From: Collimonas antrihumi
Lineage (GTDB): Bacteria > Pseudomonadota > Gammaproteobacteria > Burkholderiales > Burkholderiaceae_D
Direction: 5' to 3'
Assembly: GCF_018304965.1 (NCBI RefSeq)
Contig: NZ_JAGQED010000006.1
Coordinates: 124,001 to 188,000 of the forward strand
DNA length: 64,000 nt
Position 1 is the stretch's first letter, and each line of letters starts with the position of its first letter. A program made the position numbers and the translations under genes. Below, in pieces: positions 1-64,000 of the stretch. Below the pieces are notes generated by a model. That model was not told where the DNA came from and searched no databases. It saw only the letters and a program-made list of their open reading frames with translations.

Positions 1-1
1 C

Positions 2-841
2 GCCGATTCCACAAGGGAAGAACACCGCACCAAGGCCATGGCCATGGTCGGCGGCTCCATCGGTTTGACGTTTGCCTTGTCGCTGATCATTTCACCGCTG
101 CTGTATGAATGGGTCGGCATGGGCGGCATCTTTGCCATGACCGGTATCTTGTCGCTGGCCGCGATCGCGATGGTGGTGTGGCTGGTGCCTTCGGCGCCGC
201 TGGTCAAGGCGAAGCGTGTGGCGTGGTCGGAAATCCTGCGCAACGGCGAACTGATGCGCTTGAACTATGGCGTGTTCGCCTTGCACATGACGCAAATGGC
301 GATGTTCGTGGTGATGCCGGCAGCGCTAGTCAAATATGCCGGTCTGCCGCTCGAGTCGCACTGGAAAATCTATTTGCCGGTGGTGCTGGCTTCTTTTGTA
401 TTGATGCTGCCACCGGTATTTGTCGGCGAGAAGCAGGGCAAGATGAAGCAAGTGATGCTGGCCGCCGTGGCTTTGTTGTTTATAGTGCAACTTGGATTGT
501 TGCTGACATTCTCGATGGCAACTATCCATTGGCAATGGCTGATCGTGTTGTTGCTGGGGTTTTTCATTGCTTTCAACGTGCTGGAAGCCAGCCAGCCGTC
601 GCTGGTCTCGCGTATCGCGCCGCCGGCGGCCAAAGGCGCCGCGTTGGGTGTGTATAACACCATGCAAGCGCTGGGTTTGTTCTGCGGCGGCGCCCTAGGC
701 GGATTGCTTAAACAGCATGTCGGCGCGCCCTCGGTTTTCATATTAGGCGGGGCGGCGACCCTGTGCTGGCTTATAATCGCATCCAGCATGAAAAATTTGC
801 CGCGCCGGGGCGCTTCATCGACCACGGCCGCGGCAGCGTAG
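2..841 (+). CDS. MFS transporter, C-terminal part (cut by window start)
   Basis: This is a partial major facilitator superfamily permease of the inner membrane; 279 residues are visible and the reading frame is open at the window edge. The first visible residues form a loop of the type that precedes a membrane helix ([16 protein letters not shown]), followed by about eight hydrophobic segments, and the protein ends in a short Ala/Thr-rich tail. This placement just before ssb is common in Burkholderiales, where an MFS gene sits between uvrA and ssb. The substrate cannot be told; the family is proton-driven drug or metabolite export. The methionine at 38 is internal and not the start. Confidence 0.85.
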
Positions 842-965
842 TGCATGGCGCGCGGCAAGGTCCATTAGGCAATATCAGACAGCCAGCGCCTTGGGGATTG
901 GGCACAACGCATCAGGCGTAATTTTCAACGCATTTTCAAGATATGAGCATTTAGGAGAGCATTAC

Positions 966-1463
966 ATGGCATCGGTCAATAAAGTCATCATCGTCGGCAA
1001 TCTCGGCCGCGACCCGGAAACACGCTACATGCCGAACGGCGAAGCGGTCACCAACATCGCCGTTGCCACCACGGAAAGCTGGAAAGACAAGAATAGCGGC
1101 GAGAAAAAAGAATTAACCGAGTGGCACCGCATTACCTTCTATCGCAAGCTGGCGGAGATCGCCGGCCAGTACCTGAAAAAAGGTTCGCAGATCTACATTG
1201 AAGGCCGTCTGCAGACACGCAAATGGCAAGACAAGGATGGCGCTGAACGCTTCACCACCGAAATCATCGCGGACACCATGCAGATGCTCGGCAGCCGCCA
1301 AGGCGCGGGCGGCAGCGCGCCTATGGACGATGGCGGAGGTTACAACAGCGCGCCACCGGCCCGCCAGCAAAACACCAGCGCACCGGCGGCCCCGGCCCGC
1401 CAGGCGCCGGCTTCGCGGCCAGCGCCGAATTTCTCGGATATGGATGACGATATTCCGTTCTGA
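966..1463 (+). CDS. ssb: Single-stranded DNA-binding protein
   Basis: SSB coats single-stranded DNA during replication, repair and recombination and recruits partner proteins through its acidic tail. The 165-residue protein has the OB-fold start [17 protein letters not shown], the conserved segment [18 protein letters not shown], a Gly/Pro/Ala-rich linker from about residue 115, and the canonical C-terminal tip DMDDDIPF. Length and layout are normal. I chose the ATG at 966 because it begins the conserved N-terminus and follows an AGGAG sequence; an in-frame extension upstream to 891 has no family support. A strong terminator follows. Confidence 0.97.
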
Positions 1464-1488
1464 GAATCCGTAGTTTAATTCTGTAAAC

Positions 1489-1525
1489 AAGACCCGCTAA
1501 ATCACTGATTTAGCGGGTCTTTTTA
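1489..1525 (+). terminator. Rho-independent terminator after ssb
   Basis: A near-perfect inverted repeat (GACCCGCTAAATCA and its complement, almost no loop) is followed by TTTTT. It lies 25 nt after the ssb stop and also faces the 3' end of the leftward FAH gene, so it may act for both. Confidence 0.9.
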
Positions 1526-1579
1526 TTGCCTTGCATTTCACCTGGTATGGCGTGGCATAGGAAAAGCCAGGTAACGCAA

Positions 1580-2446
1580 TCAACCGTCGATCAATTCCGG
1601 ATTCCAGGCATGCACCGCCTGCAACTGCTCACCCAGGCCCGAAACACCCAGGCGCATCTGGTCGCCAGCCTTGAGGTAGATTGGGGCGGGTTTCTGGGCA
1701 AGTCCCACACCGGCCGGTGTGCCGGTGCTGATGATGTCTCCCGGGTAGAGCGTCATGAAGCGGCTGATATAGCTGACCAGATGGGCGACGCTGAACAGCA
1801 TGTTGCGCGTGCTGCCGTTTTGAAAGCGGTGGCCGTTGATCTCCAGCCACAGGTCCAGATCCTGCGGATCGGGTACTTCATCCGCTGTTACCAGCCAGGG
1901 GCCGATTGGGCCGAAAGTGTCGCAGCCTTTGCCTTTATCCCACTGGCCGCCGCGTTCGAGCTGGTATTCACGCTCGGAGATGTCATTGACCACGCAATAA
2001 CCGGCTACATGCCTGAGCGCATCGGCCTCGGGCACGTAACGCGCCGTGGTGCCGATGACTACACCCAGTTCCACTTCCCAGTCGCCTTTTAGCGACCCTT
2101 GCGGCAGCACCACCGGATCGTTGCAGCCGATCACGGCGCTGGTTGGCTTCATGAACAGCACCGGCTCGGCAGGTGCGGTGAGACCGGATTCGGCGGCATG
2201 GTCGGCGTAGTTCAAGCCGACGCAAATGAATTTCCCCATGCCGCTGTAGGGTGGGGCGATGCGGCCCGGCTGTGCAATGATCGGCAAGGTTTTGATATCC
2301 AGCGCTGCCAGACGGGCAAGTTGTGCCGGCGACAATGTTTGCGCATCAATGTCGGATAACTGACCCGACAAATCGCGGACCTGGTTGTCAGCATCGATCA
2401 GCGCCGGTTTTTCTTGGCCTTTGGGACCGTAGCGCATTAATTTCAT
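1580..2446 (-). CDS. Fumarylacetoacetate hydrolase (FAH) family protein
   Basis: This 288-residue protein belongs to the FAH superfamily, metal-dependent enzymes that hydrolyse, isomerise or decarboxylate 2-oxo (enol) acids. The C-terminal FAH domain starts near residue 72 (FICVGLNYADHA). It shows the metal-binding acidic pattern GDWEVELGVVIG followed by VNDISERE, and the typical STGTPAGVG loop. Close relatives are often labelled ureidoglycolate lyase or 2-keto-3-deoxyfuconate hydrolase, but these labels are unsafe here. It is the last gene of a leftward operon with an MFS permease, a racemase-like protein and a dihydropyrimidinase-like hydrolase, so it probably acts late in that catabolic route. 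The ATG at 2446 has an AGGGAAA ribosome site. Confidence 0.9.
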   Translation of the reverse strand: MKLMRYGPKGQEKPALIDADNQVRDLSGQLSDIDAQTLSPAQLARLAALDIKTLPIIAQPGRIAPPYSGMGKFICVGLNYADHAAESGLTAPAEPVLFMKPTSAVIGCNDPVVLPQGSLKGDWEVELGVVIGTTARYVPEADALRHVAGYCVVNDISEREYQLERGGQWDKGKGCDTFGPIGPWLVTADEVPDPQDLDLWLEINGHRFQNGSTRNMLFSVAHLVSYISRFMTLYPGDIISTGTPAGVGLAQKPAPIYLKAGDQMRLGVSGLGEQLQAVHAWNPELIDG

Positions 2447-2515
2447 TGGTTTTCCCTTTGTCTAAAATATCGCGGCCGACTCAGCACGGTGCGGCATGTC
2501 GCATGGGCACGTGCC

Positions 2516-3919
2516 TTAGATCGACGGCGTGCCGCAAGGCAGGAACTGCCCGGTGCCAGCGGTGCCGGTGAAGGCCTGATTCAGGCTGACCACTTTACCA
2601 TGTGACAGCGTCAGCACCGGCCAGCCTTGTACTGTCTTGCCTTCATACGGCGTGTAATCGACCTCGTGGTGCAGCATGGTGTTGTTGATCACCACTTTGC
2701 GCTTGGTATCCCACAATACGATGTCTGCATCGGCGCCGACCATGATCGACCCTTTGCGTGGATACAGTCCGTACATCTTGGCCGGATTGGTCGCAGTCAA
2801 AGCGACAAACTGGTGGACGTCGAGCCGTCCTTCCATTACGCCGCCGGAGAACAGCAGCGGCAGGCGGGTTTCCAGGCCGGGAATGCCATTCGGAATATAT
2901 TGAAACGGTTGTTCCTTGCCGCCCAGTTTCTTGCCTTCCGCATCGTCATAACGGAACGGCGCATGATCGGATGAGAAGATGCTGAAGGCGCCGTTGGTCA
3001 GGCCGTCCCATACCGCTTTTTGATTTTCATGGTCGCGTGGCGGCGGGCTGCAGACGCACTTGGCGCCGTGGTAGCCTTCGCCGCCAAGATCATGTTCCGT
3101 GAGGAACAGATATTGCGGGCAGGTCTCGGCATAGATGCGCAAGCCGCGGCCGTGCGCCCAGCGGATCTGCTCGATTGCTTCGCGTCCCGATACGTGCACG
3201 ATCAGGATCGGCACGTCGACCAGTTCCGAGAACGTGATGGCGCGGTGCGTAGCTTCCCGCTCCACCGCCATTGGGCGGGATACCGCGTGATACTTCGGCG
3301 CGCTGTGGCCGGCATCGCTCAGGCGGTCGGTCAGCCAGCCGATGCAATCGGAGTTCTCCGCATGGATCATCACCAGCGCCTTATGCTCGCGCGCCACCGA
3401 CAATACTTCCAGTATCTCGCGGTCGTTGAGTTTCAGATCGTCGTACGTCATGTAGATCTTGAACGAGGTATAGCCTTGCCGGATCAGGTCCGGCAGTTCT
3501 TCCTGCAGCACCTTCGGCGTCGGGTCGGCGACGATCAGGTGGAAGGCGTAATCGATTACCGCCTTGCCGCCAGCGCGCCGATGATAATCCTCGACTGCTG
3601 CATACAGCGAACCGCCTTTGCTTTGCGCCGCAAACGGAATCACCGTGGTGGTGCCGCCGCAGGCAGCGGACCGGGTTCCGGTAAAAAAATCGTCGGCCAT
3701 GCGCATGCCGTCCGGCATCGGCTGATCCAGGTGGCAATGGGCATCCACGCCACCCGGCAAGACCAATAATCCGGCCGCATCAATTTCTTCAGCGCCGGCC
3801 GGCAAATTCTTGCCAAGTGCCTCGATCTTGCCGTCGCGAATGCCGATATCGCATTGAAATCGGTCAGACGCGGTCGCCACATCGGCATTGCGAATGACCA
3901 GGTCGAACGCTGTTGTCAT
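2516..3919 (-). CDS. Dihydropyrimidinase / hydantoinase family amidohydrolase
   Basis: Enzymes of this family open cyclic amides or ureides (dihydropyrimidines, hydantoins) with a two-metal centre. The 467-residue protein keeps the full metal set: H61 and H63 in DAHCHLDQP, the carbamylated lysine K154 in SFKIYMTYD, H186 in MIHAENS, H242 in VHVSG and D318 in SSDHAP; Y159 fits the catalytic tyrosine. Length is typical. A GTG five codons upstream is in frame, but the ATG at 3919 has GGAG at the right distance and was preferred. The gene lies 70 nt before the FAH gene and 48 nt after the racemase-like gene. No N-carbamoylase gene is nearby, so a standard hydantoin or uracil pathway is incomplete here; the true substrate is unknown. 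Confidence 0.9.
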   Translation of the reverse strand: MTTAFDLVIRNADVATASDRFQCDIGIRDGKIEALGKNLPAGAEEIDAAGLLVLPGGVDAHCHLDQPMPDGMRMADDFFTGTRSAACGGTTTVIPFAAQSKGGSLYAAVEDYHRRAGGKAVIDYAFHLIVADPTPKVLQEELPDLIRQGYTSFKIYMTYDDLKLNDREILEVLSVAREHKALVMIHAENSDCIGWLTDRLSDAGHSAPKYHAVSRPMAVEREATHRAITFSELVDVPILIVHVSGREAIEQIRWAHGRGLRIYAETCPQYLFLTEHDLGGEGYHGAKCVCSPPPRDHENQKAVWDGLTNGAFSIFSSDHAPFRYDDAEGKKLGGKEQPFQYIPNGIPGLETRLPLLFSGGVMEGRLDVHQFVALTATNPAKMYGLYPRKGSIMVGADADIVLWDTKRKVVINNTMLHHEVDYTPYEGKTVQGWPVLTLSHGKVVSLNQAFTGTAGTGQFLPCGTPSI

Positions 3920-3966
3920 GATGGTTTTCTCCACGAATGTAATGGCTTATCTAATTATCTGATTGC

Positions 3967-4695
3967 TTATACGACTTCCTGGAACAGACGACCCCAGCCG
4001 GTCAGCTTGGTGGTGTCGTATCCGGCGATGCGCAGCGATTTCCAGACCACGGTGGAAATGGTGTCGTAGATCGGTACGCCGGTTTCCGCTTCCAGTTCCG
4101 GCACCAGGTGTGCTGCTTTCAGATTGGTGCAGAAGGTCGAAATCGCTTTCGGGTCCTTTTTGGCAACCTCGCGCACCATGCTGCGGATCTGGTCTTCGGT
4201 GACTTCCGAGAAGGAAAAATTCACATGCAGGTTCAGGTGGCGTTCAGCGATGCAGTTAAAACCGGAACGGCCATAGTTCTCGATGATCTTTTCCATCACA
4301 TTGTCGAGGTAAGGTGTCACCAGGCCGAAATCCTTGGCATTGGTTTTTTCCAGGATTTCATTTAACGCCAGCACCGAAGTAGTGGCCGGAATGCCGGTTG
4401 CTTCGGTAATGCGTTGGCATAGCCGCTCATCGGCGTCGAAGCCGAGCCAGCCGGACGAGGTGCCGTTCCAGCCGATGACGTCGACCTTGGCGTCGGCCAG
4501 CAGCATGGCGGCTTCGATGATCTTGCTGTCGTCGAACTGCCCTAGTGCCTGGTCGCGCAGCGATATTTCAGTCACGGTGAAACGGGAGAAATGGGCGGAA
4601 ACGCCAGGCAGCCCGCTGATCATGGCGCTGGTGATCGGCTCCAGCGAAGTATTGGAAGATGGGGTCAACATGCCCAGGAGAGTGCGCTTTGTCAT
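3967..4695 (-). CDS. Asp/Glu racemase superfamily protein, arylmalonate-decarboxylase-like
   Basis: A 242-residue member of the Asp/Glu/hydantoin racemase - maleate isomerase - arylmalonate decarboxylase superfamily. Racemases and maleate isomerases use two cysteines. Here the second is present (C189 in STFCTNL) but the first position is glycine (G78 in WNGTSSGW). Arylmalonate decarboxylase has the same single-cysteine arrangement, and its dioxyanion-hole residues Thr, Ser, Tyr and Cys have matching candidates here: T79, S80, Y129 (VTPYLD) and C189. I infer a decarboxylase-like or lyase-like activity rather than racemisation. It lies in a leftward operon between an MFS permease and a dihydropyrimidinase-like gene. 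The start at 4695 follows GGAGCAATACAA. Confidence 0.82.
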   Translation of the reverse strand: MTKRTLLGMLTPSSNTSLEPITSAMISGLPGVSAHFSRFTVTEISLRDQALGQFDDSKIIEAAMLLADAKVDVIGWNGTSSGWLGFDADERLCQRITEATGIPATTSVLALNEILEKTNAKDFGLVTPYLDNVMEKIIENYGRSGFNCIAERHLNLHVNFSFSEVTEDQIRSMVREVAKKDPKAISTFCTNLKAAHLVPELEAETGVPIYDTISTVVWKSLRIAGYDTTKLTGWGRLFQEVV

Positions 4696-4787
4696 TTGTA
4701 TTGCTCCGTAAATAATAAGGTAAAAACTTGAAACGTTGATTTAGTGTTCCGCTTCAGGCGGGATTCAGATCAAACTCAGATCGAAAC

Positions 4788-6089
4788 TCAAATCGGGATT
4801 TTTTTCTCGTAATCGATGCCGGTCGAGCAGATGAACAAGCCGACGCCAGCTGCTGCAAAGAACATCAGCGCCAGGAAGTAAGAACCGGTGACTTGCACGA
4901 TGGTGCCGACAATGATCGGCACGCAGATGCCGCCGATATTGCCGCCCAGGTTCATCAGGCCGCCGAGGAAGCCCACCTTGTCGCGGGTGCCGAGGATGGA
5001 TGGAATGCACCAGTACAGGCCGCACCAGCGGATGAAGAACAAGGTAACGGATAACATCACCACGACAGTTGTCGCGTCTTTGATGTAAGCCACCGAGAAG
5101 ATCGAGAGCGTGGCAATCACGGCGGCAATGCCAAACAGCGTGCGCATCACTTTATTAGGTAAACCGCCGGCCGCTTTCCATTTGTCGGCAATGTAGCCGC
5201 CAACCAGTTCGCCGACAAATCCGGAGAAGAAAATGATGAAGCTGGCGCCGCCCATTTGCTTGATATCGAAGCCATGCACTTTGTTCAGGTAGTTCGGCAT
5301 CCAGGTCAGCAAGCCGTAGAACACCGAGTTGAAACACATCCAGCCGAAGAACATGAACAGCACTGATTTGTGTTTGAAAAAATCAAGGGAGCGGCCGCTC
5401 AGGTTAGCCGGTTCTTTCTTGAACTCGCTGGCTTGCGCTGCTTCGATGTAGCTGGCTTCGGCGTCATTGACGCTGTTGTGGTCGCGTGGATTGTTGCGGA
5501 TGTAATACCAGGCCCATATACCGGCCAGCACGGTGCCGACACCGGCCACCACGAATGCCATGCGCCATGAACCGAGCGTCGTGATCAGCGCGGTGATGAT
5601 GATTGCGCCCAGCGCTGCGCCGAGCGGTGCGCCGCCATCGAGCAACGTGGCGCCGCGGCCGCGTTCGTTTTGCGTCATCCAGATCGCATTCAGCTTGCCG
5701 CCGGCCGGGTAGATCGGCGCTTCTGCCGCACCCAGGCCGAGGCGGGTCAATAACAATGCGGTGGAACTGGTGCAGACTGCGGCAAGTGCCTGGAATGCGC
5801 CCCAGAAGATAGTGGCGATGGCGATCACGATACGCGGTTTGAAACGATCGGCCAGCATGCCGCCGGGGATTTGCATGAACGCATAAGTCCAGAAGAAGGA
5901 ACTCAGGATCAAGCCTTGCATGGCCGGACCGAGATCGAACTCTTTTGCGATCAGCGGCATGGCGACCGATAGCGACGCGCGGTCGATGTAATTGATTGAA
6001 ATCAGCAGCAACATGGTGAAGAAAATCTTCCATCGGACGGAAGTTTTCCCTGTCGTTGCTACCGCTGCAGCATTGGTTGTAGTGTCCAT
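4788..6089 (-). CDS. MFS transporter, anion:cation symporter (ACS) family
   Basis: A 433-residue inner-membrane permease with twelve predicted hydrophobic segments. The N-terminus carries the ACS signature ISINYIDRASLSVAMP. Family members import organic anions such as hexonates, phthalate or allantoate with protons. It is the first gene of the leftward catabolic operon and is divergent from the GntR regulator, which suggests that it imports the operon's substrate. The ATG at 6089 has GGAG eight bases upstream. The exact substrate cannot be read from the sequence. Confidence 0.9.
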   Translation of the reverse strand: MDTTTNAAAVATTGKTSVRWKIFFTMLLLISINYIDRASLSVAMPLIAKEFDLGPAMQGLILSSFFWTYAFMQIPGGMLADRFKPRIVIAIATIFWGAFQALAAVCTSSTALLLTRLGLGAAEAPIYPAGGKLNAIWMTQNERGRGATLLDGGAPLGAALGAIIITALITTLGSWRMAFVVAGVGTVLAGIWAWYYIRNNPRDHNSVNDAEASYIEAAQASEFKKEPANLSGRSLDFFKHKSVLFMFFGWMCFNSVFYGLLTWMPNYLNKVHGFDIKQMGGASFIIFFSGFVGELVGGYIADKWKAAGGLPNKVMRTLFGIAAVIATLSIFSVAYIKDATTVVVMLSVTLFFIRWCGLYWCIPSILGTRDKVGFLGGLMNLGGNIGGICVPIIVGTIVQVTGSYFLALMFFAAAGVGLFICSTGIDYEKKIPI

Positions 6090-6178
6090 TTTGTCTCCAT
6101 TTAGGGTGAACGGTTCTTTTCAGCTCTTTTATCACGCACGGTATTTTCCTTGCTGGTGTAAGCATATAATACTTAATC

Positions 6179-6198
6179 TGTAATTACAAGTGTTGTAA
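6179..6198. promoter_or_regulatory. Candidate GntR operator in the divergent spacer
   Basis: The 196-bp spacer between the MFS and gntR start codons is AT-rich and holds two overlapping palindromes: TGTAATTACA (6179-6188, perfect) and TTACAAGTGTTGTAA (6184-6198, perfect 6-bp arms). Short palindromes of this size are typical for FCD-type GntR regulators placed next to their own gene. Binding is inferred. Confidence 0.5.
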
Positions 6199-6285
6199 GT
6201 TATTGATTTATAGCGATATTTAAATATTTAATTGATATGTGTTAAGATTTTTTATCAAAATCAGTCCAAATGTGATGTAACCGCC

Positions 6286-6993
6286 ATGTTGATCGCTCCC
6301 GAAACAGCCGCAAAAGTGAAGACCAGTCCCGTCAATGGCCGGGGCGTGCGTCGTAGCGGGCTTTCAAGCGAGATTGCCGACCGGCTGCGGGAAATGATCC
6401 AGGAGGGCGAGCTCGCGCCCGCCAGCCGCATCATGGAGAAAGAGTTGTGCGAATATTTCGAGATTTCAAAAACGCCGCTGCGTGAGGCGCTGAAAGTGCT
6501 GGTGGCGGAAGGCTTGATCAAACATCGCCAGCATCTCGGTTACCACATCTCCGAAATCGACATCGACGAAATCGGGTCGATTTTCGACGTGCTGCATGGA
6601 TTGGAAGAATTGGCCGGCCGGCAGTTATGCATACGCATTGATGAAGATGCGCTGGGCGCGATCGAGCGCAAGCATCAGGCCATGGTGGTGCACCACGCGA
6701 ACGGTAAGCGCATCGCCTATTTCCGCCTGAACCAGGAAATCCATCAGATGATCGTGGACGCCGCCCGCAATCCGGTGCTGTCGTCGATCTATGCAAACCT
6801 GATGGCAAAAATCCACCGCGCACGCGGCGTCGCCAATGCAGAATCCCTGCGTTGGCAAGAGTCGCTGCTTGAGCACGAACAAATCATGCAGGCGCTGAGC
6901 GCTGGTTCGGCAAGCTTGCCGCAGGTATTGCGCGAGCATTCCGAACATACCGCTGCAGAAGTGATGAAAGCACTACACCAGCTGGCTTCCTAG
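6286..6993 (+). CDS. GntR family transcriptional regulator (FCD domain)
   Basis: A 235-residue regulator with an N-terminal winged helix ([20 protein letters not shown], then [17 protein letters not shown], about residues 25-90) and a C-terminal all-helical FCD effector domain (about 100-225) with histidines suited to metal or acid binding. This FadR/VanR-type layout usually represses catabolic genes until a carboxylate effector binds. It is divergent from the MFS operon and 55 nt ahead of the thiolase, so it probably controls both. The ATG at 6286 was chosen over a TTG at 6232, although no strong ribosome site is visible for either. Confidence 0.9.
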
Positions 6994-7048
6994 GCGGCAA
7001 GCCAGCATGTGGCCACACCGTCAAATCAATATCAACGAGGAGATAATC

Positions 7049-8254
7049 ATGACAAAGACAAGCATGGCAAATACAAAAGAAGTAGTCATCGTCGGCGCTG
7101 CACGTACCGCGATTGGAACCTATGGCGGCGCATTGAAAGATTTCGCGCCAGGCGAGCTGGGCGCGATTGCGGTCAAGGAGGCATTCACGCGGGCCGGAGT
7201 CGATCCGCTCCAGGCCGGCCAGATCATATTCGGCAACGTCATCCACACCGAGGCGCGCGACATGTACGTGTCACGCGTGGTCGGCATCAATGCCGGCATG
7301 GGCAAAGAATCCACCGCGCTGACGCTTAACCGCCTGTGCGGCTCGGGCCTGCAAGCCATCATTACTGCAGCAAATGCCATCCAGTTGGGCGAGACCGATG
7401 TCGCTGTCGGCGGCGGTGTCGAAAGCATGAGCCGCTCGATGTACGGCACCCAGGCCGCACGTTGGGGCGCGCGCATGGGCGACGTCAAGATGGTCGACAT
7501 GATGGTGGGCGCCTTGTCGGATCCTTTCGGCGGCGGCCATATGGGCATCACTGCTGAAAACGTGGCAGAGAAATACAGCATCTCGCGTGAAGAGCAGGAT
7601 GCCTTCGCGCTGGAAAGCCAGCGACGTGCGACTGCAGCTATCGCTGCCGGTTACTTCAAGTCGCAGATCGTGCCGGTCGAAATCAAGACGCGTAAAGGCA
7701 TCACGCTATTCGACACCGACGAATATCCAAAGGCCGACGCCACCATGGAGTCGCTGGCGAAGCTCAAGCCGGCATTCAAAAAAGAAGGCGGCACAGTCAC
7801 GGCCGGCAACGCATCTGGCATCAACGACGGTGCAGCTGCCTGTGTCCTGATGGCCGCTGACGCTGCCGCTCAAGCTGGTTTGAAGCCGCTGGCGCGCGTG
7901 GTTTCCTATGGGGTGGCGGGGGTTGATCCGTCGATCATGGGAACCGGTCCGATTCCTGCGGTTCAGCTGGCGTTGAAACGTGCCGGTCTTAGCCTCAGCG
8001 ACATGGCCGTGATCGAATCGAATGAAGCGTTTGCCGCGCAGTCGCTGGGCGTTTGCAAGGGATTGGGTCTTGATCCTGCGCTGACCAATGTCAACGGCGG
8101 CGCCATCGCGCTTGGTCATCCGCTGGGTGCGAGCGGGACGATTATCGCGGTCAAATGTCTGTATGAGTTGATACGTACTAACAAGCGCTATGGTTTGATC
8201 ACCATGTGCATTGGCGGTGGCCAGGGCATCGCGTTGATCATCGAGCGTATCTGA
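7049..8254 (+). CDS. Thiolase family protein (acetyl-CoA C-acyltransferase)
   Basis: Thiolases cleave 3-oxoacyl-CoA with CoA or condense two acyl-CoAs. The 401-residue protein has the nucleophile C97 in [11 protein letters not shown], the catalytic histidine in [10 protein letters not shown] and the second cysteine C387 in MCIGGGQG. The ATG at 7049 follows GAGGAGATAATC; an earlier in-frame ATG at 7007 lacks a ribosome site and overlaps the spacer. Placement after gntR suggests that it completes the degradation route of the neighbouring operon by releasing acetyl-CoA, but a poly-3-hydroxybutyrate or general beta-oxidation role cannot be excluded. Confidence 0.93.
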
Positions 8255-8280
8255 AGTAATTTTTCTTTGGCGGGATAATC

Positions 8281-8301
8281 GTTTCGTTTCGTTTCGTTTC
8301 G
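8281..8301. repeat. Short 5-bp tandem repeat (GTTTC x4)
   Basis: Four exact GTTTC units and one more base lie in the spacer between the convergent thiolase and YcbK-like genes. A simple repeat; no function is evident. Confidence 0.8.
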
Positions 8302-8319
8302 CTGCGGGGCTGCAGGCAA

Positions 8320-8997
8320 TCAACCTTTCCAGCTGCGCTGCAGTCCCGTATCGGCATGAATCCAGCCACCATTTTTCCCCGGCCGATAATAGAAGCCGAC
8401 TCCGCCTTGGCGGAAGCTGCGTATCAAGCCGCCCAGCACGTCGGCATCCAGTTGTGTAAGACGGATGTCAGCCGCGCGGCCTTCCAGGTGCAATGATTTG
8501 CGCGCCGCCGGCACACCCGTTTCGATCAGGTGCTGATTGGTGCTTGCGGTCCGGAATCCCGACAGGATTTCCAGCGGCTGGCTGATGCCATAGCGTGCGA
8601 TAAAAGCCTGGGTGCCCCACAAGGTCTCGAGCAGCTTGGGATCTATCGGCGCAGTTTGCTTGCCCTGGACATCCCGCAGCAGATGGCATAACTGCTGATA
8701 AGCGGATTCCTGAATTTCCCCATCTTTCCAATACAACAGTTTGGCGCGTTCGCCGCTGGCCGGGCGCGTCACTTCCAGCACCCGAGGCTTGAGCCAGAAC
8801 TCCATGTCTACCAGTTGCGCGTCAAAGATGTCTGGCGGCGGATCCATCGGCGCCGCGGCGTCGGATGGGTTGCCCGAGGTATCTTTCGCGAAAGCGGTTG
8901 AAGCCGTTCCAGAGATAACAAACGGCAACTGGCTGGAAAAGAGTCCGGAGGCGGTCAGGAACAAACTCTTCTGCAGGAAATTTCGGCGCGATGACAT
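8320..8997 (-). CDS. YcbK/DUF882 family protein with Tat signal peptide
   Basis: A 225-residue exported protein of the YcbK (DUF882, peptidase M15-like) family, thought to act on the cell wall. The N-terminus has a twin-arginine motif SRRNFLQKS followed by a hydrophobic stretch and an A-F-A cleavage region, so export should use the Tat system, whose genes lie at the right end of this window. The domain keeps the family pattern LSGFRTASTN, KSLHLEGRAADI and GGWIHADTG, with histidines and aspartate placed as zinc ligands of M15 peptidases. It stands alone, convergent with the thiolase gene. Peptidase activity is assumed, not shown. Confidence 0.88.
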   Translation of the reverse strand: MSSRRNFLQKSLFLTASGLFSSQLPFVISGTASTAFAKDTSGNPSDAAAPMDPPPDIFDAQLVDMEFWLKPRVLEVTRPASGERAKLLYWKDGEIQESAYQQLCHLLRDVQGKQTAPIDPKLLETLWGTQAFIARYGISQPLEILSGFRTASTNQHLIETGVPAARKSLHLEGRAADIRLTQLDADVLGGLIRSFRQGGVGFYYRPGKNGGWIHADTGLQRSWKG

Positions 8998-9066
8998 GGC
9001 GGTCCAAAGGTGACGGGATGGCCGATTTTATCGCACCATCCCCGGTTTGAGTAGCCGCCGCTTACT

Positions 9067-9134
9067 TACGTGCTGATTCTTACGTTCTGATTCTTACGTT
9101 CTGATTCTTACGTTCTGATTCTTACGCGCTGATA
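9067..9134. repeat. 14-bp tandem repeat in spacer
   Basis: About five units of a 14-bp sequence (GTTCTGATTCTTAC; the middle three exact, the outer ones degenerate) fill the spacer between the 3' end of the GST gene (9165) and the start of the YcbK-like gene (8997). It is one of several such arrays in this window. Confidence 0.9.
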
Positions 9135-9164
9135 CGCGTTACCTGAACATCAGTCGGGCTGCGC

Positions 9165-9869
9165 TCAGCCGCGCTTCGGAATCGCAAGGCCCCTTACCAC
9201 CGCCGGACGCGCAACAAATGCCGCCAACGCCCGTGTGACATGCGGGAAATCCGCAATACCCACCAGGTCGCCCGCTTCGTAGAAGCCGATCAGGTTGCGT
9301 ATCCACGGGAAGGTGGCGATGTCGGCGATGGTATAGGTATCTCCCATGATCCATCTGCGTTCGGCAAGCCGTTGGTCGAGTACCGCCAGCAAGCGTTTCG
9401 ATTCCGCCGCGTAGCGGTCGCGCGGGCGTTTGTCTTCGTAATCCTTGCCGGCGAATCTATTGAAAAAGCCAAGCTGGCCGAACATCGGTCCGATGCCGCC
9501 CATCTGGAACATCAGCCACTGGATGGTCTCGTAGCGTCCGGCAGGGTCTTTCGGCATGAACTGGCCGCTCTTTTCCGCCAGGTAAATCAGGATCGCACCG
9601 GATTCAAACAGTGGCAACGGTTTGCCGTCCGGACCGTTGGGATCGAGGATCGCCGGAATCTTGTTATTGGGATTGAGCGACAAGAACTCAGGAGAGGTTT
9701 GGTCGTTGGTCTCGAAGCTGACAAGATGCGGCTCGTAAGGCAGGCCGGTTTCTTCCAGCATGATCGAAATCTTGACGCCATTAGGCGTCGGCAGGGAATA
9801 CAGCTGGATCCGGTCGGTGTGTTGGGCCGGCCATTTTTTTGTGATGGGGAAGGTGGAAAGATCGGTCAT
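9165..9869 (-). CDS. Glutathione S-transferase, YghU/YfcG (nu-class) type
   Basis: A 234-residue cytosolic GST. The thioredoxin-like domain (about residues 15-105) contains IQLYSLPTPNGVKISIMLEE, NPNNKIPAIL and the glutathione-contacting FESGAILIYLAE; the helical C-terminal domain has GDTYTIADIATFPW. The TPNG motif is typical of YghU/YfcG proteins, which act as disulfide-bond reductases or peroxidases with glutathione. The ATG at 9869 has AAGGA upstream. It is transcribed leftward, away from the large catabolic locus, and has no clear tie to it. Confidence 0.9.
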   Translation of the reverse strand: MTDLSTFPITKKWPAQHTDRIQLYSLPTPNGVKISIMLEETGLPYEPHLVSFETNDQTSPEFLSLNPNNKIPAILDPNGPDGKPLPLFESGAILIYLAEKSGQFMPKDPAGRYETIQWLMFQMGGIGPMFGQLGFFNRFAGKDYEDKRPRDRYAAESKRLLAVLDQRLAERRWIMGDTYTIADIATFPWIRNLIGFYEAGDLVGIADFPHVTRALAAFVARPAVVRGLAIPKRG

Positions 9870-10091
9870 CAAAAATCCTTTTTGCTGGTGTTGATCTGCT
9901 TGAGATTTGCTAGTGCCAAGCGTGGAAAAAAATACCTAGTCTAAAGCAAGCAGGGGAAGGCCGCTTTGAGGGTAGCGGCAGCCACTGCAGAGTTCGCAAA
10001 CTGCTCAGGCTGCTTCCGATCTGGCGATCCAGTTCGACCAGCCCCTCCCAGTTTGTTGTGCATGAGACGACGCATGCCGCAATCTTAATGA

Positions 10092-10107
10092 GTTTCTTAT
10101 ATGAAAC
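10092..10107. promoter_or_regulatory. Candidate IclR-family operator
   Basis: GTTTCTTATATGAAAC is an inverted repeat with 5-bp arms and a 6-bp AT spacer, a shape bound by IclR-family regulators of aromatic catabolism. It lies 355 bp before the MFS gene. An iclR gene is in the same locus (14322). Confidence 0.5.
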
Positions 10108-10193
10108 AAGAGATCGTATGCAAAACAAAAAGAGCTTTCTTTTTGCCGAATATCTGCTATATTTTATTCCAATATATTTCACATATGGTTCTG

Positions 10194-10211
10194 TGTTTTA
10201 TATATGAGACA
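10194..10211. promoter_or_regulatory. Candidate IclR-family operator before the MFS gene
   Basis: TGTTTTATATATGAGACA is a near-palindrome (seven of nine base pairs). Together with four following bases it matches the element at 12004 at 20 of 22 positions, although the surrounding sequences differ. Such conservation in front of two transcription units points to a shared regulator. Confidence 0.55.
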
Positions 10212-10462
10212 AATGGTGATGGTCTTGCATAGCGGAGCTTGCTCGGTTTCCTGCGTGACCAATAGCCGTTGTGATGGGTACGGAGTTACCTGCATTAACT
10301 AGCCAGAGGCATTATGATCAAAATCGCATTTCGCCATGCCGGCAACAGCTTTGTCTGCCGGCAGACAACGGGCGCGCTTGCCGCCGCCTTCGCCACGCAT
10401 CGCGTCAACGTGCTTAGGCGCGTGTGCCCAAGCGCTGCCAACTCGACAACGCGGGGGATTTC

Positions 10463-11770
10463 ATGAAATCCAATAGCGGCCGCTGGTACGGCGTTATTAC
10501 CCTGTTTATCATTGTCGCCATTTCCTATGTAGACCGAATCAATATCTCGGTACTGATTACCGATCCCGCATTCTTGAGTCACATCGACCTGGCCAAGAAT
10601 GATCGCGCCAGCCAGGGTTTCCTGGCCACGGCGTTCATGCTGGGTTACGGGATTTCCGCCTTTATCCTGACACCGTTTTGCGCCGCACTGTTCGGGGTGC
10701 GAAAGAGTCTGATCTATGGCTTGATCATGTGGGGCGCCGTCACTTTCCTGACACCGCATTTCCACGGCTACGGCATTCTGGTGGCATCGCGCATCTTGCT
10801 CGGCGTCGCCGAGGGGCCTTTGTTTTCTCTGGCGTCGTCATACATCAAGGCGCACTTCGAGGGACGCGAAAACGGCAAGCCCAACTCCTTCGTCAATATG
10901 GGAACGGGTCTGGGCCTGGCGCTCGGCTATCCGCTTGTCGGTTACATGCTGGTCAGCTTTCACTGGGAGATGTCGTTCTACCTGATCGGGTTGATGAATG
11001 TCCTGCTAGGCGTTCCACTGGTGATGGCGTTTGTACGCATGCCGAAAATGGCGGCTTATATGGAAAAACCCAGCTCGATGGGCGATGCGATGACGCGAGC
11101 TGGCGATATCGTCAAAGGGGCGTTGAAAACGCGTCACCTGTTCCTGATCACCATACTGACTTCCGCCGCATTGGCCTATCTCTGGGGCAGCAGCAACTGG
11201 CTGCCGGCGTACCTGAAAGAAGCGCGTGGCTTCTCGCTGAAGGAGCTGGGCTGGCTTGCATCCTTGCCACAATATGCGCTGGTGCTGGCCGTGCTGCTGG
11301 GTGGAGTCATCATTGACAGGATTGAACGTCAGCGCGTGCCGTTTATCTTCATGGCAGCAAGTGTCGGCGTCGCCTTGTCGGTGCTGTTGGCGATTAATGT
11401 GGAGAACGCCTACTGGGCAACCTACAGCCTGATTGCCGCCAATTTCTTCTGGGGATTGCTCAGCCCGGCTATTCCTAGCACGGTGCAATATTATTCGCGT
11501 CCCGAACACACGGCCAGCGCCTTTGGCGTCGTCAACGGCACGGGCAGCCTGGTGGCCGGATTCATGCCAGCCTTGATGGGCGGCGTGATTAGTGCCGTGG
11601 CCGCCGCATCGGGTACAACCGCCGGTTCGGGGGCGGGGTTCTTTGCGGGATTCGCGCTGCTTATCGGTACCCAGTTAGTCGTGTTCATCTGCGGTTTGAT
11701 CCTGTGGCTGCGTGAGCGCGCCGATAAGCATCGGGCTGCGCACGCAGTGTCAGGTCTTGGCGTTTCATGA
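10463..11770 (+). CDS. MFS transporter, anion:cation symporter (ACS) family
   Basis: A 435-residue permease with the ACS signature VAISYVDRINISV and about twelve hydrophobic segments; RILLGVAEGPLFSLASSY matches the helix-5 region of the family. ACS members import aromatic acids and other organic anions with protons. It heads the rightward catabolic locus under its own upstream region, so it likely imports the locus substrate. The ATG at 10463 has GGGGGA at the right distance; a GTG at 10424 is in frame but less likely. A sequence matching its upstream element also precedes the next operon. Confidence 0.9.
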   Translation: MKSNSGRWYGVITLFIIVAISYVDRINISVLITDPAFLSHIDLAKNDRASQGFLATAFMLGYGISAFILTPFCAALFGVRKSLIYGLIMWGAVTFLTPHFHGYGILVASRILLGVAEGPLFSLASSYIKAHFEGRENGKPNSFVNMGTGLGLALGYPLVGYMLVSFHWEMSFYLIGLMNVLLGVPLVMAFVRMPKMAAYMEKPSSMGDAMTRAGDIVKGALKTRHLFLITILTSAALAYLWGSSNWLPAYLKEARGFSLKELGWLASLPQYALVLAVLLGGVIIDRIERQRVPFIFMAASVGVALSVLLAINVENAYWATYSLIAANFFWGLLSPAIPSTVQYYSRPEHTASAFGVVNGTGSLVAGFMPALMGGVISAVAAASGTTAGSGAGFFAGFALLIGTQLVVFICGLILWLRERADKHRAAHAVSGLGVS

Positions 11771-12096
11771 TGGAAGGGTGCGGGCGCCACGAACATGGCG
11801 CCGCACCGGCGGCCATTACCCGGAATAATTTACTCGCTCGGGTAGTGTCGGCTCACAGGCCATCGCGGCTGCAATCAGTTTTAGTGTTTCCATAGTTTTC
11901 AGTTATAAATCATCGAGTTACATCAAAAAAAAATAAAAAAGATCTATCTATGCGGGAGATCTCTGCTATATTCCTGTTTAAGCAATCTCATATATGATCC
12001 GTTGGTTTATATATGAAACAAATGAATTCTTACTGGTCGCAGCGCTTGCTTGGAGTTAGAGCGAATACCGGCACGGTTCGATAACAAGAGACAAAC
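11771..12096. other. 326-bp gene-free regulatory region before the main catabolic operon
   Basis: The first part is GC-rich without features. From about 11890 it is AT-rich with an A-tract and two palindromes: TCATATATGA (11988-11997, perfect) and the IclR-like element at 12004-12019. No gene is seen. Confidence 0.7.
12004..12019. promoter_or_regulatory. Candidate IclR-family operator before the SDR gene
   Basis: GGTTTATATATGAAAC is a near-palindrome of the GTTTC-N6-GAAAC type, 77 bp before the SDR start. It is almost the same as the element at 10194. A perfect TCATATATGA palindrome lies just upstream (11988-11997). Confidence 0.55.
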
Positions 12097-12861
12097 ATGA
12101 CACAAAGCACGCAACTACTGGCAGGACGACGGATTTTGATTACCGGCGCAGCGCGCGGCCTTGGCCTGGCGTTCGTTACCGCTGCCGCCGAAGCCGGCGC
12201 TAGCGTAGCGATGGCTGACATTCTGCAAGACAGTTTGCAGCAAGCGGTCGCCGTGCTACAACAGCGCGGCCTGAAGGTGGCGGGCTTCACGCTCGACCTC
12301 GCCGATCCGCAATCGGTTGAATTGTGTGCAGAGCAGGCGACCAGCTGGCTGGGTGGGCTGGACGGTCTGGTTAACAACGCGGCCGTGACCAACTCTGGCG
12401 GCCGCAGTTCCGAACAACTGGACGTAGCGATGTGGGATCAGGTCATGAGCGTCAACGTGCGCGGCACCTGGCTGATGACCAATGCGTGTCTGCCGGCGCT
12501 ACGACAGTCCGGGCGCGGCAGCGTCGTCAACCTGTCTTCCGACACACCGCTGTGGGGAGCACCGAATCTGTTGGCATACGTTGCCAGCAAGAGCGCAGTG
12601 ATCGGCATGACGCGCTCGCTGGCGCGTGAACTGGGCGCCGACAACATCACCGTCAACGCCGTGGCGCCCGGGTTGACGCTGGTGGAGGCCACCGAATATG
12701 TGCCGCAGGCACGCCATCAGATGTACCACGATCGTCGCGCGATACAGCGTGAACAGTTGCCGGAAGACGTCTGTGGCGCAGTGATTTTTGCACTATCCGA
12801 CCTGTCCCGGTTCTTTACCGGACAAGTGATGGCCGTCAATGGCGGCTTTGTCATGAACTAA
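12097..12861 (+). CDS. Short-chain dehydrogenase/reductase (SDR)
   Basis: A 254-residue classical SDR, NAD(P)-dependent oxidoreductase. It has the nucleotide-binding motif TGAARGLG near the N-terminus, NNAA in the middle, the catalytic serine in NLSSD and the active site YVASK; it ends with the usual C-terminal part QVMAVNGGFVMN. It is the first gene of the long operon running to 24019 and is followed by a cupin gene after 31 nt. The substrate, probably an alcohol or dihydrodiol intermediate, is unknown. No strong ribosome site is visible before the ATG at 12097. Confidence 0.92.
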   Translation: MTQSTQLLAGRRILITGAARGLGLAFVTAAAEAGASVAMADILQDSLQQAVAVLQQRGLKVAGFTLDLADPQSVELCAEQATSWLGGLDGLVNNAAVTNSGGRSSEQLDVAMWDQVMSVNVRGTWLMTNACLPALRQSGRGSVVNLSSDTPLWGAPNLLAYVASKSAVIGMTRSLARELGADNITVNAVAPGLTLVEATEYVPQARHQMYHDRRAIQREQLPEDVCGAVIFALSDLSRFFTGQVMAVNGGFVMN

Positions 12862-12892
12862 CAGTCAACTGGACGAACGCAAGGAGAAAACG

Positions 12893-13432
12893 ATGACAGA
12901 TTTATCCGAACAACAGAACATCAAGCGCAGCTGGGATCAAGCCGAAGGCGCCAGTTTCAGCCAGTGGATGGATAGCCGCGTAGCGCGCTTTTCGAGCCGT
13001 AAATACGACTGGAATGCACTCAAGTTCCAGGCCGACTACGACCCTAAATACAGCCGCGCCCAAATGCGTTATATCGGCACCGGCGGTACCGGCGTGGCCA
13101 ATGACAGCAGCGTGATCCCATCCGAACACTTCACTTTCTCGACCATGATCATTCCGGCCGGCCACGAAGGTCCGCCGCATTTGCATGTCGACGTCGAGGA
13201 AGTGTTCTTCGTTTTGCGCGGAAAACTCAAGCTGGTGCTGGAAAAAGACGGTGAACGCTACGAAACCATACTGACCGAACGCGACGTGGTATCGATTCCG
13301 CCCGGCGTCTATCGCGAAGAAATCAACATCGGCGAAGAAGATGCGTTGATGTGCGTGATGCTGGGTGCGAAAACGCCGATTACGCCGACTTATCCAGCCG
13401 ATCATCCGCTGGCGAAAATCAAGCGTGGCTGA
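12893..13432 (+). CDS. Cupin-domain protein
   Basis: A 179-residue single-domain cupin. The first cupin motif is clear (GPPHLHVDVEEVFFVLRG: His, His and Glu as metal ligands). The second motif is less canonical, around IPPGVYREEINIG, with no obvious histidine. Cupins in catabolic loci can be dioxygenases, isomerases or binding proteins; the function here is not known. The ATG at 12893 has AAGGAGAA upstream. Only one base separates its stop from the next gene. Confidence 0.85.
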   Translation: MTDLSEQQNIKRSWDQAEGASFSQWMDSRVARFSSRKYDWNALKFQADYDPKYSRAQMRYIGTGGTGVANDSSVIPSEHFTFSTMIIPAGHEGPPHLHVDVEEVFFVLRGKLKLVLEKDGERYETILTERDVVSIPPGVYREEINIGEEDALMCVMLGAKTPITPTYPADHPLAKIKRG

Positions 13433-13433
13433 T

Positions 13434-14312
13434 ATGACGATGATCATGCCCGCCACCGGCGCAGGACAGCTGGAAGACGCCCTCGATTTGCTCGAGCGCG
13501 GCTTTCCGGAACGTAGCGTCGACGTCGGCGGCAGCATGGTTTCATATCGTAGTTGTGGCAGCGAATCCGCAACCGGCCGTAGCGTAGTGCTATTGCACGG
13601 CATAGGTTCGGGGGCGGCGTCGTGGCTGCAGTGTGCGCTGAAACTACAGCAGGACGCCCAGGTCATTGCCTGGAACGCGCCTGGCTATGGCAACTCGTCG
13701 CCATTGCCGATGACGCATCCACGCGCCGCCGATTATGCGTCGCGTCTGCAACAATTTTTGCAGGCGCTTGGCCTGAAGAATTACGTGCTGGTGGGGCATT
13801 CGCTGGGAGCGATGATGGCGGCGGCGCATGTGGCCGCAGCCCCCCGCGGCGTGGCGCAGTTGCTACTGATTAGTCCGGCCCAAGGCTATGGCAGTGACGA
13901 CAAACGCTTGCGTGGACAACAGATCGCACAGCAACGCCTGGATGTCCTGGAAAAGCAAGGGGTGGACGGCATGGCACTGAAAAGTCCTGAGCGCATGCTG
14001 TCTGCGCAAGCTAGCGAGTCTGCTCGTGCCTGGGTGCGCTGGAATACGCAAAAGCTGAATCCGGCCGGATACGTGCAGGCGGTGCACATGCTATGCGGCG
14101 ACGATATTCAGCGATATGTGCCGGCAGGGTCGTCGGCTGCGGTATATTGCGGCGCCGCTGACATTGTCACCACGCCACAGGAAAGCAGGGCGCTGGCCGA
14201 CAGTTTCAAACTTCCTTTCCAGCTGATAGACGATGCCGGCCATGCCTGCTACGTCGAGCAGCCGGAAGCAGTAGCAGCGGTGATACGTCACCACCTTTAT
14301 CAACTTTCTTAA
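13434..14312 (+). CDS. Alpha/beta hydrolase
   Basis: A 292-residue alpha/beta-hydrolase with HGIG (oxyanion hole), the nucleophile elbow GHSLGA, an aspartate near GAADIVTTP and the catalytic histidine in DAGHACYVE. Such enzymes hydrolyse esters, enol lactones or C-C bonds of ring-cleavage products. The nucleophile motif is GHSLG rather than the GNSMGG common in meta-cleavage product hydrolases, so C-C hydrolase activity is not assured. The start at 13434 lies one base after the cupin stop, which suggests translational coupling; an upstream in-frame extension overlapping the cupin gene was rejected. Confidence 0.88.
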   Translation: MTMIMPATGAGQLEDALDLLERGFPERSVDVGGSMVSYRSCGSESATGRSVVLLHGIGSGAASWLQCALKLQQDAQVIAWNAPGYGNSSPLPMTHPRAADYASRLQQFLQALGLKNYVLVGHSLGAMMAAAHVAAAPRGVAQLLLISPAQGYGSDDKRLRGQQIAQQRLDVLEKQGVDGMALKSPERMLSAQASESARAWVRWNTQKLNPAGYVQAVHMLCGDDIQRYVPAGSSAAVYCGAADIVTTPQESRALADSFKLPFQLIDDAGHACYVEQPEAVAAVIRHHLYQLS

Positions 14313-14321
14313 GACAAGATC

Positions 14322-15158
14322 ATGAATAAACCAGAGCTGCCAGAAGAAGAAATGCAAGAAAAATATCTCGTTCCGGGTTTGGAGCGCGGCTTGCGCCTGC
14401 TGTGCGAATTCAGCCGGCAGGACCAGAGCCTGTCGGCGCCGGAACTGGCGCGCCGCCTGAGCGTGCCGCGCTCGACGGTGTTTCGCTTGCTGACCACCCT
14501 GGAGCGCATGGGTTTCGTCGAACGCGCTGACGGCGGCCGCGATTATCGTCTCGGCATGGCAGTGCTGCGTCTGGGTTTCGAATACCTGGCGTCGCTGGAA
14601 CTGACTGAAATCGGCCGGCCTCTGCTGGATCGTTTGCGCGACCAGATTTCCTATCCCTGCAACCTGGTAGTGCGCGACGGCCGTTCGATCGTCTATGTCG
14701 CCAAATCGGTGACGCCGACCGCCTTCGTCAGCTCAGTCAATGTCGGTACCCGCTTGCCGGCGCATGCCACGGTGCTCGGCCGCGTCCTGTTGGAAGACCT
14801 GTCGCTGGCAGAGCTGCGCGAACTGTATCCGGAAGAGCATCTGGAAAGCTTCTCCAGCAACACGCCGAAGACTGTAGTCGAGCTGTTCGACATGGTGCAG
14901 CACGACCGTGAGCGCGGATACGTATTGCAGGAAGGTTTTTTCGAAACCGGTATCTCGACTATTGCAGCGCCGGTGCGTGATCACTCCGGCAAGGTAGTGG
15001 CGGCGATGGGAGCGACGATTCCGTTGCCGCATATCGAAGCCAGCCAGCTTGACGGCATCGTGCGCCTGGTGCGCGAGACTGCCGGCGAACTGTCCGGCCT
15101 GCTCGACCACGCTCCTGAGAAATCAGGCAGCAAGGTCGTCAACATGTGGCGGGAGTAA
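14322..15158 (+). CDS. IclR family transcriptional regulator
   Basis: A 278-residue regulator with an N-terminal winged helix-turn-helix (about residues 15-80: PGLERGLRLL, LSAPELARRLSVPRSTVFRL, MGFVERA) and the IclR effector-binding domain (about 95-260). IclR proteins control aromatic catabolism through palindromes such as those seen at 10092, 10194 and 12004. It lies inside the operon, 9 nt after the hydrolase and 4 nt before the next SDR gene, so it would be co-transcribed with its likely targets. Confidence 0.93.
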   Translation: MNKPELPEEEMQEKYLVPGLERGLRLLCEFSRQDQSLSAPELARRLSVPRSTVFRLLTTLERMGFVERADGGRDYRLGMAVLRLGFEYLASLELTEIGRPLLDRLRDQISYPCNLVVRDGRSIVYVAKSVTPTAFVSSVNVGTRLPAHATVLGRVLLEDLSLAELRELYPEEHLESFSSNTPKTVVELFDMVQHDRERGYVLQEGFFETGISTIAAPVRDHSGKVVAAMGATIPLPHIEASQLDGIVRLVRETAGELSGLLDHAPEKSGSKVVNMWRE

Positions 15159-15162
15159 GAGC

Positions 15163-15972
15163 ATGAACATGGTTCGACTCGACGGCAAAGTTGCCGCCGT
15201 CACCGGCGGCTCTTCAGGAATCGGCCTGGCAACTGTAGAGTTGCTGCTGGAAGCCGGCGCGGCGGTGGCGTTTTGCGGCCGTAATCAGGAGCGCCTGACG
15301 CAAGTCGAAGCCATGCTGCGTCTGCGCTTTCCGCAAGCCAAGCTGTATTGCGCGGTGTGCGACGTGCTGTCGGAAGAACAGGTGCAAGCGTTCGCCGCTG
15401 CGGTCGAGAAAAATCTCGGCCCGGTAGCGATGCTGATCAACAATGCGGGACAGGGGCGGGTATCGACCTTTGCCGATACCGAAGACGCAGCCTGGATCGA
15501 GGAGCTGCGCCTTAAATTCTTTTCCGTGATTTATCCGACCAGAGCTTTCCAGCCGCAGTTGCAGCGTATGAGCGCGGCCGACGGCCATGCCGCCATCGTC
15601 TGCGTCAATTCCTTGCTGGCGATACAGCCGGAACCGCACATGGTGGCTACCTCCGCCGCCCGCGCCGGCGTGCACAATCTGGTCCGCTCGCTGGCGACAG
15701 AATTCAGTCCCATGGGCATTCGCGTCAACGGCATCCTGATCGGCCTGGTGGAATCCGGCCAGTGGCGTCGCCGCTATGAAGCGCGTGAAGAACGCGACTT
15801 GTCCTGGGAACAATGGACCCAGGCGCTGGCCCAGAAAAAACATATTCAACTCGGTCGTCTCGGCCATCCACAGGAAGCCGCGCGCGCCATCATATTTTTG
15901 GCGACACCGCTTTCTTCGTACACAACTGGCAGTCATATCGACGTTTCAGGAGGACTTTCCCGCCATGCCTAA
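15163..15972 (+). CDS. Atypical SDR-family protein lacking the YxxxK active site
   Basis: A 269-residue SDR-fold protein. The nucleotide-binding motif TGGSSGIG (14-21), NNAG and a serine (S150 in VCVNSLLA) are present, but the segment that should hold Tyr-x-x-x-Lys reads MVATS (M160 and S164). Both catalytic residues are thus absent. I infer that it is not a standard alcohol dehydrogenase; it may bind cofactor, use other residues or act in a complex. The ATG at 15163 has GGGAGTAAGAGC before it. Its end overlaps the ThDP-enzyme start by 8 nt, so the two may work together. Confidence 0.85.
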   Translation: MNMVRLDGKVAAVTGGSSGIGLATVELLLEAGAAVAFCGRNQERLTQVEAMLRLRFPQAKLYCAVCDVLSEEQVQAFAAAVEKNLGPVAMLINNAGQGRVSTFADTEDAAWIEELRLKFFSVIYPTRAFQPQLQRMSAADGHAAIVCVNSLLAIQPEPHMVATSAARAGVHNLVRSLATEFSPMGIRVNGILIGLVESGQWRRRYEAREERDLSWEQWTQALAQKKHIQLGRLGHPQEAARAIIFLATPLSSYTTGSHIDVSGGLSRHA

Positions 15973-17665
15973 AAAAATGCAAGTTACCGTCGGCTGCGCC
16001 ATCGCAGCCTTTCTCGAGCAGTGTGACGTCAAGGCAGCATTCGGGGTCATTTCAATTCATAACATGCCGATCCTGGATGCCTTCGGCGAGCGCGGCAAGA
16101 TCCGCTTCGTCATGTCGCGCGGCGAAGCCGGCGGCGCCAATATGGCGGACGCTTATGCGCGCACTACCGGCGGCCTTGGCGTCTGCCTGACCAGCACCGG
16201 CACCGCAGCCGGCAATGCCGCCGGTGCGATGGTGGAGGCACTGACCGCGGGCACGCCGTTGCTGCACCTTACCGGCCAGATCGAGACGCCTTACCTGGAT
16301 CAGAGCCTGTCATATATCCACGAAGCGCCGGATCAATTGACCATGCTCAAGGCAATATCGAAAGCGGCGTTCCGCGTACGTAGCGTCGATACCGCGATCA
16401 GCACTATCAAGCTGGCGGTGCAAACTGCGCTGACGCCGCCGATGGGGCCGGTCAGCGTCGAGATTCCGATCGACATCCAGGCGGCGCTGATCACCATGCC
16501 ATCCGACCTGAAGCCGCTGCCGATTCCAGCCAATACACCGTCGGCGCATGCGCTTGACGAGCTGGCTGCGCGCCTGGTCAAGGCCAAGCGTCCGATGCTG
16601 TGGGTTGGCGGCGGCGCGCGCCACGCCAGCAAGCAGGTCAAGCGACTGTTAGATCTCGGCTTCGGCCTGGTCACTACCACGCAAGGTCGCGGCATTGTGC
16701 CGGAAGACGATCCACGTTCGCTGGGTGCTTTCAACCTGCATAAGCCGGTCGAAAATTTCTACCAGACTTGCGATGCCGTGGTGGTAGTCGGTTCGCGGCT
16801 GCGTGGCAATGAGACATTGAAATATGAGCTGAAACTGCCGCAGGCGCGCTATCGCATCGATGCCGATCCGGCTGCCGAAGGCCGCTGCTACAACAGCGAT
16901 TACTTTGTCTGCGGAGATGCCGCGCTGGCGCTTGATGGCCTGGCCGACCGGTTGCAGGCTCTTAAATCGCTGCAAGTCGATCCGGCTTTCATCGGCGATT
17001 TGCAGAAGGCGCGCGAAAGTGCGGTGCACGGCCTGGTCGACGGGCTCGGTCCATATAGCGCGCTGGTCGAACAATTGCAAAAAGCTGCAGGACGCAATTT
17101 CAACTGGGTGCGTGACGTAACCGTCTCCAACAGCACCTGGGGCAATCGCTATCTGCGCATTTTCGATCCGCTGGCTGGCGTGCACGCACTCGGCGGTGGC
17201 ATCGGCCAAGGCCTGGCGATGGGTATCGGTGCCGCGGTCGGCGCTGCGGCGACGGCATCCGGCAAAAAGACTTTTTGCCTGGCCGGCGATGGCGGCTTCA
17301 TCCTGAACCTGGGTGAACTGGCAACTGCCGTGCAAGAGCGTGCCGATATGGTCATCGTCCTGATGAACGACCAGAGCTACGGCGTCATCAAGAACATCCA
17401 GGACGCGCAGTATGGTGGTCGTCGCCATTACGTCGAGCTGCACACGCCCGACTATGCGCAATTGTCGCAGTCGCTGAAGCTGCGCCACACGCGCATCAGC
17501 GACCTGGCCGACGTTGAGAATGGCTTGCGCATGGCGTTGGCCGAGCCGGGACCGTTCATGCTGGAAATCGACATGCTGTCTATAGGTAAATTCAAGACTG
17601 CCTTCGCCGGCCCCCCGGTGAATGAAGAAAAAGTGGCTGAAAACACCGTCGCAACCGTAGCCTGA
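15965..17665 (+). CDS. Thiamine diphosphate-dependent enzyme, acetolactate-synthase-like
   Basis: A 566-residue ThDP enzyme in three domains: an N-terminal pyrimidine-binding domain with the catalytic glutamate E54 (SRGEAGGANMADAYAR), a central domain (about 190-330) and a C-terminal PP domain with the ThDP motif beginning GDGGFILNLGE (441 on) and ending VIVLMNDQ. Relatives decarboxylate 2-oxo acids or ligate and cleave next to a carbonyl. It would suit a 2-oxo acid formed after ring cleavage. It lacks a partner small subunit and lies in a catabolic operon, so it is not biosynthetic acetolactate synthase. A strong AGGAGG lies upstream of the ATG at 15965. Confidence 0.9.
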   Translation: MPKKMQVTVGCAIAAFLEQCDVKAAFGVISIHNMPILDAFGERGKIRFVMSRGEAGGANMADAYARTTGGLGVCLTSTGTAAGNAAGAMVEALTAGTPLLHLTGQIETPYLDQSLSYIHEAPDQLTMLKAISKAAFRVRSVDTAISTIKLAVQTALTPPMGPVSVEIPIDIQAALITMPSDLKPLPIPANTPSAHALDELAARLVKAKRPMLWVGGGARHASKQVKRLLDLGFGLVTTTQGRGIVPEDDPRSLGAFNLHKPVENFYQTCDAVVVVGSRLRGNETLKYELKLPQARYRIDADPAAEGRCYNSDYFVCGDAALALDGLADRLQALKSLQVDPAFIGDLQKARESAVHGLVDGLGPYSALVEQLQKAAGRNFNWVRDVTVSNSTWGNRYLRIFDPLAGVHALGGGIGQGLAMGIGAAVGAAATASGKKTFCLAGDGGFILNLGELATAVQERADMVIVLMNDQSYGVIKNIQDAQYGGRRHYVELHTPDYAQLSQSLKLRHTRISDLADVENGLRMALAEPGPFMLEIDMLSIGKFKTAFAGPPVNEEKVAENTVATVA

Positions 17666-17675
17666 GGAGACTGAC

Positions 17676-18482
17676 ATGCTGCACGTTTCAATGATAGGTT
17701 GTGGCGCCATCGGCCTGGGCGTGATGGAGTTGCTGAAGAGCGACCCGGAAGTCGCCTTCGATCTCGTGATCGTGCCGCAGGCACATATGGAGGCTGCGCG
17801 TTCGCTGGTGTTTTCGCTGGCGCCGCAGGCCCGCGTTACCGACCGCCTGGAAGAGCAGGGCCGGCGCCCCGACCTGCTGATCGAATGCGCGGGTCACAAA
17901 GCCATCGAGGAACACATCATTCCAGCATTGAAACGCGGCATTCCCTGCATGGTGGTGTCAATAGGTGCGCTGTCGGAACTGGGTCTGGTGGAAAAACTGG
18001 AGGCTGCCGCTCGCGAGGGCAAGACCCAGGTGCAACTGCTGTCCGGTGCAATCGGCGCCATCGATGCCTTGTCGGCAGCCCGTGTCGGCGGTCTTGATTC
18101 GGTGGTGTATACCGGCCGCAAGCCGCCCGGCGCATGGAAGGACACACCGGCGGACGGCCTGTTCGATCTGGATAGCTTAAAAATCGCAACCGTGATTTTC
18201 GAAGGCACGGCGCGTGAAGCAGCGCGCCTGTATCCGAAGAACGCCAACGTCGCCGCCACGCTGTCGCTGGCAGGCTTGGGCCTGGATCACACGCATGTGC
18301 GTCTGCTGGCCGACCCCGCCGTCACCGAAAACGTGCATCACGTGGAAGCCAAGGGCGCCTTCGGCGGGTTTGAGCTGACCATGCGTGGCAAGCCGTTGGC
18401 CGCCAATCCGAAAACCTCGGCCCTGACCGTATTCAGCGTCGTACGCGCGCTCGGCAACCGCGCCCACGCCTTATCTATCTGA
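17676..18482 (+). CDS. Aspartate dehydrogenase-like (NadX family) protein
   Basis: A 268-residue protein of the L-aspartate dehydrogenase family: N-terminal Rossmann domain with GCGAIG (residues 8-13), LLIECAGHKAIEEH, and the C-terminal catalytic domain with IFEGTAREAARLYPKNANVA and a histidine in LDHTHVRL at the usual catalytic place. The family makes oxaloacetate (or iminoaspartate) and ammonia from aspartate, or runs in reverse. In this operon it more likely acts on an amino or imino acid intermediate, which would fit a nitrogen-containing substrate, but this is inference. It lies 10 nt after the ThDP gene. Confidence 0.86.
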   Translation: MLHVSMIGCGAIGLGVMELLKSDPEVAFDLVIVPQAHMEAARSLVFSLAPQARVTDRLEEQGRRPDLLIECAGHKAIEEHIIPALKRGIPCMVVSIGALSELGLVEKLEAAAREGKTQVQLLSGAIGAIDALSAARVGGLDSVVYTGRKPPGAWKDTPADGLFDLDSLKIATVIFEGTAREAARLYPKNANVAATLSLAGLGLDHTHVRLLADPAVTENVHHVEAKGAFGGFELTMRGKPLAANPKTSALTVFSVVRALGNRAHALSI

Positions 18483-18494
18483 GTGAAGAGTGAA

Positions 18495-19970
18495 ATGAAT
18501 CCAAACGAGACACTACCGATCTGCATCGCCGGTAACTGGCGCCTGGGGCAAGGTGATCGCTATGCGAGCCTGTATCCCGCTACCGGCGAACCGATTGCGT
18601 GGCTCAACGCCGCCAGCATCGCGGATGTGGAAGAAGCCATAAGCGGCGCGGACCATGCATTCCGCACCAGTGGCTGGGCGCAGCGTAAGCCGCATGAACG
18701 CGCTGCGGTGCTGTACCGTGTGGCCCAGCTGATCCGTGAGCGTTCGGAGTATCTGGCGCAACGCCAGCGCCTGGACAACGGTAAGCCGATCTCGGAAACG
18801 CGTGCGTTGGTAGCCAGCGCCGCCGGCACTTTCCAGTTTTTCGCCGCGGCCTGCGAAACCATGGAAGACACCATCACACCGATGCGCGGCGACAACCTGA
18901 CCATGAGCGTGTATGAAGCGATGGGCGTGGTTGCAGCCATCACGCCATGGAATTCGCCCATCGCCAGCGAAGCGCAAAAGATGGCGCCGGCGCTGGCTGC
19001 CGGCAACGCGGTAGTGGTCAAGCCGGCCGAAGTCACGCCGTTGATGGCGTTGGAACTGGCGAAGATCTGCGATGAAGCCGGCGTGCCGAAGGGATTGATC
19101 AGCGTGTTGCCTGGCAAGGGTTCTGTGATCGGCGACGCCATCACTGTGCATCCGCTGGTGCGACGGGTATCGTTCACCGGCGGTACCAGCACCGGCAAAC
19201 ATATTGCCCACATCGCCGCCGACAAGATGATGCCGGTATCTTTGGAACTGGGTGGAAAATCACCGACCATGGTATTCGAGGATGCCGACCTGGATCACGC
19301 GGTGGCTGGCGTGCTGTATGGCATTTTCAGTTCATCGGGTGAGTCTTGTATCGCCGGCTCCCGCTTGTTCGTGGCACGCGGAATTTACGCATCTTTCATC
19401 GAGCGTCTGGCGGCTGGCGCCGCGGCGTTGCGTGTCGGCGATCCTGCCGATGAGCGCACCCAACTGGGGCCGCTGATCACCCCGCGTCATCGCGATTCGA
19501 TCGAATCGTATGTGGCGACGGGCGTGGCCGACGGCGGACAGATTCGCACCGGTGGTACACGCCCAAGCGGAGAGCTGTTCGAACGTGGAAATTATTACCT
19601 GCCGACCATCATCGAAGGCCTGACTAACGACCAACGTATCTGCCAGGAAGAAATTTTCGGGCCGGTGCTGGTGGCGATGCCCTTTGATAACGAAGAAGAC
19701 TTGATCGCACAAGCCAACGATAGCGTCTACGCCTTGGCGGCGGGAATCTGGACCCGCGACTACAAGAAAGCCTGGCGCTTCGGACGCGCGGTACAAGCCG
19801 GCAATGTGTGGATCAACACCTACAAGCAATTGTCGATTTCGACGCCGTTTGGCGGCTGGCGCGATAGCGGTCTGGGACGTGAAAAAGGCCGTTTGGGGAT
19901 TTTGCAGTACATGGAGCAAAAGAGCATGTACTGGGGCTTGAATGAAGAACCGCTGCCGTGGGCAGGCTGA
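18495..19970 (+). CDS. Aldehyde dehydrogenase
   Basis: A 491-residue NAD(P)-dependent aldehyde dehydrogenase. It shows the N-terminal substrate region, TPWNSPI and KPAEVTPL (cofactor binding), FTGGTSTGK, the general base glutamate in SLELGGKSP, the nucleophile in GESCIAGSR and the C-terminal EEIFGPV. The typical task in such loci is oxidation of a semialdehyde from ring cleavage. A GTG at 18483 is also in frame; the ATG at 18495 matches the usual family start. The spacer after it carries an 11-nt direct repeat. Confidence 0.93.
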   Translation: MNPNETLPICIAGNWRLGQGDRYASLYPATGEPIAWLNAASIADVEEAISGADHAFRTSGWAQRKPHERAAVLYRVAQLIRERSEYLAQRQRLDNGKPISETRALVASAAGTFQFFAAACETMEDTITPMRGDNLTMSVYEAMGVVAAITPWNSPIASEAQKMAPALAAGNAVVVKPAEVTPLMALELAKICDEAGVPKGLISVLPGKGSVIGDAITVHPLVRRVSFTGGTSTGKHIAHIAADKMMPVSLELGGKSPTMVFEDADLDHAVAGVLYGIFSSSGESCIAGSRLFVARGIYASFIERLAAGAAALRVGDPADERTQLGPLITPRHRDSIESYVATGVADGGQIRTGGTRPSGELFERGNYYLPTIIEGLTNDQRICQEEIFGPVLVAMPFDNEEDLIAQANDSVYALAAGIWTRDYKKAWRFGRAVQAGNVWINTYKQLSISTPFGGWRDSGLGREKGRLGILQYMEQKSMYWGLNEEPLPWAG

Positions 19971-19977
19971 AAACAAG

Positions 19978-19998
19978 GTAACTGAGAAGTAACTGAGG
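19978..19998. repeat. 11-nt direct repeat after the aldehyde dehydrogenase gene
   Basis: GTAACTGAG occurs at 19978 and again at 19989, just after the stop codon. It belongs to the group of stop-proximal duplications noted in this window. Confidence 0.7.
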
Positions 19999-20018
19999 GT
20001 AGTGCGAGGAGACGCAGA

Positions 20019-20984
20019 ATGGATGTATTAGGGATAGATGAAATCACCTACGGCGCGGACGATCTGCCGTTATGCAAGCGATTTTTTTCCGACTGGGGCA
20101 TGACGCTGGTACAGGACAGCGAACAAGTCCTGGTATTTGAAACGCAAAACGGCTGCCGCGTAGTGGTCAAGCACAGCGATGCTGCCGATTTGCCGCCGGC
20201 GATCGAAGCCGGACCGACCTTGCGTGAAGTGGTCTGGGGCGTATCGGCGACAGAGGTGTTGGAACGCTTTGCGATGCGGATTGAAGGTTTCCCCGGTTAT
20301 GTGAACCAGGGAACGCGTATCGGCTGCACTGACCCTAATGGTCTGGCGGTGCGTTTTCAGGTAACGCAAAAGCGTGACATAGAAATCGAGTGCGCAGAGA
20401 TGAATACCTGGTCGCACAAACATCGAATCAACCAGCGCAGTCCGGCATACGAGCGCGCTGCGCCGATCGAAGTCGGCCACGTTGTGTTCTTCGTCAAGGA
20501 CGTGCAAGCCTGCGAAAGTTTTTATTGCGACAACTTCGGTTTCGTACCGTCCGATCACTATCCGGGCCGCGGCGCTTTCCTGCGTTGTGCCGCCGACGGT
20601 GGTCATCACGATATTTTCCTGTTGCAGCCGCCGGAGGCGCGCTCAGGTCTGAATCATGTGGCATTCACGGTGCGCGATATTCACGAAGTGTTCGGCGGCG
20701 GCATGCATATGTCGCGCCAGGGCTGGGATACGCAACTCGGACCCGGACGCCATCCGATTTCGTCGGCTTATTTCTGGTATTTCCGCAACCCGGCCGGTGG
20801 CTTGATCGAATACTACGCGGACGAAGACCAGCTCAATGAAAAGTGGGAGCCGCGCGACTTCGAACCTGGTCCGACCATGTTTGCCGAATGGGCGATAGAT
20901 GGCGGCATCGACGGCAATACCCGGCGCCAGAAAAATGCCGAAGGTCCAAGCGGAAAATTCCTGACCGACCGCCCAAAATCCTGA
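20019..20984 (+). CDS. Two-domain VOC protein, extradiol dioxygenase type
   Basis: A 321-residue protein with two vicinal-oxygen-chelate modules. Comparison with type I extradiol dioxygenases (catechol 2,3-dioxygenase) gives the iron ligands H154 (VGHVVFF), H213 (LNHVAFT) and E264 (GGLIEYYAD), and also the second-shell residues H196/H197 (GGHHDIF), H245 (GRHPIS) and Y254. All elements for ring cleavage are therefore in place, with spacing very close to the known enzymes. I infer meta-cleavage of a catechol- or aminophenol-like intermediate made by the Rieske oxygenase of the same operon. A GGAG sequence precedes the ATG at 20019. Confidence 0.87.
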   Translation: MDVLGIDEITYGADDLPLCKRFFSDWGMTLVQDSEQVLVFETQNGCRVVVKHSDAADLPPAIEAGPTLREVVWGVSATEVLERFAMRIEGFPGYVNQGTRIGCTDPNGLAVRFQVTQKRDIEIECAEMNTWSHKHRINQRSPAYERAAPIEVGHVVFFVKDVQACESFYCDNFGFVPSDHYPGRGAFLRCAADGGHHDIFLLQPPEARSGLNHVAFTVRDIHEVFGGGMHMSRQGWDTQLGPGRHPISSAYFWYFRNPAGGLIEYYADEDQLNEKWEPRDFEPGPTMFAEWAIDGGIDGNTRRQKNAEGPSGKFLTDRPKS

Positions 20985-21005
20985 TGCGAGGTATTCATTT
21001 AGATC

Positions 21006-21332
21006 ATGGATGATAAACCACAAACGATGTTGCTGACTGTGCTGCTCAAGCATGATCAAACCATGAACCTGGACCAGATCCAGGCGCACCTGAAAAAAGC
21101 CGACTGGTGGGACCGTTTCCCGGTCGAAGGTTCGCGCGTGGTGTCCTGGACGGTGGCGATGGGATTGGGGCAAATAGTGACCCTCGAGTTACCGCCGGCG
21201 CTGCTGCCGTTGGTGAACGTCGAACTCGAACGCAGCGCCTGGGGGGCTTATCGCACCGAATGTTATCCAACTTACGATTTTGTACCAGTGCGTGAGCGTA
21301 TTCGCGAACGCGTAAAAAATGGAGGCCAATAA
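21006..21332 (+). CDS. Small conserved-looking protein of unknown function (108 aa)
   Basis: I do not recognise a named family. The 108-residue protein has no signal peptide and no cysteine cluster. It has alternating hydrophobic segments (MLLTVLLKHD, IVTLELPPALLPLVNVEL) and a Trp/Tyr-rich core (ADWWDRF, SAWGAYRTECYPTYDF), which suggests a compact alpha+beta fold, perhaps of the dimeric barrel kind. It lies between the extradiol-type gene and a small HTH-like protein, overlapping the latter by one base. It is thus translated as part of the oxygenase set and may be an accessory or a small enzyme. Confidence 0.75.
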   Translation: MDDKPQTMLLTVLLKHDQTMNLDQIQAHLKKADWWDRFPVEGSRVVSWTVAMGLGQIVTLELPPALLPLVNVELERSAWGAYRTECYPTYDFVPVRERIRERVKNGGQ

Positions 21333-21565
21333 TGAACGACACAAGACAGGATGTCTATCTCAATCCGCACCAGGCGCGCCGGCGTCAGCCAACCCAGTAC
21401 GAGGATTTGCTGGGGGATTCCATCGAACGCGCATTTGCAGCGGGCATCCACGATTTGCCGGCGCTGGTGGCGCATCTGAACCGCACCGGCCCGGGCTGTC
21501 CACATAACGACGGTATCTGGAACGAAACCTTGTATCAAGAAGAAATCGCAAGACTGGCGGCATAG
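21332..21565 (+). CDS. Small recombinase-like helix-turn-helix protein (77 aa)
   Basis: A 77-residue protein. Its C-terminal half (LPALVAHLNRTGPGCPHN, then DGIWNETLYQEEIARLA) resembles the DNA-binding-like helical module of serine recombinases (LN-x-x-G...W-x-x-x-x-x-x-x-I), but there is no recombinase catalytic domain. Small proteins of this kind occur next to Rieske oxygenase genes; their role is unknown to me. The gene starts on the last base of the preceding stop (TAATG) with GGAGG upstream, so translation is coupled. It could be a regulator or an oxygenase accessory. Confidence 0.75.
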   Translation: MNDTRQDVYLNPHQARRRQPTQYEDLLGDSIERAFAAGIHDLPALVAHLNRTGPGCPHNDGIWNETLYQEEIARLAA

Positions 21566-21593
21566 GCCGACCTAGTTATTCAGGAGATTAGTG

Positions 21594-22631
21594 ATGAGAA
21601 CGACAGCCAATGATCCAGTTGAAGCGGTACTTGCCGCCGGATTGAAAGATTTGTGGTACCCGATTTGCCCGTCTGAATTTGTAGCCGAACGCCCGGTTTC
21701 TCTGCGCCGCCTGGGACGAAAATTCGTTATCTGGCGCGAAACCTCCGGCAAGCTGCACGCACTGGAAGACCATTGCCCGCATCGCGGCGCGCCATTGTCC
21801 ATGGGCATTGCACTGGGCGATCGCATCGCATGCGGTTACCACGGCGTGCAGGTGCGCTTTGATGGCGTCGTCACCAGCGTGCCCGGCAGCCCCGGCTGCA
21901 AGCTGGAAGGCGCGAAAGCGACACGTTCCTTCCACGTGCAGGAGGCTTGTGGCGCAATTTTCTTGTACAACTCCAGTGTCGATGTCGACCAGCCGCCGCC
22001 ATTGCAACTGCCGGAAGAGTTGACCAGCGACGAATACTCCAATTTCCTGTGCTACACGGAATGGAAGGGCGGTTATCGCTACGTGCTCGACAATGTGATG
22101 GATCCGATGCACGGCACTTTCCTGCACAAGCAGTCGCACTCGATGGCGGAGGGCGACAGCACGGCAACCTTCCGCGTGCGCGAAACCGATATCGGTTTTG
22201 TATTCGAAAAAGAAGGCCAGAGCGGCGTCAATTTCGACTGGACAGAGTGGGCCGATACCGATCTGCACTGGATGCGCCTGGCGATTCCCTATCCGAAAAC
22301 CGGCGGCCCCGGTGGCAGCTTCGTCATCATCGGCAGCTATACCCCGGTCAGCGACAACGTTGCTGCCGTATTCCACTGGCGTTGCCGCAAGCTGAGCGGC
22401 TGGCAGCGCGACACCTGGCGCTTCCTCTATCGCAATCGGCTGGAGGCGCGTCATTGGGCTGTGCTGGAGCAGGATCGCGTAGTGCTGGAAGTGATGGAGC
22501 CTGACGCCAATCAACACGAGATGTTGTATCAGCACGATATGGGCATCGTCCGTTTGCGCCGCCATATGCGCAACCTGGCCAAGGAGCAACTGGCCAAGGA
22601 AGAAGCGGCAATCCAGGCCAAGGCAGCGTAA
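21594..22631 (+). CDS. Rieske non-heme iron oxygenase, alpha subunit
   Basis: A 345-residue oxygenase of the phthalate/vanillate (VanA-like) type. The Rieske [2Fe-2S] ligands are C61, H63, C80 and H83 (CPHRG and CGYHG). The mononuclear iron site has D170, H173 and H178 (DNVMDPMHGTFLH). No beta subunit gene is present, as expected for this class, and the reductase lies two genes downstream. It hydroxylates or O-/N-demethylates an aromatic or cyclic substrate with O2 and NADH-derived electrons. The start at 21594 has AGGAGATTAGTG before it; a GTG one codon upstream is in frame. Confidence 0.93.
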   Translation: MRTTANDPVEAVLAAGLKDLWYPICPSEFVAERPVSLRRLGRKFVIWRETSGKLHALEDHCPHRGAPLSMGIALGDRIACGYHGVQVRFDGVVTSVPGSPGCKLEGAKATRSFHVQEACGAIFLYNSSVDVDQPPPLQLPEELTSDEYSNFLCYTEWKGGYRYVLDNVMDPMHGTFLHKQSHSMAEGDSTATFRVRETDIGFVFEKEGQSGVNFDWTEWADTDLHWMRLAIPYPKTGGPGGSFVIIGSYTPVSDNVAAVFHWRCRKLSGWQRDTWRFLYRNRLEARHWAVLEQDRVVLEVMEPDANQHEMLYQHDMGIVRLRRHMRNLAKEQLAKEEAAIQAKAA

Positions 22632-22636
22632 GCCGT

Positions 22637-23056
22637 ATGACTGCCATGGTAGCCGTACGCCGGGTGATGTGCGACGAGGTGGCTGAACCGGCCACTGCGA
22701 CCTGGTCTAACTGCCTGCTGCTCGGCAACGAGATCGTGTTGTCCGGCATGACCGCGCATCCTGCCGCGCGCGATGCTGCCCTCGATACCTATGCGCAAAC
22801 GCTGGTAGTGCTGGGCAAGATCCGCGATCTGGTGGAAGCTGCCGGCGGCACGCTCGGCAGCATCTACAAGCTGGTGATTTATGTGAAGGATATTGGCGAC
22901 AAGGATGAGGTGGGGCGGGCACGCCGCACCTTCTTCCAGACGCCGTATCCGTGTTCGACGCTGGTGGAAGTAAGTGGCCTGGTGTTTTCTGAATTGACGG
23001 TCGAGATCGACGCTTTCGCGCGGCTCGACGTCGATCTGCAACAGGCCGTTGTTTAG
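22637..23056 (+). CDS. RidA (YjgF/YER057c) family protein lacking the key Arg
   Basis: A 139-residue RidA-fold protein. Canonical RidA uses an arginine (R105 in E. coli) to bind the carboxylate of enamine/imine acids and hydrolyse them to ketoacids. Here the aligned residue is cysteine (C106 in PYPCSTLVEV), while the glutamate of TVEIDA (E123) is kept. I infer that it is not a canonical 2-iminopropanoate deaminase; it may act on a different intermediate, as 2-aminomuconate deaminase does within the same superfamily, or have a structural role. It lies 5 nt after the Rieske gene and 12 nt before the reductase. Confidence 0.88.
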   Translation: MTAMVAVRRVMCDEVAEPATATWSNCLLLGNEIVLSGMTAHPAARDAALDTYAQTLVVLGKIRDLVEAAGGTLGSIYKLVIYVKDIGDKDEVGRARRTFFQTPYPCSTLVEVSGLVFSELTVEIDAFARLDVDLQQAVV

Positions 23057-23068
23057 TGTGAGGTTTTT

Positions 23069-24019
23069 ATGAGCAATTCTCTGATTTCGGTGCGGGTCCA
23101 AGCCATGCGTTTTGAGGCGAAAGGCGTTCTCAGTGTGGAGCTGGTGGCGTTGGACGATGCCAGTTTGCCGCCGTTCGAAGCCGGTTCGCACATCGATCTG
23201 CATCTGGCTAACGGTATCGTGCGCAGCTATTCATTGCTGAACTCGCCGACCGAGCGCCATCGCTATGTGGTCGGCGTGCTGAACGATCGTAACAGCCGCG
23301 GCGGTTCGCGTTATGTGCACGAGCAGTTGCGGGTCGGTTCCAGCTTGACGATTTCGGCGCCGCGCAATAATTTTCCGCTAGCTGAATCGGCCCGGCATTC
23401 GGTGCTGATTGCCGGCGGCATCGGCATCACGCCGATTTCTTGCATGCTGAATCATTTGCGTAGCCAGGGGCAATCTGCCGAGTTGCTGTATTGCGCCAGA
23501 TCGCGCGCAGAGGCAGCGTTTAGCGAGGCGCTGTTGCAGCAAACCGGCGTTAGTGGGCATTTCGACGATGAACAAGGCGCGCCGCCCGATCTGCGTGCCT
23601 ATTTGGCCAGCAAGCCGAAGGATGCACACTTCTACTGCTGCGGCCCGACACCTATGCTCAATGCGTTTGAAACGATTTGCGCCGAGCTGGATTTGCACAA
23701 CGTGCATATCGAGCGTTTCGCCGCCGCCGAAAATGTTACCGCGGTGCAAGGAGACGAATATGTGGCGGAACTGGCGCGCAGCAAGAAAATCATTATGGTG
23801 CCGGCCGGGAAATCGCTGCTGGACGCCTTGCTGGATGCCGGCATGGATGTGGAGCATAGCTGCCGCGAAGGTGTTTGCGGCTCCTGCGAAACCAAGGTAT
23901 TGGAAGGTGAACCGGAACACCGCGACGGTGTACTCAGCAAGAGCGAAAGAGCGTCGAACAAAATGATGATGGTCTGTGTTTCGGGTTGCAAAGGCAAGCG
24001 TCTGGTATTGGATCTGTAA
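23069..24019 (+). CDS. Oxygenase reductase, PDR/VanB family (FMN, NADH, 2Fe-2S)
   Basis: A 316-residue electron-transfer flavoprotein that delivers electrons from NADH to the Rieske oxygenase. Domain order is as in phthalate dioxygenase reductase: FMN-binding with RSYSLLN (52-58), NAD-binding with AGGIGITP (115-122) and CCGPTPML (190-197), and a C-terminal plant-type ferredoxin with C265, C270, C273 and C303 (CREGVCGSC). The pairing with a single-subunit oxygenase fits a two-component system. It is the last gene of the operon; a terminator follows. Confidence 0.94.
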   Translation: MSNSLISVRVQAMRFEAKGVLSVELVALDDASLPPFEAGSHIDLHLANGIVRSYSLLNSPTERHRYVVGVLNDRNSRGGSRYVHEQLRVGSSLTISAPRNNFPLAESARHSVLIAGGIGITPISCMLNHLRSQGQSAELLYCARSRAEAAFSEALLQQTGVSGHFDDEQGAPPDLRAYLASKPKDAHFYCCGPTPMLNAFETICAELDLHNVHIERFAAAENVTAVQGDEYVAELARSKKIIMVPAGKSLLDALLDAGMDVEHSCREGVCGSCETKVLEGEPEHRDGVLSKSERASNKMMMVCVSGCKGKRLVLDL

Positions 24020-24047
24020 AAGCGAACCTGTAAGACCGGATTTGTAA
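24014..24047. repeat. 14-nt periodic repeat spanning the reductase stop codon
   Basis: The hexamer CTGTAA, which includes the stop codon, recurs at 24014 and 24028, and as TTGTAA at 24042, each exactly 14 nt apart. It looks like tandem duplication of the end of the gene. Confidence 0.75.
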
Positions 24048-24062
24048 GGAACAAGCACAAGC

Positions 24063-24092
24063 AATACCCGCGATCGCCTCGGGTATTTTTTT
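24063..24092 (+). terminator. Rho-independent terminator of the catabolic operon
   Basis: Inverted repeat AATACCCG / CGGGTATT with a 9-nt loop, followed by a run of T. It lies 44 nt after the reductase stop and separates the operon from the porin gene. Confidence 0.9.
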
Positions 24093-24268
24093 GAGCTCGA
24101 TGAATTTTGTGGAACGTTGATTCGTATGTAAAACAAATAAATCTCGATCAACGTACCGCAGGCGGCAGTTCAGCTCCGCCAAACCAACACATCTCGTAAG
24201 CGCGGGGCATATGAGGATGGTGGACACGGTCAAGGCCGTGGTTATTCGATGAAGGGGGAGACAAACTC

Positions 24269-25354
24269 ATGAAGAAAATACTGATTGCCATGGCGGCGAC
24301 CGGTTTGGGTACAAGTGCATTTGCGCAAAGCAACGTGACGATATACGGCAGCCTGGATGCTGGCGTTGCGTACGTCAACAATCTAGGCGGCAAGTCCGTT
24401 GTGCGCATGGACCAAGGCACCATGCAACCGGACCGCATCGGTTTTCGCGGCAGCGAAGACCTGGGCGGCAATATGAAAGCCAATTTCCAGCTGGAAAGCG
24501 GTTTCTATACAACCACCGGCGCCCAGCCGTCGGCCGGAAAATTATTCAATCGCATGAGCACGGTTGGACTGTCCGGCGATTTCGGCGCCGTGACCATGGG
24601 CCACATGCCGGACATCGTGTTCGATTACGCCGGCAAACTAAGCAACGGCTATCAGCTCACCAACTGGTATCTATTCCATCCGGGAAATTTGGACAGCTTG
24701 GCTAACACCTTTCAGTTCGACAATGCCGTACGCTATACCACGCCGGCATTCTCCGGCCTGCAACTGAGCGGCATGGTCGGTTTCGGCGAAGTGGCTGGCA
24801 ACAATAGCAAAGGCCGCAACCTGAGCGCCGGCGCCAACTATTCCAATGGTCCGCTGCGTGCAGTACTCGCGTATTCGAAATTGAACGACAGGCCGGCGGG
24901 TTATGCCGGCGCCTTCCTGGGCAGCCTGAATCTGGGCAGCGCCGCCACCGTATTCAACAGCCTGACCACGATCGCGGCAGGGCTTGGGTACACGATCGGC
25001 GATGTGCGTCTTAACAGCCTGTACACACAGACCAAGATAGCATTGCCGACGGCGATGTCGCCGAAGCAGAAGAATCTCGATCTCGGAGCGGCCTGGCATT
25101 ACGCGACGGCAGATACGTTGAATTTCGGCTACAGCTTGTCCAAACTGGAAGGCGCACGCTGGAACACGGTCAGCTTGAGCAATGTGCATGCCTTGTCAAA
25201 GCGCACTGAACTGTATGTGCAAGCCGCTTATCAGCGTGCCGGCGGCGATGCAAAATTCGCGGTGATGAATGGCACCGGCACCGGCGGCGGCACCGGCGTT
25301 TCGGGAGGATCCAGTCAGCTGGTGACCACCGTCGGCATGCATCACTCGTTCTAA
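24269..25354 (+). CDS. Outer-membrane porin, Gram-negative general porin type
   Basis: A 361-residue beta-barrel porin of the Burkholderiales type. It has a signal peptide (MKKILIAMAATGLGTSAFA, then QSNVTIYGSLDAG), the conserved GFRGSEDLGGNMKANFQLESGF segment region, amphipathic strands throughout, and the final phenylalanine of HHSF needed for barrel assembly. It allows diffusion of small anions across the outer membrane. Its place at the end of the catabolic locus suggests that it takes up the substrate, but it has its own upstream region after a terminator. GGGGGAG precedes the ATG. Confidence 0.93.
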   Translation: MKKILIAMAATGLGTSAFAQSNVTIYGSLDAGVAYVNNLGGKSVVRMDQGTMQPDRIGFRGSEDLGGNMKANFQLESGFYTTTGAQPSAGKLFNRMSTVGLSGDFGAVTMGHMPDIVFDYAGKLSNGYQLTNWYLFHPGNLDSLANTFQFDNAVRYTTPAFSGLQLSGMVGFGEVAGNNSKGRNLSAGANYSNGPLRAVLAYSKLNDRPAGYAGAFLGSLNLGSAATVFNSLTTIAAGLGYTIGDVRLNSLYTQTKIALPTAMSPKQKNLDLGAAWHYATADTLNFGYSLSKLEGARWNTVSLSNVHALSKRTELYVQAAYQRAGGDAKFAVMNGTGTGGGTGVSGGSSQLVTTVGMHHSF

Positions 25355-25360
25355 GTAAAG

Positions 25361-25382
25361 GGCTCCCGCCGGAGCCTTGCTT
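25361..25382 (+). terminator. Hairpin after the porin gene
   Basis: GGCTCC-CGCC-GGAGCC starts 6 nt after the porin stop and is followed by TTGCTTC, not a clean T run. It is a probable weak terminator. Confidence 0.55.
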
Positions 25383-25433
25383 CAAGTGGTGGACAATGCG
25401 CCCGACGACATGTTCAGTTTGGTCGACGGGCTG

Positions 25434-26057
25434 CTACTCAAATCCGCGGATGCCACCGCCGTTAAAGCTCGGTAATTTCCAATGGAAACGCATGGCCAGC
25501 AGGCGGAGCAGGAAGCCCGCGCCGATCGCTATCAAGGGCGCCAGCGCCGGATCGACCTGGTACCACAGCAAGCCGACATACAAACCGCCGGTGAACAGCG
25601 CAACGGTAGCGTAAAACTCACGCTGCAGCACCAATGGAATCTGATTGCACAGCACATCGCGCAACAGGCCGCCGAAGACGCCGGTAATCATGCCTGCCAA
25701 AATCACTATGCCGGGCGACATGCCGTTGGCGCGGGCGATATCGCAACCGATCACGCTGAAAGCCACCAGGCCCAGGCCGTCGACCACCAGGAACACGTTG
25801 CGCAAATGATGGAGGAAGCGCGCCACCAGCGCGGTGACGATAGCGGCGCCGACGGTAAACACCAGGTATTCGGGATGCGCGATCCAGCCTAGCGGATAAT
25901 TCCCCAGCAATATATCGCGCATGGTGCCGCCACCCAATGCAGTGATGGTGCCGATGACGCAGATGCCGAACAGATCCATGTCGCGTCGCATGCCCATGAT
26001 GGCGCCGGACATGGCTTCCGCCACGATCGCAATCAGGTAGATGGAATGTAGCAGCAT
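25434..26057 (-). CDS. YicG/UPF0126 (TRIC-like) membrane protein
   Basis: A 207-residue inner-membrane protein with about seven hydrophobic helices in two related halves. The glycine-arginine motifs GGGTMRD (first half) and GGLLRD (second half) define the UPF0126 family, now grouped with TRIC cation channels. It probably conducts potassium or another small ion or solute; a glycine-transport role has been proposed for some members. Its start is 4 nt from the end of the PBP1A gene on the same strand, so the two are co-transcribed. The start 26057 was kept since the protein begins directly with the first helix. Confidence 0.88.
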   Translation of the reverse strand: MLLHSIYLIAIVAEAMSGAIMGMRRDMDLFGICVIGTITALGGGTMRDILLGNYPLGWIAHPEYLVFTVGAAIVTALVARFLHHLRNVFLVVDGLGLVAFSVIGCDIARANGMSPGIVILAGMITGVFGGLLRDVLCNQIPLVLQREFYATVALFTGGLYVGLLWYQVDPALAPLIAIGAGFLLRLLAMRFHWKLPSFNGGGIRGFE

Positions 26058-26061
26058 GGCT

Positions 26062-28452
26062 CTAATCCTCGGAAGAAAACAGTTTCAGAATTTGCTCGCG
26101 CTCTTCAGCCGCAGCTAATGCTTCCTGTTGAAGCGCTGGATTTACGGCGCCGCCAGATCTGCATTTCAGTCTGCTGTAAATGAACTGATTGTTGTCTGCC
26201 AGGCAGTTTTTGCCCAGGTATTCGGCATAGATATAATCGCCGTCGGATAGCGCCAGCCCTGCCGGTTCTGCCCGCACCCATTCCTCCCGGTCCGTCACCG
26301 CCACCTGCATATAGCGGTTCCAGATTGGCAGCGCCAACACGCCGCCGGTGGCATTGCCCAGCGATTTCGGTTGGTCATAGCCCAACCACACTACCGACAC
26401 CACACCGGAAGAATAACCGGCAAACCAGGCGTCATAGGCATTGTTCGAGGTTCCGGTTTTACCTGCGGTATCGCTGCGCGCCAATACTTTGGCGCTCTGG
26501 CCGGTGCCGGACTTGACCACGTCCTGCAACATGCTGTCCATCAGATAGGCATTGCGTGCAGAAATGATTCTTTTGCCGGATTGCTGGCTGGAGTTGAGAT
26601 TGTTACGTGTGAGGTCGTGATAGAGCACTTGTCCAGAGCGATCGCGGATTTCCTTGATCAGCCTTGGCGCCAGATGATGGCCACCGTTGGCGAACACCGC
26701 GTAAGACTGCGCCAGCTGCAACGGTGTCACCGCGCCGGCGCCGAGCGCCAGCGGCAAGGAAGCCGGATTGCGTTCGGGGAGAAAACCGAATTGGGTGGTA
26801 AATTTCTGCACATAATTGGCGCCTGCTGCTTGCATCAAACTCACCGCGACCAGGTTTTTGGAGCGCATCAAGCCGCGCCGGACGGTAATGAAGCCTTCAT
26901 AGTTGTTGTTGTAGTTGCGGGGACGCCAGGCGCGGGCTCCGGTTTCCTGCGGCAGCAAGAGGCGTTGCGTGTCATCCACCATGGTGCCGGGGAAGTAGCC
27001 TTTTTCCAGCGCCGCCGAATAAACAAAAGGCTTGAAACTCGAGCCTGGCTGGCGGAATGCTTGCAATGCGTGATCGAAAGGATTACGAAAAAAATCAAAG
27101 CCGCCGGCGAGCGCGAGAATATCTCCAGTCTTTGCATCGACAGAGATCAGCGCACCTTCCATTTCCGGCATCTGACTGAGTAGCCAGTGTTGTGGTTTGT
27201 CTTCATAAACCCTGATGACCGAGCCAGGGATAATGCCCCGCTTACCGGTCGTCGGCAACCTGGCCCAGCCGCCAGCGATGCGCGGATCAATCCGACCTAT
27301 TTGCAGGCTCTGCCCATTCCGCAATACGGCTGTGATCTGCTTCTGCGTAATAGCGATGACAATTGCCGCGCACAATTCGCTGCTGTCGGGATAGGGCGCG
27401 AGCAACTTGAATGCGTTGTCTTGCAAGTCATCGTCGGCGGTAGTGGCCAGTTGCGCCTCCGGGCCGCGATATCCCCGGCGCCCCTGAGCATCAAGCAAGC
27501 CCGAGCGCAAGTGCTTGTCGGCCGCCAGCTGCGGTGCAATCCGGACCGTAGTGACGACATCCAGACCCATGGTGTAGGCGCGTTCCTGATAAGTTTGCAT
27601 TACCATCTGCCGTGCTGCCTCGACCACATAAGCAGCGCCCCTGACGGATGGATTACGGCTGGCGTTGAGCACCAGTTTTTCTGCCATGGCCTGCTCGAAA
27701 TCGTCTGGCGTAATATAACCAAGCGCCAGCATGCGTTGCAAAATATAGTGCTGGCGGATTTGCGCGCGTTGCGGATTGGCTACCGGATTATAGGCAGAGG
27801 GTGCTTTGGGTAGACCGGCTAGCATCGCCGCTTCGGCCACACTCAGCTGCGCCAGCGGTTTGTCGAAATAGATATTGGAAGCCGCGGCAAAACCGTAAGA
27901 CCGTTCGCCAAGATAGATCTGATTCATATACAGCTCCAGCAATTTGTCCTTGCTGTATCGCTGTTCCAGTTTGTAGGCGAGCAATACTTCTTTCAGCTTG
28001 CGTTGCACGGTTTTTTCACGCGTCAAAAAGAAGCCGCGTGCTACCTGCATGGTGATGGTGCTGGCGCCTTGCCCATGTTGGCCGCTGACAACGTTTGCCA
28101 GGGTTGCGCGTAGCAGGCCGAAGAAATCGACTGCGCCATGTTCATAAAAACGTGCATCTTCGATCGCCAGCAATGCCTGGCGCATACGCAAGGGAATCTG
28201 AGCAATCGGCAGGAATTCACGGCGCTCTTCGCCGTATTCCGCTAATAGCACACCTTCGCTGGAATAGATTCGCAACGGCAGCGCCGGACTATATTGCGCC
28301 AGATGATCAACCGCCGGAAGTTGCTGCCATGCCTGATGCAGCCAATACCCGATGGCAAGACTGGCGGCCAGCGTCAGTCCGAGGCCAAAGCCCAGTGTGA
28401 ATTTGAGATTGCGGACTATCCTGGATTTTGGTTGCTTGGCCAGCTGGCTCAT
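26062..28452 (-). CDS. mrcA: Penicillin-binding protein 1A (bifunctional transglycosylase/transpeptidase)
   Basis: A class A PBP of 796 residues that polymerises and cross-links peptidoglycan. It has a cytoplasmic N-terminus and one membrane helix (about 15-37). The glycosyltransferase domain has the catalytic glutamate E98 in EDARFYEHG and the GASTITMQVAR and RKLKEVLLA motifs. After an OB-like insert comes the transpeptidase domain with S471-x-x-K474 (GSSFKPF), SKN and KTGTS. The ATG at 28452 with AGGAG upstream was chosen over an 81-nt extension. Burkholderiales often carry another mrcA elsewhere, so this may be a paralogue; the symbol reflects family, not proven orthology. Confidence 0.92.
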   Translation of the reverse strand: MSQLAKQPKSRIVRNLKFTLGFGLGLTLAASLAIGYWLHQAWQQLPAVDHLAQYSPALPLRIYSSEGVLLAEYGEERREFLPIAQIPLRMRQALLAIEDARFYEHGAVDFFGLLRATLANVVSGQHGQGASTITMQVARGFFLTREKTVQRKLKEVLLAYKLEQRYSKDKLLELYMNQIYLGERSYGFAAASNIYFDKPLAQLSVAEAAMLAGLPKAPSAYNPVANPQRAQIRQHYILQRMLALGYITPDDFEQAMAEKLVLNASRNPSVRGAAYVVEAARQMVMQTYQERAYTMGLDVVTTVRIAPQLAADKHLRSGLLDAQGRRGYRGPEAQLATTADDDLQDNAFKLLAPYPDSSELCAAIVIAITQKQITAVLRNGQSLQIGRIDPRIAGGWARLPTTGKRGIIPGSVIRVYEDKPQHWLLSQMPEMEGALISVDAKTGDILALAGGFDFFRNPFDHALQAFRQPGSSFKPFVYSAALEKGYFPGTMVDDTQRLLLPQETGARAWRPRNYNNNYEGFITVRRGLMRSKNLVAVSLMQAAGANYVQKFTTQFGFLPERNPASLPLALGAGAVTPLQLAQSYAVFANGGHHLAPRLIKEIRDRSGQVLYHDLTRNNLNSSQQSGKRIISARNAYLMDSMLQDVVKSGTGQSAKVLARSDTAGKTGTSNNAYDAWFAGYSSGVVSVVWLGYDQPKSLGNATGGVLALPIWNRYMQVAVTDREEWVRAEPAGLALSDGDYIYAEYLGKNCLADNNQFIYSRLKCRSGGAVNPALQQEALAAAEEREQILKLFSSED

Positions 28453-28604
28453 TGTCGCTCCTGTTGAATTGGGCACTCGGATCCTTGACGGATGCGGGTC
28501 GGATGGCCTGAAGAGCGTGCATTGTGGTTGCAATAAAACACTCGTTAAATAAAATTAAGTATTATTAATGAATCATAAATTTTTCTTATCTAAGGAAATT
28601 CAAT

Positions 28605-29504
28605 ATGAATCTGCATTTGAACCTGAATCCAAAACACACCGAGGCCTTTCGCGCGGTGATCGAAACCGGCAGCTTCGAGCAAGCCGCGGTGAGGCTGCAC
28701 CTGACTTCACCGGCCATATCGCAGCGCGTGCATGCGCTTGAAAGCATGTTGGGCAATGCCTTGATCGTGCGCTGCCGTCCTGCGCGCGCTACCCGGACGG
28801 GGCACAGGCTGATGCAATATCTGAAGCGTGCGCAAATGCTGGAAGCGGATCTGGCGGCAGAGTTGGCGGTGGAACAGGATGCGCCGATGCGACTGGTGCT
28901 GGCATTGAATGCCGATTCGATCGGCACCTGGTTTTTTCCTGCTTTGTCAGACGTGCTGATACGCGAAAAAGTTCTGCTGGACCTGACCGTGGAAGATCAG
29001 GATCACACTTACTCGCTGCTGGAAACCGGCATGGCAATTGGCTGCATTAGCACGGAACCGAAGCCGATGCGTGGCTGTTCGGCCGAGCTATTGGGAGTGA
29101 TGCGCTACTGGTTGGTAGCGGCAGAAGAATTTTCCGACCGTTGGTTTGCAGATGGCTTGACGCGTAAGGCGGCGCGCAATGCGCCGGTGGTGGCGTACAC
29201 CCATAAAGACACATTGCAATCGTCTTTCTTGCTGAGCAAACTGGGCTTGCCGGAGGGCGCGTATCCGTGCCACTACGTTCCCGGCGCCGCGTCGCATTTC
29301 AATGCGATTCGCTACGGCCTGGGCTACGGCATGGTGCCGGAACTTCTGCTCAAGGCCAGTGCCGGCAAACATGAAATGATTTATCTTGCACCGAACAAGC
29401 CGCTCGAGTTGGCGTTGTATTGGCATACCTGGAAGGTGCAATCGCCGCGCATGGAAAATCTGTCGCGTCAGATCATTTCGGCAGCGCGAAAAATCCTGAA
29501 GTAG
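28605..29504 (+). CDS. LysR-family regulator, ArgP/LysG type
   Basis: A 299-residue LysR regulator. The N-terminal winged helix (AFRAVIETGSFEQAAVRL, PAISQRVHALESMLG) and the co-inducer domain (NADSIGTWFFPAL, VEDQDHTYSLLETG, PCHYVPG, LYWHTWK) follow ArgP of E. coli closely. ArgP/LysG proteins sense lysine and arginine and control exporters such as ArgO/LysE; no exporter gene is next to it here, as its divergent neighbour is the PBP1A gene. The ATG at 28605 has AAGGAAA upstream. Confidence 0.88.
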   Translation: MNLHLNLNPKHTEAFRAVIETGSFEQAAVRLHLTSPAISQRVHALESMLGNALIVRCRPARATRTGHRLMQYLKRAQMLEADLAAELAVEQDAPMRLVLALNADSIGTWFFPALSDVLIREKVLLDLTVEDQDHTYSLLETGMAIGCISTEPKPMRGCSAELLGVMRYWLVAAEEFSDRWFADGLTRKAARNAPVVAYTHKDTLQSSFLLSKLGLPEGAYPCHYVPGAASHFNAIRYGLGYGMVPELLLKASAGKHEMIYLAPNKPLELALYWHTWKVQSPRMENLSRQIISAARKILK

Positions 29505-29661
29505 TCGCGCCTGCATTTGGCGCACATAGCGCATATCGATATGTAAAACCATCAGTTTGTATTGCCGCCTGTCTACTATATTCTCCACTCCCATTAGTTG
29601 ACGCAACTAAAGACGCAACAATTCTTTACAAAAGAATACATGGGAAGGATGAGTAACGAAT

Positions 29662-32394
29662 ATGCCTAGATGCACGCACAGATTCAAAACCCTGCCAGCG
29701 CAGACTGCGTTGTTGATCGCTATTGCAGCGCCAAATCTCTATCAAGCGGCGTACGCGCAATCAGCGGACGACAACACCGCCGCCAGCGACACCAAACCAG
29801 TACTGGTCACCGGCTCCCGAATTCCCCGCGCCGGCAAGGAAGGACCGACCAGCGTAACCGTGATCACCAGCGAGGATATCGAAAAGCAAGGCTACCGCAA
29901 TGTATACGATGCCCTTAGCGCGCAGACCCAGAATACCGGTATGACGCAAGGCGCCGACTTCGGCAACACTTTTACTCCTGCAGCGAATACCATCAGCTTG
30001 CGTGGCCTCGGCCCGAATCACACCTTGATCCTGCTGAACGGCAGGCGGATTGCCGACTATCCGGTGGCTTATGACGGCTCGGTCAACTTCGTCAACCTGG
30101 CCAATATTCCATCGGGACTGGTGGACCGTATCGAGATATTGAACAGCGGTGCATCGGCCATCTACGGATCGGACGCGATTGCCGGCGTGGTCAATATCAT
30201 TACGAAAAAGCAGATCAGCGGCGTCGATATCAACGTAAAGGCTGGCGGCACCCGGGACGGTGGCGGCTCTAGTCAGCGGATTCAAATCACCGGCGGCGGC
30301 GGCAGTGGAAACCTGAGCGGGCTTTTCGGTATAGAACTAAGTCGGACCCAGCCTATCTGGAGCCGCCAGCGCGACTTCATGTCATCGGCGTCTTCCGACG
30401 GCACCACGCCGACCCGCGTTTTTTCACGGAAAAACGTCGACAGCGGGAAATACATTGATCCAAGCGCTGCAACCTGCGACCAGCTCGGCAATCTGTTCTA
30501 CGATAGCGTGGTCCGGGTAAAGTCAAAGTCCGGCGTGTATTGCGGCAGTGGCAAGGCGCAACCGGCCTATTGGACCACAATGACCCAGAACGAAAGCGAA
30601 AATCTGTTCGGCAGCTTGCGCTATCAGTTGAACGCCAAGACCGAATTGTTCAGCGATCTGATGCTGGGATTTAACGCTACGCAAAACAATACGCGCGGCC
30701 CTAACTGGACTTCTGAAGCAGTCAGCAATAGCTATTTTTTCAACCAGAACAGCGGCAACAACGAAAGCTGGTCACGTCGGATTTCTCCGGAAGAAATCGG
30801 TGGAGCCACGCGTTACAACCGAAAATGGAACGACGTCGCAGCCAACCTGACGGTAGGCGTGCGCGGCGATATTCCGTCGACCGACAGCTGGAACTACGAA
30901 GCCGCTTACAACATCTCCGCTTATACCAGCCGCAAGACCACACCTTTGCTGTTGAGTAATGTCGACAGTTTTTTCCTCGGCCCGCGCCTTGGCTACGATG
31001 CCGACGGCGTCGCCATCTATGCGCCGGATCCGAAAAGACTGTACCAGCCGTTGACCCCGGATCAGTTCAATTCGATCACCGGCGACGCAATCAGCCGCGA
31101 TAAATCCTGGACCCAGACCTTGAGCCTGAGCGCCAACGGTGAACTGTTCAATCTGCCGGCCGGGCCGGTGCGCCTGGCTGCGATTACTGAATTCGGTAGT
31201 CAAGGTTTCAGCAACACACCTGACCCGCAAATCAACCAAGGCGTGTTCTACAACCAGGCCGCTGCAAACGGCGCCAGCGGCTCGCGTCAACGCTATGCCG
31301 TGGGAACAGAGCTGAACATACCGATCATCAAGCAGCTGGTCGCGACTGTGGCCGGACGCTACGACGAATACAACTTCGCCGGCCGCAACGATGGTAAATT
31401 CACCTATAACACCGGGCTCGAATTCCGTCCCGCCAAGACCTTGCTGTTTCGCGGTAACTACGCAACCAGTTTCCGCGCGCCGGACATGAACTATATCTAT
31501 TCGTCGACCACCCGCGGCTACTATTCATCGACTACCGATTACTACCGCTGCGCGCAGGCAGGGCAGCCGCTGGCAGGCTGTGAATTCAACAACTATTCAC
31601 CGGGTGCGAATTACATTCAGACCGGCAGCAAGGACCTGAAATCCGAGAACGGCAAATCCTGGAGCTACGGTGTGGTGTGGTCGCCAAGTTCCAACTTCGA
31701 CGTATCGGCCGATTTCTGGCGTATCCAGATCGATAACCTGGTCACCAATCTCGATCCGGACACTATCCTGCACAATGAAGCCAATTGCCGTGCCGGGCAG
31801 CTGGACATCAATTCGCCGATCTGCGTCGATGCGCTGGCGCGGGTGCAGCGTAACCCGGCCAATGCTATCTTCAATCCGAATGCTATCCAGAATATTCTGG
31901 TCAATCCGATCAATGCTGCGTCGGAACGCACCAGCGGCCTGGATGTAAGCGGAAAATGGCGCATCAAGGCTGGTGGTGCCGGCGATTTCCTGCTGAAGGC
32001 GAATTACACCAAGGTGCTCAGCCATCACTACAAGCAGTTTGCCGCCGACCCGGATTCAGATGAATTGAATTCGCTGACAAATCCTGACTGGGGTTCAAAG
32101 GTCAATGCCAGCGTTACCTGGCTGCGCAACAAATGGACCAGCACAGTGCAAGTCACGCGTTACGGCAGTTTGCCCAGCGCCGACCAGACCCGCCGCATTT
32201 CACCGTTCGCATTGGTCAACCTGAGCGCCAGTTACCAGATCAACCCGCGAGCATCAGTGTCGCTGATCGTCAATAATGTGTTTAATTCCGTGAAGCAAGA
32301 CAATACCGCCGGTTGGCCGTATTATCCCGTGGGTAACTACAATCCCTATGGTCGTCAGGGTTGGCTGGAATTCAATTATCACTTTGGTTCGTAA
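29662..32394 (+). CDS. TonB-dependent outer-membrane receptor
   Basis: A 910-residue receptor for active uptake across the outer membrane. A signal peptide ends near residue 32 (AAYA-QSADD). The plug domain (about 55-180) contains TGSRIPRAG, SLRGLGPNHTLILLNGRR and ASAIYGSDAIAGVVNI; the rest is a large beta barrel ending in YHFGS. No siderophore or cobalamin genes lie nearby. The receptor type with the TGSRIPR start is common for carbohydrates or peptides. It is followed after 73 nt by a thioredoxin-like exported protein. The substrate is unknown. Confidence 0.93.
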   Translation: MPRCTHRFKTLPAQTALLIAIAAPNLYQAAYAQSADDNTAASDTKPVLVTGSRIPRAGKEGPTSVTVITSEDIEKQGYRNVYDALSAQTQNTGMTQGADFGNTFTPAANTISLRGLGPNHTLILLNGRRIADYPVAYDGSVNFVNLANIPSGLVDRIEILNSGASAIYGSDAIAGVVNIITKKQISGVDINVKAGGTRDGGGSSQRIQITGGGGSGNLSGLFGIELSRTQPIWSRQRDFMSSASSDGTTPTRVFSRKNVDSGKYIDPSAATCDQLGNLFYDSVVRVKSKSGVYCGSGKAQPAYWTTMTQNESENLFGSLRYQLNAKTELFSDLMLGFNATQNNTRGPNWTSEAVSNSYFFNQNSGNNESWSRRISPEEIGGATRYNRKWNDVAANLTVGVRGDIPSTDSWNYEAAYNISAYTSRKTTPLLLSNVDSFFLGPRLGYDADGVAIYAPDPKRLYQPLTPDQFNSITGDAISRDKSWTQTLSLSANGELFNLPAGPVRLAAITEFGSQGFSNTPDPQINQGVFYNQAAANGASGSRQRYAVGTELNIPIIKQLVATVAGRYDEYNFAGRNDGKFTYNTGLEFRPAKTLLFRGNYATSFRAPDMNYIYSSTTRGYYSSTTDYYRCAQAGQPLAGCEFNNYSPGANYIQTGSKDLKSENGKSWSYGVVWSPSSNFDVSADFWRIQIDNLVTNLDPDTILHNEANCRAGQLDINSPICVDALARVQRNPANAIFNPNAIQNILVNPINAASERTSGLDVSGKWRIKAGGAGDFLLKANYTKVLSHHYKQFAADPDSDELNSLTNPDWGSKVNASVTWLRNKWTSTVQVTRYGSLPSADQTRRISPFALVNLSASYQINPRASVSLIVNNVFNSVKQDNTAGWPYYPVGNYNPYGRQGWLEFNYHFGS

Positions 32395-32467
32395 AAGATA
32401 TTTTCATGGCCGCAGCTGGCTCCGGTCCGTTGCGGCTTTACCTGTGTGCATGATGGATGAGTATACG

Positions 32468-34039
32468 ATGAAGAATTTATCCGCTACCGCGGCGGTGTTT
32501 GCCGCAATGCTGTGCGCCGCCGCGCCGGCTATGGCCTTGACTGCTACCGAATCGAAACCGGCAACTGCAACTGCAGCAGCAGCGGAAGGCATCAATTGGT
32601 ATGACGGCGACGTCGATGCCGCTTTCGCCTTTGCCAAAGCGCATAACAAACCTTTGTTCCTGTATTGGGGCGCGACGTGGTGCCCGCCATGCAATCAAGT
32701 CAAAGCCACGATTTTTAACCGGCAAGGTTTTATCGAACGCTCGCGTTTCTTCGTGCCGGTGCATATTGATGGCGACAGCGCCGGCGCACAAAAACTTGGC
32801 GAGCGTTTCAAGGTACGCGGCTACCCGACCATGATCCTGTTCAAGCCCGACGGTACCGAAATCACCCGTTTGCCAGGCGAAGTCGACGCCGACCGCTACT
32901 TGCAGACGCTGACACTCGGCATCAGCGCCAATCGTCCGGTCAGGCAAACCTTGCAGGCAGCTCTCGCCGGCGGCAAGTTGACTGCGGACGAGTGGCGTTT
33001 GCTGGCGTACTACTCTTGGGATACCGATGAGCAGCAGCTGGTCGGCAGTAAGGAGTTATCGTCCACGCTGAAGCGGTTGGCCGCAAACTGCCCGCCTGGC
33101 GATACCGCCAATCGCCTGGCCTTGAGCGCATTGTTAGCTGCAGCTACCGCTAAGCCGGGTGAAGCCGCTAGCGTTGACAAAACGGCAGCGGCAGCGCAAT
33201 TGACGAAGGCGGTGAGCGATGTCCATACGGCACGTGAGAATATGGACATATTTGCCAACTATCCTGCCGAGCTGGTGGTATCGGCTACGCTGCCGAAAAC
33301 GCAGGCCCGCGCAAAGCTGATCGCCGCCTGGGGTCTCGCCATGCAGCGTCTGTCCGGCGATAACACGCTATCCAAGACTGATCGCTTATCGGCCTTGGCG
33401 GCACAAGTAACGCTGGCACGCATCGATATCCCGGACGGCGCGCTGGCGCCGGCCTTGCTCAAAGACGTGCGGCAACGCGTGGCCCAAGCCGATAGCGCAA
33501 CCACCGATGCCTATGAGCGGCAATCGGTGATCAATACCGGCGCGCATGCCTTGAGCGATGCCGGCTTGCTGGATGATTCGGACCGTTTACTCAAGGCGGA
33601 GCTGAAACGTTCGCATGCGCCATACTATTTCATGCTTAGCCTGGCCTCGAATGCCAAGAAACGTGGCGACAAAGCCGGCGCCATCAACTGGTATGAACAA
33701 GCCTACCAGGCAGCACAGGGACCGGCGACACGCCTGCAATGGGGCGCGGCGTATTTGTCTGGCTTGCTGGAGCTGGCGCCGCAGGACGAAAGCCGCATAG
33801 AAAAGGTCGCGCATGGCGTATTGCAGGAGCTGGGCAGCACCCAGAATGCATTCTACGAACGTAATCGTTCGGTGCTGGAGCGCTTGGGGAAAAAACTCAA
33901 TACCTGGAATGGCGACGGCAAGCATCAGGCGGTGCTAGGGCGTTTGCGGCTGCAACTGGATGCTGTGTGCGGCAAATTGCCGGCGGCAGATGCGCAGCGG
34001 ACCACTTGCCAGAGTTTGCTGAATCCAGCCCAGGTATAG
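32468..34039 (+). CDS. Exported thioredoxin-domain protein with C-terminal helical repeats
   Basis: A 523-residue periplasmic protein. It begins with a signal peptide (residues 1-23, ending AMA), then a thioredoxin-like domain (about 45-160) with the active site C72-P-P-C75 (ATWCPPCNQ) and the cis-proline YPTMI, and then a long, mostly helical C-terminal part (about 180-520) of TPR-like character. It could reduce or isomerise disulfides of an exported partner. It directly follows a TonB-dependent receptor gene, so joint expression is likely. The ATG at 32468 (GGATGAG upstream) starts the signal peptide; earlier in-frame ATGs exist. Confidence 0.85.
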   Translation: MKNLSATAAVFAAMLCAAAPAMALTATESKPATATAAAAEGINWYDGDVDAAFAFAKAHNKPLFLYWGATWCPPCNQVKATIFNRQGFIERSRFFVPVHIDGDSAGAQKLGERFKVRGYPTMILFKPDGTEITRLPGEVDADRYLQTLTLGISANRPVRQTLQAALAGGKLTADEWRLLAYYSWDTDEQQLVGSKELSSTLKRLAANCPPGDTANRLALSALLAAATAKPGEAASVDKTAAAAQLTKAVSDVHTARENMDIFANYPAELVVSATLPKTQARAKLIAAWGLAMQRLSGDNTLSKTDRLSALAAQVTLARIDIPDGALAPALLKDVRQRVAQADSATTDAYERQSVINTGAHALSDAGLLDDSDRLLKAELKRSHAPYYFMLSLASNAKKRGDKAGAINWYEQAYQAAQGPATRLQWGAAYLSGLLELAPQDESRIEKVAHGVLQELGSTQNAFYERNRSVLERLGKKLNTWNGDGKHQAVLGRLRLQLDAVCGKLPAADAQRTTCQSLLNPAQV

Positions 34040-34130
34040 TAAAACGGGATCATTCCGGATAAATCGGTTACGCTAGGGGAATGTATTTTCTCCTTGTGTT
34101 TCCTCATTTACTTGACCGGACCGACCGACC

Positions 34131-34802
34131 ATGATCATTGTTCATCATCTCAACAACTCCCGTTCACAACGCGTACTGTGGCTGCTCGAAGAACTGGGGC
34201 TGGATTATGAGATCAAACTGTATCAACGCGATCCGAAAACCATGTTGGCGCCGCCTTCGCTGAAAGCGGTTCATCCCCTGGGGAAATCGCCGGTCATCAC
34301 AGATGGCGACAATACGATTGCCGAATCGGGCGCGATTATCGAGTACCTGGTGCAACAATATGGCAACGGTCGCCTGATTCCGGCGGCGGGCAGCAAGGAT
34401 CGTCTGCGCTACACTTACTGGCAGCATTATGCCGAAGGTTCGGCCATGCCGCCGCTGCTGATGAAGCTGATCTTCGGACGCCTGGGGCGGCCGCCGATGC
34501 CGGCTCTTCTGCGGCCCCTGGCGCGTTCGATTGCGAACGGCGTGCAGCGCAACTACATCGATCCGCAACTCAAGACGCATCTCGATTTCATGGAAGGCGA
34601 GCTGGGTAAATCGACCTGGTTTGCCGGCGAAGAATTCAGCGCCGCCGATATCCAGATGAGCTTCCCGCTGGAAGCTTCGCAATCGCGCGGCGGCCTGGAC
34701 GCCAGCCGGCCGAACCTGTTCGCCTTTTTACAACGGATCCATGCACGGCCGGCATATCAGCGTGCGATCGAAAAGGGCGGTAAATACGATTTGCTGAAGT
34801 AA
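34131..34802 (+). CDS. Glutathione S-transferase
   Basis: A 223-residue GST with N-terminal thioredoxin-like fold (VHHLNNSRSQRVLWLLEEL, HPLGKSPVI, ESGAIIEYL) and an all-helical C-terminal domain (ADIQMSFPLE). The SRSQR-WLLEE pattern is like the GTT1/GstA-related cytosolic GSTs. It conjugates or reduces electrophiles with glutathione. It stands alone between an exported thioredoxin gene and the AMP nucleosidase gene. No substrate can be named. Confidence 0.9.
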   Translation: MIIVHHLNNSRSQRVLWLLEELGLDYEIKLYQRDPKTMLAPPSLKAVHPLGKSPVITDGDNTIAESGAIIEYLVQQYGNGRLIPAAGSKDRLRYTYWQHYAEGSAMPPLLMKLIFGRLGRPPMPALLRPLARSIANGVQRNYIDPQLKTHLDFMEGELGKSTWFAGEEFSAADIQMSFPLEASQSRGGLDASRPNLFAFLQRIHARPAYQRAIEKGGKYDLLK

Positions 34803-34846
34803 TCTTGTACTGTAATACCGTACTTGCCCTGGCTTTCGAATCTCTC

Positions 34847-34870
34847 TCGTATCTTCACTCGTATCTGCAC
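34847..34870. repeat. 12-nt tandem duplication
   Basis: TCGTATCTTCAC is followed at once by TCGTATCTGCAC, about 45 nt after the GST stop codon. It resembles the other spacer duplications in the window. Confidence 0.75.
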
Positions 34871-34914
34871 TCTCACCCCACGCTCGCGCCAATCCCGTTA
34901 GAATTGAACTGTAA

Positions 34915-34938
34915 GGTCCGGATAAAACTGTCCGGACC
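34915..34938 (+). promoter_or_regulatory. Perfect hairpin upstream of amn
   Basis: GGTCCGGA and its exact complement TCCGGACC are separated by 8 nt and end 45 nt before the amn start. There is no T run, so it is more likely an operator or a leader hairpin than a terminator. Function unknown. Confidence 0.5.
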
Positions 34939-34983
34939 GTGACGCCAATCGGCTTGACGTACAGATATCGCTACGGAGATTCA

Positions 34984-36477
34984 ATGTTCCCGACTGAGCA
35001 ATTCACCGATCCCCACGCCGCTGTCGCGCGCGTGCAAGAGATTTATGAGCATCACACCGCGTTATTGCGGGACGCTTTCAAACGCTTTTCGAATGGCGAA
35101 GTAATGCCGGAACGGATACGCGCCTGCTATCCGTTTGTACGCGTTACGACCGAATTCAACACCCGTTCCGATACCCGTCAGTCCTTCGGTTTCGTGTCCG
35201 GCCCTGGTGTCTATGAAACTACGCTGACCCGGCCGTCGCTCTACACAAACTATCTGGTCAGCCAGTTCAAGCTACTGCGCGATAACCACGATGTGCCGTT
35301 GGAAGTCGGTGTCAGCGACATGCCGATTCCGGTGCACTTTGCCTTCCCCGAAGGGATCCATGTCGAAGGTAATCTGGATCCCGATCATTTGCGGACTTTG
35401 CCGGATGTGTTCGACCTGCCGAACCTGGCGACCATGGATGACCGCATCGTCAACGGCACTTATGAGGAAATGCCGGGCGATCCGCATCCGCTGGCTTTGT
35501 TTACAGCGCCGCGTATCGATTATTCGCTGCACAGGCTGAAGCATTACACGGCGACTTCACCGGACCGTTTTCAGCGCTATGTGTTGTTTACCAACTATGC
35601 GTTTTATGTCGATGAGTTTATCCGCATGGGACGCGAGCTGATGCAAGCCACCAGCGATCCGGAGCAGCGCGCTTACCGTCAGCAATACACGGCATTTGTC
35701 GAGCCGGGCGATTTGACGACCTGGAATGCCAACCTCGACGATCTGCCTTCCGATCGCGCACTCACTGGCATCGCGCCGGCGCGCCAGCCGCAAATGCCGG
35801 CCTATCATTTGCAACGCGCCGACGGTTCCGGTATCACGCTGATCAATATCGGCGTCGGCCCGTCGAATGCCAAAACCATTACCGATCACGTTGCGGTATT
35901 GCGCCCGCACGGCTGGATCATGCTGGGCCATTGCGCCGGTTTGTCGACATCGCAGCGGATGGGCGATTACGTACTGGCGCACGCCTATGTGCGCGACGAT
36001 CATGTGCTCGATGACGACTTGCCGCTGTGGGTGCCGGTGCCGGCGCTGGCCGAGGTGCAACTGGCGTTGCAGGATGCGGTGGCTGCCATCACTCAGCTGG
36101 AAGGTTATGAATTGAAGCGCATCATGCGTACCGGTACGGTGGCGTCTATCGACGATCGCAACTGGGAGTTGCGCGATCATCGCAAGCCGCTGTTGCGCTT
36201 TAATCAAAGCCGTGCGATTGCGCTGGATATGGAAAGCGCCACGGTGGCCGCCAACGGTTTCCGTTTCCGGGTTCCATACGGCACGCTGCTGTGCGTGTCG
36301 GACAAACCGTTACATGGTGAAATCAAATTGCCTGGGATGGCCAATCGTTTTTACGAGCAGCGGGTTAACCAGCATTTGAAGATTGGCATCAAGGCGCTGG
36401 AATTGTTGCGCAATCAAGGTGTCGAGCAGCTGCACAGCCGCAAGCTGCGCAGTTTCAGCGAGCCGGCGTTCCGCTGA
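34984..36477 (+). CDS. amn: AMP nucleosidase
   Basis: This enzyme hydrolyses AMP to adenine and ribose 5-phosphate and helps to balance the adenylate pool. The 497-residue protein (E. coli Amn is 484) has the N-terminal AMP nucleosidase domain (EVMPERIRACYPFVRVTTEF) and the C-terminal phosphorylase-like domain with NIGVGPSNAKTITDHVA, MLGHCAGL and the ALDMESATVAANG motif. The ATG at 34984 has GGAG upstream; a GTG at 34939 is also in frame but overlaps the upstream hairpin. Its 3' end overlaps the convergent MFS gene by 23 bp. Confidence 0.94.
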   Translation: MFPTEQFTDPHAAVARVQEIYEHHTALLRDAFKRFSNGEVMPERIRACYPFVRVTTEFNTRSDTRQSFGFVSGPGVYETTLTRPSLYTNYLVSQFKLLRDNHDVPLEVGVSDMPIPVHFAFPEGIHVEGNLDPDHLRTLPDVFDLPNLATMDDRIVNGTYEEMPGDPHPLALFTAPRIDYSLHRLKHYTATSPDRFQRYVLFTNYAFYVDEFIRMGRELMQATSDPEQRAYRQQYTAFVEPGDLTTWNANLDDLPSDRALTGIAPARQPQMPAYHLQRADGSGITLINIGVGPSNAKTITDHVAVLRPHGWIMLGHCAGLSTSQRMGDYVLAHAYVRDDHVLDDDLPLWVPVPALAEVQLALQDAVAAITQLEGYELKRIMRTGTVASIDDRNWELRDHRKPLLRFNQSRAIALDMESATVAANGFRFRVPYGTLLCVSDKPLHGEIKLPGMANRFYEQRVNQHLKIGIKALELLRNQGVEQLHSRKLRSFSEPAFR

Positions 36478-37675
36478 TCGGGACGTTGCCTGCTTGTTTG
36501 CGGCTGTGTCTATACATCGCAGTCAATAACACGGCGCCTGCCAGCAGCGCCAGTGCCGCCACGCTCAGTGACGAGGTGAAACTGCCGCTGCTTCGCACCA
36601 GGCGCGTCGCCAGCGGCGGTCCGATGATTTGTCCGACGCCGTACGCGGCAGTCAGCATCCCCATCAAGCTCCGCGCGTGATCGCCGCGCAGACGGCGGGC
36701 ATCGCGCATTGCGAATAAAGTGATCGCGGTAAACGGCATGCCGAGCAAGATGCTGCCGAGCGCAAAGCCAGTCACGCTGGGCGCGACTATGCCGATCAGG
36801 ATGCCGCATGCTTGCAGCAGATAACAGGCGGCCAGCAACAGCCGGTTATCCCAGTGGGTTGGTAATCTGGTTGCCAGCAAGGCCCCGATCGAGACGCATA
36901 TACCGAACAAGGGCCAGAATAAATCCGGCCAGTTCGAACCAGGCAAGGCCTGCCGTGCGATCACAGGCAGGAAGGTCGCGGTGATGATGTAGCCGAAGCC
37001 GGCCAACGCATACGCCAAGGTCAGGCCACGGGTCTGGCGCGTGACTTGCGCTGGTTCCAGGCCATGTGCCGCCGGTGCCGGTGTGGCTGTTGCAGCAGTC
37101 GATCCCGAGAAGGTCGGCCATACCAGCGCCGTCAGTATCAATGCCAGCAGCCCGTACAACAGCCAGCCGTGTTCGGCCCGCCAATGCTGCGTCACCATCG
37201 CGCTGGTCGCCAGCCCGGTGATGAGAATGCCGATCCCCGGGCCGCAATAAATGATGCCGCCCAGCGCTGACGCCTTCAATTGCGCCAGGCGTTGCAGGCA
37301 CCAGCCGGACCCGAATACAAACACCCCGGCGCTGGCAATACCTGCCAGTGTGCGCAACAGCAGCCACAGCATCGGCGAATGCCATACACCCATTCCCAGC
37401 GTCAGCAGGACGGTTGCAACCAAGCCGATCTTGATGGCGCGGGTGGGGCTGACATGCAGCACCATGCACAGCAGGGCGCCGAGCAGATAGCCGGCATAAT
37501 TGGCGGTCGCCAGCCAGCCACCGGCCGCCAGATCTATCACGCCGTCATGCAGCATCATCGGCAACAGCGGCGTGAAAGCGAAGCGGCCGATGCCCATCGC
37601 GACGGCCAACGCCAGTAATCCGGCCAATGCTACGCGCCAGGCTTCGCGGTCGGGATCGGCTTTCGCTTCATTCAT
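36455..37675 (-). CDS. MFS transporter, YbfB/YjiJ family
   Basis: A membrane protein of about 406 residues with twelve predicted helices. The N-terminal region AMGIGRFAFTPLLPMM is the signature of the YbfB/YjiJ group, whose substrates are mostly unknown. It follows the nitronate monooxygenase gene on the same strand. The ATG at 37675 was taken as start, but a TTG at 37705 that overlaps the upstream stop codon is also possible and would add ten residues and couple translation. Its end overlaps amn tail to tail. Confidence 0.87.
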   Translation of the reverse strand: MNEAKADPDREAWRVALAGLLALAVAMGIGRFAFTPLLPMMLHDGVIDLAAGGWLATANYAGYLLGALLCMVLHVSPTRAIKIGLVATVLLTLGMGVWHSPMLWLLLRTLAGIASAGVFVFGSGWCLQRLAQLKASALGGIIYCGPGIGILITGLATSAMVTQHWRAEHGWLLYGLLALILTALVWPTFSGSTAATATPAPAAHGLEPAQVTRQTRGLTLAYALAGFGYIITATFLPVIARQALPGSNWPDLFWPLFGICVSIGALLATRLPTHWDNRLLLAACYLLQACGILIGIVAPSVTGFALGSILLGMPFTAITLFAMRDARRLRGDHARSLMGMLTAAYGVGQIIGPPLATRLVRSSGSFTSSLSVAALALLAGAVLLTAMYRHSRKQAGNVPISGTPAR

Positions 37676-37701
37676 GGCGGCTGTGCTTTGCTGATTTTTG
37701 C

Positions 37702-38796
37702 TCAAGTCATTTCTCTCTGATGCTGGTGGTTGCCGACAGCTTGCAGCTCCGATGCCAGGGTTGCCACCAGCTGCGCCGCAGGTAGGGGCCGCGTCATCGC
37801 CACGCCTTGACCAGCCCACAACGACATGAATTCCGATCGACCCAGTTTAGCAGCGGTCTGGCGGATTTCCGCGCTCAGCGCATTTTGAATCGGATAAGCC
37901 GGCACCGCGCTTTCGTGCGGCCGCATCTGCTCCATGTACGGATTGACGATGCCGCGTGCGTATCTGCCTGAAAAGCTGCGGGTCAGGCGCGTGCTGTCGT
38001 CTGCGGCGCTAGCCAGCTGTTCCCGCCAGGCCGGCGCTATGCCCGATTCCGGGCTCGCCAGGAAGGCTGTGCCCAGTTGCGCTGCCTGCGCGCCCAGCAG
38101 CATGGCGGCGGCGATACCGCGGCCATCCATGATGCCGCCGGCAGCGATCACCGGTACTTTGACTGCGGCAGCCACTTGTGGAATCAATGTCATCAAGCCG
38201 ATGCAGGATTGTTCGATATCGCCGATAAATGTCGCCCGATGGCCGCCGGCTTCACCGCCTTGGACGCAGATGAAATCGGCGCCTGCTTGTTCCCAGGCTC
38301 GCGCTTCGGCGACATTGGTTGCCGTGCCGATGACCTTGCAACCCTTGCGTTGGAATTGCGCCACCGTTGCGGCATCGAGTATGCCGAAGGTGAAGCTGAC
38401 AACCGGAGGCGCTGCTTCCAGCAAGGCAGCCAATTGATCCTGGAAGGTTTCGCTGAATTTCTGCGGCGTTGTCGCCGGACCGAGACCGAGTGCGGTGCGG
38501 AACGGCAGCAAGCGCGCCTGCGCGGCATCGAGTTCGGCTGTGCTTGGCTGGATCGGCTGCAGGATGAATAGATTGACGTTGAACGGTTGTGAAGTCAGGC
38601 TGCGGATTTTTTCCACGGCTTCGATGATCGCCGCCGGTGGAAGCAGGGCAGCCGCAAACGAACCCAAGCCCCCGGCATTGCTGACAGCAGTCACCAGTTC
38701 AATCGGCGAACCGCCATTCATCGGTCCTTGCACGATCGGATAACGGATGCCGAGCGCTGTCGTGAATGCTGTTGCGCCTTTGTCGATGTCGGACAT
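37702..38796 (-). CDS. Nitronate monooxygenase (2-nitropropane dioxygenase family)
   Basis: A 364-residue FMN enzyme with a TIM barrel that oxidises alkyl nitronates such as propionate 3-nitronate to aldehyde or keto acid and nitrite. Visible motifs are YPIVQGPMNGGS, NVNLFI, the flavin/phosphate region CVQGGEAGGH with the catalytic-site histidine, and PVIAAGGIMDG. The ATG at 38796 follows CAGGAGCATCAGC; a much longer open frame upstream has no family support. It is divergent from a LysR gene that probably regulates it, and it is upstream of an MFS gene in the same direction. Confidence 0.92.
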   Translation of the reverse strand: MSDIDKGATAFTTALGIRYPIVQGPMNGGSPIELVTAVSNAGGLGSFAAALLPPAAIIEAVEKIRSLTSQPFNVNLFILQPIQPSTAELDAAQARLLPFRTALGLGPATTPQKFSETFQDQLAALLEAAPPVVSFTFGILDAATVAQFQRKGCKVIGTATNVAEARAWEQAGADFICVQGGEAGGHRATFIGDIEQSCIGLMTLIPQVAAAVKVPVIAAGGIMDGRGIAAAMLLGAQAAQLGTAFLASPESGIAPAWREQLASAADDSTRLTRSFSGRYARGIVNPYMEQMRPHESAVPAYPIQNALSAEIRQTAAKLGRSEFMSLWAGQGVAMTRPLPAAQLVATLASELQAVGNHQHQREMT

Positions 38797-38884
38797 GCTG
38801 ATGCTCCTGATAATTGTGTGGCGGTTGTGTGGCAGCCATGATCGGATATTCTCTGGCCGTATTACGTATGCTACCTTGACAGAA

Positions 38885-38900
38885 TCATTCTGAAAAATGA
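38885..38900. promoter_or_regulatory. Candidate LysR-type binding site
   Basis: TCATTCTGAAAAATGA (5-bp inverted arms, 6-bp spacer) lies in the 142-bp spacer between the divergent nitronate monooxygenase and lysR genes, 38 bp before lysR. Position and symmetry suit a LysR box. Confidence 0.4.
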
Positions 38901-38938
38901 ATAATAAAAATGTTATACATCTTTGATTGAGATGAATT

Positions 38939-39838
38939 ATGGATTTGTTATCTCTGGAAATTTTCCGTACCGTGGTCCGCGAAGGCGGCATTACCCGTGC
39001 CGCGGAGCAATTGCACCGGGTGCAATCAAGCGTGACGACGCGCATACGCCAGCTTGAAGCCTCGCTAGGCGTGCCGCTGTTTTCACGCGACCACAAGCGC
39101 ATGGTGCTGACACCCGCCGGTGAAACCCTGCTCGGCTACGCCGAACGTCTATTGAATCTGGCCGGCGAAGCACGCGAAGCGGTGCAACCCGCAGTCCCGC
39201 AAGGGCGCCTGCGCATCGGCTCGATGGAAAGCACCGCCGCCAGCCGCTTGCCGATACCGCTGGCCCGTTTCCATCAAGAATGGCCGGCGGTGCAACTTGA
39301 GCTCAGCACCGGCCCCACCCAGCAACTAATCGACCGGGTCCGCGCGTTTACCTTAGACGCCGCTCTGGTAGCCGGCCCGCTGGAAGATCCGCTCTTTGAC
39401 ATGCTACCGCTCTATGCCGAAGAGCTGGTAGTGCTAGCCGCCCGCAGCCACCCGCCGATAAACAGCCCCGACGACATACAAAGCCGCACCCTGATAGCCT
39501 TCGAACACGGCTGCGCCTACCGCCGCCACGCCGAAAACTGGTTAGCATCCGGCAGTGTCCCCGGCCGCCGTCCAGACCGCATCCTCGAACTCGGCTCCTA
39601 CCACGCCATGCTAGCCTGCGTCGCCGCCGGCGCCGGCATAGCCCTGGCCCCCCGATCCGTACTGGAATTGCACAACACCACGGACAGCCTCGCAATCAAC
39701 TCCATCGGCCCCGCCGGCAAAGTCACCACCTACCTGATCCGCCGCCAAGACTACAGCTCCCCAGCCTTCAACGCCCTAAGCCAGATCCTGCAAGCAGAAG
39801 CCCTAAAGCCCAAACAATTAGGGTCAGAGTCAAATTAA
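38939..39838 (+). CDS. LysR-family transcriptional regulator with repeat-derived C-terminus
   Basis: A 299-residue LysR regulator: winged helix at 1-60 (FRTVVREGGITRAAEQLH, SSVTTRIRQLEASLG) and co-inducer domain at about 90-290 (RIGSMESTAASRLP, GAGIALAPRSV). It is divergent from the nitronate monooxygenase gene and probably controls it. The last residues (LGSESN) and the stop codon lie within the first copy of the direct repeat that flanks the RAYT gene. So the end of the gene has been rewritten by that element. This probably leaves the domain fold intact, since only the tail is affected. Confidence 0.9.
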   Translation: MDLLSLEIFRTVVREGGITRAAEQLHRVQSSVTTRIRQLEASLGVPLFSRDHKRMVLTPAGETLLGYAERLLNLAGEAREAVQPAVPQGRLRIGSMESTAASRLPIPLARFHQEWPAVQLELSTGPTQQLIDRVRAFTLDAALVAGPLEDPLFDMLPLYAEELVVLAARSHPPINSPDDIQSRTLIAFEHGCAYRRHAENWLASGSVPGRRPDRILELGSYHAMLACVAAGAGIALAPRSVLELHNTTDSLAINSIGPAGKVTTYLIRRQDYSSPAFNALSQILQAEALKPKQLGSESN

Positions 39839-39880
39839 TCGATGCAATTAAAACAATTGGGGTCAGAGTCGAATTAATCG
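39812..39880. repeat. RAYT-flanking repeats, left pair
   Basis: Two 30-bp direct copies (39812-39841 and 39851-39880, 28 of 30 identical, 39-nt period) with core GGGTCAGAGTC. Inverted versions of this core lie on the right side of the transposase gene. The first copy contains the end of the lysR gene. Confidence 0.9.
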
Positions 39881-39917
39881 GTAAAATAGCAGCTCTATCC
39901 ATCGATCCCTTTTTGCC

Positions 39918-40640
39918 ATGGCCCGCCAGCCCCGACTCGTCATTCCCAATCAGCCGCATCACTTGATCCAGCGTGGCGTCGACCGCCAGGCAATCTTTCG
40001 CGAGACGGAAGACTATGTGAATTTTCTTGGCCGCTTGCGCGATGCCGCCAAGCAATACAAAGTTTCCATCCATGCATATGTACTGATGAGTAATCACATA
40101 CATCTGCTCGCCACGCCTTCCGATACAGAAGGTTTGGCGAAAATGATGCAGTGGGTAGGGCGTTTCTACGTGCCTTATTTCAATCAGAAATATGAGCGGG
40201 TCGGGACTTTGTGGCAAGGACGCTACAGGGCTACGGTGATAGATTCTGAGCGCTATTTCATGTTGTGTAGTTGCTACATCGACCAGAATCCGGTGCGCGG
40301 CGGCATTGTGGCGACGCCTGGCGAATACCCGTGGTCGAGTTATTTGCACCATGTCGGCGTGAAGGCCGATCCTTTGGTTGTGGATCACGCATTGTATTGG
40401 GCGTTGGGCAATACGCCGTTCGATCGTGAGGCAGCTTATAAACAAATGGCAGAGCAAGCACTTACATCCGACCAGGCGCGCCAGCTGATGGATGCTACCA
40501 ACAAGGGTTGGGCGCTGGGCTCGGAAAAATTCAAATCAAATCTCGAGAAGCAGGGCAATCTCAGAGTGCGGCCGGGCAAACGTGGGCGGCCATTCAAGGC
40601 GCAGCCCGAGACCGCAGATCAGCCGCCAGAGCGCAAATAA
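39918..40640 (+). CDS. REP-associated tyrosine transposase (RAYT, Y1/IS200-like)
   Basis: A 240-residue single-strand transposase of the HUH class. It has the metal-binding pair H60-x-H62 (MSNHIHLL) and a tyrosine (Y120 in CYIDQNPVRGG) that fits the nucleophile; the start RQPRLVIPNQPHHLIQRGV is typical of TnpA-REP proteins. Such proteins are domesticated relatives of IS200/IS605 and act on short palindromic repeats around their gene. Here the gene lies between inverted GGGTCAGAGTC repeats. The C-terminus is basic then acidic and looks complete, so the gene may be active. Confidence 0.92.
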   Translation: MARQPRLVIPNQPHHLIQRGVDRQAIFRETEDYVNFLGRLRDAAKQYKVSIHAYVLMSNHIHLLATPSDTEGLAKMMQWVGRFYVPYFNQKYERVGTLWQGRYRATVIDSERYFMLCSCYIDQNPVRGGIVATPGEYPWSSYLHHVGVKADPLVVDHALYWALGNTPFDREAAYKQMAEQALTSDQARQLMDATNKGWALGSEKFKSNLEKQGNLRVRPGKRGRPFKAQPETADQPPERK

Positions 40641-40678
40641 AAAATAATAGGTAAGGCATGAACGGCATCAAATGCACT

Positions 40679-40744
40679 AAATTGACTCTGTCCCTATTTA
40701 ATTTTGGTGCAAAAATTGATCTATTTAATTTGACTCTGACCCCA
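40679..40744. repeat. RAYT-flanking repeats, right pair (inverted)
   Basis: Two copies inverted to the left pair: a degenerate one at about 40679-40700 (GACTCTGTCCC) and a good one at 40725-40744 (core GACTCTGACCC). The better copy ends 74 bp before the chosen gltB start, so it lies next to the gltB promoter region. Confidence 0.85.
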
Positions 40745-40818
40745 TTTATTGTGATTGAAGTCTGGGGCGGTCTGCACTATTCTTAATGTCCTTACTCTCA
40801 AAGTGGTGGAGCAACGTT

Positions 40819-43800
40819 ATGCAAGCGCAAGGTTTATACGATCCGGCTAATGAGCACGATGCCTGCGGCGTCGGTTTTATCGCCCATATCAAAGGCAAGA
40901 AGAGCCACTCGATTATTGAGCAGGGTTTGCTGATCCTGAAGAATCTGGATCATCGGGGTGCGGTCGGTGCGGATAAACTGATGGGCGACGGCGCCGGGAT
41001 TCTGATTCAGGTGCCGGACCAGTTTTATCGCGAAGAAATGGCGAAGCTGGGTGTGACCTTGCCGCCACCGGGTGAGTTTGGCGTCGGTATGGTGTTCTTG
41101 CCTAAAGAGAACGCTTCCCGTATCGCTTGCGAACAGGAAATCGAACGCGCGGTGCTGGCTGAAGGCCAGGTCGTGCTGGGATGGCGCGATGTGCCGGTGG
41201 ATATCGAGATGCCGATGTCGCCGACTGTGCGCGACAAGGAGCCGGTGATCCGCCAGATCTTTATCGGCCGCGGCCCGGATATCATGGTGACCGATGCGCT
41301 CGAGCGTAAGTTATATGTGATCCGTAAATCGTCCGGCCACGCGATCCAGGCACTGAACCTGTTGCATGGCAAGGAATTCTTCGTGCCGTCGATGTCGGCG
41401 CGTACCGTGGTCTACAAGGGCTTGCTGCTGGCGGACCAGGTTGGCGTGTATTACAAGGATCTGCAAGATCCGCGCTGCCTGTCGGCGCTGGCGCTGGTGC
41501 ATCAACGCTTCTCCACCAACACCTTCCCTGAATGGCCGCTGGCTCACCCGTATCGCCTGCTGGCGCATAACGGTGAGATCAACACCGTTAAAGGCAATTT
41601 CAACTGGATGCGTGCACGTGAAGGCGTGATGAAGTCGGCTGTGCTGGGCGACGATCTGAAAAAATTGTTCCCGCTGATCTATGAAGGCCAGTCCGATACC
41701 GCCTGTTTCGATAACGCGCTCGAACTGTTGCTGATGGCTGGTTATCCGATTGCGCAAGCGATGATGATGATGATTCCGGAAGCGTGGGAAAACCACACGA
41801 CCATGGATGACAACCGTCGCGCCTTCTACGAATACCACGCTGCGATGATGGAGCCATGGGATGGCCCTGCAGCGATGGCGTTTACCGATGGCCGTCATAT
41901 CGGCGGCACGCTGGATCGCAACGGTTTGCGTCCGGCGCGTTATATCGTCACCGACGACGACTTCGTGGTGATGGCGTCCGAATCCGGCGTATTGCCGATC
42001 CCGGAATCCAAGATCATCCAGAAATGGCGTCTGCAACCGGGCAAGATGTTCCTGATCGACCTCGACGCTGGCCGCATCATCGATGACAAGGAATTGAAAG
42101 ATACCTTCGCCAACGCCAAACCATACAAGCAATGGATTGAATCGGTGCGGGTCAAGCTGGATGAGCTGAAAGCGGAACCTTTTGAATCGGGTTCGACCAT
42201 TCCGCTGCTGGATCGCCAGCAACTGTTCGGCTACACCCAGGAAGACATCAAGTTCCTGATGTCGCCGATGGCGGCCGCTGCTGAAGAAGCGATCGGCTCG
42301 ATGGGTAACGACTCGCCGCTGGCGGTCATGTCCAGCAAGAACAAGACGCTGTATCACTATTTCAAGCAACTGTTCGCGCAAGTCACCAATCCGCCAATCG
42401 ATCCGATTCGCGAAGCGATGGTGATGTCGCTGGTGTCCTTCATCGGACCGAAGCCGAACGTGCTGGATACAAACAACATCAATCCACCGATGCGCCTGGA
42501 AGTCACGCAGCCGATTCTGAATTACGACGATATCGCCAAATTGCGCAACATCGGCGCGCATACCGGCGGCAAGTTCAAGTCGTATGAACTGAACATCTGC
42601 TATCCGGTTGCCTGGGGCAAGGAAGGCATCGAAGCGCGCCTGGCATCGCTGTGCGCCAAGGCGGTTGATGCTGTCAAATCCGGCCACAACATCCTGATCG
42701 TATCGGACCGTAAGGTCGATGCCGAGCAAGTGGCGATCCCGGCATTGCTGGCTACTTCCGCGATTCACCAGCATCTGGTGAGCAAGGGTCTGCGCACTTC
42801 AACCGGCCTGGTAGTCGAAACCGGTTCGGCGCGCGAGACACATCACTTTGCATTGCTGGCCGGTTACGGCGCCGAAGCCATCCATCCTTACCTGGCGATG
42901 GATACCTTGACCGAACTGGCGCATGGCTTGCCGGGCGCGTTGTCGCCGGAAAAAGCGATCTACAACTTCCAGAAGGCGATCGGCAAGGGCTTGCTGAAAG
43001 TCATGTCGAAGATGGGTATTTCGACCTACATGTCGTATTGCGGCGCGCAGATTTTCGAAGCGATCGGCCTTAACAAGAGCATGACCCAGAAATACTTCAA
43101 GGGCACTTCATCGAATGTCGAAGGCATCGGCGTGTTTGAAGTGGCGGAAGAAGCCTTGCGCCTGCATCGCGCTGCGTTCAGCGACGATCCGGTGCTGGCC
43201 AATGCGCTCGACGCCGGCGGCGAATATGCATTCCGTGTCCGCGGTGAAGAACACATGTGGACACCGGACGCGATTGCCAAGCTGCAGCACTCGACCCGTG
43301 CCAATAATTTCAACAGCTATAAAGAGTACGCGCAGCTGATCAACGATCAGTCCAAGCGTCACATGACCTTGCGCGGTTTGTTTGAGTTCAAGATCGATCC
43401 AAGCAAGGCGATTCCGCTGGATGAAGTTGAACCGGCCAAGGAAATCGTCAAGCGTTTTGCTACCGGTGCGATGTCGCTCGGTTCGATTTCGACTGAGGCG
43501 CATGCCACGCTGGCAGTGGCGATGAACCGCATCGGCGGCAAGTCCAACACCGGCGAAGGCGGCGAGGACGAGAACCGCTATCGCCAGGAATTGAAGGGCA
43601 TCCCGATCAAGCAAGGCGAAACCCTGGCGTCGGTGATCGGTAAAGACCGCATTGAAGTCGATATCCCGCTGCAAGCCGGCGATTCGCTGCGCTCCCGCAT
43701 CAAGCAGGTGGCGTCCGGGCGTTTCGGCGTGACTGCGGAATACCTGATCTCCGCTGACCAGATCCAGATCAAGATGGCACAGGGCGCGAAGCCGGGCGAG

Positions 43801-45507
43801 GGTGGTCAGTTGCCAGGTCACAAGGTGTCCGAGTACATCGCCAAGCTGCGTTTCTCGGTGCCTGGCGTCGGCCTGATTTCGCCGCCGCCGCATCATGATA
43901 TTTATTCGATCGAAGATTTGGCGCAGCTGATTCACGATCTGAAAAACGTCAATCCACGCGCTTCGATCTCGGTCAAGCTGGTGTCCGAAGTCGGTGTCGG
44001 CACCGTGGCTGCCGGTGTGGCAAAAGCCAAGTCGGATCACGTGGTGATCGCAGGCCATGACGGTGGCACCGGCGCTTCGCCTTTGTCGTCGATCAAGCAT
44101 GCCGGTTCCCCTTGGGAATTGGGCCTGGCGGAAACCCAGCAAACGCTGGTACTGAACGGTTTGCGTAACCGCATCCGGGTTCAGGCCGACGGTCAGATGA
44201 AGACTGGCCGCGACGTTGTGATCGGTGCTTTGCTGGGCGCGGACGAGTTCGGTTTTGCTACCGCACCGCTGGTGGTTGAAGGCTGCATCATGATGCGCAA
44301 ATGCCATCTGAATACTTGCCCGGTCGGCGTTGCAACGCAAGATCCTGTGCTGCGCGCCAAGTTCTCCGGCAAACCGGAGCACGTGGTCAACTTCTTCTTC
44401 TTCATTGCCGAAGAAGTGCGCCAGATCATGGCTTCGCTGGGTATCCGCAGTTTCAATGAACTGATCGGCCGTGCTGATTTGCTGGACAAATCGCGGGCGA
44501 TCACCCACTGGAAAGCACAAGGCCTGGATTTCAGCCGTATTTTCTATCAGCCGGCATTGCCTGAAGGCGGCGTGTATTACCACACCGAAGAGCAGGATCA
44601 CGGCCTGGACAAAGCGCTCGATCACAAATTGATCACGCAAGCCAAGGCCGCGCTGGACAAGGGCGAGCGCGTCTCGTTCATCTCGCCGATCAAGAATCTG
44701 AACCGTACCGTCGGTGCCATGCTGTCAGGCGAAGTCGCGAAGAAATACGGTCATGAGGGCCTGCCCGACGACACTATCCATATTCAGTTGCAAGGTACCG
44801 CAGGCCAGTCGGCAGGCGCGTTCCTGGCGCATGGCGTGACACTGGATCTGGTTGGCGAGGGTAATGACTACGTCGGCAAGGGATTGTCCGGCGGCCGCAT
44901 TATCGTGCGTCCGAACACTGAGTTCCGTGGTCGTGCGGTCGACAACATCATCGCTGGCAATACAGTGCTGTACGGTGCGATTGCAGGCGAGGCTTTCCTC
45001 AACGGCGTCGCCGGCGAGCGCTTCGCGGTGCGTAACTCAGGTGCGATTGCGGTGGTTGAAGGCACCGGCGACCATGGTTGCGAATACATGACCGGCGGTA
45101 CAGTGGTGGTGCTGGGCGACACCGGCCGTAACTTTGGCGCCGGCATGTCTGGCGGCATTGCTTATGTCTACGATCCGGACGGCACATTTGCTGCGCAATG
45201 CAACATGGCGATGGTGACGCTGGAATCGGTATTGAGCCAAGGCGAGCAAGAAGCCACGATCGATAAAGCGATCTGGCATAGCACCGTGCGCGGCGGCGAA
45301 GTACAGGCTGACGAAGCGATCTTGAAAGGTTTGATCGAGCGTCACTTCAAGTACACCGGCAGCACGCGCGCTCGCAACTTGCTGGATAACTGGGTTGCTT
45401 CGCGCAGTAAATTTGTCAAGGTGTTCCCGACTGAATACAAGCGGGCACTGAGCGAGTTGAATGCGGCCCGCAACGCCACGCCAGCCAAGGAAAAAGTCGC
45501 CGCGTAA
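40819..45507 (+). CDS. gltB: Glutamate synthase (NADPH) large subunit
   Basis: The large subunit takes the amide of glutamine and makes glutamate from 2-oxoglutarate. The 1562-residue protein has the N-terminal class II glutaminase domain, whose nucleophile becomes C16 (DACGVGF) after a short propeptide is removed; then a central domain, the FMN-binding synthase barrel with the 3Fe-4S cysteines in [15 protein letters not shown], and the C-terminal GXGXG beta-helix. The ATG at 40819 (GGAG upstream) gives the usual N-terminus [15 protein letters not shown]; an ATG at 40786 would add 11 residues. gltD follows after 95 nt. The upstream region is bordered by RAYT repeats. Confidence 0.97.
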
Positions 45508-45602
45508 TCGATGGATTACGTTCAAGCCAAGTAACGATAAGGACCACCGCCGACCTGGAATGCAAGGTCGCGGTGCATCCTGTAGCCAAATGTGAGTGAA
45601 AA

Positions 45603-47066
45603 ATGGGAAAAGTAACAGGGTTTATGGAGTTTCAACGGGTCGGCGAAACGTATGAAGCGCCGCTGGCACGTAAGAAGCATTACAAGGAATTCATCCTGAG
45701 TCTGAGCGATAGCGAAGCCAAGACTCAGGGCGCGCGTTGCATGGATTGCGGTATTCCATTCTGCAACAACGGCTGCCCGGTGAATAACATCATTCCTGAC
45801 TGGAATGACCTGGTGTATCGCGGTGCTTATCACGAGGCGCTGGAGACTCTGCACTCGACCAACAATTTCCCGGAGTTTACCGGCCGCATCTGCCCTGCGC
45901 CATGCGAAAGCGCGTGCACCCTGGGCATCAACAGCGACCCGGTCGGCATCAAGTCGATCGAGCATTTCATCGTCGACAAGGGCTGGGAAAACGGCTGGAT
46001 CGTGCCGCAACCGCCATTGGTCAAAACCGGTAAAAAAATTGCGGTGGTAGGCTCCGGGCCTGCAGGTCTGGCGGCGGCGCAACAGTTGGCGCGTATCGGC
46101 CATGACGTTACCGTGTTTGAAAAGAGCGATCGGATCGGCGGCTTGCTGCGTTACGGTATTCCTGATTTCAAGATGGAAAAATCGCACATTGATCGTCGTG
46201 TCGAGCAGATGGAAGCAGAAGGCGTGACTTTCCGCACCGGTGTTCTGGTCGGCAAGGATTTCCCGTCGAACGTGAACAACTGGGCCAAGAAAACCATTTC
46301 TCCAGACGAGCTGAAGGCGGAATTTGACGCTGTAGTGATTGCCGGCGGCGCTGAGCAGCCGCGCGATTTGCCGGTGCCAGGGCGCGAACTGAAGGGCGTG
46401 CATTTCGCCATGGATTTCCTGCCGCAGCAAAACAAGGTCAACGCCGGCGACAAGGTCAAGGATCAGATCCTGGCTGGCGGCAAGCACGTGGTGGTGATCG
46501 GCGGCGGCGATACCGGTTCCGATTGCGTCGGCACTTCCAATCGCCAGGGCGCGGTATCGATCCAGCAGTTCGAGCTGATGCCGCAACCGCCGGAACTGGA
46601 AAACAAGCCGCTGGTATGGCCGTACTGGCCAACCAAGTTGCGCACCTCGTCTTCGCATGAAGAAGGTTGCGACCGTGACTGGGCAGTGGCAACCAAGCGC
46701 CTGGAAGGCAAGAACGGCAAAGTCGAGAAGTTGATTGCAGCCCGCGTCGAGTGGAAAGACGGCAAGATGCAGGAAGTGCCGAATTCGGAATTCGAAATGA
46801 AGGCTGACCTGGTGTTCCTGGCCATGGGCTTCGTCTCGCCGGTGGCGCAGGTGCTGGAGGCGTTTGGCGTCGACAAGGATGCGCGCGGCAATGCCAAGGC
46901 CACTACCGACGGTGACGGCTGCTACCAGACTTCGGTCGATAAAGTGTTTGCAGCTGGCGACATGCGTCGCGGCCAGTCGCTGGTGGTATGGGCGATCCGC
47001 GAAGGCCGTCAATGCGCGCGCGCAGTCGATGAATTCCTGATGGGGGCGTCGGTTTTGCCGCGCTAG
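45603..47066 (+). CDS. gltD: Glutamate synthase (NADPH) small subunit
   Basis: The small subunit passes electrons from NADPH via FAD and iron-sulfur clusters to GltB. The 487-residue protein has N-terminal cysteine clusters ([14 protein letters not shown] and CPAPCESAC) for two 4Fe-4S centres, the FAD motif [12 protein letters not shown], the NADPH motif [11 protein letters not shown] and the final FAD-contact region [18 protein letters not shown]. Length and order are standard for the family. The spacer from gltB is 95 nt; a terminator follows. Confidence 0.97.
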
Positions 47067-47132
47067 TAAATCAGCTGCGATAAACTGCAATATCAACCGC
47101 GTTTCACCAGCGGTTTTGCAACATCCGGAGAA

Positions 47133-47169
47133 AGAGCATGTCAGTGGCAACGCGGGCGTGCTCTTTTTT
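47133..47169 (+). terminator. Rho-independent terminator after gltBD
   Basis: AGAGCATG pairs with CGTGCTCT (one mismatch) across a 16-nt loop and is followed by a run of T. A second, weaker hairpin (AACCGC/GCGGTT, ending in TTTTGC) lies just upstream at about 47096-47116. Confidence 0.75.
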
Positions 47170-47305
47170 CTGCGCCGGCCGTTTTGCACATGCATTCAGG
47201 CAATAGCCAAATTGTTGTAATAGCGGCACATATCAGTTTGTCTACTATTGGCGGGCTCTGAACGATTGTCGCATTTGCACTACAATACCCCCTTTGATTT
47301 ATTCG

Positions 47306-48118
47306 GTGAGCAGTGTGGCAAATATCGTCGAGATTCGTGATCTGCAATTTGGCTATGGTGAGAGGTCGATTTTATCGGGTCTCAACATGGACTTTGCACG
47401 TGGCAAGGTGATCGCCGTCATGGGCGGCTCCGGCTCCGGCAAGACCACTATATTGCGGCTGATCGGCGGCCAGTTGCGGCCGCAGGCAGGTAGTGTCAAG
47501 GTCGACGGCGAAACGGTGCATGCACTGTCAACTTCAGCTTTGTATGCGCTGAGGCGCAAGATGGGCATGCTGTTTCAGAGCGGCGCTTTGTTTACCGACC
47601 TGACCGCATTTGAAAACGTCGCCTTCCCGTTGCGCGAACATACCGATTTGTCGCCAGATTTGTTAAACACGCTGGTGCTGCTGAAATTGAACGCGGTTGG
47701 CCTGCGCAATGCGGCGCAATTGAAGCCATCCGAGATTTCCGGCGGCATGGCAAGGCGGGTAGCGCTGGCGCGCGCGATAGCCCTGGATCCGTCGCTGATC
47801 ATGTATGACGAACCGTTCGCCGGCCTGGATCCGATTTCCATGGGTGTGACGGCCAACCTGATCCGCAAGCTCAACGATGCGCTTGGTTCGACCAGTATCC
47901 TGGTGTCGCATGACGTCCATGAATCGTTTGGCATTGCCGACTATGTGTATTTCCTGTCGCAAGGGCAAATCGTGGCGCAAGGCACACCGGCTGAGATGTT
48001 GGCATCGACTCATCCGTACGTGAAACAATTCGTCAACGCTGAACCGGACGGTCCGGTGCCATTCCACTATCCTGGCAAATCGTTGTCCGAGGATCTGGGA
48101 TTGAAGGGGCGCGTTTAA
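47306..48118 (+). CDS. mlaF: Phospholipid ABC transporter ATP-binding protein MlaF
   Basis: The ATPase of the Mla system, which moves phospholipids between the outer and inner membranes to keep the outer leaflet asymmetric. About 270 residues with Walker A (GGSGSGKTT), signature (SEISGGMARRVALARA), Walker B (LIMYDEPFAGLDP) and the switch histidine (VSHDVHES). The start is uncertain: GTG at 47306, GTG at 47315 or TTG at 47294 are in frame and none has a strong ribosome site; 47306 gives the N-terminus SSVANIVEIRDL. It opens the operon mlaFEDACB and overlaps mlaE by one base (TAATG). Confidence 0.94.
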   Translation: MSSVANIVEIRDLQFGYGERSILSGLNMDFARGKVIAVMGGSGSGKTTILRLIGGQLRPQAGSVKVDGETVHALSTSALYALRRKMGMLFQSGALFTDLTAFENVAFPLREHTDLSPDLLNTLVLLKLNAVGLRNAAQLKPSEISGGMARRVALARAIALDPSLIMYDEPFAGLDPISMGVTANLIRKLNDALGSTSILVSHDVHESFGIADYVYFLSQGQIVAQGTPAEMLASTHPYVKQFVNAEPDGPVPFHYPGKSLSEDLGLKGRV

Positions 48119-48927
48119 TGCTTGATATGCTGGATGCTGCAACTAAATTTGTAACCAATTCTCTTGCCGCAACGGGGCGTACCTTGCGCGAGTCGATTAC
48201 CGGCCTGGGTGCGGCCGCGCGGATGTTTTTTGCGATCTTGCGCGCCTCTACCAGCCTCTGGCGGCGCCCCCGGCTGATTACCGACCAGATCCATTTCATC
48301 GGTAATTACTCGCTGATCATTATTGGCGTATCGGGATTGTTTGTCGGCTTCGTGTTGGGTCTGCAGGGGTATTACACGCTCAATAAATATGGTTCCGAAC
48401 AGGCGCTGGGTTTGCTGGTGGCGCTGTCGCTGGTACGTGAGCTGGGACCGGTAGTAACGGCGCTGCTGTTCGCCGGCCGCGCCGGTACTTCCCTGACTGC
48501 GGAAATCGGCTTGATGAAAGCGGGTGAGCAATTATCGGCAATGGAAATGATGGCGGTCGACCCTATGCAAAGGGTGGTGGCGCCGCGTTTCTGGGCCGGT
48601 GTGGTGGCAATGCCGATGCTGGCGGCCTTGTTCAGCGCGCTGGGCATATTCGGCGGCTACCTGGTCGGGGTCAGGCTGATCGGCGTCGATGAAGGCGCGT
48701 TCTGGTCGCAAATGCAGGGCGGGGTGGATGTTTGGCAAGATATCGCTAATGGCGTCTTGAAAAGTATTGTATTTGGCGTCGCAGCGACTTTTGTCGCAGT
48801 ATGGCAAGGATATGAAGCAATGCCGACACCGGAAGGTGTTTCCAGGGCAACTACGCGCACCGTGGTGATTTCCTCGCTGGCGGTATTGGCGCTGGACTTC
48901 CTGCTGACAGCTTTGATGTTTAATTGA
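48118..48927 (+). CDS. mlaE: Phospholipid ABC transporter permease MlaE
   Basis: The 269-residue permease of the Mla complex in the inner membrane. It has five to six membrane helices and the conserved permease segment ELGPVVTALLFAGRAGTSLTAEIG with the coupling helix that contacts MlaF. An amphipathic N-terminus precedes the first helix, as is usual. Its stop codon lies inside the first unit of a 13-bp tandem repeat that fills the start of the spacer to mlaD. Confidence 0.95.
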   Translation: MLDMLDAATKFVTNSLAATGRTLRESITGLGAAARMFFAILRASTSLWRRPRLITDQIHFIGNYSLIIIGVSGLFVGFVLGLQGYYTLNKYGSEQALGLLVALSLVRELGPVVTALLFAGRAGTSLTAEIGLMKAGEQLSAMEMMAVDPMQRVVAPRFWAGVVAMPMLAALFSALGIFGGYLVGVRLIGVDEGAFWSQMQGGVDVWQDIANGVLKSIVFGVAATFVAVWQGYEAMPTPEGVSRATTRTVVISSLAVLALDFLLTALMFN

Positions 48928-48988
48928 TTAGCTGCGTTGATTGACTGCGTTGATTAGCTGCGTTGATCAGTCGCGTTGATTATTTGCG
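48924..48988. repeat. 13-bp tandem repeat overlapping the mlaE stop codon
   Basis: Five units of about 13 bp, based on TTGATTAGCTGCG (units 1 and 3 identical, others with 2-4 changes). The stop codon of mlaE is part of unit 1. The array lengthens the mlaE-mlaD spacer to 178 bp, while the other junctions of this operon are short or overlap. Confidence 0.9.
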
Positions 48989-49105
48989 CTCAAAGTAGTC
49001 TGTAGCAGCGCGCGATCGCGGTGCGCTTTCGCGGAGCGCTTTACTTCTCGTTACTATTTTCTTGGGGATTATTCGCCTCAAGTGGTATTTTTAAGGTGAT
49101 GAATC

Positions 49106-49579
49106 ATGCAACAAAAAACCGTAGACGTATGGGTAGGCATATTTGTGTTGGTCGGGATACTGGCTTTGGGTTTTCTGGCGCTGAAAGCCGGTAACCTGAG
49201 CAGCTCTACGTTCAACAAGACTTATCCGGTATTGACTAAATTCGACAATATCGGCGGTTTGAAAGTGCGCGCTTCGGTCAGAAGCGCCGGAGTAGTGGTC
49301 GGGCGGGTGGCTGCGATTAATTTCGACGACAAGAATTTCCAGGCGGTGGTGACCTTGAATCTGGACCAGCGTTACCAGTTTCCAGAAGACAGTTCGGCTA
49401 AGATCCTGACCGCAGGCTTGCTGGGCGAGCAATATATCGGTATCGAACCAGGCGGCGCCACCAAGAACCTGGCTGCCGGCGACCGTATTAAATTAACACA
49501 ATCTGCAATTGTGCTGGAGAACCTGATCAGCCAGTTCTTGTACAGCAAAGCTGCAGATGTAAAGGATACAGAACAATGA
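49106..49579 (+). CDS. mlaD: Phospholipid-binding MCE protein MlaD
   Basis: A 157-residue inner-membrane anchored periplasmic protein. It has one N-terminal helix (VWVGIFVLVGILALGFLAL) and one MCE domain (about 38-118, with VLTKFDNIGGLKVRASVRSAG region and LLGEQYIGIEPGG). MlaD hexamers form the lipid channel above MlaFE. The end overlaps mlaA by 4 nt (ATGA), so translation is coupled. Confidence 0.95.
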   Translation: MQQKTVDVWVGIFVLVGILALGFLALKAGNLSSSTFNKTYPVLTKFDNIGGLKVRASVRSAGVVVGRVAAINFDDKNFQAVVTLNLDQRYQFPEDSSAKILTAGLLGEQYIGIEPGGATKNLAAGDRIKLTQSAIVLENLISQFLYSKAADVKDTEQ

Positions 49580-50310
49580 GAATCATGAACCGTCTGGGCT
49601 CGCTGGCCCTGGTTGCAACGCTGGCCGGCTGTGCCACCGCAAGCAATCCGCAAGACCCGCTGGAGGGCTTTAACCGTGCCATGTTCAGCTTTAACGATAC
49701 ACTTGACAAGGTTGCTCTGAAACCAGTGGCTACCGCTTACCGTTCCTGGCTGCCGAGCTTTGTCCAGACCGGGGTCAACAATTTCTTCGGTAACCTGGGT
49801 GATGTCTGGAGTTCGGTTAACGGCTTCTTGCAAGGAAATGTTGCAGACGGTACATCGGACGTGATGCGGGTTGCGGTTAACTCGACGCTCGGCCTGGGCG
49901 GTTTGCTGGATATCAGTTCGGAAGCGGGTTTGCAGAAGCACAACAAGGATTTCGGTCAGACCCTGGGCAAGTGGGGCGTCGGCTCCGGCCCTTATCTGGT
50001 GCTGCCGCTGTTCGGGCCATCGAATATTCGTGATGCTGCAGCGTTGCCGGTGGATATGTATGGCGACATATGGTCATACAAATATCCGGTGCGCTGGCGC
50101 AATACCGGTTCCGTGGTACGTTTGATCGACAAACGCGCAAATCTGCTGGATGCCGGCGATCTGCTGGAAGAGGCGGCCCTGGACAAGTATGAGTTCATGC
50201 GCGATGCGTATACACAGCGCCGTCAAAGCCAGATCCGCGGCAACGCTGACGACAACGACACCGGGAACAAGGCAGATAAGCCAGCCAAGACCAAGTCGAC
50301 CGATGAATAA
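49576..50310 (+). CDS. mlaA: Outer-membrane lipoprotein MlaA (VacJ)
   Basis: A 244-residue lipoprotein that removes phospholipids from the outer leaflet of the outer membrane and hands them to MlaC. The lipobox is LAGC with C19 as the lipidated residue. The VacJ domain shows DPLEGFNRAMFSFND, NFFGNLGDVWSSVN, GLGGLLDISSEAG, GVGSGPYLVLPLFGPSN and a Lys/Asp-rich tail. In E. coli mlaA lies elsewhere, while here it is inside the mla operon between mlaD and mlaC, a known arrangement in beta-proteobacteria. Confidence 0.96.
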   Translation: MRIMNRLGSLALVATLAGCATASNPQDPLEGFNRAMFSFNDTLDKVALKPVATAYRSWLPSFVQTGVNNFFGNLGDVWSSVNGFLQGNVADGTSDVMRVAVNSTLGLGGLLDISSEAGLQKHNKDFGQTLGKWGVGSGPYLVLPLFGPSNIRDAAALPVDMYGDIWSYKYPVRWRNTGSVVRLIDKRANLLDAGDLLEEAALDKYEFMRDAYTQRRQSQIRGNADDNDTGNKADKPAKTKSTDE

Positions 50311-50447
50311 CGCTTGACGATTGAGGAGTGGATTGTGGGCGCCGGTTGGAACCGACGCTTGAAATTGCCGTCTTAGGACCGATATATAACGCGTCTGAGC
50401 GTCCTCTCATCTTCTAACAACTACTTACTAAGATTGTTAAAACATAT

Positions 50448-51077
50448 ATGAAAATTTTTAAAAAATACCTGGCGCTGTCGTTGACTGTCGGCAGCCTGTT
50501 ATTCACCGCAGCGGCACAGGCGCAAGAAGCACCTGACGCGCTGGTCAAGCGTATCAGCCAAGACGTGCTGGATACTGCCAAGAACGACAAAAACATCCAG
50601 AGCGGCAATCAGCAACGCATCCTGACGCTGGTCGAGGAAAAGATCATCCCGTATGTCGACTTTGAGCGCATGACTTCGCTGGCAGCCGGCCGTTATTGGC
50701 GTGATGCAACTGATGACCAGAAGAAACAACTGATCACCCAGTTCCGCAGCTTGCTGATCTATACCTATTCCGGTGCCCTGTCGCAGGTACGCGACCAGAA
50801 GATCGATTTCAAGCCGATGCGCGGCGATCCGGCCGATAGCGACGTCGAAGTGCGTTCCCAGGTGATCCAGCCGCGCGGCGAGCCGATCCAGCTGAATTAC
50901 CGCATGGAAAAAGCTGGTACAAGCTGGAAAATTTATGATGTCAACGTGTTGGGGGCTTGGCTCGTTGAATCATACAAGGGTACGTTTGCCTCTGAAATCG
51001 GCAGAACCGGTATCGATGGCTTGATCAAGGTGCTGGCGGACAAGAACAAGCAGCGCGCTGCTCGCGGCCTCAAATAA
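50448..51077 (+). CDS. mlaC: Periplasmic phospholipid-binding protein MlaC
   Basis: A 209-residue periplasmic shuttle of the Mla system. The signal peptide is MKIFKKYLALSLTVGSLLFT-AAAQA, with cleavage before QEAPD. The mature protein has the tolerance/Ttg2 domain (DFERMTSLAAGRYWRDAT, YRMEKAGTSWKIYDVNVLG). It carries lipid between MlaA and MlaD. The 137-nt spacer from mlaA has no clear terminator. Confidence 0.95.
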   Translation: MKIFKKYLALSLTVGSLLFTAAAQAQEAPDALVKRISQDVLDTAKNDKNIQSGNQQRILTLVEEKIIPYVDFERMTSLAAGRYWRDATDDQKKQLITQFRSLLIYTYSGALSQVRDQKIDFKPMRGDPADSDVEVRSQVIQPRGEPIQLNYRMEKAGTSWKIYDVNVLGAWLVESYKGTFASEIGRTGIDGLIKVLADKNKQRAARGLK

Positions 51078-51094
51078 TCTGTTGATTGAATATC

Positions 51095-51388
51095 ATGTTC
51101 AGACCTTCTCACTCGCTTACCGTCGGTAACGCCAAAGTCACTCTGGAAGAGGGCTTGCGCGCGATCGCCGGGGGCGAGACCGAGATTGACCTGAGTGAAG
51201 TGGTGGCGGTCGATTCGGCCGCCGTTGCTACTTTGCTGGCATGGCAATGTGCCGCCCTGAATCAAGGGCTGGCCCTGCATTTTTCCAGTTTGCCCGCCAA
51301 TCTGGAAAGCCTGATCGACCTGTATGGCGTGACCGAATTGTTGTCACCTGCGACGGTGATTGTTGCCGCCAGTACACTGCATCATTGA
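51095..51388 (+). CDS. mlaB: STAS-domain protein MlaB
   Basis: A 97-residue cytoplasmic STAS protein, the small subunit that stabilises and activates the MlaF ATPase. The characteristic segment is SEVVAVDSAAVATLLAW, with serine at the regulatory position of STAS domains. A TTG three codons upstream is in frame; the ATG at 51095 was chosen. It is the last mla gene, 17 nt after mlaC. Confidence 0.92.
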   Translation: MFRPSHSLTVGNAKVTLEEGLRAIAGGETEIDLSEVVAVDSAAVATLLAWQCAALNQGLALHFSSLPANLESLIDLYGVTELLSPATVIVAASTLHH

Positions 51389-51588
51389 GCTTTACCTCTC
51401 CCCTCCTTCTTGGTATGCCGGGTTTGTCGTTGTCGCCCGGCCCTCGCAGCAAAAATCCAATATAATCAAGGGTTACGCCACTTATCTGGATCCAGGATGG
51501 CTTCAGAGACGGAATCGGCAGCAGAATCGTCAACGAATCGTCAACATTGTTGCGGCGTCCCCAATTGAACAATATTTAGCAAGGCACC

Positions 51589-52542
51589 ATGGCGGCCATT
51601 CAAATCACCAACGTCAAGAAACGTTACCAGTCTTTGCAGGCGCTGGGCGGCGTTTCCCTGACCATCGAAGAAGGCGAGTTCTTCGGTTTGCTAGGCCCTA
51701 ACGGCGCCGGTAAAACCACCCTGATTTCGATCATTGCCGGCCTCAATCGGCCGGATTCCGGCAACGTCACGATCCACGGCCACGATGTCGTCAGCGACTA
51801 TCGCGCTGCGCGCCGCAATCTTGGCGTAGTGCCGCAAGAGCTGGTGTTTGATCCGTTTTTCACGGTGCGCGAAACCTTGCGCATGCAGTCTGGCTATTAC
51901 GGCCTGAAGAATAACGACAAATGGATCGACGAGGTGATGGAAAACCTCGACCTGACCAACAAGGCCGATACCAATATGCGCGCGCTGTCGGGCGGCATGA
52001 AGCGGCGCGTACTGGTAGCGCAAGCGCTGGTGCACAAGCCGCCGGTGATCGTGCTGGATGAGCCGACCGCCGGGGTCGACGTCGAACTGCGCCAGACTTT
52101 ATGGCGCTTTATTTCACGTCTGAACCGCGAAGGCCACACCGTGGTCCTGACCACGCATTATCTGGAAGAAGCGCAGGAACAGTGCAACCGCATCGCCATG
52201 CTCAAGCTGGGGCAGGTGGTGGCGCTCGATACCACCTCCGCGCTGATCAAACGGATTGCCGGTTCGCAGTTGCTGATCCAGTTGTCCGGTGGCAGCCTGC
52301 CGCCGGCTTTGCAACACCTGGTGCTGCATGCAGACGGCGGCAAGTTCGCTTTGCGCGTCAATGAATATGGCGATGTCGAACCGATCCTCGCCTCCCTGCG
52401 CCAGTCCGGCGCCGTGATTGAAGACATGCAGCTGCAACAGGCTGACCTGGAGGATGTATTCCTGCAGATCATGGATAGCAAGGTCAGCGCCAACGGTTTC
52501 AACGTCTACGCAGACGAATACAACGCAGGCGGTGTCAAATGA
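51589..52542 (+). CDS. ABC-2 type exporter ATP-binding protein (YadG-like)
   Basis: A 317-residue ABC ATPase with Walker A (GPNGAGKTT), signature (LSGGMKRRVLVAQA), Walker B (VIVLDEPTAGVD) and switch histidine (TTHYLEEAQ), followed by a C-terminal extension of about 90 residues. It pairs with the permease downstream, which overlaps by 4 nt. The YadG/YadH type exports an unknown substrate. Its position between mla and ibaG-murA is conserved in Burkholderiales. The 200-bp spacer before it has a TATAAT at 51461 but no matching -35 box. Confidence 0.93.
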   Translation: MAAIQITNVKKRYQSLQALGGVSLTIEEGEFFGLLGPNGAGKTTLISIIAGLNRPDSGNVTIHGHDVVSDYRAARRNLGVVPQELVFDPFFTVRETLRMQSGYYGLKNNDKWIDEVMENLDLTNKADTNMRALSGGMKRRVLVAQALVHKPPVIVLDEPTAGVDVELRQTLWRFISRLNREGHTVVLTTHYLEEAQEQCNRIAMLKLGQVVALDTTSALIKRIAGSQLLIQLSGGSLPPALQHLVLHADGGKFALRVNEYGDVEPILASLRQSGAVIEDMQLQQADLEDVFLQIMDSKVSANGFNVYADEYNAGGVK

Positions 52543-53297
52543 TGGTTGGTTTCCAAACGCTGTTTTACAAGGAAGTGCTGCGCTTCTGGAAAGTCGCGAC
52601 GCAAACCGTCGGCGCGCCGATCCTGACCGCCTTGCTGTACCTGCTGATTTTCGGCCACACGCTGAAAGATCACGTCGAAGTTTATCCGGGCGTGCAGTAC
52701 ACGGCGTTCCTGATTCCCGGCCTGGTCATGATGAGTGTGTTGCAAAATGCCTTCGCCAATACCTCGTCATCGTTGACACAGTCGAAAATGACCGGCAATC
52801 TGGTGTTTGTCCTGTTGCCGCCGTTGTCGCACTGGGAATGGTATGGCGGCTATGTGCTGGCCTCGGTGGTGCGTGGCGTTGCGGTCGGTTTCGGCGTATT
52901 CGTGATCACGGCCTGGTTTGGCAATCTGTCCTTTGTGGCGCCATGGTGGATTGTGATTTTTGCCTTCCTTGGCGCAGCGCTGCTTGGCACCATGGGGTTG
53001 ATCGCCGGCATCTGGGCGGACAAGTTCGATCAGCTGGCGGTGTTCCAGAATTTCCTGATCATGCCGCTGACCTTTCTCGCCGGCGTGTTTTATTCGATTA
53101 AGTCATTGCCGCCATTTTGGCAAGCCGTGTCGCATTTGAATCCGTTTTTTTATATGATCGATGGTTTCCGCTATGGCTTCTTCGGCCAGTCGGATATCAA
53201 TCCGCTGATCAGCCTGGCGGTCATCTGCATCTCGCTGGCGCTGTTGTCGACTTTGGCGGTGCAGATGCTGAAACGCGGCTACAAGCTGCGCCATTGA
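52539..53297 (+). CDS. ABC-2 type exporter permease (YadH-like)
   Basis: A 252-residue permease with six membrane helices and the ABC-2 signature around LAGVFYSIKSLPPFWQAVS. It forms a transporter with the ATPase gene it overlaps (ATGA). The family includes YadH and polyketide or polysaccharide exporters; the substrate is unknown. Confidence 0.93.
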   Translation: MMVGFQTLFYKEVLRFWKVATQTVGAPILTALLYLLIFGHTLKDHVEVYPGVQYTAFLIPGLVMMSVLQNAFANTSSSLTQSKMTGNLVFVLLPPLSHWEWYGGYVLASVVRGVAVGFGVFVITAWFGNLSFVAPWWIVIFAFLGAALLGTMGLIAGIWADKFDQLAVFQNFLIMPLTFLAGVFYSIKSLPPFWQAVSHLNPFFYMIDGFRYGFFGQSDINPLISLAVICISLALLSTLAVQMLKRGYKLRH

Positions 53298-53364
53298 CCA
53301 AGATTAGCCAAGCCATTACGTTTCCGTTCGTTTCCATTTGTTCAGTTAGCCGGTAAAAAATATC

Positions 53365-53607
53365 ATGTTCCCTACACCCGATCTCGTTAAAAGTTATATC
53401 GCCGCCGGCCTTGAATGTTCACATCTGGAAGTCGAGGGCGACGGTCAGCATTTCAAGGCGGTGATCGTGTCGGCGGCGTTTGCCGGCAAGCGCCCGATAC
53501 AGCGTCATCAGATCGTCTACGCTGCGCTGGGCGATCGTATGCGCGAAGAGATTCATGCACTGTCGATGAAGACGCTGACACCAGAAGAATTTCAAGACAA
53601 TAACTAG
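53365..53607 (+). CDS. ibaG: BolA-family protein IbaG
   Basis: An 80-residue BolA-like protein, which works with monothiol glutaredoxin in iron-sulfur handling and acid response. Visible features are VKSYIAAGLECSHLEVEGDGQHF and the helix-turn RPIQRHQIVYAALGDRM with the conserved histidine. In E. coli ibaG (yrbA) also lies between mla and murA, so synteny supports the symbol. Confidence 0.93.
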   Translation: MFPTPDLVKSYIAAGLECSHLEVEGDGQHFKAVIVSAAFAGKRPIQRHQIVYAALGDRMREEIHALSMKTLTPEEFQDNN

Positions 53608-53613
53608 AAGTAG

Positions 53614-55571
<1,958 letters not shown>

Positions 55572-55572
55572 A

Positions 55573-55593
55573 CCCGGCTGTAAAGCCCGGCTG
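55573..55593. repeat. 13-nt direct repeat after hisG
   Basis: CCCGGCTG occurs at 55573 and 55586 right after the hisG stop codon. It is another small stop-proximal duplication. Confidence 0.6.
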
Positions 55594-55646
55594 CGGCCTG
55601 GCGCTGCAACCGGCAAACCAGAAACAACGGACGCAACGGAAGCAAC

Positions 55647-56984
55647 ATGAGCATAGCAATCAGAAAACTCGATGCGGCGCAGCCGGATTTCCAGGCGCAG
55701 CTGACAGCCGTGCTGGCCTTTGAAGCTGGCGAAGATGAAGCCATCGATCAGGCCGCGGCGCGGATCCTGGCCGATGTCAAAGCGCGCGGCGACGCCGCCG
55801 TGCTGGAATACACCAATCGTTTCGATCGCCTCAGCGCCAACAGCGTGACGGCGCTGGAAATCGGCCGGCAGGAATTGCAGGATGCACTCGCGCAGCTGTC
55901 GCCAGAGCGCCGCAGCGCCTTGCAAACAGCGGCCGACCGTGTGCGTGCTTACCATGAGCGCCAGAAAACCGAATGCGGTTCGGATGGCTTCAGCTACACC
56001 GAAGCCGACGGCACCGTGCTGGGACAGAAAGTCACGCCGCTGGACCGCGTCGGCATCTACGTCCCAGGCGGCAAAGCTGCTTATCCTTCATCGGTGCTGA
56101 TGAATGCGATTCCAGCCAAGGTCGCGGGCGTGCAGGAAATCATCATGGTGGTGCCGACTCCGGACGGCATCAAGAATCCGCTGGTGCTGGCGGCTGCAGC
56201 CATCGCCGGCGTCGATCGCGTATTCACCATCGGCGGAGCGCAAGCCGTGGCTGCGTTGGCCTACGGTACCGCCAGCATTCCGCAAGTCGACAAGATCGTC
56301 GGCCCCGGCAACGCCTATGTGGCAGCCGCCAAGCGCCGCGTGTTCGGCACCGTCGGCATCGACATGATCGCGGGGCCGTCGGAAATCCTGGTGATCTGCG
56401 ACGGCACTACCGATCCCGACTGGATCGCCATGGATCTGTTCTCGCAAGCCGAACATGACGAATTGGCGCAATCGATATTGCTGTGTCCTGACGCCGACTA
56501 TATCGCCGCGGTGGAAGCCAGTATCAACCGGCAATTGCCGTTGATGCCACGGCACGAAGTGATCCGCACCTCGCTGACCGATCGTGGCGCGCTGATCAAA
56601 GTGCGCGACATCGAACAAGCCTGCGAAATCGCCAACCACATCGCTGCCGAGCATCTGGAAATCTCGACCGAGAATCCGCAGCGCTGGGCTGACCGGATCC
56701 GCCATGCCGGCGCCATGTTCCTTGGCCGTTTTTCATCGGAAGCGCTGGGCGACTACTGTGCCGGACCGAATCACGTGTTGCCGACTTCGCGCACGGCGCG
56801 TTTCTCGTCGCCGCTCGGCGTCTATGATTTCCAGAAGCGTTCCAGCATGATTAACATCAGCGAGGCTGGTGCTCAGACACTAGGCAAAGTTGCGGCGGAA
56901 CTGGCGTACGGCGAAGGGTTGCAGGCGCATGCGCGTTCCGCCGAGTATCGTTTGCAAAATCGTTTGAAAGACGGTTCGCAATGA
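55647..56984 (+). CDS. hisD: Histidinol dehydrogenase
   Basis: The last enzyme of histidine synthesis, oxidising histidinol to histidine with two NAD and a zinc ion. The 445-residue protein shows [23 protein letters not shown], the region around [12 protein letters not shown], the zinc-site region [10 protein letters not shown] and [16 protein letters not shown]. Length is normal. A DNA methyltransferase gene starts 22 nt downstream, where hisC is usually found in related genomes. Confidence 0.97.
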
Positions 56985-57006
56985 CAGCGGTCGGGGCGAG
57001 TCGGCT

Positions 57007-57807
57007 ATGAGCAACGACTGGATCGACCGCATCTATGGCGAAGACGCGCTGCAAGGTTTGCAGCGTATCCCGGATGGTTCGGTCGATCTGTTGCTGGCCG
57101 ATCCGCCCTACGGCCTGGGCAAGGATTACGGCAACGATTCCGACAAGCTCGATACGGCCGCCTATTTGCTCTGGACCGAAGAGTGGATCGATGCGGCGTT
57201 GCCAAAACTGAAACCGAACGGCAGCCTTTACATTTTCCTGACCTGGCGTTTTTCGCCAGAGATTTTCGTCATGCTGAAGCAGCGCATGATCATGAATAAC
57301 GAAATCATCTGGGATCGGCGGGTACCATCGATGGGTGGCGGCACCCGGCGTTTTTCCTCGGTGCACGACACCATCGGATTCTTTGCCCGCGCCAAAGACT
57401 ATTATTTCGACCTTGACGCTATCCGGATCCCCTACGACGCAGAAACCAAGAAAGCCCGTTCACGTTCGATTTTTGTCGGCGCCAAATGGCTGGAGCTGGG
57501 TTACAACCCGAAGGACGTATGGAGCGTTTCGCGCCTGCATCGCGAACATCGCGAGCGCGCCGACCATCCGACCCAGAAGCCGCTGGAAATCGTCGAACGG
57601 ATGATCAAGGCTTCCTGTCCGCCGGGCGGGATTGTGCTGGATCCCTTCATGGGCAGCGGCACCACTGCGGTGGCGGCACGCCGTTGTGGCCGCCGGTTTG
57701 TCGGTTTTGAGTTGAATCCGGAGTATTGTGCGTTGATTGAACGGCGCCTGGCCCAGCTGGATAGTCAAAAAACCGACGAACGGCCGCTGGCTGAGCGTTT
57801 GGCTTGA
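57007..57807 (+). CDS. Solitary DNA methyltransferase (beta-class, N6-adenine/N4-cytosine type)
   Basis: A 266-residue DNA methyltransferase. The catalytic motif DPPY (32-35, ADPPYGLG) comes first and the AdoMet-binding FMGSGTT (214-220) is near the C-terminus, the order of the beta class (CcrM, YhdJ, M.HinfI relatives). HPTQKP lies before motif I, as in the family. DPPY indicates adenine-N6 in most cases. No restriction enzyme is next to it, so it is an orphan. It sits in the his operon 22 nt after hisD, where hisC would be expected, and may be expressed with histidine genes. The recognition site cannot be predicted. Confidence 0.9.
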   Translation: MSNDWIDRIYGEDALQGLQRIPDGSVDLLLADPPYGLGKDYGNDSDKLDTAAYLLWTEEWIDAALPKLKPNGSLYIFLTWRFSPEIFVMLKQRMIMNNEIIWDRRVPSMGGGTRRFSSVHDTIGFFARAKDYYFDLDAIRIPYDAETKKARSRSIFVGAKWLELGYNPKDVWSVSRLHREHRERADHPTQKPLEIVERMIKASCPPGGIVLDPFMGSGTTAVAARRCGRRFVGFELNPEYCALIERRLAQLDSQKTDERPLAERLA

Positions 57808-57878
57808 ATAGCAACACCGATAGAGATTATCAAAGCCGGGATTAGCGGGAAAACATGAAAATGTCGGTAAAATGGCGG

Positions 57879-57898
57879 TGCGGCTCAAAAGGCCGCAC
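57879..57898. repeat. Hairpin between methyltransferase gene and hisB
   Basis: GTGCGGC / GCCGCAC with a 6-nt loop lies in the 225-bp spacer. There is no T run after it. It might mark a leader for a separate hisB transcript; the spacer holds no gene. Confidence 0.45.
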
Positions 57899-58032
57899 TG
57901 ATCAAGCTTCACTAGTGACTAGCGGAGAAGCGACAACAATCTAGATCTTAAATCAGATCGTCGAATAATTTAGTACACTTACCTCCACGGCGCCTGTGCG
58001 CCATCACATAGCAAATTGGTCTCAAGCTCAAC

Positions 58033-58629
58033 ATGTCTACGCCTCGAACTGCATCGATCACGCGCAATACCAACGAGACGCAAATCCGCGTCTCCATCAA
58101 TCTGGACGGCACCGGCCAGCAAAAGCTGAATACCGGCGTACCGTTCCTGGATCATATGCTGGATCAGATTGCACGGCATGGCTTGATCGACCTGGATATC
58201 GAAGCCAATGGCGATCTGCATATCGACGCCCATCACACGGTGGAAGATGTCGGCATTACTTTGGGGCAAGCATTTGCCAAGGCGATGGGCGACAAGAAGG
58301 GCATCCGCCGCTATGGCCACGCGTATGTGCCGCTGGATGAAGCGCTGTCGCGCGTGGTGATCGATTTTTCCGGCCGGCCCGGACTTGAATTCCACGTACC
58401 GTGGAAGCGCGCCATGATAGGCGGCTTCGACGTCGATCTTACCCATGAATTTTTCCAGGGTTTTGTCAATCATGCGCTGGTATCTTTGCATATCGACAAC
58501 CTGCGTGGCGAAAATGCCCATCATCAATGCGAAACCGTTTTCAAGGCGTTTGGCCGCGCGTTGCGCATGGCTGCAGAGCTGGATCCGCGTTCCGCCGGCA
58601 CCATTCCTTCTACTAAAGGCAGCCTTTAA
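58033..58629 (+). CDS. hisB: Imidazoleglycerol-phosphate dehydratase
   Basis: Dehydrates imidazoleglycerol phosphate in histidine synthesis with two manganese ions. The 198-residue monofunctional enzyme has the metal motifs [24 protein letters not shown] and [18 protein letters not shown]. Length is usual for a HisB without phosphatase domain. It lies 225 nt after the methyltransferase gene and may have its own promoter. A 13-bp tandem array follows. Confidence 0.97.
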
Positions 58630-58671
58630 ATTTAATGCGGCTGGCGCAGAGCACAAAGGCTTGGGCAGAAA

Positions 58672-58710
58672 CTTAACTACTCGGCTTAACTACTCAGCTT
58701 AACTACTCGG
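58672..58710. repeat. 13-bp tandem repeat between hisB and hisH
   Basis: Three units of CTTAACTACTCGG (one with a single change) in the spacer, starting about 43 nt after the hisB stop. Confidence 0.9.
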
Positions 58711-58749
58711 ATGCTACCCGCTATTCTTTGCCGGACTTGAATCTTTATC

Positions 58750-59388
58750 ATGAACAAAATCGTTGTAGTTGACTATGGCATGGGCAACCTGCGCTCAGTG
58801 GCGCAAGCCCTGCGTCAGGTGGCGCCAGAAGCTGAAGTCCTGATTTCCGGTACGATTACCGATATCCGGGCGGCCGACCGTCTGGTCTTGCCCGGCCAGG
58901 GGGCCATGCCGGATTGCATGCGCAGCTTGCGCGAATCCGGGCTGCAGGAGGTCTTGCTGGAGGCGGCACGCAGCAAGCCGCTGCTGGGCGTGTGTGTCGG
59001 TGAGCAAATGTTGTTCGACGTGAGCGAGGAAGGCAATACGCCGGGCCTCGGCTTATTGCCCGGCAAAGTAGTACGTTTCCGCCTGGACGGCCAGCTGCAA
59101 GACGACGGATCGCGTTTCAAGGTACCGCAAATGGGCTGGAATCGCGTTCGCCAGGCACAGCCTCATCCGTTGTGGAACGGCGTTGCCGACCAGGATTATT
59201 TTTATTTCGTGCATAGTTACTATGCGGTGCCGGCGGATGCTGCGCATACCTTCGGCGAGACCGAATACGGGGCGGCGTTTAGCTGCGCGGTCGGCCGTGA
59301 TAATATTTTTGCGACACAGTTCCATCCGGAGAAAAGCGCCAGTGCAGGGTTGCAGTTGTACAAGAATTTTGTGCAATGGAAACCTTGA
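58750..59388 (+). CDS. hisH: Imidazole glycerol phosphate synthase subunit HisH
   Basis: The glutaminase subunit that supplies ammonia to HisF. The 212-residue class I amidotransferase has the oxyanion region [11 protein letters not shown], the nucleophile C82 in [11 protein letters not shown] and the His-Glu pair in QFHPEKS. It works as a heterodimer with HisF, encoded two genes downstream. Confidence 0.96.
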
Positions 59389-59433
59389 ATTTTTCGAGCG
59401 AAACATTTTCCGGTAGCAATCCCGATATTGAAT

Positions 59434-59476
59434 CAGATCCTTATTTAGATCCTTATTCGGCTTCTTATTTAGCTCT
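59434..59476. repeat. Imperfect 12-14-nt repeats between hisH and hisA
   Basis: AGATCCTTATTT, AGATCCTTATTCGG and CTTCTTATTTAGCTC follow each other in the 119-bp spacer after hisH. They are degenerate but clearly related. Confidence 0.65.
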
Positions 59477-59507
59477 TTAACTGACCTTATCTCATACAAT
59501 TGTAGCC

Positions 59508-60323
59508 ATGCTGCTGATACCTGCCATCGACCTCAAAGACGGTCACTGCGTACGCCTGAAACAAGGCGATATGGACCAAGCCACAGTATTTTCCGACGAT
59601 CCGGGCGAAATGGCCCGCCATTGGCTGACGCAGGGCGCACGTCGCCTGCATCTGGTCGACCTGAATGGCGCGTTTGCCGGCAAGCCTAAGAACGAACCAG
59701 CGGTCAAAGCCATCATCAAGGCGGTACGCGAATTCGCCGTGCTCAACGGCATCGAAGAAATCCCCGTGCAGCTGGGCGGTGGCATCCGTGACCTCGACAC
59801 CATCGAACGCTATCTCGACGACGGCTTGAGCTACATCATCATCGGTACCGCAGCGGTCAAGAATCCGGGTTTCCTGCACGATGCCTGCAGCGCGTTTCCG
59901 GGCCAGATTATCGTCGGCCTCGATGCCAAGGATGGCAAGGTAGCCACCGATGGCTGGAGCAAGCTTTCCGGTCATGAAGTGATCGACCTGGCCAAGAAAT
60001 TCGAAGATTACGGTTGTGCATCGATCGTGTATACCGACATCGGCCGCGACGGCATGATGGGCGGCGTCAACATCGAAGCCACCGTCAAGCTGGCGCAAAG
60101 CATGACGATCCCGGTGATCGCTTCCGGCGGCGTCCACAACGTCCACGATGTGGAAGCATTGTGCGCGGTGCAGGATGAAGGCATCGAAGCGGTGATTTGC
60201 GGCCGTTCGATTTATGAAGGCACGCTCGATTTGCGTTCGGCGCAAGAGCGGGCCGACGAGTTGAGCGATGACATGTTCATCGACGAAGACTTATCGGAGC
60301 AGCCCGACGCTGACCAGCCATGA
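59508..60323 (+). CDS. hisA: ProFAR isomerase HisA
   Basis: A TIM-barrel isomerase of histidine synthesis. Catalytic aspartates are in IPAIDLKDG (N-terminal) and [10 protein letters not shown]; phosphate sites are in QLGGGIRD and ASGGVHN. At 271 residues it is about 20 longer than usual: the extra part is an acidic tail ([20 protein letters not shown]) after the barrel. The tail may be a neutral extension. It overlaps hisF by 4 nt. Confidence 0.96.
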
Positions 60324-61084
60324 CGCTTGCCAAACGCATCATTCCTTGTCTTGACGTGACCAACGGCCGCGTGGTCAAGGGTGTCAATTTCCTTGAGTTG
60401 CGCGATGCCGGCGATCCGGTCGAAATCGCCCGCCGTTACGATGAGCAGGGTGCCGACGAACTTACCTTCCTCGACATCACCGCTTCTTCCGATAATCGTG
60501 ATCTGATTTTGCCGATTATCGAAGCGGTTGCATCACAGGTATTTATTCCGCTGACCGTGGGCGGCGGCGTGCGCGCCGTGGAGGATGTGCGTCGTTTGCT
60601 GAATGCCGGCGCCGACAAGGTTGGCATCAATACTTCCGCAGTCACCAATCCGCAACTGGTGGCGGATGCCGCGGCCAAATACGGTTCGCAATGCATCGTG
60701 GTCGCCATCGACGCCAAGCAGGTCGCGCCGGGCAAATGGGAAGTGTTCACCCATGGCGGGCGCAAGGCCACCGGCCTTGACGCAATCGAGTGGGCGCAAA
60801 AGATGGAGCAACTGGGCGCGGGTGAAATTTTACTGACCAGCATGGACCGCGACGGCACCAAGGTCGGTTTCGATCTGGCCCTGACCAGCAGCGTCTCCAA
60901 CGCCGTGACGATTCCGGTGATTGCCTCCGGTGGCGTCGGCGGCTTGCAAGACCTGGCCGACGGCATCAAGATCGGCCGCGCCGATGCCGTGCTGGCAGCA
61001 AGTATTTTCCATTATGGTCAACACACTGTGCAGGAAGCCAAGCAGTTCATGGCGGCACAGCAGATTCCGATGAGGCTAGCATGA
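60320..61084 (+). CDS. hisF: Imidazole glycerol phosphate synthase subunit HisF
   Basis: The cyclase subunit of imidazole glycerol phosphate synthase; a 254-residue TIM barrel. It has catalytic aspartates in [14 protein letters not shown] and in [10 protein letters not shown], and phosphate sites VGGGVRA and ASGGVG. Pairs with HisH. Overlaps hisA and hisI by 4 nt each. Confidence 0.97.
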
Positions 61085-61476
61085 GTAGCGTGAGTTGGTT
61101 AAACAAGGTGAGGTGGGATGAACACGGCCTGGTGCCGGTGATCGCCCAGGAACTCGGATCGAACGATGTGCTGATGTTTGCCTGGATGAATCGCGACGCT
61201 CTGGCAAAGACGGTGGCGCTGGGCGAGGCGGTTTACTGGAGCCGTTCGCGCAAGAAACTGTGGCACAAGGGTGAAGAATCCGGCCATGTGCAGAAAGTGC
61301 ACGAAATCCGCCTCGATTGCGATGAGGATGTGGTGTTGCTGAAAGTGACCCAGGCCGGCGACATCGCCTGCCATACCGGTCGCCATTCCTGCTTCTTCCA
61401 GAAGCTTGAGAGCAGCAGCAATACCTGGGAAGCGGTCGAGCCGGTGTTGAAAGAGCCGGACGATATTTACAAGTAA
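61081..61476 (+). CDS. hisI: Phosphoribosyl-AMP cyclohydrolase
   Basis: A 131-residue zinc and magnesium enzyme that opens the adenine ring of PR-AMP. It has [22 protein letters not shown], the aspartate cluster [10 protein letters not shown] and the zinc cysteines in [13 protein letters not shown]. It is separate from HisE, as in other beta-proteobacteria. The start overlaps hisF by 4 nt. Confidence 0.97.
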
Positions 61477-61489
61477 TGAAACAATGCTG

Positions 61490-61570
61490 CGTCGTCCCCG
61501 CGAAGGCGAGGATCCATTTTAGATGCAACATGGATTCTCCACCTTGGTGCCCGCCTTCGCGGGAATGACG
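61490..61570. repeat. Dispersed palindromic element between hisI and hisE
   Basis: An 81-bp element with outer arms CCCGCGAAGGCG / CGCCTTCGCGGG and inner arms GATCCAT / ATGGATTC, starting and ending in GTC.GTC-like sequence. This type (GTCATCCCCGCGAAGGCG) is a familiar intergenic repeat of many Proteobacteria, of MITE or REP kind. It breaks the otherwise tight hisFIE arrangement and could form a long hairpin in the mRNA. Confidence 0.75.
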
Positions 61571-61626
61571 AAATCACATTAATTGCACGTGGATATTTAT
61601 ACAATTTAAGCGGATCTGAAGCAATC

Positions 61627-62004
61627 ATGAGTGAAACCCTACAGCGCCTGGCTGCGGTCATCGAATCGCGCAAACCGGCAAACGGCGGCGATCCTGAAAC
61701 CTCGTACGTCGCGCGCCTGTTCGCCAAGGGCGACGATGCGATTCTGAAAAAAATCGGCGAGGAAGCTACCGAAACCGTGATGGCGGCCAAGGATGCGCGG
61801 GTAGACGGCGACGTTTCCCATGTGCTGTATGAATGCGCCGATTTGTGGTTCCACTCGATGATCATGCTGGCCCAGTTCAATCTGACGCCACAAGACGTGC
61901 TGCAGGAACTGGCGCGGCGCGAAGGCTTGTCCGGCATCGAAGAGAAAGCCAACCGCAAGCTGACGGCGCGCGAACAGCAAGAAACCGATCCGCGCAAGAT
62001 CTGA
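61627..62004 (+). CDS. hisE: Phosphoribosyl-ATP pyrophosphatase
   Basis: A 125-residue MazG-like enzyme that hydrolyses PR-ATP to PR-AMP and pyrophosphate. It has the helical core [24 protein letters not shown] with the glutamates for magnesium and [17 protein letters not shown]. It completes the his operon here; only hisC, the HisB-phosphatase function and hisZ are missing from the window. Confidence 0.95.
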
Positions 62005-62038
62005 GTCTTTCAAGAATCGTTTAAAACCCGGAGATAAT

Positions 62039-62410
62039 TTGGAAAATTGTATTTTTTGCAAAATTGCAGCCAAGCAGATTCCCACGAAAGCGATCTATGA
62101 AGACGATGACCTGATCGCCTTCCATGACATTAATCCGGCCGCGCCAGTCCATTTCCTGATCGTGCCCAAGCAGCATATTCCAACTCTCGCCGATTGCACT
62201 GAGGCGCATGCTGCTTTGTTGGGTAAAATGGCGTTGTTGGCGCCGCGTCTGGCGCAAGAACAGGGCTGTGGTTATCAGCAGGACGGGCAGGGCGAGGCCA
62301 GCGGCGGCTACAAGACGATATTCAACGTCGGGCCAGACGGCGGCCAAGAGGTGTACCATTTGCATATGCACGTCATTGGCGGACCAAGGCCGTGGCGTGG
62401 CCAACGCTGA
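62039..62410 (+). CDS. hinT: HIT-family nucleotide hydrolase (HinT)
   Basis: A 123-residue histidine-triad protein that hydrolyses purine nucleoside phosphoramidates. Visible motifs are CIFCKIAAKQIP at the start, HFLIVPKQHI and the triad EVYHLHMHVIGG. The start codon is TTG at 62039, supported by GGAG 8 nt upstream and by the conserved N-terminus; no ATG fits. The order hisE-hinT-tatABC is common in beta-proteobacteria. Confidence 0.94.
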   Translation: MENCIFCKIAAKQIPTKAIYEDDDLIAFHDINPAAPVHFLIVPKQHIPTLADCTEAHAALLGKMALLAPRLAQEQGCGYQQDGQGEASGGYKTIFNVGPDGGQEVYHLHMHVIGGPRPWRGQR

Positions 62411-62530
62411 ACCAGCTGAATCGGGGTTCAGCTGCAGCGGATGTGGCAAATGCGTTGTAGACGGTTGGCAGGGATTTAACGGTTAATTTGACTTAGCAGG
62501 ATCGGGCGATTGTCCGACAAGGAGAAAAAA

Positions 62531-62740
62531 ATGGGTTCGTTCAGCATTTGGCACTGGTTGATCGTGCTGGTTATCGTCATGTTGGTGTTTGGTACCAAAA
62601 AAATCGGCAATATGGGTTCCGACCTGGGCAAGGCAGTCAAAGGCTTCAAGGATGGCGTCAAGGGCGAGGAAGAAAAACAAGCTGCCGACAAAGCGGCGAT
62701 TGACGTTGCAACCAAAGAAAAGGACAAGTCCGGCAACTGA
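62531..62740 (+). CDS. tatA: Sec-independent translocase protein TatA
   Basis: A 69-residue protein that forms the pore of the twin-arginine translocation system. It has one N-terminal membrane helix ([15 protein letters not shown]), the hinge [14 protein letters not shown], an amphipathic helix and a charged tail. The ATG at 62531 has AAGGAGAA upstream. An intercistronic hairpin (GGCCGGC/GCCGGCC, 62749-62780) follows before tatB. Confidence 0.96.
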
Positions 62741-62748
62741 TCCATTGC

Positions 62749-62780
62749 GGCCGGCGCTAGTCTTAAGCGTTAAGCCGGCC
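62749..62780. repeat. Hairpin between tatA and tatB
   Basis: GGCCGGC and GCCGGCC with further pairing inside (CTTAAG..) and no T run. It might set the high TatA to low TatB ratio by mRNA processing; this is inference. Confidence 0.5.
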
Positions 62781-62805
62781 TGAATGATGTTTGCCGCTCC
62801 TTCCC

Positions 62806-63306
62806 ATGATCGATATTGGCCTTACTAAACTTGCTCTGATTGGCGTCGTTGCACTGGTTGTTATCGGGCCGGAAAAATTGCCGACCGTAGCGCGCATGGC
62901 GGGCTCTCTGTTCGGCCGCGCGCAACGCTACATCAATGAAGTCAAATCCGAAGTCAGTCGCGAGATGGAGCTGGATGAATTGCGCAAGATGCAGCAGGAA
63001 GTGCAGGAAGCGGCCAGCGATATCGAGCAAAGCATCTCCCGCAGCGTCTCGGATACCAGGCAGTCGCTGCATGACGCCTGGAACGATAGCAGTGTCAGTA
63101 GCAGTACTGCAGACAGTTTTAATGTCGGCCAGCTAGCCGTCAAGGCCAAGAGTTTTCGCAAGAAAAAACTGGCGCGTACCAGCGCCATTCCCGCCTGGTA
63201 CAAACAACAAAGCGGCCAGAAGGCACGTGTCTTGTCCGGCGCCGCACGTGTTGCGAAATATCGCCCGGCCAGCCAAAACAAGGCTTCCGGTTCATTTTTT
63301 TCATGA
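62806..63306 (+). CDS. tatB: Sec-independent translocase protein TatB
   Basis: A 166-residue partner of TatC in recognition of twin-arginine signals. It starts MIDIGLTKLALIG with one membrane helix and the GPEKLPTVARMAG hinge, followed by a long amphipathic helix (about 25-85) and a variable basic tail. The ATG at 62806 matches the usual TatB start; a TTG at 62791 is in frame. Confidence 0.95.
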   Translation: MIDIGLTKLALIGVVALVVIGPEKLPTVARMAGSLFGRAQRYINEVKSEVSREMELDELRKMQQEVQEAASDIEQSISRSVSDTRQSLHDAWNDSSVSSSTADSFNVGQLAVKAKSFRKKKLARTSAIPAWYKQQSGQKARVLSGAARVAKYRPASQNKASGSFFS

Positions 63307-63391
63307 TTTCATGCGCAGCCCGCCGCATTCTGTACCCCGGGCTGCAGCTTGAGATCCGCAAATTCGCTTGTTTGCCACACACCGTGCTCCC

Positions 63392-64000
63392 ATGACTGAA
63401 GAACAGAAAACCAGCGGTTTCGACAAAACCAGCGGTTTCGACAAAACCAGCGGTTTCGACAAAACCAGCGGTTTCGACAAAACCAGCGGTTTCGACAAAA
63501 CCAGCGGTTTCGATAAAACCGGCGGCGTCGAAGAGACGTTCATTTCGCATCTGGTGGAATTGCGCAATCGCATCATGAAGGCGTCGATTGCGGTGATCGT
63601 GGTGTTCCTGTGCCTGATGCCTTGGGCCGCGCATATCTACGATTTACTGGCGGCGCCGATGCTGGCAGCTTTGCCGGCGGGCAGCAAGATGATTGCTACC
63701 GGCGTCATCACGCCGTTCCTTATCCCGGTCAAGGTAACCTTGCTGTTGGCCTTTGTGATTGCTCTGCCGTGGGTGCTGTACCAGCTGTGGGCGTTTATCG
63801 CGCCTGGCTTGTATACGCATGAAAAGAAGCTGATCGCGCCGCTGGTGATTTCATCGTCGGCATTGTTTATCACCGGTGTCGCGTTTTGTTATTACCTGGT
63901 ATTCGGGGTGATCTTCCACTTCATCAACAATTTCGCGCCGAAATCGGTCTCGGTGGCGCCGGATATCGATAGCTATTTCGACTTTGTGATGACCATGTTT
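63392..64000 (+). CDS. tatC: Sec-independent translocase protein TatC, N-terminal part (cut by window end), with N-terminal repeats
   Basis: TatC is the membrane receptor for twin-arginine signal peptides. 203 residues are visible with about four of six helices; the frame runs off the window. The conserved first segment FISHLVELRNRIMKA and the glutamate in LYTHEKKL are present. Before them is an unusual cytoplasmic extension: MTEEQ, then six copies of KTSGFD and one degenerate KTGGVE, coded by an 18-bp tandem repeat. Normal TatC proteins have only about 10-15 residues there. The next methionine lies inside the conserved segment, so the repeats must be translated. The ribosome site before 63392 is weak. 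Confidence 0.93.
   Translation, partial: MTEEQKTSGFDKTSGFDKTSGFDKTSGFDKTSGFDKTSGFDKTGGVEETFISHLVELRNRIMKASIAVIVVFLCLMPWAAHIYDLLAAPMLAALPAGSKMIATGVITPFLIPVKVTLLLAFVIALPWVLYQLWAFIAPGLYTHEKKLIAPLVISSSALFITGVAFCYYLVFGVIFHFINNFAPKSVSVAPDIDSYFDFVMTMF
63407..63532. repeat. 18-bp in-frame tandem repeat at the start of tatC
   Basis: Six near-perfect units (AAAACCAGCGGTTTCGAC; the sixth ends GAT) and a seventh degenerate unit. The unit length is a multiple of three, so changes of copy number keep the reading frame. Confidence 0.97.

Follow-up and report, generated by a model that had tools for sequence, protein, structure and literature searches.

A conserved oxygenase gene cluster as a tentative candidate for the genetic basis of bacterial kynurenate catabolism

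Introduction

Which compound is degraded by the products of a run of 15 genes and a porin gene, all on the forward strand at positions 10463–25354 of a 64,000-nt window (the whole stretch of DNA analysed) from Collimonas antrihumi? The preliminary description of this locus recognized an aromatic-type catabolic gene set and stated that it matches no known pathway. One candidate substrate considered here is kynurenic acid. Kynurenic and xanthurenic acids are tryptophan-derived signalling products in animals. The classical kynurenate (quinoline) pathway of Pseudomonas was reportedly worked out in enzyme studies by Hayaishi, Taniuchi and Horibata in the 1960s, and to our knowledge these activities, now about sixty years old, have no assigned sequences. 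In excerpts of PMC11354673 and PMC5610271, the classical papers by these authors stand among the references.

Results and Discussion

Organization of the locus

Every gene named for the locus is an open frame of the stated family, and the families listed in the preliminary description were all confirmed by profile matches (Pfam/NCBIfam). Table 1 gives refined boundaries for the MFS importer (start), alpha/beta hydrolase, SDR2 and ThDP enzyme, and positions for the two small proteins. The description of a one-direction, tightly packed locus also held, neighbouring genes between SDR1 and the reductase being separated by −8 to +48 bp. Because the MFS and porin genes are set apart by much longer gaps (326 and 249 bp, respectively), the 14 genes from SDR1 to the reductase are a probable operon, and MFS and porin are predicted from spacing to be separate units. 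Other transporters occupy the MFS position in many relatives.

The top NCBIfam match of the IclR regulator was PcaR/PcaU/PobR, under the cut-off. The sequence TATATGANNCAAATG occurs in exact form twice in the window, at 10201 ahead of MFS and at 12010 ahead of SDR1, compared to 0.02 occurrences expected at ≤1 mismatch, and an identical or shorter form of the pattern was present upstream of SDR1 in two relatives (L001 and L002). We regard it as a candidate for a shared IclR operator.

Table 1. Genes and candidate regulatory sites of the C. antrihumi locus (positions in the window)
Feature	Position	Strand	Evidence
Candidate IclR operator 5' of MFS	10192..10215	+	repeat family D2; exact match 10201-10215
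MFS importer (putative substrate uptake)	10463..11770	+	PF07690 2.6e-47
Candidate IclR operator 5' of SDR1	12001..12024	+	repeat family D2; TATATGANNCAAATG at 12010
SDR1, proposed cis-dihydrodiol dehydrogenase	12097..12861	+	PF13561 1.7e-55
Cupin, candidate for ring opening or isomerisation	12893..13432	+	PF07883
Alpha/beta hydrolase, proposed C-C or enamide hydrolase	13434..14312	+	PF12697 1.6e-23
IclR regulator	14322..15158	+	PF01614, PF09339
SDR2 (PRK07062 family), proposed C=C reductase	15163..15972	+	NF005468 446 bits, cut-off 266
ThDP enzyme (PRK07064), proposed decarboxylase of ring-cleavage 2-oxo acid	15965..17665	+	NF005470 917 bits, cut-off 495
L-aspartate dehydrogenase, proposed iminosuccinate/aspartate step	17676..18482	+	NF009827 491 bits, cut-off 226
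Aldehyde dehydrogenase (ALDH)	18495..19970	+	PF00171 5e-166
VOC extradiol dioxygenase	20019..20984	+	active-site alignment with HPCD 1f1x
sm1, small protein	21006..21332	+	no Pfam or NCBIfam match
HTH_62 small protein	21332..21565	+	PF20552 2.5e-29, recombinase-like HTH
Rieske oxygenase alpha subunit	21594..22631	+	PF00355, PF19112
RidA-like protein without Arg	22637..23056	+	PF01042 1e-14
VanB-type reductase, proposed Rieske partner	23069..24019	+	PF00111, PF00175
Porin	24269..25354	+	PF13609 7e-48

Catalytic residues of the predicted enzymes

The meta-cleavage logic proposed earlier (Rieske oxygenase, reductase and extradiol enzyme) was supported by the protein families, by the Rieske motifs and by a complete VOC active site. 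The Rieske protein has the features of VanA/DdmC-type alpha subunits, namely the CxH/CxxH cluster motif and the D..H....H iron site, and CPHRGA, C.YHG and DPMHG..LH were conserved in 97 sequences. Its proposed reductase partner is replaced by ferredoxin and ferredoxin reductase in Klebsiella, Acinetobacter and some Caballeronia, and by an FAD reductase and a flavodoxin in some Rhodobacterales. SDR1, which retains Tyr and Lys of the YxxxK motif, occurred with the Rieske gene in 87 of 93 loci; all counts over 93 loci take in L089, a ThDP paralogue outside the family. In the VOC protein, the metal site (H154, H213, E264) and the second shell (H197, H245, Y254) align with those of HPCD (1f1x), and each of these six residues was kept in 102/102 sequences. 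It is a type I extradiol dioxygenase with an intact active site, for which catechol cleavage is predicted.

The remaining enzymes also preserved characteristic residues: H96, H98, E102 and E103 of the cupin were invariant (37 sequences), the GHS, D and GHA positions of the alpha/beta hydrolase were conserved, and the ThDP enzyme had a conserved GDG motif and N-terminal RGEAG. A fold search with the cupin (model mean pLDDT 68) returned generic cupins alone. The aspartate dehydrogenase (PRK13303 group) keeps the conserved blocks of its family in alignment with 2dc1, 1h2h and 1j5p (TM1643). SDR2 is not a classical SDR: the catalytic Tyr-x-x-x-Lys was absent from 105 sequences and TxxxR was found in its place (position 163, Thr in 104 and Ser in one; Arg167 in 105/105).

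Distribution and neighbouring genes

A search for the same gene set in other genomes, as suggested in the preliminary description, showed that the cluster is not limited to C. antrihumi. Of 80 named loci, 73 carried all nine core enzymes together and the other seven were short or contig-limited, so the gene set is not a chance assembly. Among the hosts are Collimonas, Herbaspirillum, Cupriavidus (including C. pinatubonensis), Ralstonia (including L058 of Ralstonia sp. UNC404CL21Col), Pseudomonas and Variovorax, and diverged versions were detected in Klebsiella, Acinetobacter, Paracoccus and Novosphingobium records.

Several additional enzymes accompany the cluster in relatives. A flavin monooxygenase, nearest to 6-hydroxynicotinate 3-monooxygenase (decarboxylating type), was present at 33/108 loci. 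Collimonas OK307 (L001) has it, and in the strain studied here a close flavin enzyme was not found. At all three alphaproteobacterial loci with this enzyme and a TRAP transporter, a sulfatase was found in the same gene run (two by Pfam, one from translation). A molybdenum hydroxylase, whose closest PDB match is 4-hydroxybenzoyl-CoA reductase and not quinoline 2-oxidoreductase, occurred in 13/43 genomes, in 11 of which it was 7–33 kb from the aspartate dehydrogenase gene.

Three alphaproteobacteria that appeared to have the flavin enzyme and no Rieske gene were ruled out as an example of replacement, having Rieske and SDR1 genes 12–13 kb away. The Rieske gene was absent over the full length of one Vibrio plasmid record only (of this Vibrio, the plasmid was searched), and a class-wide sample for further Rieske-less forms returned only the own genome (1/369). 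Substitution of the flavin enzyme for Rieske and SDR1 in Vibrio is a weak suggestion, since the flavin gene there reads in two frames (L087) and neither of two Vibrio records annotates a CDS for it.

A proposed kynurenate pathway

We propose that the locus functions in catabolism of 4-hydroxyquinoline-2-carboxylates, most likely kynurenic acid in this strain, with substrate, step order and products read from the genes; the chance that this assignment is correct appears to be about even. In such a pathway, the Rieske oxygenase and its reductase would convert kynurenate to the 7,8-cis-dihydrodiol, from which SDR1 would form 7,8-dihydroxykynurenate. The VOC enzyme would then cut the C8–C8a bond, yielding 4,6-dihydroxypicolinate with a 3-carboxy-3-oxopropenyl side chain, whose C=C bond would be reduced by SDR2. 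The ThDP enzyme would decarboxylate the 2-oxo acid to an aldehyde, which ALDH would oxidize. Finally, the pyridine half would be opened and split by the cupin and/or the alpha/beta hydrolase to give glutarate and iminosuccinate, the opening step being given to no single enzyme, and aspartate dehydrogenase would take the iminosuccinate. The predicted carbon balance is C10 = CO2 + C5 (glutarate) + C4 (iminosuccinate).

Several lines of evidence argue for kynurenate. By protein family, an oxygenase, a dihydrodiol dehydrogenase, an extradiol enzyme, a decarboxylase and ALDH are set in one unit; the nine core enzymes co-occur, and all six VOC residues are invariant. The occurrence of a ThDP decarboxylase and ALDH after the extradiol enzyme matches the kynurenate enzymology reported in the 1960s. 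A second, partial locus in Caballeronia NK8, in which Rieske, ThDP and VOC genes precede molybdenum hydroxylase genes, also counts for this reading. Aspartate dehydrogenase passes its curated cut-off, and the skeleton of iminosuccinate can be read off kynurenate as N1-C2(COOH)-C3-C4. In addition, the peripheral flavin monooxygenase, sulfatase and molybdenum hydroxylase fit the quinoline-acid family. Our best reading of the gene content of relatives is that xanthurenate and quinaldate would be further substrates: the flavin monooxygenase may convert xanthurenate (8-hydroxykynurenate) to the same catechol, and the molybdenum hydroxylase may convert quinaldate to kynurenate.

Other observations count against this assignment. 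Tryptophan 2,3-dioxygenase was present in 37/43 genomes, and linkage to the cluster, a supportive feature that is not strictly required, was found in none of the 13 genomes with known cluster position. The PDB-nearest matches of the molybdenum and flavin enzymes also stand on this side, as do the weak case for the flavin enzyme in place of Rieske and SDR1 and an ambiguous gene pair beside one locus (L088): a glutaryl-CoA module considered there was dropped, its families being ambiguous and the CoA-transferase/acyl-CoA dehydrogenase pair not clearly containing glutaryl-CoA dehydrogenase. P. aeruginosa PAO1 presumably carries a copy of the cluster. Accumulation of kynurenic acid by P. aeruginosa, as stated in an excerpt of PMC4938989, counts against the kynurenate assignment if an active cluster copy is present.

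A broader proposal, which we put forward tentatively and with somewhat less than an even chance, is that these genes supply the genetic basis that bacterial catabolism of kynurenate, xanthurenate and quinaldate has lacked, spread in soil, marine and clinical bacteria. Different entry modules (Rieske and SDR1; flavin hydroxylase, in some cases with sulfatase; molybdenum hydroxylase) would lead to one catechol and then through a new pyridine ring-opening route to glutarate and iminosuccinate/aspartate. If true, the kynurenate enzyme activities would obtain sequences, genomes would allow prediction of which bacteria in soil, gut and lung remove the kynurenic and xanthurenic signals, and the locus would hold a step that opens the pyridine ring as well as an SDR family that lacks the usual catalytic pair.

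Alternative substrates

Enzyme families set reaction types and not the ring system, and the cluster might instead carry out meta-cleavage of another bicyclic or carboxylated aromatic, such as another N-heteroaromatic acid or a plant phenolic, with Rieske/SDR1 or the flavin enzyme forming a catechol, VOC cleaving it, and the ThDP enzyme and ALDH shortening the 2-oxo acid. The Rieske protein has only distant PDB relatives (best E 1e-19), and a GH3 glycosidase gene that stops 4 bp ahead of the ThDP gene in Novosphingobium hints at a glycoside. However, aspartate dehydrogenase as a core member and the linkage of molybdenum hydroxylase point to an N-heteroaromatic that bears a carboxylate beside N, and we consider another ring system unlikely, though a serious alternative. 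The same two enzymes, the former conserved and the latter near the cluster in some relatives, make a nitrogen-bearing substrate likely, as had been suspected from the start. For homarine as a substrate, a literature search gave nothing on topic.

An aromatic amino acid degraded side chain first is distinctly improbable. Here the dehydrogenase would deaminate, the ThDP enzyme decarboxylate and ALDH oxidize, which is known side-chain logic, and the aryl acid would then pass through Rieske, SDR1, VOC and the hydrolase. Against this, aspartate dehydrogenase retains the conserved blocks of its family, and a hydratase or aldolase for the ring-cleavage fragments was not found in the cluster. Moreover, the partial locus of Caballeronia NK8 joins the ThDP gene to Rieske (with ferredoxin and HTH_62) and VOC, followed by molybdenum hydroxylase genes, and neither ALDH nor aspartate dehydrogenase was found in that stretch.

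The 2-aminomuconate branch with an aminophenol-type substrate, to which the preliminary description had pointed, is very improbable: like the 2-aminophenol/2-aminomuconate pathways, the locus has an extradiol enzyme, ALDH and a RidA-family protein, but 4-oxalocrotonate decarboxylase, vinylpyruvate hydratase and aldolase of the lower pathway were not found among its 16 proteins (Pfam/NCBIfam), the ThDP enzyme and aspartate dehydrogenase would be left unexplained, and the RidA-like gene is accessory (missing from 67/93 loci) and encodes a protein without the Arg of imine deaminases (Cys in 25, Ala in four and Arg in none of 29 sequences), at the position of Arg105, the carboxylate-binding Arg of RidA.

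Comparison with known systems

The initial statement that the locus matches no known pathway stood in part. At the level of enzymology it did not, the enzyme set fitting the classical kynurenate pathway. Like the route proposed for the locus, that pathway combines a dihydroxylating oxygenase and a dihydrodiol dehydrogenase with extradiol cleavage, after which decarboxylation gives an aldehyde that is then oxidized, and its N ends up in small acids. The classical pathway is known as enzyme activities. At the level of genes the statement stood, with no gene assignment for the locus or the kynurenate pathway found by title and abstract in the open-licence PMC literature; three EC numbers sought in the main text of PMC4084501 gave no match.

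Two other systems share parts of the set. The naphthalene (nah) pathway likewise has a Rieske oxygenase, a cis-diol dehydrogenase, an extradiol enzyme and an aldehyde dehydrogenase, but removes the side chain as pyruvate via an isomerase and a hydratase-aldolase, where the locus has a ThDP enzyme. Nicotinate and vitamin B6 degradation employ alpha/beta hydrolases for ring-opened enamides and flavin monooxygenases related to the enzyme of the relatives, but are not known to involve a Rieske, ThDP or aspartate dehydrogenase enzyme.

Small proteins

A fold search with sm1 gave no matches at E ≤ 0.001; its AlphaFold (AF2) model has strands and helices in ferredoxin-like order (mean pLDDT 85). The sm1 gene is coupled to the RidA-like gene, both being present in 26 and neither in 67 of the 93 loci. 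HTH_62 travels with the Rieske gene instead (both in 88 loci, neither in five).

Gene content and distribution of the cluster

The genes of the locus form a coherent catabolic pathway that is conserved but has exchangeable parts. We confirmed the tightly packed one-strand gene run, followed by a porin gene, that the preliminary description had noticed. By Pfam and NCBIfam assignments, its fifteen genes encode, in order, an MFS transporter, a short-chain dehydrogenase-family protein (SDR1), a single-domain cupin, an alpha/beta hydrolase, an IclR regulator, a second short-chain dehydrogenase-family protein (SDR2, PRK07062), a ThDP enzyme (PRK07064), aspartate dehydrogenase (PRK13303.1-2), aldehyde dehydrogenase (ALDH), a VOC protein, an orphan small protein (sm1), a small recombinase-like HTH protein (PF20552, designated HTH62), Rieske oxygenase alpha subunit, a RidA-like protein and a VanB-type reductase. 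Intergenic gaps from SDR1 to the reductase ranged from -8 to 48 bp. Curated NCBIfam cut-offs were passed by SDR2, the ThDP enzyme and aspartate dehydrogenase and, among the matches listed, by none of the other proteins of the cluster. The best named relative was the locus of Collimonas sp. OK307 (L001; 98% identity of the ThDP protein).

Scanning of the ThDP protein against one-per-species genomes yielded 349 relatives, the best 80 of which were kept. A search for the same gene set in other genomes, suggested in the preliminary description, detected all nine core enzymes (Rieske, SDR1, VOC, SDR2, ThDP, ALDH, cupin, hydrolase and aspartate dehydrogenase) in 73 of these 80 loci; the remaining seven (L010, L022, L060, L061, L075, L076 and L079) were short or contig-limited. 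Host genera included Collimonas, Herbaspirillum, Massilia, Cupriavidus, Ralstonia, Pseudomonas, Variovorax and Pusillimonas, and diverged versions were found in Acinetobacter, Klebsiella, Paracoccus, Pseudosulfitobacter, Novosphingobium, Caballeronia and Streptomyces records. The SDR2 family was present at E <= 1e-60 in 16 of 398 genomes of an even Pseudomonadota sample (own genome included; 15 over the cut-off), and at E <= 1e-80 only in the own genome among 369 of a class-wide sample. Another genome of the same genus, G170, had no SDR2-family match at E <= 1e-60, indicating that the cluster varies within the genus.

The candidate IclR operator TATATGANNCAAATG occurred upstream of both the MFS and SDR1 genes (2 exact matches versus 0.02 expected at <=1 mismatch). 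Its full-length form was present in only 2 of 129 loci (L001 and L004), whereas all seven loci inspected from Collimonas and Herbaspirillum had shorter forms; the site is thus a local feature.

Positions of the features discussed, in the window and in loci of relatives
Record	Position	Feature
Window	10463-24019, + strand	Fifteen-gene run
Window	20984-21006	Interval between VOC and sm1
Window	21006-21332	sm1
Window	21332-21565	HTH62
Window	22637-23056	RidA-like gene
Window	1580-8254	Second catabolic-looking gene set, read from translations: fumarylacetoacetate-hydrolase-like, dihydropyrimidinase-like, maleate-isomerase-like and MFS genes (- strand); GntR-like and thiolase genes (+ strand)
L001, Collimonas OK307	15016-16207	Flavin monooxygenase stretch between VOC and sm1
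L087, Vibrio nigripulchritudo plasmid	19250-20334	Flavin monooxygenase gene
L126	1433-2995	Sulfatase adjoining TRAP transporter genes
L128	1582-3243	Sulfatase adjoining TRAP transporter genes
L113	within 907-3975	Sulfatase adjoining TRAP transporter genes
L091, Caballeronia NK8 pNK84	10128-19359	Ferredoxin, HTH62, Rieske, ThDP, VOC, then molybdenum hydroxylase subunits
L086, Novosphingobium pHR1a	9957-11936	GH3 glycosidase

Active sites and candidate substrate

The VOC metal ligands H154, H213 and E264, together with H197, H245 and Y254, aligned to homoprotocatechuate 2,3-dioxygenase, each being present in 102 of 102 sequences. The Rieske motifs, ThDP GDG motif, SDR1 Tyr/Lys and hydrolase GHS/GHA positions were conserved at >=97%, and aspartate dehydrogenase aligned to the solved A. 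fulgidus and T. maritima enzymes over residues 62-265 and 67-262, respectively. In SDR2, the Tyr and Lys of YxxxK were replaced by Thr (104/105) and Arg (105/105); normal SDR alcohol oxidation is therefore unlikely, and our guess is side-chain C=C reduction. The RidA-like protein had Cys (25/29) or Ala (4/29) at the position of RidA Arg105, and imine deamination by it is therefore doubtful. The nitrogen-bearing aromatic substrate proposed previously is plausible, whereas the 2-aminomuconate branch is not; the RidA-like gene was absent in 67 of 93 loci and lacked this Arg in all 29 sequences.

Bacterial kynurenate breakdown proceeds through the 7,8-dihydrodiol to 7,8-dihydroxykynurenate and 8,8a-extradiol cleavage to 5-(3-carboxy-3-oxopropenyl)-4,6-dihydroxypicolinate. 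The side chain is then reduced and decarboxylated to an aldehyde, which is oxidised to a carboxyethyl compound, and unclear steps lead on to amino acids and acetate. Each early step was matched by one fitting enzyme family in the cluster, and the match includes an uncommon combination, in which an extradiol enzyme is accompanied by a ThDP decarboxylase and ALDH. We infer the substrate from this match and give kynurenate-type (4-hydroxyquinoline-2-carboxylate) catabolism an even chance of being the function of the cluster. The pyridine half would split into glutarate (C5) and iminosuccinate (C4), for which aspartate dehydrogenase would be the natural partner, and CO2 from the ThDP step would complete the C10 balance. 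Such a function would give genes to a classical pathway; in the open-licence full-text literature we found no gene assignment for this cluster.

Several observations count against kynurenate. The cluster was linked to tryptophan 2,3-dioxygenase in 0 of 13 genomes (in the own genome, this gene was on another contig), no clear glutarate genes were found beside it, and the solved enzymes closest to the peripheral ones differ from them in the proposed specificity. In addition, PMC4938989 reports kynurenate accumulation for P. aeruginosa.

Additional enzymes and exchangeable modules

A flavin monooxygenase (salicylate hydroxylase/6-hydroxynicotinate monooxygenase group), which would suit xanthurenate entry, was found in 33 of 108 loci, at first in four without Rieske and SDR1. 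Three of these, from alphaproteobacteria, were ruled out because both genes were 12-13 kb away on the neighbouring stretch. The fourth, a Vibrio nigripulchritudo plasmid, had no Rieske gene in its whole 351,712-base record and no SDR1 within a 29.6 kb stretch. The flavin gene of this plasmid is spread over two reading frames, for which decay and sequencing error are both possible, and has no annotated CDS in either of two Vibrio records (L087, L130). This broken gene lowered our confidence in the kynurenate reading from slightly above even. No sound Rieske-less case of the cluster was present among the loci examined, which also weakens that reading. In L130, the ThDP gene was annotated as two CDS.

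In the near-identical OK307 locus, VOC and sm1 were separated by a flavin monooxygenase gene. The corresponding interval in the window was only 21 bp and resembled both ends of the OK307 stretch, as would be expected after loss of the gene; the own genome contained no close copy (best match, 26% identity).

In the three alphaproteobacterial clusters mentioned above, the flavin-enzyme run included a TRAP transporter and a sulfatase (by Pfam in two, by translation in the third), which would suit an aryl sulfate of xanthurenate. We also surveyed 43 genomes, from 43 of the 80 loci, for molybdenum hydroxylase, which would suit quinaldate entry. Its large subunit (>=60% identity to the counterpart in the partial locus of Caballeronia NK8) was detected in 13; its distance to the aspartate dehydrogenase gene was 7.2-33.3 kb in 11 of them, and in the other two it was on another contig or ~1 Mb off. 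These peripheral genes suit the same quinoline-acid family.

Modules were counted in 93 of 107 loci whose ThDP gene midpoint was >7.5 kb from both ends, including L089, not a true member. Rieske and SDR1 occurred together in 87, were both absent in 4, and were single in 2 (L089, L091); HTH62 was present in exactly the 88 Rieske-bearing loci. The sm1 and RidA-like genes were coupled (both in 26, neither in 67), a co-occurrence without exception despite HTH62 and Rieske between them. Electron transfer involved a VanB-type reductase, ferredoxin plus reductase, or FAD reductase plus flavodoxin.

Caballeronia NK8 carried a partial second copy on pNK84 and a fuller cluster on another plasmid. In A. 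baumannii, A1S_0956-0958 appear together in a table of mucin-changed genes in PMC5757984 (values 2.18, 2.44, 2.42), listed there as L-aspartate dehydrogenase, betaine-aldehyde dehydrogenase and acetolactate synthase large subunit; by gene order, they would correspond to that end of the L082 cluster which encodes aspartate dehydrogenase, ALDH and the ThDP enzyme. Finally, the GH3 glycosidase gene of Novosphingobium pHR1a, behind a TonB receptor, ended 4 bp before the ThDP gene, hinting at a possible glycoside substrate.
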